A stretch of DNA of 64,000 nt from Saccharothrix sp. NRRL B-16314 (GTDB taxonomy: Bacteria; Actinomycetota; Actinomycetes; Mycobacteriales; Pseudonocardiaceae): positions 25,513-89,512 of the forward strand of contig NZ_JNXC01000032.1 in assembly GCF_000716595.1 (NCBI RefSeq). The letters are read 5' to 3'. Below the pieces are notes generated by a model that worked only from the letters and a program-made list of their open reading frames with translations, was not told where the DNA came from and did no database searches. The first letter of the stretch is position 1. Each line of letters opens with the position of its first letter. Below are positions 1 through 64,000 of this stretch, piece by piece. The position numbers and the translations under genes were made by a program.

Positions 1-561
1 CAGGCCGATGTCGTCCAGCGGGCCCCGGCCGGGGTCCGGCGGCTCCAGCGTCACGGACAGCTCGACCTCGGCCAGCCCGTCGTGCTGGGCGACGATCCGC
101 CGGGTCTCGATCACTTCCGGCACCGGCAGGTCGAGCACCACGACGGCGCTCAGCTCGGCGGTGCGCCAGGGCAGGTCGGGGGCGGGGCGGCGGGCGTCCG
201 GGTCGAGCGCGCGTTGGGCGATCCTCAGCAGGGCGTCGTCGATGCGGCGACGGGCGGTGCGGTCGTCGCGCTCGATCAGGAGCGCCACCGAGCGGACCCG
301 TTCCTGGTAGAGCCGGGCGTCGCCGTCGAGCCCGAACGCCTGGCACGCCGCCGTCCGCAGGTCTTCGGGCAGGCCCTTGGCGTGGGTCGTGAGCCAGTCC
401 CTGAGCTGCCGGCGGACCCGCGCGGGACCGTCGTCGTCGCCGAGGCCGACGAGCCGGCGCAGCGGCGGCGCGACCCGCGTGTCGACGTCGGCGCTCTCGA
501 TCCCCCGCCCCTTGCGCAGCGATTTCAGCTCGGCCACGAGTTCGGCGACGCTGAGCTCCAC
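1..561 (-). CDS. Hypothetical protein, N-terminal 187 codons (runs off the window)
   Basis: The gene starts with GTG at 561 and continues past the left edge, so only the N-terminal part is visible. A GGAGG ribosome binding site lies 7 nt before the GTG. The visible protein begins VELSVAELVAELKSLRKGRG and is helical and rich in Arg and Glu. Its opening (a short helix, 'LRKGRG', then 'RVAPPLRRLVG') resembles a widespread actinobacterial family with no assigned function that I recall only loosely. No catalytic motif, signal peptide or membrane segment is seen. It is divergent from the small peptide gene and regulator that follow, with about 200 bp between the starts. Confidence 0.7.
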   Translation of the reverse strand, partial: MELSVAELVAELKSLRKGRGIESADVDTRVAPPLRRLVGLGDDDGPARVRRQLRDWLTTHAKGLPEDLRTAACQAFGLDGDARLYQERVRSVALLIERDDRTARRRIDDALLRIAQRALDPDARRPAPDLPWRTAELSAVVVLDLPVPEVIETRRIVAQHDGLAEVELSVTLEPPDPGRGPLDDIGL

Positions 562-646
562 CCCCGCACCTCCCCTGGGTACCGATGCGCCCCAGCGTGC
601 CACGTCCCGGTGCGGTGCAGGCGGGTGCCGACACCGGCGTTTCCCG

Positions 647-677
647 GGTTTCCGATTGTTTCCCCCGGCCGGAAACC
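647..677. promoter_or_regulatory. Inverted repeat upstream of the 18-codon peptide gene
   Basis: GGTTTCCG (647-654) and CGGAAACC (670-677) form a perfect 8-bp inverted repeat with a 15-bp gap, between the divergent starts at 561 and 763. It is a candidate operator for the XRE regulator encoded downstream. The binding is inferred, not shown. Confidence 0.35.
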
Positions 678-762
678 ACTGTCCGGCGCGGAGTGGGATC
701 GGCATCCTTCCTGGTGTCGGACATTTCCGGTGCCGGCACCGATAAGAGGAGGTGAGCCGGCA

Positions 763-819
763 ATGCACACACACTCCAACGCGATCCTCATGCTGATCTG
801 CGGTTTCCCGTTCGGCTGA
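763..819 (+). CDS. 18-residue peptide upstream of an XRE-NB-ARC-TPR regulator
   Basis: The open frame encodes MHTHSNAILMLICGFPFG. A strong ribosome binding site (AGAGGAGGT at about 745-753) lies 9-10 nt before the ATG, much better than chance for so short a frame. The peptide has a His-containing start, a hydrophobic core (AILMLICGF) and a C-terminal GFPFG, with no leader-type run of a single amino acid. A perfect hairpin follows the stop at 827-847, and the regulator gene starts 41 bp after the stop. Possible roles are a secreted or re-imported signalling peptide sensed by the adjacent TPR regulator, or a regulatory upstream ORF. I do not recognise a family, and the function is not known. 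Confidence 0.5.
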   Translation: MHTHSNAILMLICGFPFG

Positions 820-826
820 GCGGGCA

Positions 827-847
827 CCCGGCGGTGCTCCCGCCGGG
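827..847 (+). terminator. Hairpin between the peptide gene and the regulator gene
   Basis: CCCGGCGG (827-834) pairs perfectly with CCGCCGGG (840-847) across a 5-nt loop. It begins 7 nt after the peptide stop codon. No U-run follows, so it may be a weak terminator or processing site, or an operator overlapping the regulator promoter. Confidence 0.45.
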
Positions 848-848
848 C

Positions 849-861
849 CATAATGCGGCGG
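849..861 (+). promoter_or_regulatory. -10 element placing transcription start at the GTG of the regulator gene (leaderless)
   Basis: CATAAT (849-854) is close to the TATAAT consensus. The GTG at 861 follows after 6 nt, the usual distance from a -10 element to the first transcribed base. No ribosome binding site precedes this GTG. Together this suggests a leaderless mRNA. No convincing -35 is seen. Confidence 0.45.
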
Positions 862-3062
862 TGACCGATCGGGCGACGGAGTTCGGCAGGGAACTGCGGC
901 GGCGACGTGAGGCGGCGGGGTTGTCGCTGACGGCGTTCACGGCGCGGGTCCACTACAGCAAGAGCCACCTGAGCAAGGTGGAGAACGGCCATGCCACGGC
1001 GAACCGGGAATTCGCGGTGGCGTGCGATTCCGTGCTCCACGCGGGCGGTGCGCTGGCAGCCCTGGTCGCGGTGCCGGAACCGGTCGGGTTCTCCGGGCTG
1101 CCGGCGGTGACGTCGCACTTCACCGGGCGGGACGAGGAGCTGCGCCGGATCAACGCGGCGCTGGTCGGCGGTTCGGCGTCGGTGTGCGTGCTCGACGGCA
1201 TGGCGGGCGTGGGCAAGACGGCGCTCGCGCTGCGGGCGGCGTGGACCGCCGAAACCCACTTCCCGGACGGCTGCCTGTTCCTGGACCTGCGCGGCTTCAC
1301 CCCCGGCGACACCGGCCCGACCGGTGACGACGTGCTCGACCGCCTGCTGCGCATGCTCGGCGTCCCGGCCGAGGACGCGCCGCGCGACGAGGACGGCCGG
1401 GCCAACTTCTACCGCGACCGACTGCGGGGCAAGCGGATGCTGTTGGTGTTCGACAACGTCCGCAGCGCCCGGCAGGTCCTGCCCCTGCTACCGGCCGAAC
1501 CGAGGTGCCGAGTGCTGATCACCAGCAGGAACCGCCTGAACGCGCTGGACGACGCGGTGCACGTGTCGGTGGGCATGCTGTCCACCGCGCAGGCCGTCGA
1601 ACTGTTCCGCGCGGTGGCGGGGGAACGGGTTCCGCCCGCCGACGACGGGGTGGTGGAGCGCATCGTCGAGCACTGCGGGCGGCTGCCGCTGGCCGTGCGG
1701 ATCGCCGCCGCCCGGTTCCGCGGCAGCCCGATGTGGACGTTGCCGGACTTCGTCGCGCGGCTGGCGGACGAGACGGTGCGGCTGGGCACGCTGGACGACG
1801 GCGAGCGCAGCGTCACGGCCGCGTTCACCCTGTCGTACCGGGGCCTGGCGGCGGACCAGCGGCGGATGTTCGGCCTGCTCGCCCTGCACCCCGGGCGTGA
1901 GGTGGGCGTGCGCAGTGCCGCCGCGCTGGCGGGGGTCGGTCTCGCGGAGGCCGAGCGGCTGCTGGCCCGGTTGTACGACGCGTACCTGGTCACGCAGCGG
2001 CCCGGCGGTTACACGGGGTTCCACGACCTGATGCGGGCGTTCGCGCTGGAGCACGCGCTGCCCGCGATCCCCGCCGACGACCGGGACGCCGCCGTGCGCC
2101 GGTTGTCCGACCTGGCGCTGGCCACCACCGCGGCGAGCGACGAGTTGCTGGTGCCGCAGCGCTACCGGCCCGCGCTGGAGCTGGACGATCCGCCGCCGGT
2201 GGTCGAGGGGTTCACCGACGCGGAGTCGGCGCTGGCGTGGCTGGACGCGGAGTGGCCGAACCTGGTGGCGTTGTGCGGCATGGCGTCGGCGAAGGGCTGG
2301 CACCGGAAGTGCTGGCAGTTGGCGTTCCTGCTGCGGGACTTCTTCTTCCGCGCGAAGCTGTGGGACGCGTGGATCCACACCCACCGGCTCGCGGCGGCGG
2401 CGGCGCGGGCGGCGGGTGACGTGAACGCGCTGGCGATGACGTTGAACAACCTCGGCATGGCGCACGTGGACCGGGGTGATCTGGAGGCCGCGTCGGAGCA
2501 CTACGAGGAGGCGCTGGCGCTGTTCCGGTCTTCGGCGGACGAGCACGGGACGACCAGTGCCCTGTCGAACCTGGCGTGGGTGAACCTGTACCTGGGCGAG
2601 CACCGGAAAGCGTTGCGGGACATGGGTACCGCGCTGGAGTCGTACCGCCGCTCGGGTTCCCGCCGCAACGCCGCGATCACGTTGCGCGGGATGGCGTTGA
2701 CGGAGACGGAGCTGGGCGCGTTCGAGGACGCGGTGCGCCACGGCGTCGAGGCGCACGACGAGTTCGTCGCCCTCGGGCTGGACCTGGACCTGGCGATGGC
2801 CCTGAACTGCCTGGCCTGGACCCACTTCCGCGCCGGGCGGCCCGACGAAGCCGTGGCCTGGTACGACCGAGCCGCCGAGCAGGCCGCCCGGTGCGGCAGC
2901 GTCCACGAGGTCGCGCGGGCCGAGACGGGCCTGGCCAACGCAGCCGCGACGACCGGCGACCAGGACACCGCCCACCGCCTCTGGACGTCCGCCGCCGGCA
3001 CGCCCCTCGACCCGGTCATGGTGGGTGAGGAGCGGGTCAGGCGGGCACTGATCGCGGGCTGA
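861..3062 (+). CDS. XRE-family transcriptional regulator with NB-ARC ATPase and TPR domains
   Basis: The 733-aa protein has an N-terminal helix-turn-helix of the XRE type (residues about 5-60, 'HYSKSHLSKVENG'). An NB-ARC ATPase follows, with Walker A GMAGVGKT at residues 113-120, a Walker-B-like 'RMLLVFDNV', 'LITSRN', and a GLPL-type 'CGRLPLAVRIA'. A winged-helix region leads into a C-terminal TPR array from about residue 510. Such proteins are ATP-dependent switch regulators in which the TPR part senses a ligand or partner. GTG 861 was chosen because it gives the typical start VTDRATEFGRELRRRREAAG and sits at leaderless distance from a -10. An in-frame GTG at 834 is the alternative. The adjacent 18-residue peptide is a candidate ligand (inference). 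The gene is convergent with the HEAT-repeat gene. Confidence 0.9.
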   Translation: MTDRATEFGRELRRRREAAGLSLTAFTARVHYSKSHLSKVENGHATANREFAVACDSVLHAGGALAALVAVPEPVGFSGLPAVTSHFTGRDEELRRINAALVGGSASVCVLDGMAGVGKTALALRAAWTAETHFPDGCLFLDLRGFTPGDTGPTGDDVLDRLLRMLGVPAEDAPRDEDGRANFYRDRLRGKRMLLVFDNVRSARQVLPLLPAEPRCRVLITSRNRLNALDDAVHVSVGMLSTAQAVELFRAVAGERVPPADDGVVERIVEHCGRLPLAVRIAAARFRGSPMWTLPDFVARLADETVRLGTLDDGERSVTAAFTLSYRGLAADQRRMFGLLALHPGREVGVRSAAALAGVGLAEAERLLARLYDAYLVTQRPGGYTGFHDLMRAFALEHALPAIPADDRDAAVRRLSDLALATTAASDELLVPQRYRPALELDDPPPVVEGFTDAESALAWLDAEWPNLVALCGMASAKGWHRKCWQLAFLLRDFFFRAKLWDAWIHTHRLAAAAARAAGDVNALAMTLNNLGMAHVDRGDLEAASEHYEEALALFRSSADEHGTTSALSNLAWVNLYLGEHRKALRDMGTALESYRRSGSRRNAAITLRGMALTETELGAFEDAVRHGVEAHDEFVALGLDLDLAMALNCLAWTHFRAGRPDEAVAWYDRAAEQAARCGSVHEVARAETGLANAAATTGDQDTAHRLWTSAAGTPLDPVMVGEERVRRALIAG

Positions 3063-3068
3063 CCCGGC

Positions 3069-3440
3069 CTACTCCGCACCGAGGGCAACGAGCGCCTCCC
3101 GGCACCGCCGCAACCGCCCCTCGTCAGCACGAACCTGGTCGCTGCACGCGGGCAGACCCCGACCTACTCCCCGCCGAGAGCGACGAGCGCGCCCCGGCAC
3201 AACCGCAACAACTCCTCGTCGGCACGAACCTGGTCGCTGCACGCGGGCCGACCCCGGCCTAGTCCACGCCGAGAGCAACGAACGCGTCCCGGCACCGCCG
3301 CAACCGCCCCTCCTCAGCACGAACCTCGTCGCTGCACGCTGGCCGGCACCTACCTACTCCACGCCGAGAGCGACAAGCGCACCCCGGCACAACCGCAACA
3401 ACTCCTCGTCGGCACGAACCTGGTCGCTGCTCCACCCGTC
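3069..3440. repeat. Four tandem 95-bp copies of the HEAT-gene 3' end
   Basis: The sequence that encodes the last ~25 codons and stop of the HEAT-repeat gene recurs downstream of it three more times. The stop-codon position of each copy is 3069, 3164, 3259 and 3354 (minus-strand stops), an exact 95-bp period. Copies 1 and 3 resemble each other, as do copies 2 and 4, so the block looks like a 190-bp unit duplicated. Because 95 is not a multiple of 3, each copy shifts frame. Each still encodes a variant of 'SD(Q/E)VRA(D/E)E..LR.CR.A.VALG' followed by a stop. Confidence 0.85.
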
Positions 3441-5384
3441 GTCCTTCGCCGTGTGCCGCCGGGGTCGCGCCAGTTCTTCCCGCAGCAGCGGCGCGGCCGG
3501 CGCGGCGGCGGGCCCCATGTCGGCCATGCAGCGGACGGCCGCGCGCCGGGTGTGGGCGTTCACCGTCCACACGGCGGTCAGGAGCGGGAGCACGGTGTCG
3601 GCGTCGCCCGTCAGCCGCCACAACGCCTCCGCGACGTGCAGCCTCGTCCAGCCGTAGTCGTCGGGCTTGGTGAGCAGCGCCCGCAGTGCGGGCAGGTGCG
3701 GTTCGGCGGCCTCCCCCAGTTCCCCGAGCGCCGCCACCGCGTGGACGTTGTCGAGGTGACGCGCCAAGGTCGACCGCACGCGGTCGGCGTCCCCGTCCAC
3801 GCGCCACAACGCGGTGGCGGCGGCGACCGCCACCGACGTGTTCGGGTCGTCCAGGAGGCCGCGCAGCGCCGGTACCGCTTCGGCGGCGCGCGGCCCGAGT
3901 GCGCCGAGCGACTCCAGGGCGGAGGTCTCCGGGAGGAACTCCACGATGTCCGGCACGGCTTCCGCCGCACCCAGCGGCCCGAGCGCCCGGACCAGGCCGC
4001 TGCGGCGGGAGTCGAACCCCTCGGTGACCGGCAGGTCCCGCAGCCGCGCCCGGATCAGGGGCACGAAGTCGGCCGCCGGCGGGCCGAGCGCGCAGACGAC
4101 GTGCCCGATGTCCGACGGCGGTTCCGGGCGTTCGAGCGCCCACCGGACCGGCTCCACCGCCCTCGGGTCACGCAGGGCCGCCAAGGCGTGCAAGGTCGGC
4201 CCTGTGCCGGGCAGGCCCTGCGGCCACAGCGTCAACCACGCCGGCGGACCGGTCTCGTCGCTGTGCGGCGCCTCCCGCGGTGCGGCTGCGACGCTGGCGG
4301 CGAGCGCGTCGGCGGCCGGCGCGGCCACCTCGCCGAGGTGCTGCAACGCGGACGCGGCGGCCCCGGGCACGCGCGGTTCCGGGGCGTGGAGCTGTGCCCC
4401 GATCAGCCGGACCAGCCGCTCGTGGTCGCCGCGCCGGCCCTGGATCAGCGCGCTCGCGGCGTGGACGGCGTCGATCCGCTGCTCCCAGTCGGCGGACTCC
4501 AACAGCGGGACGAGCAGCGCGGTCCGGTCCTCGACCCGGTCGCCGAGCGCCCGGCTCAGCCCGGCCACCAGGAGGAACGCGTCAGGAGCGCGCCGGCCGA
4601 CCGCGCTCTGCTCGGTCTGTTCCCGCAGCGCTCCCAGCAGCGTGGGGGTGGAGAACCCGGCCGGCTCCACGGTCGGCGTGCCGGCGGCGTAGACCTCGGC
4701 GATCAGCCCTGACGCGACGGCGACCACGTCGTCCGGCAGGGCGTCCGGGGCGAAGCCCGCCAGCTCGGTGAGCGCGGTGATCCGCAGCGCCGGGTCGGTG
4801 TGGTCGTCCGCCACCTCCGCCAGCCTGACCGGGAGCGACGGCAGTTCCGCGCCGGCACGCGCGCCGAACGTCCCGAGCGCCGTCACGATGGCGCTGCGCG
4901 CTCCGGCGTCGGTCTCGATCCGCAGCCTGTCGACCAGGGCGCCGACGACCTCGGCGGTCTCGGCGCGGCACACCGTCAGCGCCTCGCACGCGGCCTGCCG
5001 CACGTCCGGGTCCGGGTCGTCCAGCGCGGCCAGGAACAGCGGGAACGCCTCGGCCACCGCGTCGGTCGCCTGCCGCTCCGGGGTTCCCGGCTCGAAGTCC
5101 CCTTCGGGGTCGCCGATGCTCGCCAGCAGCTCCAGCACGTCGGACCGCCCCGGCAGCCCGCCCTGGCCGGCGATCCGGATCAGGAACGGGATCGCGGCCA
5201 GCGTGCTGTCGTAGATGGACTCCTGGTGGTGCACGGCGGCGTACATGCCGTCCAGCGCCGTCTCCCGGACCTCCGGGTCGTCGGACACCAGACCGCGCAG
5301 CAGGTCCGGCACCTCGTGCGCCGGCCCGTAGGCGTGCTCCAGCGCGCTCCAGTCGATGTCATCCAAGCCGGTGAGGAGATCCAC
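3354..5384 (-). CDS. HEAT-repeat protein
   Basis: The 676-aa protein is made of repeated helical pairs with the HEAT pattern 'D(P/D).VR..A..AL' (for example 'DDPDPDVRQAACEAL' and 'GPRAAEAVPALRGLLDDPN'). It has no signal peptide, membrane segment or catalytic motif. HEAT arrays are protein-interaction scaffolds; the partner is unknown. The GTG start at 5384 lies inside the 3' end of the GH95 gene (26-bp overlap), so the two are probably co-transcribed and translationally coupled. No good ribosome binding site is visible. The last ~25 codons are the unit repeated downstream in 95-bp steps, so a frameshift in the last copy could swap one C-terminus for another. Confidence 0.85.
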   Translation of the reverse strand: MDLLTGLDDIDWSALEHAYGPAHEVPDLLRGLVSDDPEVRETALDGMYAAVHHQESIYDSTLAAIPFLIRIAGQGGLPGRSDVLELLASIGDPEGDFEPGTPERQATDAVAEAFPLFLAALDDPDPDVRQAACEALTVCRAETAEVVGALVDRLRIETDAGARSAIVTALGTFGARAGAELPSLPVRLAEVADDHTDPALRITALTELAGFAPDALPDDVVAVASGLIAEVYAAGTPTVEPAGFSTPTLLGALREQTEQSAVGRRAPDAFLLVAGLSRALGDRVEDRTALLVPLLESADWEQRIDAVHAASALIQGRRGDHERLVRLIGAQLHAPEPRVPGAAASALQHLGEVAAPAADALAASVAAAPREAPHSDETGPPAWLTLWPQGLPGTGPTLHALAALRDPRAVEPVRWALERPEPPSDIGHVVCALGPPAADFVPLIRARLRDLPVTEGFDSRRSGLVRALGPLGAAEAVPDIVEFLPETSALESLGALGPRAAEAVPALRGLLDDPNTSVAVAAATALWRVDGDADRVRSTLARHLDNVHAVAALGELGEAAEPHLPALRALLTKPDDYGWTRLHVAEALWRLTGDADTVLPLLTAVWTVNAHTRRAAVRCMADMGPAAAPAAPLLREELARPRRHTAKDDGWSSDQVRADEELLRLCRGALVALGVE

Positions 5385-7683
5385 CGGACGAGGTTACCGA
5401 CGCCGCGTAGCGGTGCCGGGCCTGCCCGGTGAACGTGGCCGCGTCGCCGTCCACCCGCGCCGGAACCTCCTGCCCCGTCAAGGCGTCGACCACCCGGAAG
5501 GTCTCCCGGAACAGCGTGCTGCGGACCGTGACCGGACCGTCCTGGCCGGTCGTCAGGGTGATCTCCGTTGCCGCGCCGTCGGACCAGCGGACGTCGACCG
5601 TGATGTCACCACGGGCGCGCAGCCCGGTGTACGAGCCGGTCGGCCACTCGCCGGGCAGCGCGGGCAGGACGTGGACGACGCCGTCCTGGCTCTGCAGCAG
5701 CATTTCCGCCACACCGGCGGTCGCGCCGAAGTTCCCGTCGATCTGGAACGGCGGGTGGGTGTCCCAGAGGTTCGCGGTGGTGCTGGTGAGGAGTTGTTCC
5801 GCCAGCATGCGGTGCGCGTGGTCGCCGTCGAGCAGCCGGGCCCAGAAGTTGATCTTCCACGCCTTGCTCCACCCGGTGCCGCCGTCACCGCGCGCGGTCA
5901 GCGAGACCTTGGCGGCCTCGGCCAGTTCCGGTGTCGTCCGGGCGCCGATCCCGTTGCCGGGGAACAGGGCGAACAGGTGTGACACGTGCCGGTGCTCGTC
6001 CGCCGGGTCGTCCCAGTCCTCCTTCCACTCCCGCAACTGGCCCCACGACCCGATCCGGGTGCCCGGGTCGAGCCGCTGGAGCGCGTCGCGCACCTCGGCG
6101 CCGAAGTCGTCGCCCAGGACATCGGCGGACGCGACGACGTCGGCGAACAGCTGCCCGACGATCTGCTGCGACATCGCCGCGCCGGCCGAGAAGTCGCCGT
6201 GCTCCGGCGAGAAGCTCGGCGTGACGACGAGCGTGCCGTCACGCGGGTCGACCTTCAGCTCGTCCAGCCAGAACTGCGCCAGCTCCTTCATCACCGGGTA
6301 CGCCCGCTCCCGCAGGAACCGGAGGTCCCGCGTGAACAGGTAGTGCTCGTAGAAGTGCCGCGCGAGCCACGCGCCGGCTTCCGGGAACCAGAACGCGGTC
6401 GCCCAGTCGTGCACACCGCTGAAGCCGAACGGGTTGATCTCGTTGTTGACGACCCAACCCCGGGCGGCGTGCAGCAGGCGAGCCGTGACCGCGCCGGGTT
6501 CGCGCAGCCCGTCCACGTAGGAGAACAGCGGCGCGGTGGTCTCGGACAGGTTCGTCGTCTCGGCCGGCCAGTAGTTCATCTGGACGTTGATGTTGGTGTG
6601 GTAGTCCGCGCTCCACGGCGGCGACACGGAGTCGTTCCACACGCCTTGCAGGTTCGCGGGCAGCGAGCCGGGCCGCGAGGAGGAGATCAGCAGGTAGCGG
6701 CCGTACTGGAAGTACAGGGCTTCCAGCGCGCGGCGGTGCGGCGCGGGGGCGGTCGCGTAGCCGCGCAGGAGTTCGTCGGTCGGCACGTCCACCGGCTGCT
6801 GCCCGAGGTCCAGGCGCACGCGGTCGAACAGCTCGCGGTAGTCGCGCCGGTGGGCGTCGAGCAGTTCGGCCCACGACTTCGCGGACGCCGCGTCGACGGC
6901 CGCCGTCACCCGCCGATGGGGGTCGGCGCCCCGGTAGGTCGGGTAGTCCTCGGCGTAGTCGGTGCCCGCCGCGAGGACCAGCACCACGCTGTCGGCGTCC
7001 GCGACGGTGACCGAGCCGTCGGCGTCGTCGGTCCGGACGCCGCCGTCGGTGAGCACCTGGAACTGGGCCTCGAACCGCAGCCCGTTGTCGTGCAGGGCAC
7101 CCGTGAACGTCGAACGGCCGTCGACGGCCGTGGTCCGCCGGGTGCGGTTGTCGGGGGCGGTGATGGACGCGGTGAAGCCGACGCGGCCGGGCCGGTCGGC
7201 GGACAGCCGGGCGACGATCACGCCGTCTGCGGCGCTGGCGAAGTACTCCCTCGTGTGCCGCACGCCGTCCGCCACGTACGACACCGAGGCGACCGCGCAG
7301 GACAGGTCGAGGTCACGGCGGTAGTCGGTGACCTCGGCGGGCGGGTCCGTCAGCCTCAGGCCGAGTTCGCCGAACGGCTGGTACGCCCCGAACCCGCGCC
7401 GCTCCTGGCCCAGCGCCGCCGCGACGGTGTCCGGATCGGCCTTGTGGTCGCGTTCGATCAAGGCCCGCACACCGCTCAGGGCGTCCGGTCGCGGGCTGGT
7501 CCAGTTGCCGAAGTCGTAGCCCCCGGCCGAGCCGGGACCGCCGGTCCACAACGTCTTCTCGTTGAGCTGGACCCGTTCCGCGGCCACGGTGCCGAACACG
7601 CCGCCGCCCAGCGCGCCGTTGCCGATGGGCAGCGTCTCGGCCTCCCAGTCGGCGGCCGGCCGGTCGTACCACAAGGTCAGCAA
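5359..7683 (-). CDS. Glycoside hydrolase family 95 protein (alpha-L-fucosidase type)
   Basis: The protein opens with the GH95 signature 'LWYDRPAADWEAETLPIGNGALGG.VFG'. Further on it has 'SADYHTNINVQMNYWPAETTNLSE' and 'PSFSPEHGDF', whose Glu matches the family's general acid. GH95 enzymes hydrolyse terminal alpha-1,2-L-fucosyl (some alpha-L-galactosyl) linkages by inversion. The region that in the best-studied members reads 'HHN.D.W' is 'NNEINPFGFSG' here, so the substrate may differ. No signal peptide is visible, suggesting a cytoplasmic enzyme. The TTG at 7683 gives a start immediately before the conserved motif, with 'GGCGGTGGG' upstream. An in-frame TTG at 7722, five bases after the oxidase stop, is the alternative. 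The gene lies in a run with the P450, the oxidase and the HEAT protein. Confidence 0.85.
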   Translation of the reverse strand: MLTLWYDRPAADWEAETLPIGNGALGGGVFGTVAAERVQLNEKTLWTGGPGSAGGYDFGNWTSPRPDALSGVRALIERDHKADPDTVAAALGQERRGFGAYQPFGELGLRLTDPPAEVTDYRRDLDLSCAVASVSYVADGVRHTREYFASAADGVIVARLSADRPGRVGFTASITAPDNRTRRTTAVDGRSTFTGALHDNGLRFEAQFQVLTDGGVRTDDADGSVTVADADSVVLVLAAGTDYAEDYPTYRGADPHRRVTAAVDAASAKSWAELLDAHRRDYRELFDRVRLDLGQQPVDVPTDELLRGYATAPAPHRRALEALYFQYGRYLLISSSRPGSLPANLQGVWNDSVSPPWSADYHTNINVQMNYWPAETTNLSETTAPLFSYVDGLREPGAVTARLLHAARGWVVNNEINPFGFSGVHDWATAFWFPEAGAWLARHFYEHYLFTRDLRFLRERAYPVMKELAQFWLDELKVDPRDGTLVVTPSFSPEHGDFSAGAAMSQQIVGQLFADVVASADVLGDDFGAEVRDALQRLDPGTRIGSWGQLREWKEDWDDPADEHRHVSHLFALFPGNGIGARTTPELAEAAKVSLTARGDGGTGWSKAWKINFWARLLDGDHAHRMLAEQLLTSTTANLWDTHPPFQIDGNFGATAGVAEMLLQSQDGVVHVLPALPGEWPTGSYTGLRARGDITVDVRWSDGAATEITLTTGQDGPVTVRSTLFRETFRVVDALTGQEVPARVDGDAATFTGQARHRYAASVTSSGGSPHRLG

Positions 7684-7726
7684 GATCCCACCGCCCGATT
7701 CGTGTGGCGGTGACGGTATCAAGCGG

Positions 7727-9424
7727 TCAGGGCAGCAGGACGTCGAGGAACGGGTTGCTGAACACCCGGTGCGGGTCGTGCGCGTCGAGGGTCGCGAGCG
7801 CGGCGTCCCACGTCGGGTCGGGGCCCCGGCGGTAGGAGTCGGGCACCGTCCCGGTGATCACCGCGTGGTCCGCCCACGCCGCTTCGGTGGTGTAGGCCCA
7901 GCCCTTGGACCACTCGGCGCGCGTCGTGGCGTACCCGCCGGTGTACCGGGTGAAGAAGAACTGCTCCAACTCCCGGTAGAACGCCGCCGCACCGGGCGCG
8001 GTGGGGAACGTGAGCACGTCGAACCACACCGCGACGTCCCACTCGGGGTGGTCCCCACGCGGTCGCACCGCCGACAGCGCGGGCGGTTCGGCGCCGGGCA
8101 CGCCGACGTGCGACGGGTCGTCCAGGCCGCCGACGCGGATCTCCACCTGACCCGTGACGGGGAACAGGCCGCGTTCCGCGTAGGACGTCAGGAGCTGTTC
8201 GTAGAACGCAGCGAAGTCGCTGACGACGCGTTGGACCTCGGCACGGCTGGTGAGCACCGCGTACCCGTTCGCGGTCTCGCGCAGGGTGGTCGGTTTGACG
8301 TACAGCAGGAGGTTCTTCGACGGACCCCACAGGTCGGTGGAGAGCGTGGCGGTCAACCCGGTGGCCGCGGTGGTGTACTGCAACCGGCCGAACGTCGGCG
8401 TGAGGTACCAGGCGCCGTTGATCAACTGGTCGGCGAGGTCGGAGACGAGCTCGGGGACGTTGTCGGAGAACGGGTAGTTGTACGGCGCGACAACGGGTCG
8501 CGACGTCAGCGGCCGGTTCGGCGACACGCTCCACACCTTCAGCCACGGGTGGTCGGTGAAGGCGAACCAGATGGCCTCGACCCGTCCGGCCCGGTCGAGG
8601 AAGCTCGCGAACGTGCGGGACGCACCGCTCCCCGGCGGCGCGAACAGCTCGCTCGTCGGGATGTCGACCCTGCTGACGCACCGCAGGTTCTGGTTCGCGC
8701 CCACGCGCAGGGTGACTTCGGTCAGGAACGCGCGCCCCACGTGCGTGAGCAGCGCGGCGCACCCCGGTTCGTCGCGCTGGAACGTGCGGAGTCGGTACTC
8801 GCCGCCGTCCCACACCACGGCCGTCAGCGAGACGATCATGTTGCTCAGGGAGCCGTAGGTGTGGCCGGGTGCGCGGGTTTCCCCGATCGCGGGGACGGAC
8901 GTGCCGTGGCCGTTGATCGCCAGCACGCCGCCGACGGTGAGGTCGCCGGGCGCCGGCGTGTTGGTCACGCCGAGGCCCGCGTCCTCCAGGAACGCCAGCA
9001 GGTCGTCCATCGACGCACCGGTCTGCGTCCGCACCGCGCCCGGCAGGACCGTCATCGCGGTCAGGTGCCGGGTGGTGTCGACCAGCACGACCCGGTCCGC
9101 TCCGGTCGTGCCCGGCGTGACGGTGAGCGGCGACCACCCGTGCCGGAAACCCCTGGGCCGCAGGGTGAACCCGTGGCCGTGCGCCCAGTTCGCGAGGAGC
9201 ACCACGTCCGCCGGCGTTCGCGGGACGCACGTCCACAGCTCGTCGGTCCGGATCTCCCCCGCCCAGTTCTCGTACGCCTGCCGGTACAGGTCGATGCCCG
9301 CCGGGAAGTCCGGCGGCGGATCACCGGCGGGCACTCCTCCCGGTGTCGGGACGGGTAACCACGCCAGTGCGGACGCGCCGAGGAAGTGGCGCCGGGACAG
9401 GGAATCACCGAGCCGGCTCATCAT
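7727..9424 (-). CDS. Tat-exported FAD-linked oxidase, class II cholesterol oxidase-like (covalent flavin)
   Basis: The 565-aa protein begins with a twin-arginine signal (SRRHFLGASALAW, residues 10-22). A PP-loop FAD-binding domain follows ('RPRGFRHGWSPL' near 90-100, 'GGVLAINGHGTSVP' at 165-178). The latter matches the segment of Brevibacterium-type class II cholesterol oxidase that carries the covalently bound flavin, which makes His173 the probable attachment site. The C-terminal half ('NLLLYVKPTTLRETANGYAVLTSRAEVQ', 'EFFFTRYTGGYATTRAEWSKGWAY') fits the substrate domain of that family. The expected reaction is oxidation of a sterol or other alcohol with reduction of O2 to H2O2; the substrate is not proven. 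The start overlaps the P450 stop as ATGATGA, so the two genes are translationally coupled. Confidence 0.82.
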   Translation of the reverse strand: MMSRLGDSLSRRHFLGASALAWLPVPTPGGVPAGDPPPDFPAGIDLYRQAYENWAGEIRTDELWTCVPRTPADVVLLANWAHGHGFTLRPRGFRHGWSPLTVTPGTTGADRVVLVDTTRHLTAMTVLPGAVRTQTGASMDDLLAFLEDAGLGVTNTPAPGDLTVGGVLAINGHGTSVPAIGETRAPGHTYGSLSNMIVSLTAVVWDGGEYRLRTFQRDEPGCAALLTHVGRAFLTEVTLRVGANQNLRCVSRVDIPTSELFAPPGSGASRTFASFLDRAGRVEAIWFAFTDHPWLKVWSVSPNRPLTSRPVVAPYNYPFSDNVPELVSDLADQLINGAWYLTPTFGRLQYTTAATGLTATLSTDLWGPSKNLLLYVKPTTLRETANGYAVLTSRAEVQRVVSDFAAFYEQLLTSYAERGLFPVTGQVEIRVGGLDDPSHVGVPGAEPPALSAVRPRGDHPEWDVAVWFDVLTFPTAPGAAAFYRELEQFFFTRYTGGYATTRAEWSKGWAYTTEAAWADHAVITGTVPDSYRRGPDPTWDAALATLDAHDPHRVFSNPFLDVLLP

Positions 9425-10673
9425 CCGACCATAGGACCGGACGCGGCGGGCCACAACCGACGGGGCGTGAGCGCGACCGGCAGGGTGAGGTGGCCGTTCG
9501 TGATGAACGACCGGACCGGCCGCAGCTCGTCGACCGGCACGGCGAGCGCGAGATCCGGGAAGCGGCCGAACAAAGCTCGCAACGCCACTTCGGCCTCGAC
9601 CCGCGCCAGGGGTGCGCCGAGGCAGTAGTGGACGCCGTGGCCGAAGGCGAGGTGCGACTTGTCGGCCCGGGTGAGGTCGTACTCGTCGGCGGTGGCGCCG
9701 TGGTGGGCCGGGCCGCGTCCGGCCGCCGCGTAGTTCACCAGGATCGCGTCGCCTCGACGGATGTCCACGCCGTCCACGGTGATGTTCTCGACTGCGTAGC
9801 GCAGCGGCGGGTTCGCGACCGGCGCCTGCCACCTCAGCGTCTCGTCGACCACGTCGGCCCACGTGCGTTCACCCGAGACGACCAGGCGCAGGTGGTCGGG
9901 GTGGGTGAGCAGCGCGGTGACGGCGTGGTCAAGGGGTTGACCGTGGTCTCGAAACCGGCGGCGATCACCAGGAACAGGGTGTTGACCAGCTCGTCCTCGG
10001 TGAGCGTCGCACCGTCCTCCTCGCGGGCCGCGATCAGGCCGCTGGTGAGGTCGTCGCCCGGTGCGGCGCGCTTGGCGGCGACGAGGTCGTTCAGGATCTC
10101 CTGGACCCGGTGGTGGTCGGCCTGCGACCGCTCGGGGGTCGTCGTCGTGTCGACCACGCCGTCCACGCTCGCGCGCAGGCCGGGGCAGGCGTCGTCGGGG
10201 ATGCCGAACAGGTGGCAGACGACCTCGATCAGCAGCGGGTAGGCGTACCTCGGCGCGCAGGTCGACCACGTTCGGACCGGCCGCGAGCCGGTCCAGCAGC
10301 TCGGCCACGATCCGGTCGACCCGTGGCCCCAGCGCCGCGACCCTGCGGGCGGTGAAAGCCCTCGACGCCAACGATCTCAGCCTGCGGTGCTCGGCGCCGT
10401 AGGCGTTGACCATGTCGTCGCCCGCGACCGGGGGTTCAGCGGCCAGTCGTCCGGGATGTCGCCGTTCCGCCAGGCGCGCCAGTGCCGGCCCGGGTCCTTC
10501 GACACCCGCGGGTCGGCGAGCAGCCGGCGGACCAGGTCGATGCGGCCGATCGACCACGCCGTGACGCCGCCCGGCAGTTCGACCGGTGTCACCGATCCCC
10601 GCGCGCGCAGCAGTGCCGCTTCGGCGTGGAGGTCGCCACCGGTCGGGTCGAGCACGTACGGGCTGGGACTCAT
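9421..10673 (-). pseudogene. Cytochrome P450 (CYP107-like) interrupted by three frameshifts
   Basis: The protein is a class I bacterial P450. It starts MSPSPYVLDPTGGDLHAEA at 10673 (GAGGTG four nt upstream) and has the I-helix 'VIAAGFETT', the ExxR 'DETLRWQ' and the heme loop 'AFGHGVHYCLGAPLAR' near the C-terminus. The frame breaks three times. At about 10430 one C is missing from a C run after 'WPLN'. At about 10246 one extra base follows 'VVDLRAE'. At about 9934 one C is missing from a C run after 'TTVNP'. The stretches join into one continuous, well-conserved P450, so decay is recent or these are sequencing errors in homopolymers. If intact, it would hydroxylate a substrate shared with the coupled sterol-oxidase-like enzyme. 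Confidence 0.75.
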
Positions 10674-10753
10674 GCGCACCTCGTTCGATACTCGCAACGC
10701 AAGCACAAGGGTTGCCGGACCGGCGGCGGGCCGCGGTCTGGCAAGATCAACAG

Positions 10754-11506
10754 ATGACCACCTTCGAACCCGCGGGCTGGGCCGCCACCACCGGCCGGGA
10801 CGGCAAGGAGACCTACACCAGGCACGTCGGCATGGTGAACGTCGTCGCCGAATGGGACCCGGCCGCCTCGCTCGGCGTGATCAGGGTGGACGACGGCATC
10901 GGCACCCGCTACGCCGCCGGCTCGGACGCCTTCGGCGACGCGCACTCGTTCTGGATCGCCGCGAAGCTGGTCGCCGACACCGCCGCCGCCCCGCTGCCGG
11001 TGGCCGGGCACGTGATCGGCGGCATCAAGGTCGACCCGGGCGACTTCCTGGAAGCGGAACTCGACCTCACCCTCGCCGACGGGCGCGAGATCGGCCTGTC
11101 CGTCATCGACCGGCAGGCGTTCGACCTGATCAGCGATCTGCACAGCGTCGAGAAGTACGTGTGGGCGGAACAGGAGGACGAAGACGAGGAGGACGACGAC
11201 CCGTACGAAGGCCCCGACCACGGCGCCTACAGGGAAGTCCTGCCCCGGGTGACGGCGGCGGAGACGTTGGCGCTGGTGGAGATCCTCACCAGCCGGTTCG
11301 ACCTGGGGCGTGACGCGGTCAACGTCTCGGGCGGCGGTTCCTGGATCACCATCTCCGGGGACGACGCGGTGAGCGCGGTCCTGGCGCGCGAGCAGGAGTT
11401 CGACGGCGCGATCGGCGCGAAGTGGCGCTACGCCACGGGGCACGACGGGTTCGGCGAGCAGCGCCTGACCGTCCAGTACTACCCGAGGGGCGAGTACCAG
11501 ACCTGA
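10754..11506 (+). CDS. Hypothetical protein with a central acidic run
   Basis: The 250-aa soluble protein starts MTTFEPAGWAATTGRDG and has no recognised motif, signal peptide or membrane segment. A strongly acidic stretch (EQEDEDEEDDD) separates two parts. The C-terminal part ('LPRVTAAETLALVEILTSRFDLG', 'SWITISGDDAVSAVLAREQEFDGAIG') looks like a small alpha/beta domain. ATG 10754 was chosen because CAAGAT lies 6 nt upstream, a -10-like hexamer at leaderless distance. It is divergent from the P450 (80 bp between starts) and convergent with the MFS gene (18 bp apart). Function unknown. Confidence 0.7.
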   Translation: MTTFEPAGWAATTGRDGKETYTRHVGMVNVVAEWDPAASLGVIRVDDGIGTRYAAGSDAFGDAHSFWIAAKLVADTAAAPLPVAGHVIGGIKVDPGDFLEAELDLTLADGREIGLSVIDRQAFDLISDLHSVEKYVWAEQEDEDEEDDDPYEGPDHGAYREVLPRVTAAETLALVEILTSRFDLGRDAVNVSGGGSWITISGDDAVSAVLAREQEFDGAIGAKWRYATGHDGFGEQRLTVQYYPRGEYQT

Positions 11507-11524
11507 CGGCCGTTCTCGGTCTGG

Positions 11525-12817
11525 TCAGTCCCCGGCGGTGATCGCCCTGACTTGTGGGGCCGGTCCGGGAGTGGGTCCGGGCGCGGGTTCGGGCGCGGAT
11601 TCGAAGTCCGGGGACACGACCGGCGGGCGCAGGTGGTGGCGGCGCAGCACCGCCAGGCCGGCCATGAGCGCCGACACCACGGCGAAGGCGGCGGCGACGG
11701 CCAGGGCGCGCTGCGGGCCGGCGGCGGCCACCACGGCGCCGGCCGCGACCATGCCGATCGTGCCCGCGCCGACCGTGATCGCGCCGACCGCGGCGAACAC
11801 CCGCCCCCTGGCCCAGTCCGGCGTCCTCACCCGGACCAGCTCGTTGAGCGTGACGTTCTGCACCGAGCTGCACGCGCCGGCGACCACCCACGCGACCGCG
11901 TTGACCACGACGTGCGGGATCAGGGCGGGCGCGAGCAGCGCGACGGCCATCACCAGGCCGGCGGTGGCGAACGCGCCGACCAGCGACCGCGCGGTGGTGA
12001 AGCGGCGGCCGGCGTTCGACCCCAGCAGCAGGCCGGCGGTCCAGCAGGCGAGCACGGCGCTGTAGGTGAAGTCGCCGCCGCCCAGCGGACCCTGCACCAG
12101 GAAGACCTCGTTGACCAGCGCGATCGCCACGGCGACGCCGCCGACCACCTGCGCCACCACCCGGCCCACCAGCAACCTGTCGCTGCGCAGCAGCACCGTC
12201 CCGCTCCACTGGGCGCCCAACCCCGGTGCGCCCTCGTCCCGCCCCGGCTCACGGTCCACGGTGAGCCGCAGGACCAGCACCAGGTGCACGAACGTGGCCA
12301 CCGCGTCGAGCAGCAGCGCCACCTCGATCCCCGGCCCCGCCGCGATGACGCCACCGAGCACGATGCCCGCCACGGACCCGGTGTTCTGCGCCGACGACAT
12401 CCAGGCGTAGCCGCGAACCGACTGGTCCTCGCCGGTCGTCAGCGGGATCAACACGGACCCGCACGTCCGGACGACACCCCCGGACAAGCCGAGCAGCACC
12501 ACCAGCCCGTAGAGCACCGGCACCCGCTCGTACCCGAACAGCAGGCCGATCAGCAGCAGCACCTGACCGCACACGGTGGCGGCGAGCAGCATGCGGTTGC
12601 GGAACCGGTCGACGACCCACCCGGCGAGCGGCGCGCCGAGGACCGCACCGAGAGCGGCGGCCACGAACAGCCCGGCGACCGCCGACGGCCCGGACCCGGC
12701 CAGCACGAGCGTGAACCCGACCAGCGTCAACTGCGTGCCGAGGCTCGACACCCCCGACCCGGCCGCGAGCAGCGCCAGGTCCCGATTCGCCCGCAGACCG
12801 CCCAGCACTGCGACCAT
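11525..12817 (-). CDS. MFS transporter
   Basis: The 430-aa protein has about 12 hydrophobic segments and the first-loop motif of the major facilitator superfamily ('GAPLAGWVVDRFRNRMLLAA'). It is a drug-exporter-like (DHA) MFS protein with a proline-rich cytoplasmic tail ('EPAPGPTPGPAPQ'). A GGAG site lies 5-6 nt before the ATG (AGGAGAGCGGAATG). The gene stands alone between a hypothetical gene (convergent) and the kinase gene (divergent), so its substrate cannot be inferred from context. Confidence 0.88.
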   Translation of the reverse strand: MVAVLGGLRANRDLALLAAGSGVSSLGTQLTLVGFTLVLAGSGPSAVAGLFVAAALGAVLGAPLAGWVVDRFRNRMLLAATVCGQVLLLIGLLFGYERVPVLYGLVVLLGLSGGVVRTCGSVLIPLTTGEDQSVRGYAWMSSAQNTGSVAGIVLGGVIAAGPGIEVALLLDAVATFVHLVLVLRLTVDREPGRDEGAPGLGAQWSGTVLLRSDRLLVGRVVAQVVGGVAVAIALVNEVFLVQGPLGGGDFTYSAVLACWTAGLLLGSNAGRRFTTARSLVGAFATAGLVMAVALLAPALIPHVVVNAVAWVVAGACSSVQNVTLNELVRVRTPDWARGRVFAAVGAITVGAGTIGMVAAGAVVAAAGPQRALAVAAAFAVVSALMAGLAVLRRHHLRPPVVSPDFESAPEPAPGPTPGPAPQVRAITAGD

Positions 12818-12916
12818 TCCGCTCTCCTGCTGCGTCGCCGGTCGGACCGGGGGCCGGATGCCGTCACCGACCCGTCGATCACCTCGCCGTGCCGATCATG
12901 CCCGCTGTGCCGACCG

Positions 12917-12951
12917 GGCGGAAAGACCGCCCCTGGTGACGGGCGTGTCAA
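12917..12951 (-). promoter_or_regulatory. Possible promoter of the MFS gene with overlapping palindrome
   Basis: On the minus strand a perfect TTGACA lies at 12951-12946. With a 17-bp spacer the -10 position would be GGTCTT (12928-12923). That hexamer falls in a palindrome GGGCGG-N5-CCGCCC (12917-12933), a plausible operator. The -10 is poor, so this is tentative. Confidence 0.3.
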
Positions 12952-12997
12952 ACCTCGCCCGACCGCCGCGCGACCGTGCGCCGAAAGGTGTCCGCCG

Positions 12998-14656
12998 ATG
13001 TCGTGGTCGGCCGATACGATCCTCGACGTGGATCCCGCCGACGACCTGCTGGCCTGGGCGCCCCCGCCCGGCGAGGGCACGGCGCCCGCCGTCGCACTGC
13101 CCGCCGTCGCACTGCCCGGCTACAGCGACTTCCGTCTCGTCGCGCACGGCGGCGAGGGCACGGTGTACCGGGCCACCCAGGACGGCCTGGGGCGTGACGT
13201 CGCGGTGAAGGTGCTGGACGTGACCGACCCGGACGCGGTCAGCCGGTTCCACCGCGAACTGGAGATCACCGTGCGGCTGGGCCGCCAGCACCCGCACATC
13301 GTGACGGTGCTCGACACGGGCGTGATCGCCGGTCGGCCGTGCATCGTGATGGAGTACCACGACCTCGGATCGCTGCACGACCGGCTCGTCCAGCGCGGGC
13401 CGCTGCCGGTGCACGAGGTGGTCGCGGCGGGGATCGCGGTGGCGGACGCGCTGTCGTTCGCGCACGGCCAGGGCATCCTGCACCGGGACGTGAAGCCGCA
13501 GAACATCCTGGTGCTGCCCACGTCCTACGTGCTGGCCGACTTCGGCATCGCACGCGGTGCGGACGCGGCGCACACGGCGTCGTTGCAGCTGGTGAGCTAC
13601 CGGCACGCCGCGCCGCAGATGGTGGACGGCCGTCGGCCCGCGGCGACGGACGACGTGTGGTCGCTGGGGTCGACGCTGTTCACGCTGCTCGACGGGCAGC
13701 CGCCGTTCGCGTCGGACACACCCGGCGAGGACACCATGCTCGGGTACCTGGGGCGGGTGCGTGAGGCGCGGCCCCGGTCGCTGCTGCGGCGCGACGTGCC
13801 GGTGGAGCTGGTGGCGATCATCCTGCGGTGCCTGCGCAAGGCGCGGGAGGAGCGGTTCCCGGACGCGGCGTCGTTGCGGGCGGCGCTGGCCTCGGTGCCG
13901 ACGTGGACGCCGCAGTCCACAGTGGACCCGGATCACACGGTGGCGGTGCGGCAGGAGGTGCCGGAGCGGTACCCGGAGGGTCCGACCGAGTTGCCCGACT
14001 TCGGCCCCAAGCCGGTGGTCGAGGCCGCGGCGGAGCCCGTCGTCGTCGCGCCCGAGCCGGTGAAGACGTGGACCGAGGACGTGGCGGACCTGACCGTCCG
14101 CCACCACACCGTGCCGCGCCCCGTCCTGCCGCCGCCCGCTCCCCCGCTGGTGGAACTACCGCCGGACCCGCCGCCGCGGCGCAAGCGTCGGTTGTGGACG
14201 GTGGGCGCGGTGGGGGCGGTGGCCGTTGGTGTGGCTTTCGGAGTGGCGTTGAGCCTGCCGGGGTGGTCCGATCGGGCCGCGGTGGCGCCGTCGTCCGGTG
14301 CCGAAGCGGTTGCCACCACGACGGTTGCCACCAGTGCCACGACGATGGCGAGCGTGCCGGCGGGGGGTGACCCGGCGTTCACGCCGACGCTCAAGCGGCT
14401 GGAGGACGACGGTGACCGGATCGAGCTGTTCTGGACGGACCCGAGCGGCGGCAACGCGCAGTTCGTGGTGGTGGACGTGACCGGGTCGCCCGCCAAACCG
14501 CTGGTGACGGTGGCGGCGGGTGCGACGTCACACGTGGTGGAGGGCTTGGAGCCGACCGCCGGCCAGTACTGCTTCCAGGTGCTGGCCATCGGGTTGGCCG
14601 ACCCGGCGACGCAGCGCGGGGCGTCCGCCCGGACGTGTGCCGTGCGGAACGGCTGA
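12998..14656 (+). CDS. Membrane-anchored serine/threonine protein kinase (PknB-like)
   Basis: The 552-aa protein has a Hanks-type kinase domain (about 38-300). It shows a Gly loop 'HGGEGTVYRA', the catalytic Lys in 'VAVKV', 'HRDVKPQN' with H162-R-D164, and 'DFGIARG' with D181. A long Pro/Val-rich juxtamembrane linker (about 305-395) leads to a single membrane segment ('WTVGAVGAVAVGVAFGVALSL', about 399-420). The extracellular domain of ~110 residues looks Fn3-like ('RIELFWTDPSGGNAQFVVVDV', 'LEPTAGQYCFQVLAIG'). The topology matches a kinase that senses outside signals. The APE motif reads 'APQM'. ATG 12998 has AAAGGTG upstream. It is convergent with the transglutaminase-like gene (4 bp apart); together with the Fn3 protein, MoxR and DUF58 genes this is probably one cell-surface locus. 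Confidence 0.9.
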   Translation: MSWSADTILDVDPADDLLAWAPPPGEGTAPAVALPAVALPGYSDFRLVAHGGEGTVYRATQDGLGRDVAVKVLDVTDPDAVSRFHRELEITVRLGRQHPHIVTVLDTGVIAGRPCIVMEYHDLGSLHDRLVQRGPLPVHEVVAAGIAVADALSFAHGQGILHRDVKPQNILVLPTSYVLADFGIARGADAAHTASLQLVSYRHAAPQMVDGRRPAATDDVWSLGSTLFTLLDGQPPFASDTPGEDTMLGYLGRVREARPRSLLRRDVPVELVAIILRCLRKAREERFPDAASLRAALASVPTWTPQSTVDPDHTVAVRQEVPERYPEGPTELPDFGPKPVVEAAAEPVVVAPEPVKTWTEDVADLTVRHHTVPRPVLPPPAPPLVELPPDPPPRRKRRLWTVGAVGAVAVGVAFGVALSLPGWSDRAAVAPSSGAEAVATTTVATSATTMASVPAGGDPAFTPTLKRLEDDGDRIELFWTDPSGGNAQFVVVDVTGSPAKPLVTVAAGATSHVVEGLEPTAGQYCFQVLAIGLADPATQRGASARTCAVRNG

Positions 14657-14660
14657 CCTT

Positions 14661-17168
14661 CTAACGTCGCCACAAGGGCCGCGGATCGACCGCCCAGAAC
14701 ATCCTGCGGTACCAGGGAACACCGCGCCGCAAACCACTGCGGACCTGACGCGCCAACCGCCACGCGTGCTTCTCCGAACTCTCCCCTCCTGACACTCCGC
14801 CGGCCACTTGCCCAGCCGGTGCGAAGGCCGCGAACTCGGCCAACCCGGCCAGTTCCCCAGCCTGCTCCGCCAGTCCCGACGCCATGTCACCCGATGCGAT
14901 GTCGCCCGATGCGATGTCGGGTGCGGTCCGGTCCCGTGGCGGGGTTCGACCGGCCAACAGCAGGCCGTCGAGCACGTAGGCCCAAGCCCCGGTCGCACCC
15001 GCCGCCCGCAGACGCCTCCGCCGCGCCAGCCGGGCCGCCCCGAGGACCAGCAGCAGCACCACCGGCAGGGCGCCGAGCACCGCGTACCCGATCCACCGGC
15101 GCGATTCGGCCGGTGCCTGGGCGGCCACCGCGCTCGACGGCGTCACCAACGGGGGTGGCGGGGACAGCGGCGTGCTGGTCGGACTGGCCGTGATCGACGC
15201 CAACCGGTCCAGCACCTCGCGCTTCTGCGCCGCGCTCGAACCGCCCGACGACACACCCGCCACCGGGTCGAACGGCACCCAACCCCACCCGGCGAAGTAC
15301 ACCTCGGGCCACGCGGTCGCGTCGGCGGCACGCACCACCCGCTCCTCCCCCGTGGCCGGCTGGAACCCGACGACCACGCGCGTCGGCAACCCCACCGCCC
15401 GCCCCAGCACGGCGAACGCCGACGCGAACTGCTCGGCCGTGCCCGCGTTCGCACCAGGTTCACCGGGAGCGCCGAACAGGAACCGCTCCAGCCGTGCGTA
15501 CGACGAGCCGACCGGCGCCTGCGGGTCCGGCACCCGCCCCTGCTTCACCACCTGCTCGATGGCCACCGCCCGCTCGTACGGCGTCCGCGCACTGCGCACG
15601 ACCTGCCGCGCGTACTCGGCCAGCGAGTAGGGCAGTCCCGGCAACGCCAGGTACCGGTGCGTCCGGCCGCCGGTCGGCACGGTCGCTTCGAGGAGGTCCG
15701 TGTCGTCGGGGACGTCCAGAACGCCGCGGACCCGGTACTTGAGGCCGGGTTGCAGCTCGGTCAGCGAGACCAACGAACCCGAGTCGGGGTCCACCATGGC
15801 GCCGTCCAACGTGACCGCCGTGGGACGCCCCACCGTCGGCAGCCAACTGCCGTTCAGCTCGCCGATGGTGATCTCCACCTCGGTCTCGTCCACCCGCGCG
15901 CCCGGCGGAAGGTCCGGAGCGGCTACCGCGCCGATCGGCCCGTACAACGACGCCGCCCGCCACGCCGCGCCCGAGTAGTCCGACAGCGCCACCAGACGCA
16001 CGGCCCGTTCGGGGCCACGCATCCGGAACAACTCGGTGTCCCCCAAACCCGCCCAGAACGCCAACTGCGGCAGCGGACTCGCCACGCCGAGGCCACTGAC
16101 CGGCGGCTCCACCAATTCTCGCGGCTCGAACGCCCCGCCGGACGGCAACACGGTGGCGACCAAGGCCACCACCGCCACCGGCACGGCAGGCAACCCGAGC
16201 AACACCCGACCGCCCGCCTCCAGCCGGTCCACCACCAGCCAGCCCACGGCGACAAGCGCGAGCAACACCACCGCAACCAGCCCGTTCCGGTCCGCCTGGC
16301 CGGCGGTCAACAACGCCGTGCACGTGTAGAGCACCGCCGCCCCGACAACCGGCGCAAACAAAGACCGCCCCCGCCCGGCCCGTCCCCCACCCCTCCAGCC
16401 CCGCCCCACCCGCCCGCTGCCTGCTCGCCCACTGCCTGCTCGTGCACGGCCTGCCGGTCCACGGCCCGCCGACGCCACCCCCAGCGACACCCCGAACACC
16501 AGCAACGCGCCCGGGACCATCAGCTCGGGCGTCGCGGGCGCTGGACGTGCGGCGGTCAGCAGGCGCGGCACCAGGTCCAGCAGCACCGGGAGCGGGTCGG
16601 TGGAGTCGATCGCCGAGTCCCGTGCGACCCAGTAGCCGCCGACCAACGCCAACGACACCGCCGCGAACACCACCAGCCCAGCGGGAACCCACCGCACCAG
16701 CGGCAGGCACAGGAACGCCACCACCACCGCGCCCGCGAACACCAGCGACGGCACGTACCCCTGCCAACCCACGCCCAAGTGCAGCGCCGCCACTGCGAGC
16801 AGCAGCGCCGCCCACCCCAGCCGGGCACTGGTACCGGCGCTGGCCCTGGTGCCGGCGCTGGCAGAGGCACTGGTACCAGCGCTCGTACTGGCGCTGGTAG
16901 TGGCACCCAGCCGGGCGCTGCGACTGGCACTGGCATCCGGCTGGGCACTGGCACTGGTCCCCGGTTTGGCACTCGCACTCAGGCGGGTGCTCGTGGCCGG
17001 TTGGGTGCTCGTGGCCGGTTGAGGGGTTACGCCTGGTTGGGCGATCCCCTCGACGCCGTTCGCATCAACGCCGCCGGGTCGCCGCGCCGTCACGCGCTCA
17101 CCGCCCAGACGGACCGGGGGCCGTGGCGCCGCGACTCCCTTTTCTGGCAACGAAATCGGGATTACCAT
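14661..17168 (-). CDS. TgpA-like transglutaminase-domain membrane protein, catalytic residues substituted
   Basis: The protein is up to 835 aa. An N-terminal Ser/Ala/Thr-rich low-complexity stretch (~90 residues, repetitive codons) is followed by several membrane segments, a soluble domain, a transglutaminase-core region, another membrane segment ('WIGYAVLGALPVVLLLVLGAARLA') and a cytoplasmic tail. In active family members the core reads G-x-C-E-Q-F, later H-A-W-P-E-V. Here it reads GTAEQFASAF and DATAWPEVYFAGWGWVPFDP, so the catalytic Cys is Ala and the catalytic His is Thr; the Asp of 'PFDP' remains. The fold is therefore probably kept for binding. The start is uncertain: ATG 17168 has GGGG upstream but no family-like N-terminus. 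The 184 bp between this gene and DUF58 hold no convincing gene. Confidence 0.8.
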   Translation of the reverse strand: MVIPISLPEKGVAAPRPPVRLGGERVTARRPGGVDANGVEGIAQPGVTPQPATSTQPATSTRLSASAKPGTSASAQPDASASRSARLGATTSASTSAGTSASASAGTRASAGTSARLGWAALLLAVAALHLGVGWQGYVPSLVFAGAVVVAFLCLPLVRWVPAGLVVFAAVSLALVGGYWVARDSAIDSTDPLPVLLDLVPRLLTAARPAPATPELMVPGALLVFGVSLGVASAGRGPAGRARAGSGRAGSGRVGRGWRGGGRAGRGRSLFAPVVGAAVLYTCTALLTAGQADRNGLVAVVLLALVAVGWLVVDRLEAGGRVLLGLPAVPVAVVALVATVLPSGGAFEPRELVEPPVSGLGVASPLPQLAFWAGLGDTELFRMRGPERAVRLVALSDYSGAAWRAASLYGPIGAVAAPDLPPGARVDETEVEITIGELNGSWLPTVGRPTAVTLDGAMVDPDSGSLVSLTELQPGLKYRVRGVLDVPDDTDLLEATVPTGGRTHRYLALPGLPYSLAEYARQVVRSARTPYERAVAIEQVVKQGRVPDPQAPVGSSYARLERFLFGAPGEPGANAGTAEQFASAFAVLGRAVGLPTRVVVGFQPATGEERVVRAADATAWPEVYFAGWGWVPFDPVAGVSSGGSSAAQKREVLDRLASITASPTSTPLSPPPPLVTPSSAVAAQAPAESRRWIGYAVLGALPVVLLLVLGAARLARRRRLRAAGATGAWAYVLDGLLLAGRTPPRDRTAPDIASGDIASGDMASGLAEQAGELAGLAEFAAFAPAGQVAGGVSGGESSEKHAWRLARQVRSGLRRGVPWYRRMFWAVDPRPLWRR

Positions 17169-17352
17169 TCATCCCCGAAGCCGGTTCCACTATCGGGTGA
17201 TCTTCGGGTCGTGGGGCCGGGGCGGCTGGCTCCCACGCACCGGGCCGCTCGACGGGCGCCGACGCAAGCACCATACCGAGCCCCGTGCCCGGCCGCGCGT
17301 TCAACGCAACCGTCCTCACCGCGCATCCGCCTTCACCGCGACACATCCACCT

Positions 17353-18510
17353 TCACCGCGACACCGCCGTGTTCCACGCGTCCAACAGCCCCTCGGCCTT
17401 CACGTGACGCAGCACCAGCACCGATCCCACCGCCGAAACCGCGAGCGCCGGCTCGGGATCGACCACGAGCACCACTCCGACCGACGCCCGGCCCGCCTCC
17501 AACACCAACCCGGACAGCTCGGCCACCGCCCCGCACACCACCGCCACCACGTCCAGGTCCCGGATCGGCAACGGTCGCGCCCCCGAAGACGGAGACGGCT
17601 CGTCCACCGCCGCAAGATCAGCCAAAGCCGCCAACACCACCGACGCGTCCGCACCCACGGCCCCCGCCGGCAGCTCCACGTCCACCGCACCCGACGACGA
17701 CACCAACCGCACCGGGTGCCCCTCGGCGATCGCCACCGTCACCAGCGACGCCGCCACCTCCACCGCGTCCTCGAAATCCGCGACCGACGCATACCCCTCC
17801 GCACGGTCGTCCAGCACCACCGCCAGGTGCGGCCGGGCCGGGTCTGCGTCCTCGCGGATCATCAACGTCCCGGTCCGCGCCGACGTCGCCCAGTGCAGCC
17901 GCCGCAAGTCGTCACCAGGCACGTACTCGCGCAGCCCGACCAGGTCGGTACCGCCACGCTCCACCCGCTCGTCCGCCCCTATGTGCCCGCGCCGCACCCC
18001 ACCGGGCAGTCCGCGCACCGGCAGCACCCGAGGCACCACACGGACCTCCACCACATCACCGACCACGGTGCGGGCGTGCGCCAGACCTGCCGGCCCACGA
18101 CGGCTCAACGTCAGCGGTCCGATGCGGAGCAGGCCTCGGGCGTGCGTCGGGATCGGGTACTCGACCTTCACCGTCTGCCCCGGCGCGAGCAGCGGGATGT
18201 CCACCGCGACGGCCTCACCCGCGACCTCGTCGGTGGCGTCGAACCACACCGGGAACCGCTTGCTGGTGCCGGTCAACTCCACGACCCCGGTGCACGCGCC
18301 CAACCGCTGCACTGTCCGGGGCCGCACGACCCGCGTCGGCGCGACCTGCGCCCGCGACGACACCGACGCCACCCCGACCGCCACGAGCACGAGGAGCGCG
18401 ATGCCGAACCCCGCCACCCCCGGATAACGCCACCACAACCCCAACCCCACCAACGGCACGCCGAGCAGCACGGCACCGAGCCCGCGTGCCGTCAGCCGCA
18501 CCCTGGTCAT
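17353..18510 (-). CDS. DUF58 domain protein
   Basis: The 385-aa protein has two N-terminal membrane segments ('LGAVLLGVPLVGLGLWW' and 'GIALLVLVAVGVASV'). The soluble DUF58 region carries the family hallmark 'LREYVPGDDLRRLHWATSARTGTLMIRE' and 'HLAVVLDDRAEG', a vWA-like start. DUF58 proteins accompany MoxR ATPases and transglutaminase-like membrane proteins in a widespread conserved gene set of uncertain role, probably in envelope or enzyme maturation. The ATG at 18510 overlaps the moxR-type stop as ATGA. Confidence 0.9.
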   Translation of the reverse strand: MTRVRLTARGLGAVLLGVPLVGLGLWWRYPGVAGFGIALLVLVAVGVASVSSRAQVAPTRVVRPRTVQRLGACTGVVELTGTSKRFPVWFDATDEVAGEAVAVDIPLLAPGQTVKVEYPIPTHARGLLRIGPLTLSRRGPAGLAHARTVVGDVVEVRVVPRVLPVRGLPGGVRRGHIGADERVERGGTDLVGLREYVPGDDLRRLHWATSARTGTLMIREDADPARPHLAVVLDDRAEGYASVADFEDAVEVAASLVTVAIAEGHPVRLVSSSGAVDVELPAGAVGADASVVLAALADLAAVDEPSPSSGARPLPIRDLDVVAVVCGAVAELSGLVLEAGRASVGVVLVVDPEPALAVSAVGSVLVLRHVKAEGLLDAWNTAVSR

Positions 18511-19493
18511 CGCGCGGCCGGTCTCGGCACCGCCACACCCGCCAGCACGTCGGCCAGGACCTCTTCGGTCGTGGTTCCGGCCAGCTGCGCCTCGCGGGTC
18601 AGCACCAGCCGGTGCGCCAGCACCGGCACCGCCAGCGCCTGCACGTCGCCCGGCACCACGAAGTGCCTGCCCTGCGCGGCGGCGTACACCTGCACGCACC
18701 GCACCAGGGCCCGCAGGCCACGGGTGCTCGCGCCCAACCGCAACCGGCCGTCCTCGCGGGATGCCACACCGATGTCGCTGATGTACCGCAGCAACGGGTC
18801 GGCCACGTGCAGCATCGCCAGTCGACGCCCGTGCTCCGCCACCACGTGCGGGTTGCTCACGGTGGGCACCGCGCCGACCTGGCCGGCGCCGCTGCCCGGC
18901 CGCAGCACGTCGATCTCGTGCTCCACCGCCGGGTAGCCGATGGACGTCCGCAGCATGAACCGGTCGAGTTGGGCCTCCGGCAGCCGGTACGTGCCGTCCA
19001 GGTCGATCGGGTTCTGCGTGGCGACCACGAGGAACGGCGCGGGCACCGCGTGCGCGACGCCGTCGACCGTGACCGTGTGCTCCTCCATCACTTCGAGCAG
19101 CGCGGACTGCGTCTTGGCGGCGGCCCGGTTGATCTCGTCCGCCAGCACGACGTTCGCGAACACCGGCCCCGGCCGGAACCGGACCTCACCGGTCTGCGGG
19201 TCGTAGACGGACGTGCCGGTGACGTCGGACGGCAGCAGGTCGGGCGTGAACTGCACCCGCCGCGACACCCCGCCCAACGCTCCCGCCACCGCACGGGCCA
19301 GTGTCGTCTTGCCCGTGCCGGGCACGTCCTCCAGCAGCACGTGCCCGCCCGCGAACAGCGACACGAGCACGAGGTCCACCACGTCCCGCTTGCCCCGGAT
19401 CGCGGACTCGACCGCGTCGCCGAGCCGCGCGTGCAGCGCGCGGAACGCCGCGATGTCGTCCGCGCCGATCGCCGGAGCCGCCGTCGTCGTCAC
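18507..19493 (-). CDS. MoxR-family AAA+ ATPase
   Basis: The 328-aa protein has Walker A 'VPGTGKTT' (57-64), Walker B 'VVLADEINRA', sensor 1 'VVATQNPID' and the MoxR-typical 'GTYRLPEAQLDRFML'. MoxR ATPases act as chaperones that remodel or load partner proteins, commonly vWA or DUF58 proteins from the same operon. The start is GTG 19493 with GAGGGG 5 nt upstream. It is translationally coupled to the DUF58 gene downstream. Confidence 0.93.
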   Translation of the reverse strand: MTTTAAPAIGADDIAAFRALHARLGDAVESAIRGKRDVVDLVLVSLFAGGHVLLEDVPGTGKTTLARAVAGALGGVSRRVQFTPDLLPSDVTGTSVYDPQTGEVRFRPGPVFANVVLADEINRAAAKTQSALLEVMEEHTVTVDGVAHAVPAPFLVVATQNPIDLDGTYRLPEAQLDRFMLRTSIGYPAVEHEIDVLRPGSGAGQVGAVPTVSNPHVVAEHGRRLAMLHVADPLLRYISDIGVASREDGRLRLGASTRGLRALVRCVQVYAAAQGRHFVVPGDVQALAVPVLAHRLVLTREAQLAGTTTEEVLADVLAGVAVPRPAAR

Positions 19494-19560
19494 ATTCGCC
19501 CCTCGTGCTCGTCACCCACGCACACCGCCGACCGGCAGCGGCCGGGTCTCACCGCCGGTC

Positions 19561-21741
19561 TCACTCGGGGTCTCGCTCCGACTCGCCGCGCCGCTCGCGC
19601 CGGTTCCGGTACGTCAGCAGCCACGCGGTCGCGAGCAGTCCGATGCCGCCGCCGACCAGCTGATTGCCCTCGGCGGACGCCGGGACGCTCTTCGGGTAGC
19701 AGATCCGACCACCGCACTCGTCGATGTCGCGCACGGTCGTGCTGCGGGCCGCCGAGTCGACCGACCCGGTGCCCGTCGCGGCGTGCGCCCGCACGACGAT
19801 CACGTTCTGGCCGTAGTCGACCCCGATGGTGGTGGACGTGGCCGAGCACGCGATCGGCTGGGCGAAGCCGTGGGTCAGGTTGACGACCTCGCACGGACCG
19901 TTGTGGCTCGCCCAGTCCGCCGGCGGGGCCAGGTTCACCGGCCGCTCGAACATGCCGCCGTTGTTGACGATCGAGACGATCACCGCGGCGCCCGCCGTGG
20001 GCAGGCTGGGCGGTGGGGGCGGAGGAGGCGTGGTCGTGGTGGTCGGTGGCGGCGGGGGCGGAGGTGGAGGCGGGGGCGGCGTGGTGGTCGTGGTCGGCAC
20101 CGGCGCCTGGGTGGTGGTCGGCGGTGGCGCCACGGGGCGGACCGTCCACGACGCCGCGCCGGCCTCACCCGCGCCGAACCGGTTGTACGCCGCCACGGCC
20201 ACGTCGAGCCTGCCGCTCGTGCAGAACGTTCCCGTGCACGCCAGCGTCAACTCGGTCGACGTGCCCGAGACCTGGACTTCCTTGCTGCCGCCGGCGAACC
20301 CGCCGGTCGCCGTCACCGAGTACCCGGAGATCGGCTCACCACCGCCGGGCACCGCGCTCCAGCTGACCGCGACGACCACCGACGTGCCGTTGTTGCTGCG
20401 CTGCGACACCGTCACACCGGACGGGCGTCCCGGCACCACGCCCGCCACGGCGGCGCTCGTCGTCGTCGGTGGCGGCGCGGGCGTCGTCGTCTCGGTGCCG
20501 CCGGCCGGCGGGTTGGGGCCACCGCGCGGGTTGTTCCGCGTCGGCGGGTCCGGACGCGGCGGCGGTGGGCTCGGCACGCTCGGGATCGGCGACCGCTCCG
20601 GGTCCATCACCGGCAGCTCGGGGTCGCGGATCACCACGCCGCGCGTCCGGCCGTCGGCGTCCACGATCACGCCTTCGTTCGCGCCGGGCGTGTTGATGAA
20701 CAGCTTGCCGTCGTCGAACACGAGCGCCGGTTCTCCGGAGCCGCCCGTGCGCACGTCGTCCGCGCCTCGCCGGCCGGACCGGTCCAGCACGACGACCTTG
20801 CCGGAACCCCGGCACGGCACGTAGACGCGGTCGCGGAACACCGCCGGTCGCCCCGGCCTGGGGCAGCCGAGCTGCCCGGTGTCGACCCGGACGACTTCGT
20901 CACCGCTCAGCAGCACCACCGCCGACGCGTCCGGCACCGACGCGGGCACCAGTCCCGTCGGGCTCGTCTGGGCGGCGAGCACCTCGCCGACCAACGACGC
21001 GGTGCTCGCGGTGAGGTCGCGGCCGGTGCCGTCACGCACCACCACGCCGCCCTCCAACCCGAGCAGCGTCACGCCGCGCTCGTGCGGCACCAGCGCGGTG
21101 CGCGGACCGGCGCCCGCGACCGGCTTGTTGGACCGCTCCGAGAAGTTCTGCTCTTCCTCCGACCACCGCAGCGCGTGCAGGTTGCCGCCGTGGTCGACGG
21201 CCCAGACGACGCCGTCGTCGTCGGCCACCACGTCGGCCAGCGGCTGGCCCGCGAGCCACGGTGCGCCGATGTCGGCCAACGTGATCGGGTCGGCGTGGTG
21301 CACCGATCCCGCCGTGCGGTCGACCACGAACACCCGGTCGCCGACGATGAGGACCTTCGCCGACGGTCCGGGCGGCGCCTGCCGTCGGCCGGACGAGAGC
21401 AGCGTGGCCAGGTCGATCACGGTGATCTGCCCGGTGCGGCGGTCGAGCACGAGCAACGTGTCGTCGGACTGCGCGATCTCCAGCTGCGCGTCCGCACCGC
21501 TGACCTGCAACCGCATCTGCGGTTTCGCCGAGCTGGGGTTGACCTGCACGACTTCGCCCCGCTGGTCGTCGTCCAACCACGTGAGCCCGTCGGACACGTC
21601 CACCGCCGTGCGCGCGATGCCGTCGCCCAACGCGGCTCCGGCCAACAGCAACAGCCCTAACGCGGCCACCCCGACACTGGCCGACTCACGTCGACCGGCA
21701 CCGACGACGCGACGCGCGATCGTACCCAGCTTCACTACCAC
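19561..21741 (-). CDS. Cell-surface protein: N-terminal anchor, propeller-like domain, Fn3 domain, Pro/Thr linker, C-terminal membrane segment
   Basis: The 726-aa protein begins with a signal-anchor-like hydrophobic stretch ('VGVAALGLLLLAGAALG'). A ~330-residue region of short beta repeats follows ('TLLVLDRRTGQITVIDLATLL', 'VLIVGDRVFVVDRTAGSVHHAD'), read as a beta-propeller. A Pro-rich linker, one fibronectin type III domain ('PSGVTVSQRSNNGTSVVVAVSWSAVPGG'), a long PPP/TTT linker, another small domain with two Cys pairs and a C-terminal membrane segment ('GGGIGLLATAWLLTYRNRRERR') complete it. The bulk should be outside the cell. It is the first gene of the run with MoxR, DUF58 and transglutaminase-like genes, and its Fn3-type exterior parallels the kinase at the other end. 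Start GTG 21741 is without a clear ribosome binding site. Confidence 0.8.
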   Translation of the reverse strand: MVVKLGTIARRVVGAGRRESASVGVAALGLLLLAGAALGDGIARTAVDVSDGLTWLDDDQRGEVVQVNPSSAKPQMRLQVSGADAQLEIAQSDDTLLVLDRRTGQITVIDLATLLSSGRRQAPPGPSAKVLIVGDRVFVVDRTAGSVHHADPITLADIGAPWLAGQPLADVVADDDGVVWAVDHGGNLHALRWSEEEQNFSERSNKPVAGAGPRTALVPHERGVTLLGLEGGVVVRDGTGRDLTASTASLVGEVLAAQTSPTGLVPASVPDASAVVLLSGDEVVRVDTGQLGCPRPGRPAVFRDRVYVPCRGSGKVVVLDRSGRRGADDVRTGGSGEPALVFDDGKLFINTPGANEGVIVDADGRTRGVVIRDPELPVMDPERSPIPSVPSPPPPRPDPPTRNNPRGGPNPPAGGTETTTPAPPPTTTSAAVAGVVPGRPSGVTVSQRSNNGTSVVVAVSWSAVPGGGEPISGYSVTATGGFAGGSKEVQVSGTSTELTLACTGTFCTSGRLDVAVAAYNRFGAGEAGAASWTVRPVAPPPTTTQAPVPTTTTTPPPPPPPPPPPPTTTTTPPPPPPPSLPTAGAAVIVSIVNNGGMFERPVNLAPPADWASHNGPCEVVNLTHGFAQPIACSATSTTIGVDYGQNVIVVRAHAATGTGSVDSAARSTTVRDIDECGGRICYPKSVPASAEGNQLVGGGIGLLATAWLLTYRNRRERRGESERDPE

Positions 21742-21919
21742 GGAGCGGATGCTAACCGGGCGGCATCACGTTTTCGGGCACAGTTGCGGCCCTGCTCCGC
21801 TCGGCCGATGGCGCGCTGCGCCGGATGCACGACCTGTCCACATCGGACACCGCGCGGGACGTCGGGAGGGTCGGACGGCCGGACGTCCGGAGTCGGAAGT
21901 CGGCAGAAGTCGGCGGGCG

Positions 21920-22411
21920 TCAGAAGTCGGCGAGCTCTTCGCGCGCCGACGCGCACTCCACCGCCAGGCCCGCGTCCACCGCCCGGCTGATCTCCGCGAG
22001 CGACCGCAGCTGCGCGGGGGTCAGCACGTCGAACAGGTGCTCGCGCACCGCCGTCACGTGACCCTCCGCCGCCTGTTCCAGCACGGCGAACCCGGTGTCG
22101 GTGAGGGCCGCGATGGAACCGCGCCGGTCGGACGGGCACGCGCGCCGCTCGACCCAGTGCTCCTTCTCCAGCCGGGCCACCGCGTGCGACAGCCGGGACC
22201 TGGAGGAGTGGCACACGGACGCCAGCTCGCTCATCCGCAGCGCCCGGCCCGGCGCCTCGGACAGCGCGACCAGGATCTCGTAGTACGCCATCGGCATCCC
22301 GGCGTCCCGCTGCAACTGCCGGTCCAAGTGGTCGGTGAACTTGGTCACGGCGGTCATGAAGGCACGCCACACCTGCTGCTCCTCGGCGCTCAGCCACCGC
22401 ACGTCGCTCAT
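21920..22411 (-). CDS. MarR-family transcriptional regulator
   Basis: The 163-aa protein has a winged-helix DNA-binding region typical of MarR ('MSELASVCHSSRSRLSHAVARLEKEHWVERRACPSDRRGSIAALTDTG'), flanked by dimerisation helices. ATG 22411 was chosen because TATGAT (22424-22419) lies 7 nt upstream and TTGAGG (22446-22441) 16 bp further, which implies a leaderless transcript. In-frame ATGs at 22420 and 22423 would fall within that -10. It is divergent from the YceI gene, and one palindrome covers both -35 elements, so it probably represses itself and YceI. Confidence 0.88.
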   Translation of the reverse strand: MSDVRWLSAEEQQVWRAFMTAVTKFTDHLDRQLQRDAGMPMAYYEILVALSEAPGRALRMSELASVCHSSRSRLSHAVARLEKEHWVERRACPSDRRGSIAALTDTGFAVLEQAAEGHVTAVREHLFDVLTPAQLRSLAEISRAVDAGLAVECASAREELADF

Positions 22412-22432
22412 GTCCCACATCATACGCCGCGT

Positions 22433-22478
22433 GGTTGAACCCTCAACCAACGTGGGCTATATTCGATTGAGAGTTCAA
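22433..22478. promoter_or_regulatory. Divergent marR/yceI promoters with two MarR-type operators
   Basis: Operator 1 is GGTTGA-ACCC-TCAACC (22433-22448), a perfect palindrome. Operator 2 is TTGA-GAGT-TCAA (22467-22478), with the same TTGA-N4-TCAA core. The yceI promoter has -35 TTGAAC (22435-22440), a 17-bp spacer and -10 TATATT (22458-22463). The marR promoter on the other strand has -35 TTGAGG (22446-22441) and -10 TATGAT (22424-22419). Operator 1 covers both -35 boxes and operator 2 covers the yceI start region. Confidence 0.75.
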
Positions 22479-22505
22479 CAAAACCAACCGCGAAGGATTC
22501 TCCCC

Positions 22506-23051
22506 ATGACGACGCAGACCGTTCAGATCCCCGGCTACCTCACCGGCACGTGGGCCATCGACCCGGTGCACTCGGACGTCTCGTTCGTGGTCCGCCACCT
22601 CGGCGTGTCCAAGGTCCGCGGCCACTTCGGCACCTTCGAGGGCACGATCGTGACCGCCGAGAACCCGCTGGAGTCGACCGTCGAGGCCAAGATCGACGCC
22701 GCCTCGGTCGACACCCGCAACGGCCAGCGCGACGCCCACGTCAAGGGCGAGGACTTCCTGGACGTCGAGAAGCACCCCGAGCTGACCTTCACCTCCACCG
22801 GCGTGCGCGCCAAGGGCGAGGGCTTCGTCGTCGACGGCGAGCTGTCGCTGCGCGGTGTGACCAAGACCGTCGAGCTGGGCCTGGAGATCAACGGCTTCGG
22901 CGACGGCATGGGCGGCGGGAAGGTCGCGGGCTTCTCCGCGTCCACCGAGATCAACCGCCGCGACTTCGGCGTGACCGGCGGCGCGGCGGGCGCGGTCGTC
23001 GGCGACAAGATCACGATTCTGCTGGAGATCGAGGCCGTGCAGCAGGCCTGA
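22506..23051 (+). CDS. YceI family lipocalin-like protein
   Basis: The 181-aa protein has the YceI pattern throughout: 'GTWAIDPVHSDVSFVVRHLGVSKVRGHFGTFEG', 'HVKGEDFLDVEKHPELTFTST', 'GELSLRGVTKTVEL', 'INRRDFGV'. YceI proteins are beta-barrels that bind polyisoprenoid or other amphiphilic molecules. No signal peptide is present, so this one should be cytoplasmic. GAAGGA precedes the ATG at a good distance. Its promoter carries two operators for the divergent MarR regulator, so expression is probably induced by a MarR ligand. A strong terminator follows. Confidence 0.93.
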   Translation: MTTQTVQIPGYLTGTWAIDPVHSDVSFVVRHLGVSKVRGHFGTFEGTIVTAENPLESTVEAKIDAASVDTRNGQRDAHVKGEDFLDVEKHPELTFTSTGVRAKGEGFVVDGELSLRGVTKTVELGLEINGFGDGMGGGKVAGFSASTEINRRDFGVTGGAAGAVVGDKITILLEIEAVQQA

Positions 23052-23130
23052 CGTCCCGCGCGAGCGGGAGCAGCGCCGTCGGGATCAGTACCGGCGGGAT
23101 CAGCCGGGCCTGTCCGGCCGCGATCCACGG

Positions 23131-23160
23131 AAGGGGCCACCGGAGTGCCGGTGGCCCCTT
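23131..23160 (+). terminator. Hairpin terminator after yceI
   Basis: AAGGGGCCACCGG (23131-23143) pairs perfectly with CCGGTGGCCCCTT (23148-23160) around an AGTG loop. It lies 80 bp after the yceI stop. The following stretch to 23462 holds no gene that I can support, only the probable promoter region of the next gene. Confidence 0.8.
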
Positions 23161-23462
23161 CGTGCTGCTCGTCCCCTACGGTGCGTAGGTCAAGTCGCTC
23201 GTCCGGGCGAACAAGCTCGTGATTCCATTTCACCCTGCATTTCGGTACTTTCCGGTGCGTCGCCGCAACCGTATGTGAACCGCGCACAGTCTCCAGCCGT
23301 AGTAGATCGTGAATCCCGGGCTTTCCTTCGGTGAACACTGAAGGCGTAGAACTCGAAGCGGACACAGTCCGCTCACGGTCGGTAGACCACGTGGGTGACA
23401 TCGGACGCACTCATGGCACCATCTGGCGTAGCACGCGCCGGACGCAGGCGAGGAGGATCGGT

Positions 23463-23963
23463 GTGAACGCCCAGACCGAACAGGTCGACGACCTTCGACT
23501 CGTCGCGCTGCCCACCGCGGTGAGCGTCGCGGACATGTTCGTGCGCTTCTCGCTGGGCGAGTGGCGGCTGCGGGCGATGCAGGACGAGGCAGCGCAGACG
23601 GTCCGCCGGCTCGTCGCCGCCGCGGTCGAGGTGGCCGACCGGCGTGCGCCCGGCTTTCTGCTCGTGCGCCTCCGGCTGACCGGCGCGTACCTGGTGGTCG
23701 AGGTCGAGGGCAACCGCGTCGCGCTGCCGCCGGAGCTGACCGGCACCCGCGCGGGACTGGTCGACCTCACCGCGGGTGGCCGCCTGGCGTGGTGCGAGCT
23801 GGCCCTGCCGAGCGGCATGGACGCCTCGTCCGTGCCCCTGCCGCGCCGTGAGCCGCGCCGCTCCCCCGCCGCCGAGGCGCTGGGCGACGAGCCGAACGTG
23901 GACCCGGAAGTGATCCAGCGCATCCTCTACGGGCTGGGCGGCGGCGCGCACCGCGGCGACTAG
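23463..23963 (+). CDS. Anti-sigma-factor-like / HATPase-like protein without clear ATP boxes
   Basis: The 166-aa protein has 'LPTAVSVADMFVRFSLGEWRLRAMQDEAAQTVRRLVAAAVEVA', then 'LLVRLRLTGAYLVVEVEGN', a layout like the first half of RsbW/SpoIIAB-type anti-sigma histidine-kinase-like ATPases. The usual N and G boxes (ExxxNA, DxGxG) are not visible, so ATP binding is doubtful. A charged C-terminal tail ends 'PEVIQRILYGLGGG'. GTG 23463 was chosen for the AGGAGGA site 6 nt upstream; the frame is open further upstream but without a start signal. It stands alone between two terminators. Function is uncertain. Confidence 0.7.
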   Translation: MNAQTEQVDDLRLVALPTAVSVADMFVRFSLGEWRLRAMQDEAAQTVRRLVAAAVEVADRRAPGFLLVRLRLTGAYLVVEVEGNRVALPPELTGTRAGLVDLTAGGRLAWCELALPSGMDASSVPLPRREPRRSPAAEALGDEPNVDPEVIQRILYGLGGGAHRGD

Positions 23964-23987
23964 CGACCAGCACTGACCAGAACGGAC

Positions 23988-24031
23988 CGGCCCGGCCGGC
24001 GCCCCGCAGCGGGAGCGCCGGCCGGGCCGTT
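23988..24031. terminator. Bidirectional terminator between convergent genes
   Basis: CGGCCCGGCCGGCGC (23988-24002) pairs perfectly over 15 bp with 24015-24029, and a T-rich tail (GTTTCG) follows on the plus strand. It sits between the stops at 23963 (plus) and 24041 (minus) and can serve both genes. Confidence 0.75.
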
Positions 24032-24040
24032 TCGCGTGAT

Positions 24041-24886
24041 CTATCCGCGGGCGAGGGCGAGCAGGGCGAGTCCCAGCACGCCCATGCCGCACCACGACGC
24101 GAACGGCAGCCGTTCGTGCAGGACGACCACTCCCAGCACCGCCGCCACCGCCGGTTCGGCGAGGGTCAACGTGGTCGCCGTCGCCGCGCTCGTGCGCCGG
24201 AGGCCTCGTCCGAACAGCAGGTAGGCCACGAACGTGGTGAACACCGCCAGGTGCGCGGTCACCGCGAGGCCCGACGGGGTTGCCACCCACCCGACGCCGA
24301 GCAGCAGCAGCACCGGCAGCGTCAGCACCGACGCGCCGCCGAACACCGCGCCCACGACCGCCCCGGACGGGTGCCCGAGCCCGATCAGGTGCGCGCAGAT
24401 CACCGAGTACACGGCGAACGACAGGCCCGCGATGACGGCCAGCGCCACGCCGACCAGGTCGACGTGCGCGTCACCGCCGCCCAGCACGAGCACCGCGCAG
24501 CCGACCACGGCTGCCGACGTGACGAGCGGTCGGGAACGCAGGCCCAGCACGATCGGCGCGGTGGCCAACGCCACGGTGGTGGCGACCGCCACACCCGTGC
24601 GCTCGACCGCCGGGTAGAAGGCGAGCGCGTAGCCGGCCACGGTCAGCGCACCGAGCGACAGCAGCCGCCGGTCGGCGGTCCGCAGCACGGCGTTGGTGCC
24701 GCGTGCGGTCACGAAGAGCAGGAAGCCACCGAGCACGAGACCCGCCGCGCCGACGGCGGAGGCCGGTGCGGAGTCGGGTGCCAGTGAACTGGCGGTGCCG
24801 GTGGTGCCCCACAGGACGCAGGCGGCCAGGATCGGCAGCGGTCCGCGGGTGAATCGAGCGCGTAGTCGTACGGCAAGGGTCGACAC
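24041..24886 (-). CDS. EamA/DMT-family transporter
   Basis: The protein is about 281 aa with ten hydrophobic segments in two EamA repeats ('PILAACVLWGTTGTASSL...' and 'GLSFAVYSVICAHLIGLG...LLLLGVGW'). The C-terminal '[41 protein letters not shown]' is typical of the family. DMT proteins export small metabolites; E. coli EamA exports cysteine and O-acetylserine, but the substrate here is unknown. GTG 24886 was chosen because GGAGA lies 4-5 nt upstream; ATG 24931 in frame is an alternative. Its ribosome binding site lies at the edge of a hairpin in an attenuator-like leader that also encodes a 14-residue peptide, so expression is probably controlled by ribosome stalling. Confidence 0.88.
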   Translation of the reverse strand: MSTLAVRLRARFTRGPLPILAACVLWGTTGTASSLAPDSAPASAVGAAGLVLGGFLLFVTARGTNAVLRTADRRLLSLGALTVAGYALAFYPAVERTGVAVATTVALATAPIVLGLRSRPLVTSAAVVGCAVLVLGGGDAHVDLVGVALAVIAGLSFAVYSVICAHLIGLGHPSGAVVGAVFGGASVLTLPVLLLLGVGWVATPSGLAVTAHLAVFTTFVAYLLFGRGLRRTSAATATTLTLAEPAVAAVLGVVVLHERLPFASWCGMGVLGLALLALARG

Positions 24887-24890
24887 GAGG

Positions 24891-24990
24891 TCTCCGTTCG
24901 CGAGACGAGAAGAGGGCGCGAACGGGCGCACTGCGGGAGTCAGGCGTGGGTGCGGGTGTGCTTCAGCGAGTGCGCCCGGTCAGGCGCACG
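24891..24990 (-). promoter_or_regulatory. Attenuator-like leader of the EamA transporter gene
   Basis: Four segments can pair in alternative ways on the minus-strand RNA. Segment 1 GTGCGCC (24989-24983) contains the last codons of the leader peptide. Segment 2 is CGGGCGCACT (24978-24969). Segment 3 is AGTGCGCCCG (24932-24923), continuing into CCGTTCGCG (24925-24917). Segment 4 is CGCGAACGG (24902-24894), which runs into the GGAGA ribosome binding site (24895-24891). Pairings 1:2 (7 bp), 2:3 (10 bp) and 3:4 (9 bp) are all perfect. A ribosome held near the end of the peptide would mask segment 1, favour 2:3 and free the transporter start. Confidence 0.7.
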
Positions 24991-25024
24991 GCGGCGGAAG
25001 GACCACGTGCCAGTGGGTGTTCAC
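24980..25024 (-). CDS. Leader peptide MNTHWHVVLPPPCA for the EamA transporter
   Basis: The 14-residue frame starts at GTG 25024 with AGGA 8 nt upstream. An in-frame ATG at 25033 would give MPVVNTHWHVVLPPPCA but overlaps that site. The peptide contains His-Trp-His and then three consecutive prolines, a known EF-P-dependent stalling context, before Cys-Ala-stop. Its last codons form segment 1 of the alternating hairpins that follow. I infer a regulatory upstream ORF. The sensed signal could be Cys, Trp or His supply, or general slowing at PPP. Confidence 0.65.
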   Translation of the reverse strand: MNTHWHVVLPPPCA

Positions 25025-25067
25025 GACCGGCATCCTAGCCGGGCGGCGTGCCGGTATCGTGGGGATC

Positions 25068-25682
25068 ATGGACACAGGCGTCGCGGACGACGTGCTGCGG
25101 CAGTCGCTCGTGGTGTACAAGTTCGCGGTCGACGAGTTGATGACGAAGCTCCGCATCCTGAGCGAGGAGTTCGACCTCGTCCACCGGCACGACCCCATCG
25201 AGCACGTCACGCAGCGGGTGAAGCGACCCGACGCGATCCTCGACAAGCTCAGGCGCAAGGGGCTGCCGGCGGACCTGTCGTTGGCGGCCGAGCACCTGGA
25301 CGACGTGGCGGGCGTGCGGGTGGTCTGCCCGTTCGTGTCCGATGTGTACCGGGTGCGGGACATGCTGGCGCGGCAGAACGACGTGGAGATCCTGAAGACC
25401 AAGGACTACGTCGCCGCGCCCAAGCCCAACGGCTACCGCAGCCTGCACCTCATCGTGCGCATCCCGGTGTTCCTGTCGGACCGGGTGGAGCACGTGAAGG
25501 TCGAGGTGCAGCTGCGGACCATCGCGATGGACTTCTGGGCCACGCTGGAGCACAAGCTGTACTACAAGTACGACGACCAGGTGCCCGCAGGCTTCGTCGA
25601 GGAGCTGACCGCCACCGCCGCCATCGCGGCCGAGCTGGACGCCCGGATGGAATCCCTGCACACCGAGGTGCAACGCGACTGA
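25068..25682 (+). CDS. Small alarmone synthetase (RelA/SpoT nucleotidyltransferase domain only)
   Basis: The 204-aa protein is a single RelA/SpoT synthetase domain. It shows 'RVKRPDAILDKLRRKG', 'LDDVAGVRVVCPFVSDVYRV', the substrate loop 'APKPNGYRSLHLIV' and 'EVQLRTIAMDFWATLEHKLYYK'. No HD hydrolase, TGS or ACT domain is present, so it is a stand-alone (p)ppGpp synthetase of the RelQ/RelP type, transferring pyrophosphate from ATP to GDP or GTP. ATG 25068 follows TATCGT by 7 nt, so a leaderless transcript is possible; GGGG also lies just upstream. It is divergent from the EamA leader. Confidence 0.92.
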   Translation: MDTGVADDVLRQSLVVYKFAVDELMTKLRILSEEFDLVHRHDPIEHVTQRVKRPDAILDKLRRKGLPADLSLAAEHLDDVAGVRVVCPFVSDVYRVRDMLARQNDVEILKTKDYVAAPKPNGYRSLHLIVRIPVFLSDRVEHVKVEVQLRTIAMDFWATLEHKLYYKYDDQVPAGFVEELTATAAIAAELDARMESLHTEVQRD

Positions 25683-25688
25683 GGTCCG

Positions 25689-25820
25689 GCATGGCCGAGG
25701 CCCGGCACGACCGACGCCCGACGCGACCGACGCCCGACGCGACCGACGCCCGACGCGACCGACGCCCGACGCGACCGACGCCCGACGCGACCGACGCCCG
25801 GCGTGGCCGACGTCCGCGCC
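25689..25820. repeat. 16-bp tandem repeat after the alarmone synthetase gene
   Basis: The unit CGACCGACGCCCGACG is repeated about six times from 25708 to 25803 with degenerate copies on both sides. The period of 16 is not a multiple of 3 and no supported gene crosses it. It fills the gap between the synthetase stop and the VOC gene. Confidence 0.85.
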
Positions 25821-25925
25821 GGCGTGGTCGCGGTCTGCGGTGCACCATCCCCCTACCCGGACCAAACCTGTCCGCTATCGGTGTCAGGGTGACCGCATGG
25901 ACGCCACCACGAACGGAGCTTTGCG

Positions 25926-26387
25926 ATGAGCCGCCACATCCAGGTGACCTTCGACGCCCACGACCCGCGCGCACTGTCGTCCTTCTGGCGCGACGCGCTG
26001 GGCTACGTCCACCCCGGCCCACCTGGCGTGGACCTCCCCGAGGGCGCCGACCCGCTGGCCGCGTGGGACGACTTCCTCGCGCGGGTCGGGGTGCCGGAGG
26101 ACCAGCGCAACACGCGATCGGCCATCGAGGACCCGGACGGCGACGGTCCGCGGGTGTTCTTCCAGCAGGTGCCCGAGGACAAGGTCGCCAAGAACCGGGT
26201 CCACCTCGACGTCCGCGCGGCACCCGGCCTCCAGGGCGAGGAGCGGATGGCCGCTCTGGAAGCCGAGTGCGCCAGGCTCGTCGCGCTCGGGGCGACGCGG
26301 GTCCGCCGCGACGAGCCCGCTCCCCCGCTGAGCGCCGGCTTCATCGTGATGACCGACCCCGAGGGCAACGAGTTCTGCTTGGACTGA
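25926..26387 (+). CDS. VOC superfamily (glyoxalase-like) protein
   Basis: The 153-aa protein begins 'HIQVTFDAHDPRALSSFWRDALGY' and ends 'SAGFIVMTDPEGNEFCLD', the two ends of a glyoxalase/bleomycin-resistance-type (VOC) fold. It contains 'NRVHLDV' in the middle. Possible metal ligands are the His of 'RHIQV', the His of 'VHLDV' and the C-terminal Glu, but enzyme activity cannot be assigned. GGAG lies 8 nt before the ATG. Four copies of a ~14-bp element (GCGG.CACGGCTG) follow between 26388 and 26440. Confidence 0.85.
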   Translation: MSRHIQVTFDAHDPRALSSFWRDALGYVHPGPPGVDLPEGADPLAAWDDFLARVGVPEDQRNTRSAIEDPDGDGPRVFFQQVPEDKVAKNRVHLDVRAAPGLQGEERMAALEAECARLVALGATRVRRDEPAPPLSAGFIVMTDPEGNEFCLD

Positions 26388-26442
26388 GCGGCCACGGCTG
26401 AGCGGCCACGGCTGGGCGGTCACGGCTGGGCGGTCACGGCCG
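26388..26442. repeat. Short direct repeats (about 14 bp, four copies)
   Basis: The element GAGCGGCCACGGCT/GGGCGGTCACGGCT recurs four times between the VOC stop and the MOSC stop. Its role is unknown; it may be a decaying palindromic or terminator-like element. Confidence 0.6.
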
Positions 26443-27129
26443 GTTGTCGGGCTGGTAGGGCGCGCCGGTGATCCAGCCGCCGACCCGCTCCGGCGTCTCG
26501 TCGGTCGGCACCAGCCCGACCCGGTCGCCGGGGCGGATCTCCCCCGGCTCGATCACCCAGCAGTTCAGGCACAGCTCGTTGCCGAACTCGGTGCGGATGC
26601 GGCGGAACACGTCCAGGTCCTGCGCGCCGGTGTCGGGGTCGATCGACGTGACGACGCACCGCCCGCGCACCGAGTGAACCCCGATCACGGCCTCCCCGAT
26701 GACGAGCGCGTGCCCCGGCCAGTCGCGTTCCTCGCGCGGTCCGACGCCGCCGATGAGGATGTTCGGCCGCAGCCGCCGGAGGTCCGCGCCCCAGTGCGCC
26801 ACGGCGCCGTCCGTCGCCACCAACAGGTTCAGCACGTCGAACCGCGCCGGACCGGCGTCCGCCACGAGCCGCCCGCCGTGCGGTGCGACGAGGGCGTCGG
26901 CCGCCGCGCTGTCCCACCGGTGCCCGGCCACGAGCGGAGTGCCGTCGGGTCCGGTGGACGCCGGGATGGTCAGCAGGCCGTGCCGGGTGCGCCCGGTCAA
27001 CGGGCCGCGGTCACCCCGCACGTGCACCAGCCGGTCGCCCGCCACGCCGTCCTCGGTGAGCGCGGCGGCGGTCAGGCGTTCGCCTCCCAGGGACTTCACC
27101 GGGTACCGCCACAGACCGTCGACGCGCAC
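26434..27129 (-). CDS. MOSC domain protein
   Basis: The 231-aa protein has the MOSC N-terminal beta barrel ('LWRYPVKSLGGERLTAAALTEDGVAGDRLVHV') and MOSC core ('RPNILIGGVGPREERDWPGHALVIG', 'RCVVTSIDPDTGAQDLDVFRRIRTEFGNELCLNCWV', 'GDRVGLVP'). MOSC proteins handle sulfur or molybdenum-cofactor chemistry; the conserved Cys in 'GRCVVT' is the usual candidate. The start is GTG 27129, two bases after the stop of the upstream gene, so translation is coupled. A longer upstream frame exists but would overlap that gene entirely. Confidence 0.85.
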   Translation of the reverse strand: MRVDGLWRYPVKSLGGERLTAAALTEDGVAGDRLVHVRGDRGPLTGRTRHGLLTIPASTGPDGTPLVAGHRWDSAAADALVAPHGGRLVADAGPARFDVLNLLVATDGAVAHWGADLRRLRPNILIGGVGPREERDWPGHALVIGEAVIGVHSVRGRCVVTSIDPDTGAQDLDVFRRIRTEFGNELCLNCWVIEPGEIRPGDRVGLVPTDETPERVGGWITGAPYQPDNRP

Positions 27130-27131
27130 GG

Positions 27132-27560
27132 CTACGCCAGCGGGAGTTCGGTCGGGCCGGGCAGGCGGCGGTCGGCCGCGGCGATCTCCACGTCGTTGAT
27201 GCTCGCCTCGCGGCGGCGCATCAGGCCGTCGGGCGCGAACTCCCAGTTCTCGTTGCCGTAGCTGCGCCACCACCGGCCTTCGTCGTCGTGCCACTCGTAC
27301 TGGAACCGGACCGCGATGCGGTCGCCGGTGAACGCCCACAGCGACTTCCGCAGCACGTAGTCGTGCTCCCGCTGCCACTTCCGGGTGAGAAACGAGATGA
27401 TCTCGTCGTGACCGCGGACGAACTCGGACCTGTTGCGCCACACCGAGTCCGATGTGTACGCGGCGACGACCCGCTGCGGGTCACGGGTGTTCCAGACGTC
27501 CTCGGCCGCGCGGACCTTGGCGCGGGCGGAGTCCTCGGTGAACGGTGGCACCAGCAGCAC
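27132..27560 (-). CDS. NTF2-like protein (DUF1348 type)
   Basis: The 142-aa protein has an NTF2-like cone-fold signature: '[47 protein letters not shown]', then '[27 protein letters not shown]'. This matches the DUF1348 subgroup, small single-domain proteins with no assigned reaction. GTG 27560 was chosen for AAGGAG 7 nt upstream. It is divergent from the CGNR regulator with a strong palindrome between them and is followed directly by the MOSC gene, so the pair is probably an operon controlled by that regulator. Confidence 0.85.
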
Positions 27561-27571
27561 GACGGCACTCC

Positions 27572-27605
27572 TTCTAACGTTTGGTCGACTCAACAAACGT
27601 TAGAA
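27572..27605. promoter_or_regulatory. Operator palindrome between the NTF2-like gene and the CGNR regulator
   Basis: TTCTAACGTTTG (27572-27583) and CAAACGTTAGAA (27594-27605) form a perfect 12-bp inverted repeat with centres 22 bp apart (two helical turns). Further half-sites (CTAACG, GTTAG, CGTTAG) recur up to 27644, just before the regulator start. TAGCGT (27634-27639) is a possible -10 for a leaderless regulator transcript. Confidence 0.65.
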
Positions 27606-27646
27606 CGAACCACTAACGGATGCAAGCCCGTGTTAGCGTTAGAAGC

Positions 27647-28225
27647 GTGCAGCCACTGGACGCGCGCCCCGAACCGCCGGGGCAGTCCGGGGAACCCCGG
27701 CCGATCCGCCTGATGAACACCGTCCGCGCGGACCGCTCCGGCGTGCACGACCACCTGACGACCACCGGCGAACTGACCGCCTGGCTGGGCGGGGCACCGG
27801 CGGCCGAGGCCGATCTCGTCGCCTTCCGATCACTCCGTGCAGCACTGCGCGCCCTCGCCGCCCTATTGGCGGGTGACACTCGCCCGATCGCGACGGGCCA
27901 CGACGTCGAGCGGGCCGTGGCGGAGATCAACCGGGCGGCCACTTCCGCGTCCGCGTGGCCCCAACTCACGCTGAGCGACGGCGAGCCGCGCCGGATCATC
28001 ACGACCGACGCCTCCGCCGCGGCCTCCGCGCTGGCGGGCACCGCCGCCGAGGCGGTCGACCTGTTCACCGGCGACCGCCGGACGCTGCTGCGCGCCTGTT
28101 ACGCGCCCCACTGCGTCCTGTACTTCATGAAGGATCACCCGAGGCGCGAGTGGTGCTCGCCGGGGTGCGGCAATCGGGTCCGGGCCGCCCGGCACTACCG
28201 CCGAACCTCCGCTACGGCCGGGTAA
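27647..28225 (+). CDS. CGNR zinc-finger transcriptional regulator
   Basis: The 192-aa protein has an N-terminal stress-induced-like helical domain ('RLMNTVRADRSGVHDHLTTTGELTAWLGG', 'DLVAFRSLRAALRALAALLAGD'). The C-terminal CGNR zinc finger is 'RACYAPHCVLYF' and 'REWCSPGCGNRVRAARHYRR', four Cys in a C-x4-C...C-x3-C pattern. GTG 27647 was chosen as the first start after the promoter-like sequence; no ribosome binding site is seen and the transcript may be leaderless. It probably binds the TAACG-type sites it shares with the divergent NTF2-like/MOSC pair (inference). Confidence 0.85.
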   Translation: MQPLDARPEPPGQSGEPRPIRLMNTVRADRSGVHDHLTTTGELTAWLGGAPAAEADLVAFRSLRAALRALAALLAGDTRPIATGHDVERAVAEINRAATSASAWPQLTLSDGEPRRIITTDASAAASALAGTAAEAVDLFTGDRRTLLRACYAPHCVLYFMKDHPRREWCSPGCGNRVRAARHYRRTSATAG

Positions 28226-28603
28226 CCTCAAACGACGTCGATCAAAAAAGGTTACGACGCTTCACCCGGAATTGCGGAAATCCAGCTGAACGGACCACCC
28301 CGCACATTTCGTGTGATCCGCGTTACGGCGTGTAGGATCAGGTCCGAGACCGCAAAAATGTTGCCGTGCGATTGTGAACAGTCCTCGCGCACGGCCTGCC
28401 ATTTACGAGACGACGCGGTCCAAACCAGCCATTCGAGTGAACCGCCGAAGCCGCCTTCTAACCCGGGGTTACAGTCGACGTAAATGGGTTATTCCCATTC
28501 CGGGAATGCTCCGTTCGGCGGTAGCGACAGTCTCCCGGCGACAGCCAACGTTGTGGCCGCAGCCGCCGTTGTGCTCATCGTGGCTCAATTCAGAGGATCA
28601 ATC
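28226..28603 (+). promoter_or_regulatory. Control region of the NRPS cluster with four palindromes
   Basis: This 378-bp gap is less GC-rich than its surroundings and has no supported gene. It holds GTAACCT-N20-AGGTTAC (about 28222-28255), TAACCCGGGGTTA (28459-28471), AATGGG-N5-CCCATT (28483-28499) and CATTCC-G-GGAATG (28496-28508, overlapping the previous one). TAGGAT at 28333-28338 is a good -10 hexamer without a clear -35. These are candidate operator sites for the cluster. No pathway-specific regulator gene lies within the cluster itself. Confidence 0.45.
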
Positions 28604-29872
28604 ATGGACACCGACCGGATCGTCACCCGATTAACGGCGCTCACGCGTGACCACCTGGTGCCCGGCGTGCAGATCGCCGTGCACCGCGGCGGGAGCACGT
28701 GGACGCACGAGGTGGGCCTGCCCGCCGAGGCCGCCGTGCCGATCGGCTCGATCACCAAGACGTTCACCGCGACCATCGCCATGGCGCTCGTCTCCGACGG
28801 CGACCTCGCCCTGGACGCGCCGCTGTCCGACCACCTGCCCGTGGTGGCCGACGGTCTCACCTTGCGCCACCTCCTCAGCCACACCGGCGGACTCCCGTCG
28901 GACCCGGACGACGTGCGCGCCACCTCGCTCGGCCGCCACGTCCGGCAGGCCCTCCGCGAACTGCACCCCCTGCACCGGCCCGGCGCGGGTTTCTCCTACT
29001 CGAACATCGGGTACTGCCTCATCGGCCACCTGATCGAGGTGGCCACCGGGATGTCCTGGTCGGAGGCGGTGGAGGCGGTCCTGCTCCGCCCGCTCGGGCT
29101 GCACGCGCGATTCACCACCAGCCCGGACTCCGCCGTCGTCACCGGCCACGCGGTCAACCCCGCGACCGGCCGCGTCGTCCCGGTGCGGCAGTCACTGGCC
29201 CCGGTCGACGCGCCGGCGGGGGCACTGGCCGCCAGCGCGACCGACCTGGTCGTGTTCGGCCGGATGCTGGGCGGCGCCGAGCCGCGCCTGATCGACCCGG
29301 GCGAGCTGGCGCTCATGAGGGAACCCGTGCGGCACGCCGAGCCGTTCGGGATGGCCGACGGGTGGGGCCTCGGCCTCGCCCTGTTCCACCGGGACGGCGT
29401 CCGCTGGGTCGGTCACGACGGCACGGCGGACGGCACGTCCTGCCACCTCCGGGTCAACCCGGCCGACGGCACGGTGGTGGCGCTGACCACCAACGGCAGC
29501 ACCGGTTTCGCATTGTGGCGCGACCTGGTTCCGGAATTGGTCGCGGCGGGCCTGCCGGTGGCGGATTACGACGGAATGAGCGGCCTGCACCACCGCATCG
29601 CGCCGCCGCCGGACTGCGCGGGCCGTTTTCGCAACGGCGATGTCGAATACGCTGTGCGAGCGGTGGACCGGGAACGGCTGGCGCTCACCGTGGACGGCGA
29701 GCCGTTCGCGGACCTCTCGTTGTTCGACGGGCTGGTGTTCGCGATGCGTGATTCCGACACCGGCGACACCAACCAGACCGGGCGTTTCCTGCGCGACCCG
29801 GGAGACGGCGGGATCCGGTGGATCCAGATCGGCGGGCGACTCGCCCGCAGGCAGGTCCCGACAATGTCTTGA
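28604..29872 (+). CDS. SxxK serine hydrolase, predicted PBP-type thioesterase (SurE-like peptide cyclase)
   Basis: The 422-aa protein is a penicillin-binding-protein/class C beta-lactamase-fold hydrolase. It has S49-I-T-K52, Y132-S-N134 and H271-D-G273. A ~90-residue C-terminal beta-rich domain ('GRFRNGDVEYAVRAVDRERLALTVDGEPF') fits the lipocalin-like tail of PBP-type thioesterases. Such enzymes cyclise NRPS peptides head to tail in trans when the NRPS lacks a TE and ends on a D residue, as here. It is the first gene of the cluster, 65 bp before the NRPS. ATG 28604 has AGAGGA upstream and gives no signal peptide, as expected for a cytoplasmic cyclase. An in-frame ATG at 28484 would add a hydrophobic stretch but has no ribosome binding site. 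A resistance DD-peptidase is the main alternative. Confidence 0.8.
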   Translation: MDTDRIVTRLTALTRDHLVPGVQIAVHRGGSTWTHEVGLPAEAAVPIGSITKTFTATIAMALVSDGDLALDAPLSDHLPVVADGLTLRHLLSHTGGLPSDPDDVRATSLGRHVRQALRELHPLHRPGAGFSYSNIGYCLIGHLIEVATGMSWSEAVEAVLLRPLGLHARFTTSPDSAVVTGHAVNPATGRVVPVRQSLAPVDAPAGALAASATDLVVFGRMLGGAEPRLIDPGELALMREPVRHAEPFGMADGWGLGLALFHRDGVRWVGHDGTADGTSCHLRVNPADGTVVALTTNGSTGFALWRDLVPELVAAGLPVADYDGMSGLHHRIAPPPDCAGRFRNGDVEYAVRAVDRERLALTVDGEPFADLSLFDGLVFAMRDSDTGDTNQTGRFLRDPGDGGIRWIQIGGRLARRQVPTMS

Positions 29873-29937
29873 TCCGACGTTTGAACCCTTCGCGCAATGG
29901 GTACGCGCGCCCTTCGGCCAGAAAGGCACCTCACGCG

Positions 29938-32900
29938 ATGACGCACGCCCACAGTCTGCCGGAAATGATCGCCGCGCAGGCGCTGCGCACTCCCGGAGCG
30001 CCCGCGGTCATGTCCGCCGAGGAAGTGGTGAGCTACCGGGAACTCGACCACCGGGCGAACCGGCTCGCGCACCTGCTGATCGCGCGGGGCGCACGCCGGG
30101 AACGGGTGGTGGCGCTGGCGCTGCCCCGCTCGGTGGACAACGTGGTCGCGCGGCTCGCGGTGCTGAAGACCGGCGCCGCCTACCTGCCGATCGACCCGGA
30201 CTACCCGGCCGACCGGATCGCGTTCATGGTCGAGGACGCGCAACCGCTGCTCGTCCTCGACGACCTGCCCGAGTCGTCGGACCAGCCCGCCACCGCGCCC
30301 GAGGTGACGATCCGGCCGGACGACCCGGCGTACGTGATCTACACGTCCGGCTCGACGGGCCGCCCCAAGGGCGTCGTGGTGCCGCACAGAGGGTTACCCG
30401 CGTTCGCCAGAGCCGAGATCGCGCACTTCGACGTGCGGCCCGGCGACCGGGTGCTCCAGTTCTCCTCCCCCAGCTTCGACGCCTCCGTGCTGGAGCTGTG
30501 CATGGCCCTGCCCGCCGGCGCGACCCTCGTCGTCCCGCCGCCCGGACCACTGCTCGGCGACCAGCTCGCCCGGGTGATCACCGACTTCGGCGTCACGCAC
30601 GCCCTGATCCCGCCGGTCGCGCTGGCCACCGTGCCCGACCCGGCGCCGCCGTCGTTCCGCACGCTCGTCGTCGGCGGTGACGCCTGCCCGCCGGACCTCG
30701 TGGCGAAGTGGGTGCCCGGCCGCCGCATGATCAACGCCTACGGCCCGACCGAGTCCACCGTGGTCACGTCATGGAGTGAGGCGCTCGAACCCGGTGGCAC
30801 GCCACCGATCGGCAGGCCCATCCCCGGCACCGAGGTGCGGGTGCTGGACGACGACCTGCGCCCGGTGGCCGAGGGCGAGCTGTACGTCACGGGCGTCGGC
30901 CTGGCGCGCGGCTACCTGCGCCGGCCGGGCCTCACCGCGCAGCGGTTCGTGGCCGACCCGTTCGGCCGGCCCGGCACCCGCATGTACCGCACCGGTGACG
31001 TGGTCCGGCGCCGTGACGACGGCGTGCTGGAGTTCGTCGGCCGCGCCGACCACCAGGTGAAGATCCGGGGCTTCCGGGTCGAGCCGGGCGAGGTCGAAGC
31101 GCTGCTGCGCGGGTGCCCCGGTGTCGAGCACGCCGTGGTCGTGGCCCGGGACGAGCCGAAGCGGCTGGTCGCCTACGTGGTCGGCGCCACCGCCGGTCTG
31201 CGGGACCACCTCGCGGCGCGGCTGCCGGACTACCTGGTGCCGTCGGCGTTCGTCGAGCTGGACGCGTTCCCCTTGACCCCCAACGGGAAGCTGGACCGGG
31301 CCGCGCTGCCCGCGCCGGTCGTCGGCACCGCCCCTGAGGGTCACGTCGAGCCGCGCACCCCGGCCGAACGCCGGGTCGCCGACGTGTGGTCGGACGTGCT
31401 GGGCGTGCCGCGGGTGGGTGCGCTGGACGACTTCTTCGCCCTGGGCGGCGACTCGATCCTGGCCGTGCGGGCGTTGTCCCGGCTCGGCGGGCTGCCGGTG
31501 CGGGCCATGTTCGACCACCGCACGGTCGCCGCGCTCGCCGAAGCCCTGCCGGACGGCACCGCCCGGCCCGCCGGTGAGCGGAAGGCGATCGCCCGCGTGC
31601 CCGACGGGATGCCGCTACCGCTGTCGTCGGCGCAGCGCCGCCTGTTCTCGCTGGACGGCACCGCCGAGCAGAACACCGCGGTCGGGCTGCGACTGACCGG
31701 TGCGCTGGACGTGCCCCGCTTGGCGACGGCGCTGGACGCGTTGGCGGCTCGGCACGACGCGCTGCGCACCACCTTCGACGTGCTGGGCGACGAACCGGTG
31801 CAGGTGGTCGCGCCCAAGGGCACGATCCCGCTGCGCGTGCTGCCGACCTCCGACCCGGCGGCGCTCGGCCTGGACCAGCCGTTCGACCTGCGGCGCGGGC
31901 CGCTGACCCGTGCGGTGCTCTGCCCCCTGGGGCCGGACGAGCACCTGCTGGTCCTGGTGCAGCACCACATCGTCACCGACGGCTGGTCGGTGCAGGTGCT
32001 CCTGGAAGAGCTCGCGGAGCTGTACTCGGGCGGGCAGCCGGCCGAACCCGAGGTGCAATACCCCGACTTCGCGGTCTGGGACCGGAGCAGGTCCGAGGGC
32101 GACCCGGCCTACTGGCGCGAGCGGCTGGACGGCATCGAGTCGCTGGACCTGCCCACCGACCGCCCCCGGCCGCCGCTGCGCACGACGTCCGGCGCGGTGC
32201 TGCGGCGGACCCTGCCCGCGGACCTGGTGCGGAGGCTGGCGGACGTCGGCCGCGCGCACGACGCGACCCTGTTCATGACGCTCACCGCCGCCGTGCAGGT
32301 GCTGTTGTCCGCACGCGGCCGGCAGCGCGACGTCGCGGTCGGCACGGTCAGCTCCGGCCGTGACCGCACGGACCTGGAGCGCACCGTCGGGTTCTTCGTC
32401 CGCACGCTGGTGCTGCGCTCGTGGGTCGACCCGGACCTGCCGTTCACCGGGTTCCTCGACCAGGTGCGGGACACGACCCTCGAAGCGTTCACGCACGACG
32501 ACGTGCCGTTCGACCGGGTGGTGGAGGCGGTCCGGCCCGACCCGGACCCCAGCCGCACTCCCCTGGTGCAGGCCATGGTCGCGCTGCACCAGCCGCTGCT
32601 GCGCGACGCGTCGTTCGGCGACCTCGCCGCGGCCGAGTACGACTTGCCGCGCCCGGTGGCCCGGTTCGACCTGGTGGTGGAGTTCTGGCCGCGCGGCGAC
32701 GACCTGGCGTTGACCGTCGAGTACAACGCGGACCTGTTCGACGCGACGACGATCGAGGCGTTGGGCGACGACCTGGACTCGTTGCTGCGCCTCGTGGTGG
32801 ACGACCCGGACCGGCCGCTGCACGGCCTGGTCGAGCTGTCCTGGCCGTCCGGTGACGACGCGGTCCGCGTCCGCGGCGTCCGGGTCGACCTCGGCGAGGT

Positions 32901-35900
32901 GGAGGACGCGCTCCGGCGTCACCACGAGGTGACCGACGCGGCCGTGGTCGCGGTGGACCGGCGGCTGGTCGCGTACGTGACGCCCCCCGTCAACCCGGCG
33001 GCCCTGCGCGGGTTCCTCGGCCAGGTGCTGCCCGCGCACGCCGTGCCGTCGACGTTCGTCGGGCTCGACCACCTCGACCGCGACGCACTGCCGGAGCCGC
33101 CCGACGAACGCACCGAAGTCCGTTACGTGGCACCGCGAACGCCCGTGGAGGCCGTGCTGGCGACCGTGTTCGCCGACGTGCTGGGCGCGGCGCGGGTCGG
33201 TGTGCGGGACAACTTCTTCGCGCTCGGCGGCGACTCGATCCTGGGCATCCAGGTCGTCACCCGCGCCCGTCGCGCGGGCCTGGTGCTGACCTCGCGGGAC
33301 ATCTTCGCGCACCAGACGATCGCCGCCATCGCACCGCACGTGACCCGCGACCTGCCGCCGACCGCCGAGCAGGGCACGGTCACCGGCGCCGCGCCGCTCA
33401 CCCCGATCCAGCGCTGGTACCTGGAGCACCACACCGTCCGCCCCGAGCACTTCGAGCAGTCCGTGGTGGTCGACCTCGCCGGCGCAGACCTTGCCGACGC
33501 GAACCTCACCGGCGCGGACCTTGCCGACGTGGACCTTGCCGCGCTCCGCACCGCGCTCATCGCGCTGGTCGACCACCACGACGCGCTGCGCACCCGGTTC
33601 GAGGGCGACCGCCAGGTGATCGGCCCCCGCTGCCACGTCGACCCGTTGACGCTCGACCGCTTCGACCTCACCGAGGGACCGCTGCTGCGGGCGGAAGTCC
33701 TCGACGGGCGGTCCGTGCGGCTGACCGCGCACCACCTCGTGGTCGACGGCGTCTCCTGGCGCGTGCTGGTGGAAGACCTGATGACGGCCTACCGCCAGGC
33801 CCGCGCCGGCCAGACCGTCCACATCGGACCGAAGACCACCTCGTTCCGCGACTGGGCGACCCGGCTCGCCGAGCACGCCGCCGACGGCTTCGCCGACGAA
33901 CTGGACCACTGGACGACGGTGGCCGCCACCCCGACCGCCATCCCGCTCGACCGGCACGGCCCGAACACCGTCGGCTCCGAGCGCGAGGTGACGGTGCGGC
34001 TCACCGCCGACGAGACGGCCGCGCTGCTCCGCGACGTGCCCGGTGTGTACCGGACGCAGGTCAACGACGTGCTGCTGACCGCGCTCGGCCGGGTGCTGGC
34101 GGACTGGACGGGCCGCTCGCGCGTGCTGGTGGACCTGGAGGGCCACGGCCGCGAGGAGCTGTTCCCCGACGTGGACCTGTCCCGCACGGTCGGCTGGTTC
34201 ACCACCGTGTTCCCGGTCGCGCTCGACGTGCCCGACAGCGGTTGGGGCACGGCGTTGAAGTCGGTGAAGGAGCAGCTGCGCGCGGTGCCCCGGCGCGGCA
34301 TCGGGTACGGCGCACTGCGCCACCTCGCCCGCACCGCGCCGACCTGCGACCCGCGGATCGGCTTCAACTACCTGGGCCGGTTCGCCGAGGACCAGCGCGA
34401 CCTCGTGCTGTCCGCCGACCCGGACGCGACGCGCCCCCACCTGCTGGACGTGGTGGGGCAGGTGCGCGGCGACCGGCTCGCGTTCACCTTCCACTACAGC
34501 GGGAACGCGCACGACACGGCCACGATCACCCGGCTGGCCGACGGGTTCGCCGCGGCGCTGCGCGGCATCGTCGCGCACTGCGCCGAGCCCGACGCCGGTG
34601 GTCGCACGCCGTCCGACTTCCCGCTGGCGGACCTGACCCAGGCCGAGGTGGACCGGATCACCGGCGCCGACGCCTACCCGCTCACCCCGATGCAGGCGGG
34701 CATGGTGTTCCACGGCCTGGGCGACCAGGGCGCGTACTTCCAGCAGACCACGTTCGTGGTGGACGGCGTCACCGACCCGGCCGCGTTCGCCCGCGCCTGG
34801 CAGCGGGTGGTCGACCGGACGCCCGTGCTGCGCAGCTCGGTGCTGTGGGAGGGCGTGCGCGAGCCGTTGCAGGTCGTGCACGACCACGCCCCCGTGCCGT
34901 TCACGTTCCTGGACTGGAGCGACCTGGACGAGACGGCCCGCGCCGACCGGCTGCGCACGCTGCTGGCCGAGGACCGGGCGCAAGGCCTCGACCTCGGTGT
35001 GCCGCCGTTGATGCGGGTCGCGATCGCCCGCCTCTCCCCCACCAGCGTCCAGGTGCTGTGGACGTTCCACCACGTGCTGCTGGACGGCTGGAGCGTCTTC
35101 CACGTGCTGTCCGACGTGCTCGGCCCCGGTGACCTGCCGGAACGCCGACCGTTCCGCGACTACGTCGCCTGGCTGGCCCGGCAGGGCGACCACGACGAGG
35201 CCGAGGCGCACTGGCGTCGGGTGCTCGGCACGTTCGACGCGCCGACCCCGCTGCCCGCGGACCGCCCCGCGTCGCACGGCACGTCGTCCGAACGCGTCCC
35301 GATGGCGCTCACCGAGGCCGAGTCCGGTCGGCTGTACGAGTTCGCCCGCCGGCACCGGCTCACGCCGAGCGCGATCGTGCAGGGCGCGTGGGCGTTGCTG
35401 CTGGCCCGGTCCAGCGGCAGGCGTGACGTCTGCTTCGGCGCGACCGTGTCCGGCCGCCCGGCCGACCTGCCCGGCGTGGACGCGATCACCGGCATCTTCA
35501 TCAACACCCTGCCGGTCCGGGTCGAGGTCGACGGGACCGCGCCGGTGGCGGACTGGCTGCGCGCGTTGCAGGACGCGCAGGTCGACTCGCGGCGGTTCGA
35601 GCACGTGCCGCTGACCGACGTCCAAGCCTGGAGCGGGATCGAGCGCGGCGCCACCCTGTTCGACAGCGTGGTGGTGTTCGAGAACTACCCGGTCGAGTCG
35701 GCCGAGGGCCTGGGCCTGCGCGAGCTGTCCGCCATCGAGACCACCAGCTTCCCGCTCAGCGTCACCGCGTACCCGGCCGAACGGCTCGGCGTGCTGCTCG
35801 GCTACGAGCCCGCGATGTTCGAGCGGGCCACCGTCGAACGGCTGGGCGAGCGGCTGCGCAGGCTGCTCGTCGGCCTGGTCGCCGACCCGGACCGGCCGCT

Positions 35901-37680
35901 GGCCGACGTGCCGTGGCTGTCCGACGCGGAGATCCGGCAGGTCATCGTCGACTGGAACGGCGTGGTGGCCGACGAGCCGACCACCACGACCACCGGGCTG
36001 ATCACCGAGCTGATCGCCGCGCAGGTGGCGCGCACACCCGACGCGGTGGCGGTGACGGGCGGCGGCAAGAGCCTGACCTACCGCGAGCTGGACGAGACGG
36101 CCAACCGGCTGGCGCACCACCTGGTCAGGTCGGGCGTCGGGCCGGAGTCGGTGGTGGCGTTGCGGCTCCCGCGGTCGCCGGACCTCGTGGTCGCGGTGTT
36201 GGGCGTGCTCAAGGCGGGGGCGGCCTACCTGCCCGTCGACGTCTCGTACCCGGCCGACCGGATCGCGTACATGATCGCCGACTCCGGGGCGGCGCTCGTC
36301 CTGGATGCCCTCCCGGACCTGTCCGGGCTGCCCGACGACCCACCGGAAGTGGTGCTGCGGCGGGAGAACGCCGCGTACGTGATCTACACGTCCGGGTCGA
36401 CCGGCCGGCCCAAGGGCGTGGTCGTGACCCACACCGGCCTGGCGGCCTTCTCCACCGCCGAGATCGCGCACTTCGACGTGTCACCGGGCGACCGGGTGCT
36501 CCAGTTCTCCTCGCCCGCGTTCGACGCCTCGGTCCTCGAACTGTGCATGGCGCTGCCCGCCGGGGCCACCCTGGTCGTGCCACCGCCCGGACCGCTGCTC
36601 GGCCGGCACCTCGCGCGGTTCGTCACCGACTTCGAGATCACCCACGCCCTGATCCCCCCGGCGGCGCTCGCGACCCTCCCCGACGCCGAGCTCACCACGC
36701 TGCGCACTCTCGTCGTCGGCGGTGACGCCAGCTCGGCCGACCTCGTGCGCCGGTGGGCGCCCGGCCGACGGATGATCAACGCCTACGGGCCGACCGAGTC
36801 GACCGTCGTCACCTCCTGGAGCGACCCGCTCGAACCCGGCGGCGCACCACCGATCGGCCGTCCCATCCCCGGCACCGCGGTGCGCGTCCTGGACGACTCG
36901 CTCAAGCCCGTCCCGGCCGGCGTCACCGGTGAGCTGTACATCGCGGGCGCCGGCCTGGCCCGCGGGTACCTCGCCCGGCCCGGCCTGACCGCGCAGCGGT
37001 TCCTCGCCGACCCGTTCGGCGCGCCCGGCGAGCGGATGTACCGCACCGGCGACCTGGCCCGCTGGGACGACACCGGCACCCTGCACTACCTGGGCCGGGT
37101 CGACCAGCAGGTGAAGATCCGCGGGTTCCGGGTCGAGCTGGGCGAGGTGGAATCGGTCCTCGCGGCGCATCCTGGTGTCGCCCAGGTCGTTGTAGTGCCG
37201 AACGAGCACCGCCTGGTGGCGTACTTCGTGCCGGACAAGCCGACTACGGCATCGGAGCTGCGCGACCACACGGCCAGGGTCCTGCCCGACCACATGGTCC
37301 CGGCGGCGTTCGTCGCACTGGAAAGCATGCCGTTGACCGTCAGCGGCAAGCTCGACCGCGTCGCGCTTCCCGCGCCTGAGCGCGACGCGGTCACGTCCAG
37401 GGAGTACGTCGCACCCCGCACCGAGACCGAAGAGGCGATCGCCGCGATCTGGGCGGACGTGCTCGGCGTCGACGAGGTCGGCGTGGAGGACGGCTTCTTC
37501 GCACTCGGCGGCGACTCGATCCGCGGCCTGCACATCACCTCCCGGACCAAGGCGGCGTTCGGCGTCGACCTCTCCCCCCGCGACGTCCTCACCGCCCGCA
37601 CCGTGTCCGCCTTGGCCGAACTCGTCGAGGAACTGGTGCTCGCGGACCTCGAAGCCCTCGTTGCCGACACGGAGGCGTGA
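29938..37680 (+). CDS. Non-ribosomal peptide synthetase 1: A-T / C-(A remnant)-T-E / C-A-T
   Basis: The 2580-aa enzyme starts directly with an A domain, so it begins the chain. Approximate domains: A1 8-465, T1 470-541 (LGGDSI), C2 557-965 (HHIVTDG), remnant of A2 975-1058, T2 1063-1138 (LGGDSI), E2 1150-1570 (HHLVVDG), C3 1577-2005 (HHVLLDG), A3 2017-2485, T3 2490-2580 (LGGDSI). A1 and A3 have the same by-eye specificity code, DALLVGAVVK. Module 2 lacks motifs A1-A7 and the A10 Lys, so it cannot activate its own residue. E2 contains a short pentapeptide-repeat-like insert (about 33470-33545). ATG 29938 has GAAAGG upstream; it gives a normal A-domain start. The gene ends 7 bp before NRPS 2. 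Confidence 0.95.
29960..31570 (+). other. NRPS module 1: A1-T1 (initiation)
   Basis: Contains '[11 protein letters not shown]', '[20 protein letters not shown]', 'LTPNGKLDR' and 'ALGGDSIL'. The specificity code read by eye is DALLVGAVVK, a hydrophobic or aromatic type. There is no C or formyltransferase domain ahead of it, so the chain should begin with a free amine, as head-to-tail closure requires. Confidence 0.85.
31608..34650 (+). other. NRPS module 2: C2-(A2 remnant)-T2-E2, no working adenylation domain
   Basis: C2 and E2 have intact HHxxxDG motifs and T2 an intact GGDSI. Between C2 and T2 only about 85 residues remain of the usual ~470-residue A domain. The module should add and epimerise a residue that it cannot itself activate. 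Confidence 0.9.
32860..33118 (+). other. Remnant of the module 2 adenylation domain (C-terminal subdomain only)
   Basis: The sequence re-enters A-domain homology inside motif A8 ('[20 protein letters not shown]'). It continues through '[12 protein letters not shown]' and '[16 protein letters not shown]', then passes straight to 'DRDALPEPP'. The segment that normally reads PLT.NGKL, with the A10 Lys, is missing. Motifs A1-A7 are absent. The junctions keep the reading frame. Confidence 0.9.
34665..37680 (+). other. NRPS module 3: C3-A3-T3
   Basis: C3 follows an E domain and opens '[15 protein letters not shown]', as in D-donor (DCL) condensation domains. The A3 code by eye is DALLVGAVVK, the same as A1. 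No epimerase, so an L residue is expected. T3 ends the protein without a recognised docking domain. Confidence 0.85.
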
Positions 37681-37687
37681 CCCCGAC

Positions 37688-40600
37688 ATGACAACCTCCA
37701 AGCACGACCGCATCTCCGCGTTGCCGGAGCACGTGCGCGAACTCCTCCGCGCCCGGCTCGCGGGCAAGGCCGCCGGCCGACCCGCACGCGCCGACGTGAT
37801 CCCGCCCGCGCCGCGGGACGAGCCGCTGCCGCTGTCGGCGGGTCAGCAGCGGCTGTGGTTCCTCGCCCAGTTCCAGCCGGACAGCACCGAGTACACCAGC
37901 GCGGTGGCGTTGCGGCTCACCGGTTCGCTCGACCGGCATCGATTGACCGGGGCGCTGCGCGGGCTGGTGCGCCGGCACGAGTCGCTGCGCACCACGTTCG
38001 ACCAGGTCGAGGGCCGGCCGGTGCAGGTGGTGCACGACGACTTCGACTTCGACGTAGCCGATTTCGACGTAGCCCATTTCGACGTGACCGACGTCGACGA
38101 CCTGCGCGCGGAGCTGGACCGGCCGTTCGACCTGCGGCGCGGGCCGTTGTTCCGCGCCTCGCTGTTCCGGCTGGTCGGGTCCGACGACGTGCACGTGCTG
38201 CTGCTGACGGCGCACCACATCGTGGTGGACGGCTGGTCGCTCGGCCTGCTCATGGACGAGCTGGCCGCGCTCTACCGCGGCGAGACCCTGGCCCCGCCGA
38301 CCCTCCAGTACGCCGACTACGCCGTGTGGCAGCGGGAACGGCCGGTCGACACCGGCTTCTGGGTCGACCGGCTCGCGGGCGTCGTGCCGCTGGAGCTGCC
38401 GACGGACCGGCCCCGGCCGGCGGAACGCACGTCCGCGGGCGCCACGCACGAGTTCACGCTGCCCACCCGGCTGGCCGGCGACCTGGCCGAGCTGGCGCGG
38501 GTCAACGAGACCACGCTGTTCACCGCGCTGACGGCCGCGTGCAAGCTGCTCCTGGCCCGCTACTCGGGGCAGGACGACATCGCGGTCGGCACGGTCACCA
38601 GCGGGCGGAACCGGCCGGAGCTGGCCGGGCTCGTCGGCTTCCTCGTCGGCACCGTGGTGCTGCGGGACACCGTGGACACGTCGCGGTCGTTCACCGAGTT
38701 CCTGGCGCAGGTCAACCGCACCGCGCTGGACGCGTTCGCGCACGACGACGTGCCGTTCGACCGCGTGGTGGAGGCGGTGGGCGCGACCCGCGCCCCGAGC
38801 CGGACGCCGCTGTTCGACGTGATGGTGGTGCTGCAGAACGCTTCCCGGGCGCTGCCCGAGCTGCCGGGCCTGCGGGTGGAGGACCACCCGCTCACCCGCG
38901 CCTGGTCGAACTTCGACCTGAGCATCGACTTCACCCAGGACGACGACGGCATCCACGGTGTCGTCGAGTACAGCACCGAGCTGTTCGACGCGGACACGGT
39001 CGACCGGCTGTCGCGGCACCTGCTGGTGCTGCTGGCGGGCATCACCGCCGACCCGCACCGGCCGATGGCCGAGCTGTCGCTGCTGCTGGGCGACGAGCCG
39101 GCGGGCACGGGCCGGGACCTCGACGTGCCGGCCACCACGTTCCCCGCGTTGTTCGAGGCGCAGGTCCGCCGCACGCCGCACGCCACGGCCCTGGTGTGCG
39201 AGGACACCCGCCTCACCTTCGCCGAGGTCGACGCGCGGGCCAACCGGCTGGCCCACCACCTGCTGGCGGAGGGCGTGGAGCCCGAGCAGGTCGTCGCGCT
39301 GTCGCTGCCGCGCGACGCCGAGTGGGTGATCGGCATCCTGGGCATCCTCAAGGCCGGCGCGGTGTACCTGCCCGTCGACCCGGGGCTGCCCGAGGCACGC
39401 CGGCGGTACCTGCTGGAGGACTCGCGCGCGGTGCGCGTGATCGACGCGCCGGTCGACACCGCGGGTCTGCCCGAGACCGCCCCGGTGGTGCCGCTGCGGC
39501 CCGACCACGCGGCGTACGTGATCTACACCTCCGGCTCGACCGGCAAGCCCAAGGGCGTCGTGGTGGAGCACCGGCAGCTGGTGAACCTGCTGCACAACCA
39601 CCGCGCGGACTTCGCGGGCGAACACCTGCGGGTCGCCGTGTCCGCCGTGTTCTCCTTCGACACGTCGTGGGAGGGCCCGCTGCTCATGGCCGACGGCCAC
39701 GAGCTGCACGTGCTCACCGACGACGTGCGGCTGGAGCCGACCGCACTGGTGCGGTACGTGCGGGAGCACCGGATCGACTTCCTCGACCTCACCCCGTCCT
39801 ACGCCCGGCAGCTCCTCGCGGCGGGCCTGCTCGACGGCGACCGGCGGCCCAAGGTGCTGATGCTCGGCGGCGAGGCCCTGGGCACGGCGCTGTGGCAGGA
39901 GTTGGCGCGGGCCGACGTCGCCGCCCACAACTTCTACGGCCCCACCGAGACCACGGTGGACGCGGTGTCGTGCCGGATCACGGGCGACCGCCCGGTCATC
40001 GGCCGGCCGCTGGCCAACCTCACCGCGCGGGTCCTGGACGACGACCTGCGGCCGTTGCCGGTCGGGGTGCCCGGCGAGCTGTTCCTCGCGGGGCCCCAGG
40101 TGGCCCGCGGCTACCTCCACCGGCCGGGCCTGACCGCGGACCGCTTCCTCGCCGACCCCTGCGGCGAGCCCGGCTCCCGGATGTACCGCACGGGCGACAA
40201 GGTGCGGATGCTCGCCGTCGGCGGAGCCGACAACCAGGCAGAGCGGTACGTCCTCGAATACCTGGGTCGCACCGACGAGCAGGTCAAGGTCCGCGGTTTC
40301 CGGATCGAGCCCGGCGAGGTCGAGGCCGCGCTGCTGAGCCACCCGGACGTGCGGGAGGCCGCCGTGGTCGCGCGCACCGACAACGGGCACACCCGGCTGG
40401 TCGGGTACGTCGTCACGACCGGTCCGGCGGACCTGCGGGAGCACCTGCGGCGGACGCTGCCGGAGTACTCGGTGCCGTCGGCGTTCGTCGAGCTCGACCA
40501 CCTCCCGCTGACCGCCAACGGGAAGCTGGACAAGGCCGCGCTGCCCGCGCCGCAGGCGGTCGGCGACGGCGAGTTCGTCGCGCCGCGCACACCGGTCGAA

Positions 40601-43600
40601 GCCGAGCTGGCCCGGATCTGGGCCGAGGTGCTCGGCGCGGACCGGGTCGGCGTGGAGGACAACTTCTTCGCGGTGGGCGGCGATTCGATCCTGTCCATCC
40701 AACTGGTGTCCCGCGCCCGGCAGGCCGGGCTGCACCTGACCTCGCGGGACGTGTTCCGGCACCAGACGATCGCCGAGTTGGCGCCGGTGGTGTCGGACGC
40801 GGCCGAGGACCTGATCACCCTGCCCGTCCGCTCCGGCCCGGCCCCGCTCACCCCGATCCAGCGGTGGTTCTTCGCCGACCGCGTCTCCGCTACCGGGGAA
40901 CCGTTGCACTTCACCATGTCGCTGCTGGTCGAGCTCGAACCCGGCGTCGACGAGGCGGTGCTGCGGGACGCCGTGCGCGCGGTGGTCGCGCACCACGACG
41001 CGCTGCGGTTGCGGTTCCACCAGGTCGACGGCCGGTGGGTGCAGGAGGTCGCGGACACCGAGGTCGACGTGTTCCGGCTCGCCACGGACGTGGAGACCGC
41101 GGCGCGGGAGGCGCAGCGCAGCCTGGACCTGGCCGAAGGGCCGTTGCTGCGCGCCGTGTTCTTCCCCGGCGAACGACCGGAACTACTGCTTACCGCGCAC
41201 CACCTGGCCGTGGACGGCGTGTCGTGGCGCATCCTGCTCGGAGACCTCGAACAGGCCTACCGGGGTGTGCCGCTGGAGCCGGTCGGCACGTCGTTCACGC
41301 AGTGGGCGCACGGGCTGGACGAGCACGTGCGGTCCGGCGCGCTGGACGACGCGCGCGAGCACTGGCGTTCGCTGCCCGCGCCCGAAGCGCTGCCGGTGGA
41401 CCGGGACGGCCCGAACACGGCGGCTTCGGCGTGTCAGGTGTCGGTGCGGCTGGACCGGGCGACGACGGACGCGGTGCTGACGGCCGTGCCGCCGGTGTAC
41501 CGGACGCAGGTCAACGACGTGCTGCTGAGCGCGCTGGGGCGGGCGTTGGCCGAGTGGACCGGGCGGGACGCGGTGGGCGTGACGCTGGAGGGCCACGGCC
41601 GTGAGGAGTTGGTGCCGGGCACCGACCTGAACCGCACGGTCGGCTGGTTCACCACGCAGTTCCCGGTGGTGCTGGAGGTGGACGACGACTGGGGCCGGAC
41701 GCTGAAGTCGGTCAAGGAGTCGTTGCGCGCGGTGCCGCACCGGGGGTTGAGCTTCGGCGCCCTCGACGTCGGGCAGCCGGGCGGCGGGCCGCTGCCGCAG
41801 GTCTCGTTCAACTACCACGGCCGGTTCGACGTGGCGGACGGCGGCTTCTACCGGGCACGCCGGGAGGTCGGCGAGGACGTGTCGCCCGACGACACGCGCA
41901 CCCACCTGCTGGACGTGACCGGGCTGGTCGAGCGCGGCGAGTTGGAGCTGACCTGGCAGTTCTCCGAGCACGTTCACGACGAGGCGACCGTGCGGCGGCT
42001 GGCCGAGCGGACCCTCGACGGGCTGCGGGAGATCGTGGCGCACTGCGCTCGTCCCGACGCCGGCGGGCGCACGCCGTCGGACTTCCCGCTGGCACGCCTC
42101 ACGCAGGAACAGGTGGACGCCCTCGCGGGGCCGGACGTGGAGGACGTCTACCCGCTCACGCCGTTGCAGGCGGGCATGGTGTTCCACAGCCTGGTCGAGC
42201 CCGGCGCGTACGTGGACCGGGTGCGGCTGATGCTCGACGGTGTCGGTGATCCGGCGGCGTTGCGGCAGGCGTGGCAGCGGGTGGTCGACCGGACGCCCGT
42301 GCTGCGGTCCAGCGTGGTGTGGGACGGGGTGGCGGAGCCGGTGCAGGTCGTGCACCGGCACGTGGAGTTGCCCGCCGGGCCGGTGGACGGGCCGATCGAC
42401 CTGGGCGTCGCGCCGCTGCTGCGGGTCGGCGTCACGCCGCTGGGCGGTGACCGGGTGGAGCTGGTGTGGTCGTCGCACCACGTGATCCTGGACGGCTGGA
42501 GCACGGCGCAGGTGTTCGGCGAGGTGCTGGAGCAGTACCGGGCGATCACCACCGGCACGCCGGCCCGGTTGCCCGCGCGGCGGCCGTTCCGGGACTACCT
42601 GGAGTGGTTGGCGGCGCAGGACCGCGCCGCCGCCGAGGCGCACTGGCGCGCGGTCCTGTCCGATGTGGACGGACCGACGCCGCTGCCGTACGACCGGACG
42701 GCCACCCGGGCGCACCGGTCCGAGGCGTCCGAGTCGGTGCGGTTCTCGGTGGACCCGGGTGAGGCCGTGCAGCGCGCGGGCCTGACCGTGAACACGGTCG
42801 TGCAGGGCGCGTGGGCGCTGCTGCTGGCCCGCGCGTCCGGTGAGGACGACGTGGTGTTCGGCAGCACGGTGTCCGGTCGCCCGGCCGAGCTGGCGGGCGT
42901 CGAGTCCATGGTCGGCATGCTGATCAACACGGTGCCGACCAGGGCGGTCGTGGACCGCACCGCCGAGGTGGGCACGTGGCTGCGCGGTTTCCAGGCCGCG
43001 CAGAGCGAGTCCCGGCGGTTCGAGCACACGTCGCTGTCGGAGATCCAGTCGTTCGCCCGGATCGAGCCGGGCGCCGGTGGCCGGCTGTTCGACAGCGTGG
43101 TGGTGTTCGAGAACTACCCGTACGACCCGAACGGCACCGGGCCGCGCGTGGTCGAGGTGGACGCGGTCGACAACACGACTTTGCCGCTGACGCTGAGCGC
43201 GTCCCTGACCGACCGGCTGGACATCGACCTGGCGTACGACCCGGAGCTGTTCGACGCCACGACGGCCGAGCGGCTGGCCGGGTGGCTGCGGTCGCTGGTG
43301 GAAGCCATCGCGGCCGACCCGTCGACGAGGATCGCGGACCTGCCGTGGCTGTCCGACGCCGAGCGCCACCAGGTCCTGGTGGAGTGGAACCGCACCGGGC
43401 GCGACATGCCGTCCGCGCTGTACCCGGAGGTGTTCGCCGAGCAGGCCCGCCGGACGCCGGACGCGACCGCTCTGGTGTTCCAGGGGACATCGCTGACGTT
43501 CGCCGAGTTGGACGCGCGCGCGAACCGGCTGGCGCACCACCTGCTGGCGCACGGCGCCTGGCCAACGGGAGCCGGTGCCGAACGCACGGTCGCGGTGCTG

Positions 43601-46600
43601 CTGCCTCGGTCTGCCGATCTCGTGGTGGCGGTGCTCGCCGTGCTCAAGGCGGGCGCGGTGTACCTGCCGATCGACCCCGGCCTGCCCGCCGAGCGCATCG
43701 CGTTCCTCTTGCGCGACGCCAGACCGGCGTTGGTGCTGGACGCCGTCCCCGACCTGACCGGGCTGCCCGACACCGCGCCCCCGGTCGAGCTGCGCCCCGA
43801 ACACGCCGCCTACCTGATCTACACGTCCGGCTCGACCGGCACCCCCAAGGGCGTGGTGGTGGAGCACCGGCAGCTGGCGAACCTGTTCTACGCCAACCAC
43901 GAGGGCCTGCGGATGAGCGAGCCGACCCGGTTCGCGGTCACCGCCACCTTCTCGTTCGACACATCGTGGGAAGGGCTGCTGTTCCTGGCCGCCGGCAACG
44001 AGCTGCACGTCATCGACGACGACCTGCGGCTCGACCCCGCCGCGCTGATCGGGTACCTGCAGCGGCACGGCATCGGGACCGTCGACCTCACACCGTCCTA
44101 CGCGCGCCAGCTGGTGCAGGCCGGGCTGCTGGAGTCGGGGCTGCGCCGGATCATGCTCGGCGGCGAGGCGGTGGACGCGGCGCTGTGGCGCTCGATCGCC
44201 GAGTCGCCCGTCGAGGGCTTCAACTACTACGGGCCGACCGAGGTGGCGGTGGACTCGGTGGCGACGCCCGTCGTCGGCGACCGGCCGGTGATCGGCCGGC
44301 CGCTGCCCAACCTCGCGGTGTACGTGCTGGACGCCGACCTGCGGCCGGTGCCGCCCGGCGTGCCCGGTGAGCTGTTCATCGCGGGCGCCCAGGTGGCGCG
44401 CGGCTACCTGGACCGGCCGGGGTTGACCGCGCAGCGGTTCGTGGCCGACCCGTTCGGCGCGGCGCCCGGTTCCCCCGGCGGAGCGCGGATGTACCGCACG
44501 GGTGACCGGGTGCGGTGGGTCGACGGCGTGTTGGAGTACCTGGGGCGGGCGGACGACCAGGTCAAGCTCCGGGGCTTCCGGATCGAGCCCGGTGAGGTCG
44601 AGGCGGCGCTGCTGGAGGTGCCCGGCGTGCGCCAGTCGGCCGTGGTGGTGCGGGAGAACCGGCTGATCGGGTACGTGACCGGCGCACCGGAGACCGACCC
44701 GCGCGACGCGCTGGCCCGGAGGCTGCCCGACTACCTGGTGCCGTCGGCGGTCGTCGTGCTGGACGAACTCCCCCTGTCCCCCAGCGGGAAGCTGGACCGG
44801 CGGGCACTGCCCGAGCCCGACCTGACCGGTGACTTCGTCGCACCGCGCACCAACGCGGAACGGGTCGTCGCCGACGTGCTGGCCGACGTGCTGGGCCTGG
44901 ACCGGGTCGGCGCGACGGACGACTTCTTCCGCCTCGGCGGTGACTCGATCCTCAGCATCCGCGTGACCTCGCGGTTGCGCGCGGCGTTCGGCGTGCAGCT
45001 GTCGCCGCGCGCGGTGTTCGAGCACCCCACGGTGTCCGGGCTCGCCGCCGCCATCCTCGATGCGGCGGGTACCGGCGAGGTGGGGGTGGGTGCCATCCCG
45101 GTGATCCCGCGCGGTGGCACCCACCCCCCGTCCGTCCGGGCCAGGGTCGACCAGTCGCCCGCCCAGCGGCGGCTGTGGTTCCTGGACCAGTTCGAGCCCG
45201 GCAGCACCGAGTACGTCACGCCCACCGCGATGCGCCTGCACGGGCCGCTGGACCTGGTCGCGCTCGGACGCGCCCTCAACGGTCTCGTGGCACGGCACGA
45301 GTCGCTGCGCACGACGTTCGACGACGGCGTGCAGATCGTGCACGAGCCGTACGACGTGGTGCTCGCGGTGGAGCACGAGCCGTGGGAGGAGGTGCTGCTG
45401 GAAGAGGTGAGCACGCCGTTCGACCTGCGTCGGGGCCCGCTGTTCCGGACCCGCCTGGTGCGGGTGGCGCCGGAGGAGCACGTGCTCGTGCTGACGCTGC
45501 ACCACATCATCACGGACGGCTGGTCGACCGGTGTCCTGGCACGCGATCTCGGCGCGCTGTACGCGGGTGAGGAGCTGCCGCCGCCGACCGTGCAGTACGT
45601 GGACTACACGGCCTGGCTGACGGAGACGCCGGTCGACTACTGGGCCGGACGCCTGGCCGGTGTGCCGCCGCTGGAGCTGCCGACCGACCGGCCGCGTGCG
45701 GCGGTGCGGGGCACGGCGGGCGCGATGCACGAGTTCACCGTGCCCGCGCCGGTCGCGAAGGCCGTGAAGGCACTGGCCGCCGAGCACGGCGACACCCTGT
45801 TCACCGCACTGCTGACCGCTACGAAGGCGCTGCTGTCCCGGTACACCGGGCAGGACGACATCGCGGTCGGCACGGCGGTGTCCGGGCGTGGGCCGGCCGA
45901 GCTGGACGACGTGGTCGGCCTGTTCGTGAACACCGTCGTGCTGCGGTCCACAGTGGACTCACGACGGTCGTTCGCCGAGTTGCTGGCGGATGTCCGGGCT
46001 ACCGTGCGCGACGGCTTCGCGCACCAGGACGTGCCGTTCGAGCGGGTGGTGGAGGCGGTCCACCCGGACCGCGACCCGAGCCGCAACGCGCTGTTCGACG
46101 TGATGGTGCTGATGCAGAACTTCGGCACCGAGGTGCCCGGGTTGGCCGGGCTCCGGGTGGAGGAGGTCCAACCACCGCTGCTGACCTCGACGTGCGACCT
46201 GACGTTCGAGTTCGGCGAGGTGGACGGGGCGCTCCTCGGCGCCGTCGAGTACAGCACCGACCTGTTCGACGAGGCGACCGTCGACCGGATGTGCCGCCAC
46301 CTGGTCGCGCTGCTGGACGGGATCACCGCGCGGCCGGACCTCCCGGTGGTCGAGCTGCCGCTGCTGCTGGGTGACGAGCCGGACGGCCGGGGCGTGCGGC
46401 TGGACGTCCCGGACCTGACGTTCCGCGACCTCTTCGAGGAGCAGGCGAAGCGCACGCCCGCCGCCACGGCCCTGGTGTGCGGTGACCACCGGCTCACGTA
46501 CGCCGAGGTCGACGCGCGGGCCAACCGGCTCGCGCACCACCTGCTGGCGCACGGCGCCTCCCCGGGGAAGTCCGGCGCGGAGCGGGCGGTCGCGGTGTCG

Positions 46601-49600
46601 CTGCCGCGCTCGGCCGATTCAGTGGTGGCGATCCTGGCCGTGCACAAGGCGGGCGCGGTCTACCTGCCGGTCGACCACGGCCTGCCCCGCGAGCGTGTGG
46701 ACTTCCTGCTCGCCGACGCGGAACCGGCGCTGGTGCTCGACGCCGTGCCGGACCTCACCGGTTATCCCGCCACCGCTCCGGACGTGCCGCTGCGGCCCGA
46801 CCAGGCCGCCTACGTGATCTACACGTCCGGTTCGACCGGCGTGCCCAAGGGCGTCGTGGTCGAGCACCGGCAGCTGGCGAACCTCCTGCACGACCACCGC
46901 CGGACGTTCTCGGCCCGGCGGCTGCGGGTCGCGCTGAGCGCGGTGTTCTCGTTCGACACGTCGTGGGAGGGTCCGCTGCTCATGGCCGACGGCCACGAGC
47001 TGCACGTGCTGACCGACGACGTCCGCCTCGAACCGGCCGCCCTGGTCGGGTACGTGCGCGAGCACCGGATCGACTTCCTCGACCTCACCCCGTCGTACGT
47101 GCGGCAGCTCATCCCGGCCGGTCTGCTCGACGGCGGGCACGTGCCGGCGGTGCTCATGCTCGGCGGTGAGGCGCTGCCCGAACCGCTGTGGCGGGAGTTG
47201 GCCGGGTCGCGGACCACGGCGCACAACTACTACGGCCCGACCGAGGTCACCGTCGACGCGGTCGCCACCCGCGTCACCGGTGACCGGCCCCTGATCGGCC
47301 GTCCGCTGGGCAACCTCGTCGCCCACGTGCTGGACGACGACCTGCGGCCGGTGCCGTCCGGTGTGCCCGGTGAGCTGTTCCTCGGCGGCGCACAGGTCGC
47401 GCGCGGCTACCTCAACCGGCCGGGTCTCACCGCGCAGCGGTTCCTGCCCGACCCGTTCGGCGAGCCCGGCTCCCGGATGTACCGCACCGGCGACCGGGTC
47501 CGCTGGGTCGGCGACCAGCTCGACTACCTGGGCCGCGACGACGACCAGGTGAAGGTCCGCGGGTTCCGGGTGGAACCCGGCGAGGTGGAGTCGGCGCTGC
47601 TGCACCACCCCGCCGTGACCCAGGCGGCCGTGGTGGCACGCGAGCACAACGGCCACCAGCGGCTGGTCGCCTACACCGTCGGCACGGCGCCCGACCTGGC
47701 CGGCTGGCTCAAGCAGCGGCTGCCGGACTACCTGGTGCCGTCCGCGTTCGTGCCGCTGGAGGCGCTGCCCCTGACGCCGAGCGGCAAGGTGGACCGGCGG
47801 GCACTGCCCGCGCCGACGTTCACCGACGCCGGGTACGTGGCGCCCGAACCGGGTGTCGCGGCCACGCTCGCCGACATCTGGGCCGACGTGCTGGGTGTCG
47901 AGCGGGTCGGCGCGCGGGACAACTTCTTCGCGCTCGGCGGCGACTCGATCCTGAGCATGCAGGTCGTGTCGCGGGCCCGCCAGGCGGGGCTGGAGCTGAC
48001 CTCCAAGGACGTCTTCCTGCGCCAGACGGTCGCGGACCTCGCGCTCGCCGTCACCACGACCAGCGGGCCGAACCACCAGCCCGTCATGCCTGATTCGCCT
48101 GGTCATGCGCCCCTCACCCCGATCCAGCGCTGGTTCTTCACGGAACAGGGACCGTTGGCGCACTTCACCATGTCCGTGGTGGTGGAGTTGGGCGACGTCG
48201 AGCCCGCCGCGGTGCAGGCCGCCGTGCGGGCCGTCGTCGCCCACCACGACGCGCTGCGGCTGCGGTTCAGCCAGGTGGACGGCGTCTGGCGGCAGGAAGT
48301 GGCGGAGGACGAGTCCGACGTGTTCTGCGTCGCGACCACTCCCGACCTCGCCGCCGAGGCCGAACTCGCTCGGGCGAGCCTCGACCTGAGGCGCGGCCCG
48401 TTGCTGCGCGCGGTGCTGTTCCCCGGTGGCAGGCTGTTCGTCACCGCGCACCACCTGGTGGTCGACGCGGTGTCGTGGCGGATCGTGCTGGCGGACCTGG
48501 ACACCGTGCTGGCCGGTGGCGAACTCGGCCCGAAGAGCACGGCGTTCACCGACTGGGCGCGCAGGCTGGACCGGCACGTGCGGGACGGCCGGTTCGACGG
48601 CGCCCTGCCGCACTGGGCCGCCGTGCCGGTGGAGGAACCCGTGCCGACGACGGCCGGCACCGCGCGGAGCGTGTCGGTCCGGTTGAGCCGGGCCGAGACG
48701 GACGCGCTGCTGCACGCCGTCCCCGACGCCTACCGGACCCGGGTCAACGACGTGCTGCTCACCGCGCTCACGTCGGCGTTCGGCGGGCGGGCGCTGATCG
48801 CGCTGGAGGGCCACGGCCGCGAGGAGCTGTTCGAGGGGGTGGACCTGTCCCGGACGGTCGGCTGGTTCACCGCGCAGTTCCCGGTGGAGCTCGGACTGCC
48901 CGACGGCGACTGGGGCACCTCGCTCAAGTCGGTGAAGGAGCAGTTGCGGGCCGTCCCCGACATGGGGTTGAGCTACGAAGCCCTCAAGTACGGCGACCGC
49001 GGCGTGACCGGCGCGCTGCCGCGGGTCTGCTTCAACTACCTGGGCCAGTGGGGCGGTGGGCTCGCCGAGTCGTCGGACGCCGAGGTCGACCACGGCCGCG
49101 AGGTGCCGGACGACCTGACCCGCCCGCACCTGCTGGACATCACCGCCGCCGTGTCCGCGGGCGAACTCGTGGTGGACTGGGAGTACTCCACCGACGTCCA
49201 CGACGAGGCCGAGGTGCGGGCGTTGGCGGACGGGATGGCGGACGCCCTGCGCGGGATCGTGGCGTTCTGCGCCCGGCCTGACGCCTGGGGCCGCACGCCG
49301 TCCGACTTCCCGCTGGCGGCGCTCACCGCCGACCAGGTGGACCGGATCACCGACCGGGACGTGGAGGACGTCTACCCGCTCACGCCGTTGCAGGCGGGCA
49401 TGTTGTTCCACAGCCTCGTGGACGACGGCACGGCCTACGTCAACCAGCTGCGCGTACGACTGTCCGATGTGGACCCGGAGCGGTTGGCGCGTGCGTGGCA
49501 GCGGGTCGTCGACCGCACGCCGATCCTCCGTTCCGACCTGGTGTGGGAGGGCCTGGACGAGCCGGTGCAGGTCGTCCGGCGCGGCGTGACCGTGCCGGTG

Positions 49601-52600
49601 ACCTACGCGGACGTCACGGACGAGCTGGTCGCGGCCGACGCCGCCGCCGGCGTGGACCTGACCGCGGCGCCGTTGATGCGGTTGACGATCGGGCGGGTGT
49701 CCGACACCGAGGTCGACCTGCTGTGGACGTCGCACCACGTGCTGCTGGACGGTTGGAGCACGGCGCAGGTGTTCGGCGAGGTGCTGAACGAGTGCGCGGG
49801 CGGCCCGGCACCGGTCCGGCGGCCGTTCCGCGACTACCTGGCCTGGCTCGCCGACGTGGACCAGACCGCCGCCGAGTCGCACTGGCGCGGCGTGCTGGCC
49901 GGGTTCGAGACGCCCACCCCCCTGCCGTTCGACCGGCCGCCGGCCGAGGCGCACCGGGCCGAGTCGTCCGCCCGGGTCGTGCTCGACCTGCCCGCCGAAC
50001 GCCTCGACGCGGTCGCCCGCACCCACGGCCTCACGGTGAACACGCTGGTCCAGGGCGCGTGGGCGCTGCTGTTGGCCCGGACCGCCGGCCGGCGGGACGT
50101 GGTGTTCGGCAGCACGGTGTCCGGTCGCCCGGCCGAGCTGCCCGGCGTCGAGTCGATGGTCGGCATGTTCATCAACACCGTGCCCACCAGGGTGTCGGTC
50201 GAACCCGAGGCCGACGTGGTCGGCTGGTTGCGGCGGTTGCAGGAGTCGCAGATCGAGTCACGGCGGTTCGAGCACGTGTCGCTGGCGCAGCTGCGGGGTT
50301 GGGCCGGGATCGAGTCGGACCCGCACTCCCGCCTGTTCGACAGCCTCCTGGCGTTCGAGAACTACCCCGTGGACAAGGACACCCCCGACGGCGGGCCGCG
50401 GGTCGGCGAGGCGAGCGGCACGGACACCACCACGTTCCCGCTCACCGTGGCCGCGCACCTGGACGACTCGCTGCACGTGGAGCTGAACTACGACCCACGC
50501 CTGTTCGACGCCGCCACCGTCACCGCGCTCGGCGACCGGCTGCGCCGGCTGCTCGACGGGATCGGCGCCGACCCGGGCCGGCGGGTGTTCGAGCTGCCGT
50601 GGCTGTCCGACGCCGACCTGGACCGGGTGCTCGCGTCGTGGCACGGCCCCGCGTCCGGTGCCGTGGTGGAGGACACCATCAAGTCGCGGTTCGCCGCGCA
50701 GGCCGCGCGCACCCCCGACGCGGTGGCGGTGACGAGTGACGGGACGAGCCTGACCTACCGGGAGCTGGACGAGCGCGCGAACCGGTTGGCGCACCACCTG
50801 ATCGGGACGGGCATCGGACCGGAGTCGGTGGTGGCGTTGACGTTGCCGCGGTCGCCGGAGCTCGTCGTCGCGATCCTGGGCGTGCTCAAGGCGGGCGCGG
50901 CCTACCTGCCGGTGGACGTCTCGTACCCGGCGGACCGCGTCGCCTACATGCTCTCCGACGCACGGCCGGCGCTCGTCCTGGACGCCCTGCCGAACCTGGC
51001 CGGGCTGCCCGCCGACGCACCGGACGTGGTGCTGCGACCGCAACACGCGGCGTACGTGATCTACACGTCGGGTTCGACCGGCAAGCCGAAGGGCGTGGTC
51101 GTCACGCACGCCGGCCTGGCGACGTTCTCGGCCGCCGAGATCGCGCGCTTCGACGTGTCACCGGGCGACCGGGTGCTCCAGTTCTCCTCCCCCAGCTTCG
51201 ACGCCTCGGTGCTGGAGCTGTGGATGGCGCTGCCCGCCGGCGCCACGCTGGTCGTGCCACCGCCCGGACCGCTGCTCGGCGAGCAGCTGGCCGGGTTCGT
51301 CACCGGGTTCGGCATCACCCACGCGCTGATCCCGCCGGCGGCGCTGGCCACCGTCGCGGATGGCGAGCTGCCGACGCTGCGCACCCTGGTGGTGGGCGGC
51401 GACGCGACCTCGGCCGAACTCGTGCGCCGGTGGGCGCCCAGCCGTCGGATGATCAACGCCTACGGCCCGACCGAGTCCACCGTCGTCACGTCGTGGAGCG
51501 AGGCGCTGGAACCCGGCGGCACGCCACCGATCGGCCGGCCCATCCCCGGCACCTCGGTGCGGGTGCTGGACGACGCGTTGCAGCCCGTTCCCGTCGGTGT
51601 CACCGGGGAGCTGTACGTCTCGGGTGTCGGCTTGGCGCGCGGGTACCTGGACCGGCCGGGGCTGACCGCGCAGCGGTTCGTCGCCGACCCGTTCGGGGCG
51701 CCGGGTGCGCGGATGTACCGGACCGGCGACCTGGTCCGCGTCCGCGACGACGGCCAGTTGGCCTTCGTGGGCCGCGCCGACCACCAGGTCAAGCTGCGCG
51801 GCTTCCGGATCGAGCTGGGCGAGGTCGAGGCCGTGCTGGCCGCGCACGACGCCGTGGCGCAGGTCGTGGTCGTCCTGCGGGAGAACCGCCTGGTCGCCTA
51901 CTACGTGCCGGCAGGGCAGGTGGACGCCGCCGGGTTGCGCGAACACGCGGGGCGGCAACTGCCCGAGTACATGGTGCCGACCGCGTACGTGGCGCTGGAA
52001 CGGTTGCCGCTCAACGCCAGCGGCAAGCTGGACCGGGCCGCGCTGCCCGCGCCGGAACGGGAGGCGTCGACGGCGGGCGGGTTCGTCGCGCCGCGCACCG
52101 AGGCCGAACGGCTGGTCGCGGACGTGTGGGCCGACGTGCTGGGTGTGGACGCGGTGGGCGCGGAGGACAACTTCTTCACCCTCGGCGGCGACTCGATCTC
52201 CAGCATCCGGGTGGTGTCGCGCCTGCGGTCGTCCTACGACGTGTCGCCGCGCGACCTGTTCGACCACCCGACCGTGATGGCGCTCGCGGCCCGCCTCTCC
52301 GGGACCACTCCTCCAGGGTTCGCCTCGAACGTCACGGTGATCCCCCGGGTCGACGGTGACGTGCCGCTGTCGTTCGCGCAGCAGCGGTTGTGGTTCCTGG
52401 ACCAGTTCTCCCCCGGCGGGACCGAGTACGTGACGCCGCTGGCCGTGCGACTGCGCGGCGCGCTGGACGTGCCCCGGCTGGAACGGGCGCTGACGGGGGT
52501 GGTGGCGCGGCACGAGTCGCTGCGGACCACGTTCCCGGCGGTGGACGGGCTGCCGGTGGCGGTGGTGCACCCGCCGGCGGACGTCGTGCTGCCGGTGGTG

Positions 52601-55600
52601 GACGAGATGCCCGCGGTGGAGCCGTTCGACCTGTCCGAGGGGCCGCTGTTCCGGCCGGTGCTGGTGCGGCTCGGGCCGGACGACCACGTGCTGGCGTTGA
52701 CCGCGCACCACATCGTCACCGACGGCTGGTCCGGCGGCGTGCTGATGTCCGACCTGACCGCCCTGTACGGCGGTGAGGAGCTGCCCCCGCTGCCCATCCG
52801 GTACGGCGATTTCGCTGCCTGGCAACGGGAACAGCCGCTGGACGCGCAGCTGGACCACTGGCGGGCGCAGCTGGCGGACGTGCCCGCGCTGGAGCTGCCG
52901 ACCGACCGGCCACGGCCGCCGGTGCAGACGACGGCGGGCGCCCAGACGGAGTTCACGGTGCCCGCGGCGGTGGCCGACCGGTTGCGCGAGCTGGCGCGGG
53001 CCGTGGACGGCACGTTGTTCATGGCGTTGGTGGCGGCCTGCCAGGTGCTGTTCCACCGGTGGTCCGGGCAGGACGACTTCGCGGTGGGCACGGTGGCGTC
53101 GGGGCGGGACCGGCCGGAGACGCAGGGCCTGATCGGGTTCTTCGTCAACACGGTGACGCTGCGGGCGCGGATCGAGCCGTCCGAGACGTTCCCGGAGTTC
53201 CTGGTCCGGACGCGGAACACCGTGCTGGACGCGTTCGCGCACCAGGAGGTGCCGTTCGAGCGGGTGGTGGACGCGGTGCAGCCGGACCGCGACACCAGTC
53301 GCACGCCGTTGTTCCAGGCCGTGGTGGCGTTGCAGAACGCGCCGCAGGCGACCGGCTTCCCGGGACTGGACGCGTCGGACGTCGCGCAGCCCGTGGTGAG
53401 CACCGGGTTCGACGTGACCGTGGAATTCGCCGAGGCGGACGACGGGCGGTTGCACGGGTCGGTCGAGTACAACACCGACCTGTTCGACGCGGGCACGGTC
53501 GGGCGGCTGGTCGAGCACCTGGGCGTGCTGCTGGCCGGGATCGCGGCGGACGCCGACCGTCCACTGTGGTCGTTGCCGGTGGTGCCGGACGCGGAGCTGG
53601 AGACGGTGGAGGCGTGGGGTTCCACGGGTCCGGCAAGTTCTGCGGGTTCTGCGGGTTCTGCGGGTTCTGCGTTCGACGGTCTCGGGTTCGTGGAGCTGGT
53701 CGAGGCGCAGGTGGTGCGGACGCCGGACGCGTTGGCGCTGACGGGCGCGGTCGACGTCACGTACGCCGACCTGAACGCACGGGCGAACCGCCTGGCGCAC
53801 CACCTGATCGGGCTCGGCGCCGGACCGGAGCGGGTCGTCGCGCTGCGGCTGCCCCGCTCGGTGGACCTCGTGGTGGCCGAGTTGGCGGTGCTGAAGGCCG
53901 GCGCCGCGTTCCTGCCGGTCGACCCGGAGTACCCGGCGGAGCGCATCTCGTTCATGCTGGCCGACGCCCGGCCGCTGGTGGTGCTGGACGGTCCGGTCGA
54001 CGTGTCCGGGCAGCCCGACACGAATCCCGGTGTGGCGGTGCGGCCGGAGCACCCGGCGTACGTGATCTACACGTCCGGGTCGACCGGGCGGCCGAAGGGC
54101 GTCGTGGTGACGCACGCCGGTCTGCCCGCGTTCTCGGCGGCGGAGATCGCCCACTTCGACGTGTCGCCGGGTGACCGGGTGCTGGAGTTCTCCTCCCCCA
54201 GCTTCGACGCGTCGGTGCTGGAGCTGTGCCTGTCGTTGCCGGCGGGTGCGGCGCTCGTCGTGCCGCCGCCGGGGCCGCTGCTGGGCGACCAGTTGGCCGA
54301 GGTGATCGACACCTACGGGGTGACGCACGCGCTGATCCCGCCGGTGGCGCTGGCCACCGTGCCGGACGTGGCGCTGCCGACGTTCCGCACGCTCGTCGTG
54401 GGCGGTGACGCGTGTTCGGCGGACCTCGTGCGGCGGTGGGCGCCCGGCCGGCGGATGGTCAACGCGTACGGGCCGACCGAGTCCACTGTGGTCACGTCGT
54501 GGAGCGGACCGCTGGAACCCGGTGGCGCGCCGCCGATCGGGCGGCCGATCCCGGGCACCGGGGTGCACGTGCTGGACGGCGAGCTGCGGCCCGTCCCGAT
54601 CGGGGTGGCCGGTGAGCTGCACGTGTCGGGCGTCGGGCTGGCGCGCGGCTACCTGGACCGGCCGGGGCTGACGGCGTCGCGGTTCGTGGCGAACCCGTTC
54701 GGGCCGCCCGGGTCGCGGATGTACCGCACGGGCGACGTGGTGCGGTGGAACGCCTCCGGGGTGCTGGAGTTCGTCGGACGCGCCGACGAGCAGGTGAAGA
54801 TCCGCGGGTTCCGGATCGAGCTCGGCGAGGTCGAGACGGCCCTGCTGCGGCACCCGGACGTGCGCGAGGCGGTCGTGGTGGCGCGGGCCGACGCCCGTGG
54901 CCACAAGCGGCTCGTCGCGTACGTGGTGGGTGAGGTGGCGAAGGTCCGGGACTTCCTGGGCGAGTCGCTGCCGGACTACCTCGTGCCGTCGCTGTTCGTG
55001 CCGGTGGACGCGTTGCCGATCAGCTCGAACGGCAAGGTCGACCGGGCACGCCTGCCGGAGCCGGACTTCTCGGCGGTGACCGGCGGCGAGTACGTGCCGC
55101 CGTCGGGGCCGGTGGAGGAGGCGCTGGCGGCGGTGTGGGCGAACGTGCTCGGCGTGCCGCGCGTCGGGGTGGAGGACAACTTCTTCTCGCTCGGCGGTGA
55201 CTCGATCCTGAGCATGCAGGTGGTGGCGCGGTCGCGGCAGGCCGGGTACCGGTTCGCCACGCGGGACCTGTTCACGCACCAGACCATCTCGTCCCTGGCG
55301 CCGCACGTGTCGGTGGAGGCCGTGTCGGCGGCCGATCGGGCGCCGGTGGTGGGTGACGTGCCGTTGACGCCGATCCAGCACTGGTTCCTGCACTCGGGGC
55401 GGAGCAACCCGCACCACTTCAACCAGTCGCACATGGTGGAGCTGGACCCGGCGGTGGACGTGGCGGCGTTGCGGCGGGCGTTGGGCGTGCTGGTGGCGCA
55501 CCACGACGCTCTGCGGCTGCGGTTCACGTCGGTCGACGGGGTGTGGCGGCAGCACAACGACGACGTCGGCGAGGTAGACGTGCTGACCGTCGTCGACGGG

Positions 55601-56569
55601 ATGTCGGAGGTGGAAGCCGTCGCGGACGAGGTGCACGCGTCGTTCGACCTGGAGACCGGGCCGTTGTTCAAGGCGGTGCTGTTCCGGGCCGCGCAGCCGG
55701 TGTTGTTGCTGGTCGCGCACCACCTGGTGGTGGACGGGGTGTCCTGGCGGGTCCTGCTCGACGACCTGGAGACCGCGTACCGGGGCGATGACCTCGGTGC
55801 CAAGACGACCTCGTACCAGGAGTGGGCGCGGCGGTTGGAAGCCCACGTGCTCGGCGGTGGGTTGGACGAGGAGATCGAGCACTGGAGCACGCCGTTCCCG
55901 CCGTCTCCGCCGCCTCAGGGCGGGACGGAAGCCGTCACGGTGGAGTTGTCGGAGGAGGACACGGACGTGTTGCTGCGCGGTGCGCCCGCCGCGTACCGGA
56001 CCCGGATCAACGACGTGCTGCTGACCGCGTTGGCGTGGGCGTTGTCCCGGTGGACCGGGTCGTCGCGGGTCGCGGTGGACCTGGAGGGCCACGGGCGGGA
56101 GGACGTGCTGGACGTGGACCTCTCGCGGACCGTCGGCTGGTTCACCACCATGTTCCCGGTGGCGCTTGACCTGCCGGAGGGGACGTGGCGGGACCGGGTG
56201 AAGGCGGTGCGGCGGCAGTTGCGCGCCGTGCCGGGCAACGGTTTCGGCTACGGGGCGCTGCGGCAGCACGGCCTGGTGCCCGACGCCGGGCGGCCCGCGG
56301 TGTCGTTCAACTACCTGGGCCAGTTCGACGGCGGTTCGGCCGAGTCGACCGGGCTGTACCGGTCGGCGCTGCCGTCCGTCGGCCTGGACCACGACCCGGC
56401 GGACGCCGGAGACCACGTGCTCGACGTGGTCGGCGAGGCCGGCCGGACGTTGGGCTTCACCTGGTACTACCACCCGGCCGTGCACTCGGCGGCGGAGATC
56501 GAAGCGGTGGTCGCCGACTTCGGCGCGGCGTTGCGGGCCATCGCCGCGGATTGTCGAGGTGCCGCATGA
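37688..56569 (+). CDS. Non-ribosomal peptide synthetase 2: five modules, ending in an epimerase, no thioesterase
   Basis: The 6293-aa enzyme carries C4-A4-T4-E4, C5-A5-T5, C6-A6-T6-E6, C7-A7-T7, C8-A8-T8-E8. Approximate starts in residues: C4 45, E4 1052, C5 1487, C6 2485, E6 3472, C7 3893, C8 4890, E8 5890. All C domains keep HHxxxDG. E4 and E8 keep it too, while E6 reads HHLVVDA. The A codes by eye are DTEDMGFVDK (A4), DTEDMGYVDK (A5, A6) and DALLVGAVVK (A7, A8). The protein stops directly after E8 ('AADCRGAA'); no GxSxG thioesterase follows. ATG 37688 lies 12 nt after GGAGG and 7 nt after the NRPS 1 stop. The stop overlaps the start of the MFS gene as ATGA. Confidence 0.96.
37820..42130 (+). 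other. NRPS module 4: C4-A4-T4-E4
   Basis: The A4 code by eye is DTEDMGFVDK. Acidic residues at the 239, 278 and 331 positions suggest a cationic or strongly polar side chain (inference). E4 has HHLAVDG, so a D residue is expected. C4 contains a short 'FDV.' repeat insert at 38041-38095. Confidence 0.85.
42145..45075 (+). other. NRPS module 5: C5-A5-T5
   Basis: C5 follows E4 and is of the D-donor type ('[16 protein letters not shown]'). The A5 code is DTEDMGYVDK. No epimerase, so an L residue is expected. Confidence 0.85.
45140..49350 (+). other. NRPS module 6: C6-A6-T6-E6
   Basis: C6 is of the L-donor type. The A6 code is DTEDMGYVDK, as in A5. The E6 active-site motif is HHLVVDA instead of HHxxxDG; the catalytic His and Asp remain, so activity is likely but not certain. 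Confidence 0.85.
49365..52310 (+). other. NRPS module 7: C7-A7-T7
   Basis: C7 follows E6 and is of the D-donor type ('[16 protein letters not shown]'). The A7 code is DALLVGAVVK, returning to the hydrophobic class of modules 1 and 3. An L residue is expected. Confidence 0.85.
52355..56566 (+). other. NRPS module 8: C8-A8-T8-E8 (terminal)
   Basis: C8 is of the L-donor type. The C-A linker carries a (SAG)n run (about 53634-53674). The A8 code is DALLVGAVVK. E8 (HHLVVDG) is the last domain, so the finished chain carries a C-terminal D residue on T8, the substrate form accepted by PBP-type thioesterases. Confidence 0.87.
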
Positions 56570-57780
56570 CCACGTCGTTGGCGCGCAACCGGAACTACAC
56601 GCTGCTGTGGGGCGGTCAGGCGCTGGCCGAGGTGGGCTTCAGCGCCTCGATGCTGGCGCTGCCGCTGCTGGTGCTGGTGCTGACCGGGTCGCCGGTGCTG
56701 TCCGGGCTGGTGCTGACGGTGGACGCCACGGCGCAACTGCTGGTGGGGCTGCCCGCCGGGGCGTTGGTGGACCGGTGGGACCGCCGTCGGATCATGCTGT
56801 GCTGCGAGGCGGTCCAGGTGGTGGCGCTGGGCGGGCTGGTGGTGGCGTTGTGGGTGGACGCCGTCACGATCGCGCACATCATGGCGGTGGCCGCGGTGCT
56901 GGGCGTGTGCCGGGCGTTGTTCGAGCCGGCGGAGGACGCGTGCCTGCCCCGGCTCGTGCCGGAGTCCCAGCTGGCGACGGCGGTGGCGATGAACAGCGCC
57001 CGGTCGTCGTTGGGGCAGATGGCGGGGACGGCGCTGGGCGGTGTGCTGTTCGCCGTGACGCGGTGGCTGCCGTTCCTGGTGGACATGGTCACGCACGTGG
57101 TGGCGTTCGTGGCCCTGCTGTTCCTGCGGGTGCCGCCGTCCGCGCCGGTCGAGTCCCACCCGCACTTGCTGCGGTCCATCGGTCAGGGGCTGCGGTGGGT
57201 GTGGAGCCGGCGCGAGATCCGGGTGACGGCGCTGTGCGCGGTGGTGCTGAACCTGTTCTTCACCGCGTTCTACCTGGTCGTCATCGTGCTGGTGAAGGAC
57301 CAGGGCGAGTCGGCCGGCGCGATCGGCGTGATGGCGGCGATGCTCGGGGTGGGCGGTGTGCTGGGTGCCCTGGCCGCCCCGTTCCTGCACCGGGTGCTCG
57401 GGCCGCACCGGTCCATCGCGTCGGTGTTCTGGGTGCTGACGCTGCTGGTGCCGTGCGCGTTGCTGGTCGAGTCGGCGTACCTGATCGGGGTGCTGTTCGC
57501 GCTGATGGCGTTCCTCGCGCCGACCGCCAACACCACCATCAGCACCCACCAGCTGTTGTTGACGCCTGACGAGCTGAGGGGACGGCTGAGCGGGGTGATG
57601 GGGGTCGTCGTCGGGACGGCGGGCGCCATCGGCCCCCTGGTGGGCGGCGCACTGACCGAAACGCTGTCCGCCCGGACCGCCGTGGTGGTGTGTGCGGTGG
57701 GGATTGCGCTGGTCACGGTTTTCGTCACGTTGAGCCCGACGCTGCGGGCGTACGGGAAGATTCAGGAGGAGAAGGCATGA
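56566..57780 (+). CDS. MFS transporter, probable exporter of the peptide product
   Basis: The 404-aa protein has about 12 membrane segments and the MFS loop motif '[21 protein letters not shown]'. Its pattern ('[30 protein letters not shown]', '[21 protein letters not shown]') is that of EntS/DHA3-type exporters found in siderophore and peptide clusters. It is coupled on both sides: its ATG overlaps the NRPS stop (ATGA) and its stop overlaps the MbtH start (ATGA). Export of the cyclic peptide, giving self-protection, is inferred from this position. Confidence 0.9.
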
Positions 57781-57968
57781 GGGACGACATCGCTTACCAG
57801 GTGCTCGTGAACGACGAGGGCCAGTACTCCCTGTGGCCCGCACACCACGACGTGCCCGCCGGGTGGAGGTTCGAGGGCACCAAGGGCACCAAGGACGAGT
57901 GCTCCGCGCACGTGGACGAGGTGTGGACGGACATGCGCCCAGCGTCCTTGCGCGCCGCCATGGACTGA
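57777..57968 (+). CDS. MbtH-like protein (NRPS adenylation chaperone)
   Basis: The 63-aa protein carries the MbtH signature: 'VLVNDEGQYSLWPAHHDVPAGWRFEGTKGTKDECSAHVDEVWTDMRPASLR'. The invariant 'QYSLWP' and 'WTDMRP' are present. MbtH proteins bind A domains and are often needed for their solubility and activity. Here it would serve one or more of the seven A domains. AGGAGGAGAAGG precedes the ATG. It is the last gene of the cluster and is followed by a strong terminator. Confidence 0.96.
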   Translation: MRDDIAYQVLVNDEGQYSLWPAHHDVPAGWRFEGTKGTKDECSAHVDEVWTDMRPASLRAAMD

Positions 57969-57978
57969 GCCCAACGCC

Positions 57979-58013
57979 GTGTGGCCCACGGGCGTCCAGC
58001 CCGTGGGCCACAC
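57979..58013 (+). terminator. Terminator at the end of the NRPS cluster
   Basis: GTGTGGCCCACGGGC (57979-57993) pairs perfectly over 15 bp with GCCCGTGGGCCACAC (57999-58013) around a GTCCA loop, 10 bp after the MbtH stop. It marks the end of the biosynthetic transcript and separates it from the CRISPR array. Confidence 0.85.
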
Positions 58014-58080
58014 CGCACCCACTGCACCATCCGCACCGCACCAGCACTGTCCACGACTACGACGATCGAGCGCCCGACCG

Positions 58081-58191
58081 TCCGAAGCAGCGACCTGTAC
58101 CCTCACGGCCACGCGGTTCGATGGCCGATCACCCACAATCAAACCGATGCAATAACAGCACAGCGCCACCTAAAGCCTTTGGTCAAGAAGT
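58081..58191 (+). promoter_or_regulatory. Probable CRISPR leader
   Basis: The ~110 bp before the first repeat are clearly richer in A and T than the surroundings, with A-rich patches near the array. The repeats next to it are perfect while those at the far end decay. Both facts put the leader on this side, with the array read to the right. No gene is seen here. Confidence 0.55.
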
Positions 58192-58709
58192 GTCTTCCCC
58201 GCGCGAGCGGGGGTGGTCCGGGCGTCCCGTCCGTGCTGCTCGTCGAGCGGGGTGTCTTCCCCGCGCGAGCGGGGGTGGTCCGCTGCTCGCAGTGCGAACC
58301 GTGGAGGCCGTACCGTCTTCCCCGCGCGAGCGGGGGTGGTCCCAGCCAGGCCGCACCCGCCGTCAGCGGCACGAGGTCTTCCCCGCGCGAGCGGGGGTGG
58401 TCCGTACTGCACGAGCGACCAGAAGCGCGGCCCGGGGTCTTCCCCGCGCGAGCGGGGGTGGTCCGTCAACGACCCGGGCGACGCCGGCAAGGCGTTCGTC
58501 TTCCCCGCGCGAGCGGGGGTGGTCCGGCGTCGTCGATGTGGTCGGGCGTCATTTTGAGGCCTTCCCCGCGCGAGCGGGGGTGGTCCCCGGCCGCTCGCCA
58601 GGTGCACGTGCGTGGCCAGGTCTTCCCCGCGCGAGCGGGGGTGGTCCGTCGACGGTGGCCTGCACACCGTTCTCGTTGAGGTCTTCCCCGCGCGCGCGGG
58701 GGTGGTCCC
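58192..58709 (+). CRISPR. CRISPR array, nine repeats (I-E-like repeat)
   Basis: Nine copies of a 28-29-nt repeat beginning GTCTTCCCC and ending GGGGGTGGTCC, with an internal GC palindrome, start at 58192, 58254, 58315, 58376, 58437, 58498, 58559, 58620 and 58681. The period is 61 bp (62 for the first). The eight spacers of 32-33 nt all differ. Repeats 7 (second base T to C) and 9 (one A to C) each have one change. The repeat form matches actinobacterial subtype I-E arrays. No cas gene lies in this window. Confidence 0.95.
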
Positions 58710-59122
58710 TGTCAACGGCGCTCGAATGTGGACCCAGCAGCGTCGTTTGAAAACGGACCCACCCCCGCTCCTTCGAACTTCAGCCGGTGGTCCTGGCCGC
58801 GGGGACGCGGCCGAGGTCGCGGTCCTTGAGGCGGTAGCTGTCCCCCTTCATCGAGATGACCTCGGCGTGGTGGACCAGCCGGTCGATCATGGCCGCGGCC
58901 ACGACATCGTCACCGAAGACCTCGCCCCCACCGGCCGAAGGGCTTGTTGCTGGTGACGATCAGGCTCGCCCGTTCGTAGCGGGACGAGACCAGCTGGAAG
59001 AACAGGTCGGCGGCCTCGGCCTCGAACGGGATGTAGCCGACCTCGTCCACGACGAGCAGCGGGACACGACCGAGCTTGACCAGTTCCTCCTGGAGCCGAC
59101 CGGCGTGATGCGTTGTGTCCTG
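58710..59122 (-). mobile_element. Truncated IS21-family fragment inside the CRISPR array
   Basis: Between repeat 9 and the next perfect repeat at 59123 lie 413 bp that are not repeat or spacer. The left end starts TGTCAACGG and shows short end repeats (TGTGGACCC, AAAACGGACCC) like an IS21-type terminus. The rest encodes the C-terminal part of an IstB-like helper ATPase. The other end, istA and the N-terminus of istB are missing. The fragment abuts repeats on both sides. Confidence 0.75.
58780..59119 (-). pseudogene. IstB-like transposition ATPase, C-terminal remnant with frameshift
   Basis: The minus strand reads 'HHAGRLQEELVKLGRVPLLVVDEVGYIPFEAEAADLFFQLVSSRYERASLIVTSNKPFGRWG'. After a one-base insertion in a run of five (about 58927) it continues 'EVFGDDVVAAAMIDRLVHHAEVISMKGDSYRLKDRDLG' to a stop at 58780. 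This is the second half of an IS21 IstB protein, including Walker B ('LLVVDEVGY') and sensor ('VTSNKPF') but without Walker A. It cannot be functional. Confidence 0.85.
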
Positions 59123-59331
59123 GTCTTCCCCGCGCGAGCGGGGGTGGTCCCACGACTGGGCGGGCCTGCCGCACCGCGGTCGCAGTCTTCCCCCGCAAGC
59201 AGGCTGGTCCGTCGAAATGCGACTTCCAGCCCCCGGTCCAGTTCGTATTTCCCGCGCGAGCGGGATGGTCCCGAGGCGCGGACCAATCCGGCTCTGGTGG
59301 CTGCGTCTCCTCGCGCGGGAGAGTCGGTCGG
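59123..59331 (+). CRISPR. Detached, decaying end of the CRISPR array
   Basis: A perfect repeat at 59123 is followed by increasingly altered copies at 59185 (GTCTTCCCCCGCAAGCAGGC...), 59245 (GTATTTCCCGCGCGAGCGGG...) and 59305 (GTCTCCTCGCGCGGGAGAG...). They keep the 60-62-bp spacing. This is the leader-distal end of the same array, separated by the IS fragment. Confidence 0.8.
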
Positions 59332-59396
59332 GTCGGGGAAGGCAGCGCCGGCCTGCCAGCTTTGGATCAGGGGTCGACGCCTGTCTCTGCAGCGTG

Positions 59397-59975
59397 TCAT
59401 TCGTCAGCGGCGCCTGAGGACTGTGTTGTCCGGGAGCATCCGGCAGTGGCGAGGTAGACCGCCAGTGCGGTGAGCGATGGGCCGTCGGTGATCTGCCCAG
59501 TGGCGATCAGGGCTGGCACGTGGGTCACTGGTATCCATTCGACTCGGCTGGCTTCGGCGGCTTCAGGTACGCCAACCAGCGACGGAGTTTCAGCCAGGTA
59601 CACGTGGTATCGCTGGGTGCTGATGCCAGTCATGGGGCTGTAGGTGACCAGGGGTGTGATCTTCTGGGGCTCGTACCCAGTTTCCTCGCGGACCTCGCGG
59701 ATGATGGCTTCGACCGGATCTTCGCCTTCTTCCGACCACCCTGCGGGGATCTCCCAGCCCCAGGTGTCGGTGGTGAAACGGTGCCGCCACAGCAACAGAA
59801 TGCGGTCACCGTCGACCACGACGGCTCCGGTCGATGCGCGAGGGAAGCGGAGGACGTGGTGCTCGAAGCGCGGGCCGCCGGGGATCTCCACGTCGTCGAG
59901 GTCGACGTTGACCCACTCGGAGGCGTACACCCTCCGGCTTCCCCGGACCGTCCACTGTGCCGAATCGTCAGCCAC
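59397..59975 (-). CDS. NUDIX hydrolase
   Basis: The 192-aa protein has a perfect Nudix box G79-x5-E-x7-REVREETGY (79-101) in an ADP-ribose-pyrophosphatase-like context: 'VLRFPRASTGAVVVDGDRILLLWRHRFTTDTWGWEIPAGW', followed by 'ITPLVTYSPMTGISTQRYHVYLAE'. It should hydrolyse a nucleoside-diphosphate-linked compound; the substrate is not defined. GTG 59975 was chosen for GGGAGGT upstream. Its start overlaps the end of the regulator gene by 8 bp, so the two are co-translated. Confidence 0.92.
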   Translation of the reverse strand: MADDSAQWTVRGSRRVYASEWVNVDLDDVEIPGGPRFEHHVLRFPRASTGAVVVDGDRILLLWRHRFTTDTWGWEIPAGWSEEGEDPVEAIIREVREETGYEPQKITPLVTYSPMTGISTQRYHVYLAETPSLVGVPEAAEASRVEWIPVTHVPALIATGQITDGPSLTALAVYLATAGCSRTTQSSGAADE

Positions 59976-61218
59976 GTGCCACCTCCCTGAGCCTGGCGTC
60001 AAGGCTCCGCGTGCCCGCCAGTCCGACCGAGCGAACCATCTGGACGCGGAGAGCTTGTGCCCGGGTCAGGATTGGTTCGATCATCGCTTCGTCCGCCCAG
60101 TCCAGTGCGGTGATGGCCATTCGGGCCGCCTCGACCGGCTCATCGTCGTAGAGAAGACACTCGGCCAAATCAAGAGCTAGAAGTGCTCGTCCCTTCACAT
60201 CGTGTCCGGCACGCCGTTCGAGTGCGGCTCGCAACAACGACGTGGCGGGTCCGGTCTGACGTAGGAGGAGATAGGTGGTGCCCGCGATGCCGTCCAGGCG
60301 GACCGCATCGAAGAAGTCGGTTCCCTCCTGTGGATCACTGATCTCGCCGACGTAGCGATAGGCAGCGTCCAGCGCCTTCAGGCTGGCTTGGGTGCCGCCC
60401 AACGCCGCTGCGGCACGCGCCAACAGAGCATTCACCCAAGCGCGACGTCGCGGACTGGACGAGTTGCTTTCGTGGTCGGCGCGAACCAGCAGATCGACTG
60501 CGGAACGGTAGTCCCCGGTGAAGAACGGGCCAAGTGAGCGGACGGCGAAGACCCAGGCGGCAAGGTCCGGGGACTCCGCTTCGAGGGCGGCCAACTCGGC
60601 CACGTCGAAGTAGCCACCAGCCTGATCGTGACGGTTGAGGTCGAAGCACAAGTTCCCGGCGATGCCCGTCAATACACCCAACAGAGACACCGCACGGCGA
60701 CGCAACCGCAGCGGCTGTGGACTCGACAACACCTCGTTGATCCGGGTGATCTGGCCGGACACAGCCGGCCACAGCCGGTCGGGCGAAATCGCCGGGTATC
60801 GCTGCGCGTAGGCGTAGGCCGCCTTTTCCATGTTATCCAACGCGGCACCGTCGATACCAGACCGTGTCAGATTGTCGGCAATTACCCATGGCTCGACATC
60901 CAGAGCGGTTGCAGGCAGATCGATCGACTTTGCCGCCTTATTACCCTTGCGACTCCTCCGCTGTTCCGCCTTACCTTGCTCGCGGAGGGCGATGAGGTGT
61001 CCATCCGCGCCGAGGGCTTCGTCGATGGCTTTGACGACTTCGAGTGAGGGCAGGTTGTGGCCGGGGCGTTCGGCCAGTGACACGTACTGGCGGGTGTAGC
61101 CGATTCGTTGGGCGAGTTGTGGCTGGCTGAGTCCTGCGGCGTTGCGGCGGCGCTTGATCTCGTCGGCGAGCAGCGCCGCTGCGGGACGCGCCTGGTCGTG
61201 CGTCCGGTCTTCGGTCAC
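59968..61218 (-). CDS. XRE-family regulator with TPR-like C-terminal domain
   Basis: The 416-aa protein has an N-terminal helix-turn-helix ('LLADEIKRRRNAAGLSQPQLAQRIGYTRQYVSLAERPGHNLPSLEVVKAIDEAL'). A long helical C-terminal part follows with TPR-like spacing ('FDVAELAALEAESPDLAAWVFAVRSLGPFFTGDYRSAVDLLVRA'). This is a common actinomycete regulator layout with a ligand- or peptide-sensing TPR part. GTG 61218 was chosen for GGAG 7 nt upstream; the frame is open further upstream without a start signal. It is coupled to the NUDIX gene and divergent from the radical SAM cassette, which it may control. Confidence 0.87.
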   Translation of the reverse strand: MTEDRTHDQARPAAALLADEIKRRRNAAGLSQPQLAQRIGYTRQYVSLAERPGHNLPSLEVVKAIDEALGADGHLIALREQGKAEQRRSRKGNKAAKSIDLPATALDVEPWVIADNLTRSGIDGAALDNMEKAAYAYAQRYPAISPDRLWPAVSGQITRINEVLSSPQPLRLRRRAVSLLGVLTGIAGNLCFDLNRHDQAGGYFDVAELAALEAESPDLAAWVFAVRSLGPFFTGDYRSAVDLLVRADHESNSSSPRRRAWVNALLARAAAALGGTQASLKALDAAYRYVGEISDPQEGTDFFDAVRLDGIAGTTYLLLRQTGPATSLLRAALERRAGHDVKGRALLALDLAECLLYDDEPVEAARMAITALDWADEAMIEPILTRAQALRVQMVRSVGLAGTRSLDARLREVARG

Positions 61219-61239
61219 GGTCCGCTCCGCTGTGGCAGG

Positions 61240-61280
61240 GGGCAAATAGAGGGCAAATGCTCTGCGTAACCGGTTTGCCC
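61240..61280. promoter_or_regulatory. GGGCAAA sites between the XRE regulator and the radical SAM gene
   Basis: GGGCAAA occurs at 61240-61246 and 61251-61257 (11 bp apart, one helical turn) and inverted as TTTGCCC at 61274-61280. They lie just upstream of the regulator start, in the shared 178-bp intergenic region. They are candidate operator sites for the XRE protein. Confidence 0.5.
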
Positions 61281-61396
61281 CGTTCCGCAATCGTAGCTGG
61301 TACGGGTCGAATGGCCCCAGGCTGAATCGGGTGATCAGGGGAGGCAGGCGCACTGATGCGACCGCAGGGGCAGGGCGAGGGCGAGGGGGTGTCAGG

Positions 61397-62530
61397 GTGC
61401 GGCTTCTCGACGAGGCAGAGCGGGTCCGGCTGAGGCCGGAGTTGGTGGAGGTGGTCGAGTACCGCAAGTCGGGGTTGAGCCTGAACTGGATCGTGGGGTG
61501 TCCGCTGGACTGCGGGTACTGCGTGCGGCACCTGTTCGGGAATTTCGGGATGAAGGTGCCGCGCGCGTTGATGGGAGAGGACGAGGCGGTGGCGTTGTTG
61601 ACCGGTCACCGGTTCTTCCGACCCCACGTCACGCCGATCCAGTTGCTCAACAGGGCGACGGACCCGATGTTGCCCTCGGTGAAGCCGCACCTGTTCCGGT
61701 TGTTGCGATTGCTGGACGGGCGGGGCTTGACCAATCACGTGCTGGTGATCACCCGGTGGCGGGTGGAGCCGGAGGACTGCGCCGCGCTGAACGCGTTGCG
61801 CCATCTGAAAGTGACCGTGCTCGTCACTCATTCGGGTATCGACGACGTCCGGATCGAACCGGTCGACTCCGGTATCGCCGCGGCGTCGTTGCGCACGGCG
61901 TTCGAACACGCCGACCGGTATCGGGTGGTGTTGTACTGGCGTCCGATCGTGCCGGGTCTCAACGACACCGACGACCACTTGTCACAGGCTCTGGAACTCG
62001 GCCGGCTCGCGCACGCGACGGTGTTCACCGGCCTGTTCTACCGCGACGAGATCCGCGACTACTACCGGACGCAGGGCCTGCCCGAGCCGTACGAGGCAGG
62101 GGCGCGGCGCAAGGTGTTCCCGGAGCGGTTGGAGCAGCGAATCCTGACCGCCGCCGCGCGCCACTCCGGTGCGGTGTTGTTCCGCAAGACTTCCTGCGCG
62201 GTCGCGTACGCGCACGGCGTGGCGGACTACAACGGCCACTACGGCATCCGCGAGCTGTGCGACATCTGCCCTGTCGCGCAGTTGGGCCGGTGCGCGACCG
62301 AGTGGAACCCGCCGGACCCGAACACGTCCGCCGCGCTGGCACGGGAACTGGGCGGCAGGCTGGTCGCGATCACCGACCGGGCCGTGGTCGTGGACGGACT
62401 GGACGAGCAGGCCCGCTACCTCATGCAGCACAGCTTCGGCTTCCAGGTCCACGACGTGGCCAAGCCGCACCACCCGCACCGTCACGGCCGCGCCGACCTC
62501 GGCTGGCCCACCACCGTGGAGGCACCATGA
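61397..62530 (+). CDS. Radical SAM protein
   Basis: The 377-aa protein has the radical SAM cluster motif C35-P-L-D-C39-G-Y-C42, then 'HVTPIQLLNRATDPMLPSVKPHLFRLLRLLDGRGLTNHVLVITRWRV', consistent with the TIM-barrel core. Four more Cys near the C-terminal third (C267, C288, C291, C299) could hold a second Fe-S cluster. The layout recalls the spore-photoproduct-lyase/SPASM-like side of the superfamily, but I cannot name the reaction. GTG 61397 was chosen for GAGGGGG 7 nt upstream. It starts a three-gene cassette and its stop overlaps the exonuclease start (ATGA). Confidence 0.88.
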   Translation: MRLLDEAERVRLRPELVEVVEYRKSGLSLNWIVGCPLDCGYCVRHLFGNFGMKVPRALMGEDEAVALLTGHRFFRPHVTPIQLLNRATDPMLPSVKPHLFRLLRLLDGRGLTNHVLVITRWRVEPEDCAALNALRHLKVTVLVTHSGIDDVRIEPVDSGIAAASLRTAFEHADRYRVVLYWRPIVPGLNDTDDHLSQALELGRLAHATVFTGLFYRDEIRDYYRTQGLPEPYEAGARRKVFPERLEQRILTAAARHSGAVLFRKTSCAVAYAHGVADYNGHYGIRELCDICPVAQLGRCATEWNPPDPNTSAALARELGGRLVAITDRAVVVDGLDEQARYLMQHSFGFQVHDVAKPHHPHRHGRADLGWPTTVEAP

Positions 62531-63156
62531 CCGCCCCGCCACCCGTTGCGCAGTTGCCCGCTGTGCTGCACGAGCATCCGCTGGTGGTGGTCGACATCGA
62601 AGGCAACGGCGGCCGGCCGCCCCAGATAGTGGAGATCGCCGTGCTTCCCGTCGACGGCCCGGTCACCGCACGCGACCTGCGCTCCTGGCTGGTGCGCCCC
62701 GCCGTCCCGATCACCGCGTTCGCCCGCCGGATCCACGGCATCGGCAATGAGCAGGTCGAACGCAAGCCACGGTGGCACGGCGTGTCCCACGAGGTCCAGC
62801 CGGCGTTGACCGGCCGGACTCTGGTCGCGCACAACGCGAGCACCGAATACCGGGTGCTGCGCGCGCACCTGCCCGGTTGGGAGCCGCCGATGGTGCTGGA
62901 CACCCTCAAACTCGCCAAACACCTCTGGCCTGGCCTGCCCGGCTACAGCCTCGACAGACTCGTCGCCCACATCGGACTGGACACGACCGGCATCGGCGAA
63001 CAGCGACCCCACCGCGCCGGCTACGACACCTGGTGCACCTGGCATCTCTTCCACACCCTGGTCGACCAGTCCGGACTGGATTGGGACGACCTGGTCCACA
63101 CGGCCGCACTCGCCGACTTCCTGCCCGACCGGAAACCAGAGGACGGGCTGTGGTGA
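62527..63156 (+). CDS. DEDDh-type 3'-5' exonuclease
   Basis: The 209-aa protein has the DnaQ-like motifs Exo I D23-I-E25, Exo II 'LVAHNASTEYRVL' and Exo III H162-R-A-G-Y-D167. In Exo II the usual Asp is Glu107 (HNASTE instead of HNAxFD), a conservative but unusual change at a metal ligand. Such enzymes degrade DNA or RNA from the 3' end or trim nucleotides. It is coupled at both ends, with the radical SAM gene (ATGA) and the ATPase gene (GTGA), so the three proteins probably act together. Confidence 0.87.
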   Translation: MTAPPPVAQLPAVLHEHPLVVVDIEGNGGRPPQIVEIAVLPVDGPVTARDLRSWLVRPAVPITAFARRIHGIGNEQVERKPRWHGVSHEVQPALTGRTLVAHNASTEYRVLRAHLPGWEPPMVLDTLKLAKHLWPGLPGYSLDRLVAHIGLDTTGIGEQRPHRAGYDTWCTWHLFHTLVDQSGLDWDDLVHTAALADFLPDRKPEDGLW

Positions 63157-63836
63157 CCGCAGAGGTCGAGAAGCCGGTCGTGGTGGCGGTGCTGGGCACC
63201 CACTCGACCGGCAAGAGCGTCTTCCTGGCCCGGTTGGCCCACGAGCTGCGTCGTGAACAGATCCAGGTGGCCACCGTCGCCGATCTGGGCGAGCAGGCGC
63301 AACGCGTCGGGTTGCCGATCCTGCGCAACCACACGTGGGCCTCCACCCTGTGGATCATCACCAGGGGCATCAGCGACGAGCTCGAATCGTGGCTGCACGG
63401 CGATGTCGTGCTGGTCGACCGTGCGGTCCCCGACGCGCTGGGCTACTACCGCGCCGCCCTCGCCCACCGGGGCGAACAACCCGACCCCGACGTGCAGACG
63501 CGACTGGAAACCCTCGTCCGCGACCACAGCACCAGCTACGACCTGGTCTACCGCACCGTCCTCGACCCCGGAATCCCCTTGGGCGACAACAAACCCCGCG
63601 ACCCTGACCAGGTCTTCAGGGAACTGGCCGACCACCACGTCGGCGCCGTCCTGCGCGATCTCGGTCTGCCGCACCGACTGCTGCCCGCCGACGGCCAGGA
63701 CCACGCACTGCACGACGCCCTCGACTTCGTCCTGGGCCGGCTCTCCGGAACGCAGGACTCCGACGAGGACCGCCCGAAACCGACCGTGCCCTTGCTCTCC
63801 GAGTTCGGATTACCCGCGCCGCCGCCTTCACGGTGA
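63153..63836 (+). CDS. P-loop ATPase/kinase (NadR-kinase or AAA_28-like)
   Basis: The 227-aa protein has a P-loop G15-THST-GKS (to S22), then 'VGLPILRNHTWASTLWIITRGISDELESW' and a Walker-B-like 'DVVLVDRAVPDALGYYRAAL'. The pattern 'GTHSTGKS...DRAVPDALGYY' resembles the ribosylnicotinamide-kinase part of NadR and related AAA_28 P-loop proteins, small-molecule kinases or nucleotide-dependent switches. The start is GTG 63153, overlapping the exonuclease stop. It closes the radical SAM/exonuclease/ATPase cassette; the substrate is unknown. The 141 bp that follow hold CCACCC repeats and no gene. Confidence 0.83.
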   Translation: MTAEVEKPVVVAVLGTHSTGKSVFLARLAHELRREQIQVATVADLGEQAQRVGLPILRNHTWASTLWIITRGISDELESWLHGDVVLVDRAVPDALGYYRAALAHRGEQPDPDVQTRLETLVRDHSTSYDLVYRTVLDPGIPLGDNKPRDPDQVFRELADHHVGAVLRDLGLPHRLLPADGQDHALHDALDFVLGRLSGTQDSDEDRPKPTVPLLSEFGLPAPPPSR

Positions 63837-63977
63837 CTGACAGAAATGTCCATTCGACCACCGACCGGTCCGCACACCGGCCGGACATGGTGCGGCGGGT
63901 GACACGGAGCGCGGACCTCCCCACGCGCCCGCACCCGCCGCACCCACCCACCCACCCACCCGCGCACACGAGGAACC

Positions 63978-64000
63978 ATGCACACCTACGAGAAAGACCC
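63978..64000 (+). CDS. Start of a gene cut off by the window edge
   Basis: GAGGA lies 3-7 nt before an ATG at 63978, and the frame reads MHTYEKD before the window ends. Nothing can be said about its product. Confidence 0.45.

Follow-up and report, generated by a model that had tools for sequence, protein, structure and literature searches.

The surugamides are known cyclic octapeptides from an NRPS with a PBP-type cyclase, and their residues follow the pattern L-D-L-D-L-L-D-D as given in PMC11012974. The system for surugamide A (surA/surD and SurE) combines an NRPS without a thioesterase (TE), which ends in an epimerization (E) domain, with a stand-alone PBP-type cyclase. According to the accounts in PMC7565604, PMC11735501, and PMC7459860, cyclases of this type favor an L residue at the start and a D residue at the terminus of the chain, and the pentaminomycin/BE-18257 system (PenA) also shows this preference in PMC7565604. 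In the desotamide-family clusters reviewed in PMC7459860, the number of modules equals the number of monomers, with the exception of the 18 modules of sur. T domains without an adenylation (A) domain of their own are also described: the A-less C-PCP of WS9326A, yersiniabactin HMWP2, and the syringomycin system are charged by A domains located elsewhere, as reported in PMC7539972.

The window analyzed here, a stretch of 64,000 nucleotides from Saccharothrix sp. NRRL B-16314, holds a cluster that resembles the surugamide A system in its terminal E domain, the lack of an in-line TE, the stand-alone PBP-type cyclase, and a predicted product of eight residues. The minimal cluster, all on the + strand, would comprise the cyclase gene (28604..29872), two NRPS genes, an MFS exporter gene (56566..57780; Pfam MFS_1, 7.3e-37 for the frame 56185-57780), whose start overlaps the stop of the second NRPS gene, and a gene for an MbtH-like protein (57777..57968; Pfam MbtH, 2.7e-21), and the product is somewhat more probably than otherwise a head-to-tail cyclic octapeptide. 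The NRPS frames span 29818-37680 and 37661-56569 among the window ORFs, with probable ATG starts at 29938 and 37688. NRPS1 (29938..37680) has the order A1-T1-C2-[A remnant]-T2-E2-C3-A3-T3, and NRPS2 (37688..56569) has the order C4-A4-T4-E4/C5-A5-T5/C6-A6-T6-E6/C7-A7-T7/C8-A8-T8-E8. Module 8 (52352..56566) ends in E8, which reaches the end of NRPS2 as noticed in the sequence-only reading, and when NRPS2 was scanned as two pieces, Pfam found condensation (C), AMP-binding, and carrier families only, with no thioesterase. The release step that is otherwise missing would be provided by the upstream cyclase, which was assigned to the SurE/Ulm16 family because phmmer against the PDB returned Ulm16 (8fek, 4.4e-61) and 6ksu (1e-60), the latter entry being named SurE in PMC11735501. 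Its SITK, YSN, and HDG motifs align with those of both Ulm16 and SurE, so that the locus has the features of a SurE-type system: an adjacent stand-alone cyclase with Ser/Lys, Tyr/Asn, and His motifs, a terminal E domain, and no in-line TE. The line is longer than those for pentaminomycin and BE-18257, which are pentapeptides assembled by five modules each.

The stereochemical pattern is where the locus departs from surugamide A. The latter has E domains in modules 2, 4, 7, and 8, whereas those of the window are confined to modules 2, 4, 6, and 8, as had been claimed, and each carries the EGHGRE and VGWFT motifs, with no loss of either in any E domain; the same E2/E4/E6/E8 pattern is found in 28/28 complete clusters of the same layout. 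E6 differs in having HHLVVDA in place of HHxxxDG, a variant kept in 24/27 E6 rows, and this HHxxxDA form counts against the reading favored here. The C domains agree with the E positions. C3, C5, and C7 begin with YPLTPxQAGM, and in a 107-row tree, which excludes C/E domains shorter than 1000 bp and C domains preceded by neither E nor T, they fall outside the LCL clade of C domains after T and belong to a clade containing 30/30 of the C domains that follow E. C2, C4, C6, and C8 group in the same tree with the C domains that follow T. An E domain thus stands in every second module with a D-accepting C domain after each E, and the strictly alternating cyclic octapeptide proposed from the first inspection is backed, at the level of sequence, by E positions, C subtypes, and the PBP-type cyclase. 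Neither of two outcomes named beforehand as refuting that proposal, an LCL placement of C3, C5, and C7 or E domains stripped of their motifs, was obtained. The octamer reading also suits the cyclase, since the chain would begin with L and end with D.

The oddest part of the cluster is not this alternation but module 2, which has no in-module loader for residue 2. The sequence-only reading counted eight modules, a number that holds for the T domains (Pfam, three in NRPS1 and five in NRPS2) but not for the A cores, of which there are only seven (AMP-binding stretches, two and five), module 2 alone among the eight lacking its own. C2 (31606..32832; LCL clade, HHIVTDG intact) is separated from T2 (33109..33339; GGDS serine intact) by a gap of about 92 aa (32833..33108), which corresponds to a remnant of A motifs A8-A10 from which the core and the A10 lysine have been deleted; E2 (33382..34617) follows with HHLVVDG, EGHGRE, and VGWFT. 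The architecture of the module is therefore C-[A8-A10 remnant]-T-E, and the three AMP-binding_C and three TIGR01733 stretches found in NRPS1 by the domain scan fit a remnant at this position. Here the locus differs from the reviewed desotamide-family clusters with their match of modules and monomers. An assembly error was dropped as the cause, because an A-less module 2 recurs in 42 loci. A search for the junction across 21 genomes of the order turned up A-T matches of a general kind.

These 42 loci were found among 91 examined cyclase loci, which were the mostly better-scoring ones of at least 131 listed. They cover 22/25 genomes of Saccharothrix, the genus of the window, and five other genera, and sequence comparison showed that the ends of the A2 deletion are common to the A-less loci. 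The cyclase tree, a step at which 14/91 cyclases were lost and which retained 32/42 A-less loci, places 31/32 A-less rows in one clade (support 99/98), while another A-less locus, G213, sits on a long branch apart from that clade. Locus L009 of the cultivable S. algeriensis DSM 44581 has the cyclase together with an A-less module 2. Three genomes whose genus matches Allokutzneria have lost the A domain of module 3 as well, leaving NRPS1 with one A for three T domains. An MbtH relative occurs in the flanks of 26/30 loci compared, including 21/21 in the genus, and two flanking genes are common to 21/21 other genus members compared. The presence of the cluster in 22/25 genomes together with the two shared flanking genes suggests that the locus is old, has been inherited vertically, and matters to some degree to these bacteria.

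Because the domain lost from module 2 is otherwise essential, it could be supposed that the loss inactivated the cluster, which is now decaying. We regard this as highly improbable, since the loss is shared so widely in the genus and beyond, dN/dS is far below 1, and the 28 clusters have no stops inside domains except at the gene end, where the rows affected are five of E8 and one, mis-numbered, of E7 (the position filter in the domain comparison mis-numbered G082). The GGDS serine of T2 is kept in 28/28 same-layout clusters, T2 is the most conserved T domain (mean identity of 92.8% against 80.5-87.4% for the others in 22 genus genomes), and its dN/dS is 0.00-0.24 in six pairs. The motifs of C2, T2, and E2 are intact with all three under purifying selection, and the missing A2 core is an ancestral state and not decay. 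An arginine in loop 1 of T2 (42/42) was considered as a T2-specific mark and rejected, as T6 carries an arginine in 24/28. The total of seven A domains might also be taken to mean that module 2 is skipped, or merely epimerizes residue 1, to yield a heptapeptide; this is unlikely, because the conservation of C2, T2, and E2 speaks against a dispensable module and because a heptamer running from D-residue 1 to D-residue 8 would violate the heterochirality rule of PBP cyclases.

We propose instead that, after the loss of the A2 core, A1 (29950..31317) on the same polypeptide would charge both T1 (31330..31557) and T2. If A1 charges T2, residues 1 and 2 would be the same amino acid, the second in its D form, which would give cyclo-(L-D)x4. 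A precedent by analogy may be found in a mannopeptimycin-like cluster. Mannopeptimycin contains L- and then D-beta-hydroxyenduracididine according to PMC5238550, so that one residue occurs twice, first as L and then as D, as proposed for residues 1 and 2 here. The loci of this type that we compared (L031/L032, not the record of the producer itself) have a PBP-type cyclase and an A-less C-T-E after an A-bearing module, and L031, which contains an enduracididine beta-hydroxylase, ends in that A-less C-T-E. The A-less module is thus last in the mannopeptimycin type and second in the window, where tblastn found no match to the enduracididine hydroxylase. Another locus, L034, was considered as a surugamide cluster and rejected for want of support.

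A further explanation keeps the octapeptide but assigns the charging of T2 to another A domain, be it stand-alone, A8, or part of a different NRPS, so that residues 1 and 2 could differ. Such charging in trans is demonstrated for the A-less C-PCP of WS9326A in PMC7539972. The genome of the window does encode stand-alone A frames of 569 and 572 aa over the cut-off at other places, and stand-alone A frames shorter than 800 aa occur, among the matches listed, in 7/8 other A-less genomes (G003, G012, G024, G023, G030, G032, and G080). Unlike the WS9326A cluster, which encodes its stand-alone A domains, the cluster in the window contains none; the only TIGR01733 matches on its contig (E 1e-30) are the seven A domains, and the idea that the cluster carries an A gene of its own for loading in trans was dropped. 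Domain models revealed no extra A gene at the 28 same-layout loci, with two kinds of exception: G247 has a partial A on the upstream side, and G003, G012, and G024 have upstream A-subdomain matches at a place where the AMP-ligase-like frames score 176-179 bits, under the 317-bit cut-off. In G001, which has the same A-less module, two scans taken together gave 20 A domains above the cut-off, 0/20 of them in a frame shorter than 1000 aa, although this genome is rated 90% complete and one 839-aa frame is just 2 bits under the cut-off. Loading from elsewhere is a minor possibility, to be taken more seriously than a heptapeptide, and a head-to-tail cyclic L-D-L-D-L-D-L-D octapeptide with T2 charged by A1 is the reading we consider reasonably probable.

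The conserved A1 code is in line with this reading. A1 has the code DALLVGAVV, which is conserved as DALL[VI]GAVV in 42/42 A-less clusters, while A3 varies: most relatives have Thr-, Ser-, or other-type codes there, in contrast to DALLVGAVV in the window. Two observations on the codes count against it. The A8 code is the same as that of A1 in 28/28, which makes A8 a conceivable loader of T2. The A2 core that was lost was perhaps unlike A1, because A2 in five relatives that retain all A domains (G219, G239, G382, L025, and L028) has DAYWWGGTF, a Val code. A full-text search did not find the exact A codes of the cluster in print, though it found the control DAYWWGGTF in one paper, and the review PMC11253843 contained none of the code fragments looked for; assignment of a firm substrate was dropped for this reason. 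The aromatic code DALVMGAV cited from PMC7565604 agrees with DALLVGAVV at 6/8 positions and the Leu code DGMLVGAVVK (PMC8399532, Table 3) at 7/9, and because both types resemble it, DALLVGAVV is read as "large hydrophobic" and no finer. In the PDB, A1 and A4 matched general A-domain relatives only. C3 (34666..35922; DCL clade) precedes A3-T3 (35995..37623). Modules 4 (37817..42085; C4 of the LCL clade, A4 with DTWDMGFVD), 5 (42140..45052; C5 of the DCL clade, A5 with DTWDMGYVD), and 6 (45140..49312; C6 of the LCL clade, A6 with DTWDMGYVD) share DTWDMG[FY]VD, which from general rules we take to be a polar, acid-lined pocket, perhaps for a basic residue. Module 7 (49364..52300; C7 of the DCL clade) and module 8 (C8 of the LCL clade) return to DALLVGAVV. 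The seven codes agree with the earlier expectation of four residues of one type and three polar ones, and the ring would be X1-(D)X1-X3-(D)Pol4-Pol5-(D)Pol6-X7-(D)X8, where X is a large hydrophobic residue (Leu or aromatic). A3 and A7 of the window were rejected as copies of A1 or A8 by nucleotide identities (0.848 between A3 and A7, 0.754-0.769 between either of them and A1 or A8); these values indicate that A3 and A7 evolve jointly.

Across the family, the chances seem evenly balanced that one A domain charges two consecutive in-cis T domains, or three in the genus matching Allokutzneria, that A domains were lost stepwise at fixed positions with the chain length kept, and that the products are strictly alternating cyclic octapeptides in which A-domain replacement makes residues 3, 5, and 7 differ from species to species. 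If A1 truly serves T2 (and T3), these would be compact natural NRPSs with a single loader shared by several stations, a property useful for engineering, and the rule of one A for one residue would be broken, since the A count alone would call this line a seven-residue one. Lugdunin, a heptapeptide and not an octapeptide as predicted here, stacks into channels that recall the designs of alternating D,L rings, as described in PMC11389392, and a flat stacking ring or tube might be imagined for the present product by analogy with lugdunin and the synthetic even-numbered cyclic D,L peptides. Natural, strictly alternating cyclic octapeptides with a hydrophobic/polar split would correspond to the D,L rings made by synthesis, which form channels in membranes. 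In Saccharothrix and its soil-dwelling relatives, the cluster is an assembly line that probably builds a ring from eight alternating L,D residues; one of its eight modules has lost its own loader and appears to be loaded by the neighboring module.

The cluster lies on the forward strand in the order PBP-type cyclase (28604-29872), NRPS1 (29938-37680), NRPS2 (37688-56569), predicted MFS exporter (56566-57780), and MbtH (57777-57968), within an 8.93-Mb genome that contains 52 condensation-type matches; the nearest named relatives of the cyclase gene are from Saccharothrix. A Pfam scan of 10 frames upstream and 10 downstream, beginning 21.9 kb into the window, found no recognizable amino-acid precursor gene. 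The domain order is A1-T1 / C2-[A remnant]-T2-E2 / C3-A3-T3 / C4-A4-T4-E4 / C5-A5-T5 / C6-A6-T6-E6 / C7-A7-T7 / C8-A8-T8-E8. The eight modules of the sequence-only reading are thus borne out by eight carrier domains but not by the AMP-binding cores, of which Pfam found seven, while its restriction of E domains to modules 2, 4, 6, and 8 and its lack of a thioesterase, which Pfam did not find in the two NRPSs, both hold.

The EGHGRE and VGWFT motifs are intact in the E domains of the window. Among relatives, EGHGR[ED] is found in 27/27 rows of E2, E4, and E8 and in 26/27 of E6, and VGWFT is absent from four E4 and two E6 rows; in E6 (48098-49312), HHxxxDG is replaced by HHLVVDA, a variant kept in 24 of the 27 orthologous E6 rows. 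A tree of 107 C and E domains drew on the window, on further NRPSs in its genome, and on clusters from other bacteria that are linked to such a cyclase; its C domains were labeled by position alone. The E domains formed a single clade (support 100), all 30 C domains following an E domain were joined by three following a carrier domain (support 99), and the remaining 34 of the latter kind formed a separate clade (support 99). C3, C5, and C7, previously read as D-donor domains, fell in the former C clade and C2, C4, C6, and C8 in the latter, so the strict L,D alternation proposed earlier is supported by both domain types.

The best solved relatives of the cyclase are Ulm16 (8fek) and 6ksu, the latter being SurE according to a review (PMC11735501), and its SITK, YSN, and HDG motifs aligned with both. 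According to PMC7565604, PMC11735501, and PMC7459860, cyclases of the PBP type connect an L-configured first residue with a D-configured last one, and the octamer would match this preference by presenting L1 and D8. A heptapeptide, with module 2 skipped or merely epimerizing residue 1, is improbable, and in the epimerizing case two D ends would face a cyclase that takes L and D. By the sequence features tested, the cluster appears to belong with the PBP-cyclase NRPSs; its predicted chirality pattern is not that of surugamide A, from which the internal A-less module also sets it apart. Full-text searches pairing Saccharothrix with cyclic octapeptide or NRPS, largely outside subscription literature, returned no title or abstract describing such a product, and stacking of the predicted ring into tubes is an analogy.

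The nine code positions follow GrsA numbering and were assigned by aligning motifs. A1, A3, A7, and A8 of the window read DALLVGAVV and A4-A6 read DTWDMG[FY]VD; across 28 complete clusters the code class is constant at positions 1, 4, 6, and 8 and changes at 3, 5, and 7. In A-less clusters, the A3 codes are Thr-type, Ser-type, hydrophobic, or other, while A1 carries DALL[VI]GAVV in 42/42. Thr and Val codes were taken from PMC9113097. DALLVGAVV is close to both a published aromatic code (PMC7565604) and a Leu code (PMC8399532, table), and full-text searches gave no printed match for DTWDMG[FY]VD. Three cyclase-last clusters (L038, L039, and L040, from Amycolatopsis, Allokutzneria, and Actinokineospora) have last A codes of DTLDMGFVD, resembling A4-A6. 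In genome G024, A3 and A7 have 0.877 identity and agree at every position over a run of 212 nt, which we read as a recent exchange between these two A domains.

Three Allokutzneria genomes have also lost the module 3 A domain, leaving an NRPS1 of A-T-C-T-E-C-T with one A for three T, and A3 is therefore unlikely as a general T2 loader. Charging of T2 from elsewhere, by a stand-alone A domain, A8, or another NRPS, is a rather unlikely alternative to which A8 lends itself by sharing the A1 code in 28/28, as do short A frames above the cut-off in the window's own genome and, G001 aside, in the seven others looked at (G003, G012, G024, G023, G030, G032, and G080). The contig, however, holds the seven A domains of the two NRPSs only (profile search, E 1e-30), and none of the 20 A domains above the TIGR01733 cut-off in genome G001 lies in a frame below 1000 aa, which counts against a stand-alone loader there, although an 839-aa frame scored 315.4 against 317.4 and that genome is rated 90% complete. 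G003, G012, and G024 each carry, about 5-7 kb upstream of the cyclase, an AMP-ligase-like frame that reaches 176-179 bits against TIGR01733, below the cut-off of 317; at E 1e-30, the contig of the window showed no such frame.

Charging of both T1 and T2 by A1, which we consider probable, has possible parallels. Clusters L031 and L032 (Streptomyces inhibens and S. inusitatus) are PBP-cyclase clusters ending C-A-T / C-T-E with an A-less last module. L031 encodes an enduracididine beta-hydroxylase (489.7 bits; cut-off 345) 89% identical to that of L032, and L034, whose last module has its own A, has a relative at 68%. Mannopeptimycin contains L-beta-hydroxyenduracididine, then its D form, and Ser (PMC5238550), and we infer that L031 and L032 are mannopeptimycin clusters. 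By analogy, this precedent points to the upstream A domain as T2 loader, although the A-less C-T-E is terminal there and internal in the window. In a further NRPS of the window's genome (contig C6, 154763-160563, minus strand), an A-T-E module is followed by seemingly two consecutive A-less C-T-E units, in which C and E lie about 400 bp apart; here, too, one A may serve several T domains.

The C2-T2 interval spans about 92 residues rather than about 460, and its remnant aligns to motifs A8 to A10 without the A10 lysine. A similar remnant with identical ends occurs in Saccharothrix, Lentzea, and Allokutzneria, and in Actinokineospora it is lost as well. Module 2 is A-less in 42 of the 91 cyclase loci examined (31 + 60, of at least 131 places listed): 22 in Saccharothrix, 4 in Lentzea, 10 in Actinokineospora, 2 in Actinophytocola, 3 in Allokutzneria, and 1 in genus g22. 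Within Saccharothrix this amounts to 22 of 25 genomes, the other three having no cyclase ortholog. EamA transporter and RelA/SpoT-domain genes lie upstream (24041-25682), with relatives in the same flank at 21/30 loci compared; these are all 21 other genus members, indicating that the chromosomal position of the cluster is conserved within the genus. The cyclase tree covered 77 of the 91 loci, and 31 of its 32 A-less rows formed one clade (support 99/98). The g22 genome (G213, 12.8 Mb), with the A1 code DALL[VI]GAVV, stands outside it on a long branch, which raises the changes needed to two and may reflect a second origin, transfer, or a long-branch artifact. The A2 loss is thus old and has been retained, possibly with a second case.

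The T2 serine is kept in 28/28, and HHxxxDG in C2 (28 rows) and E2 (27 rows). Mean identity across the 22 genus genomes is higher for T2 (0.928) than for any other T domain (0.805-0.874), also under other trimming (0.906 versus 0.789-0.876). T2 exceeds T1 and T3 in 4/4 divergence bins of A-less clusters, while in control A-full clusters with the same start it exceeds T3 in 1/4. Between these groups, T2 differs clearly where cyclase identity is low (0.756 versus 0.643) and slightly where it is higher (0.875/0.844, 0.900/0.865, and 0.959/0.914). Over six species pairs, dN/dS was 0.00-0.24 for T2, 0.15-0.31 for C2, 0.17-0.32 for E2, and 0.00-0.47 for the remnant. Judged from these patterns, module 2 is maintained in working order.
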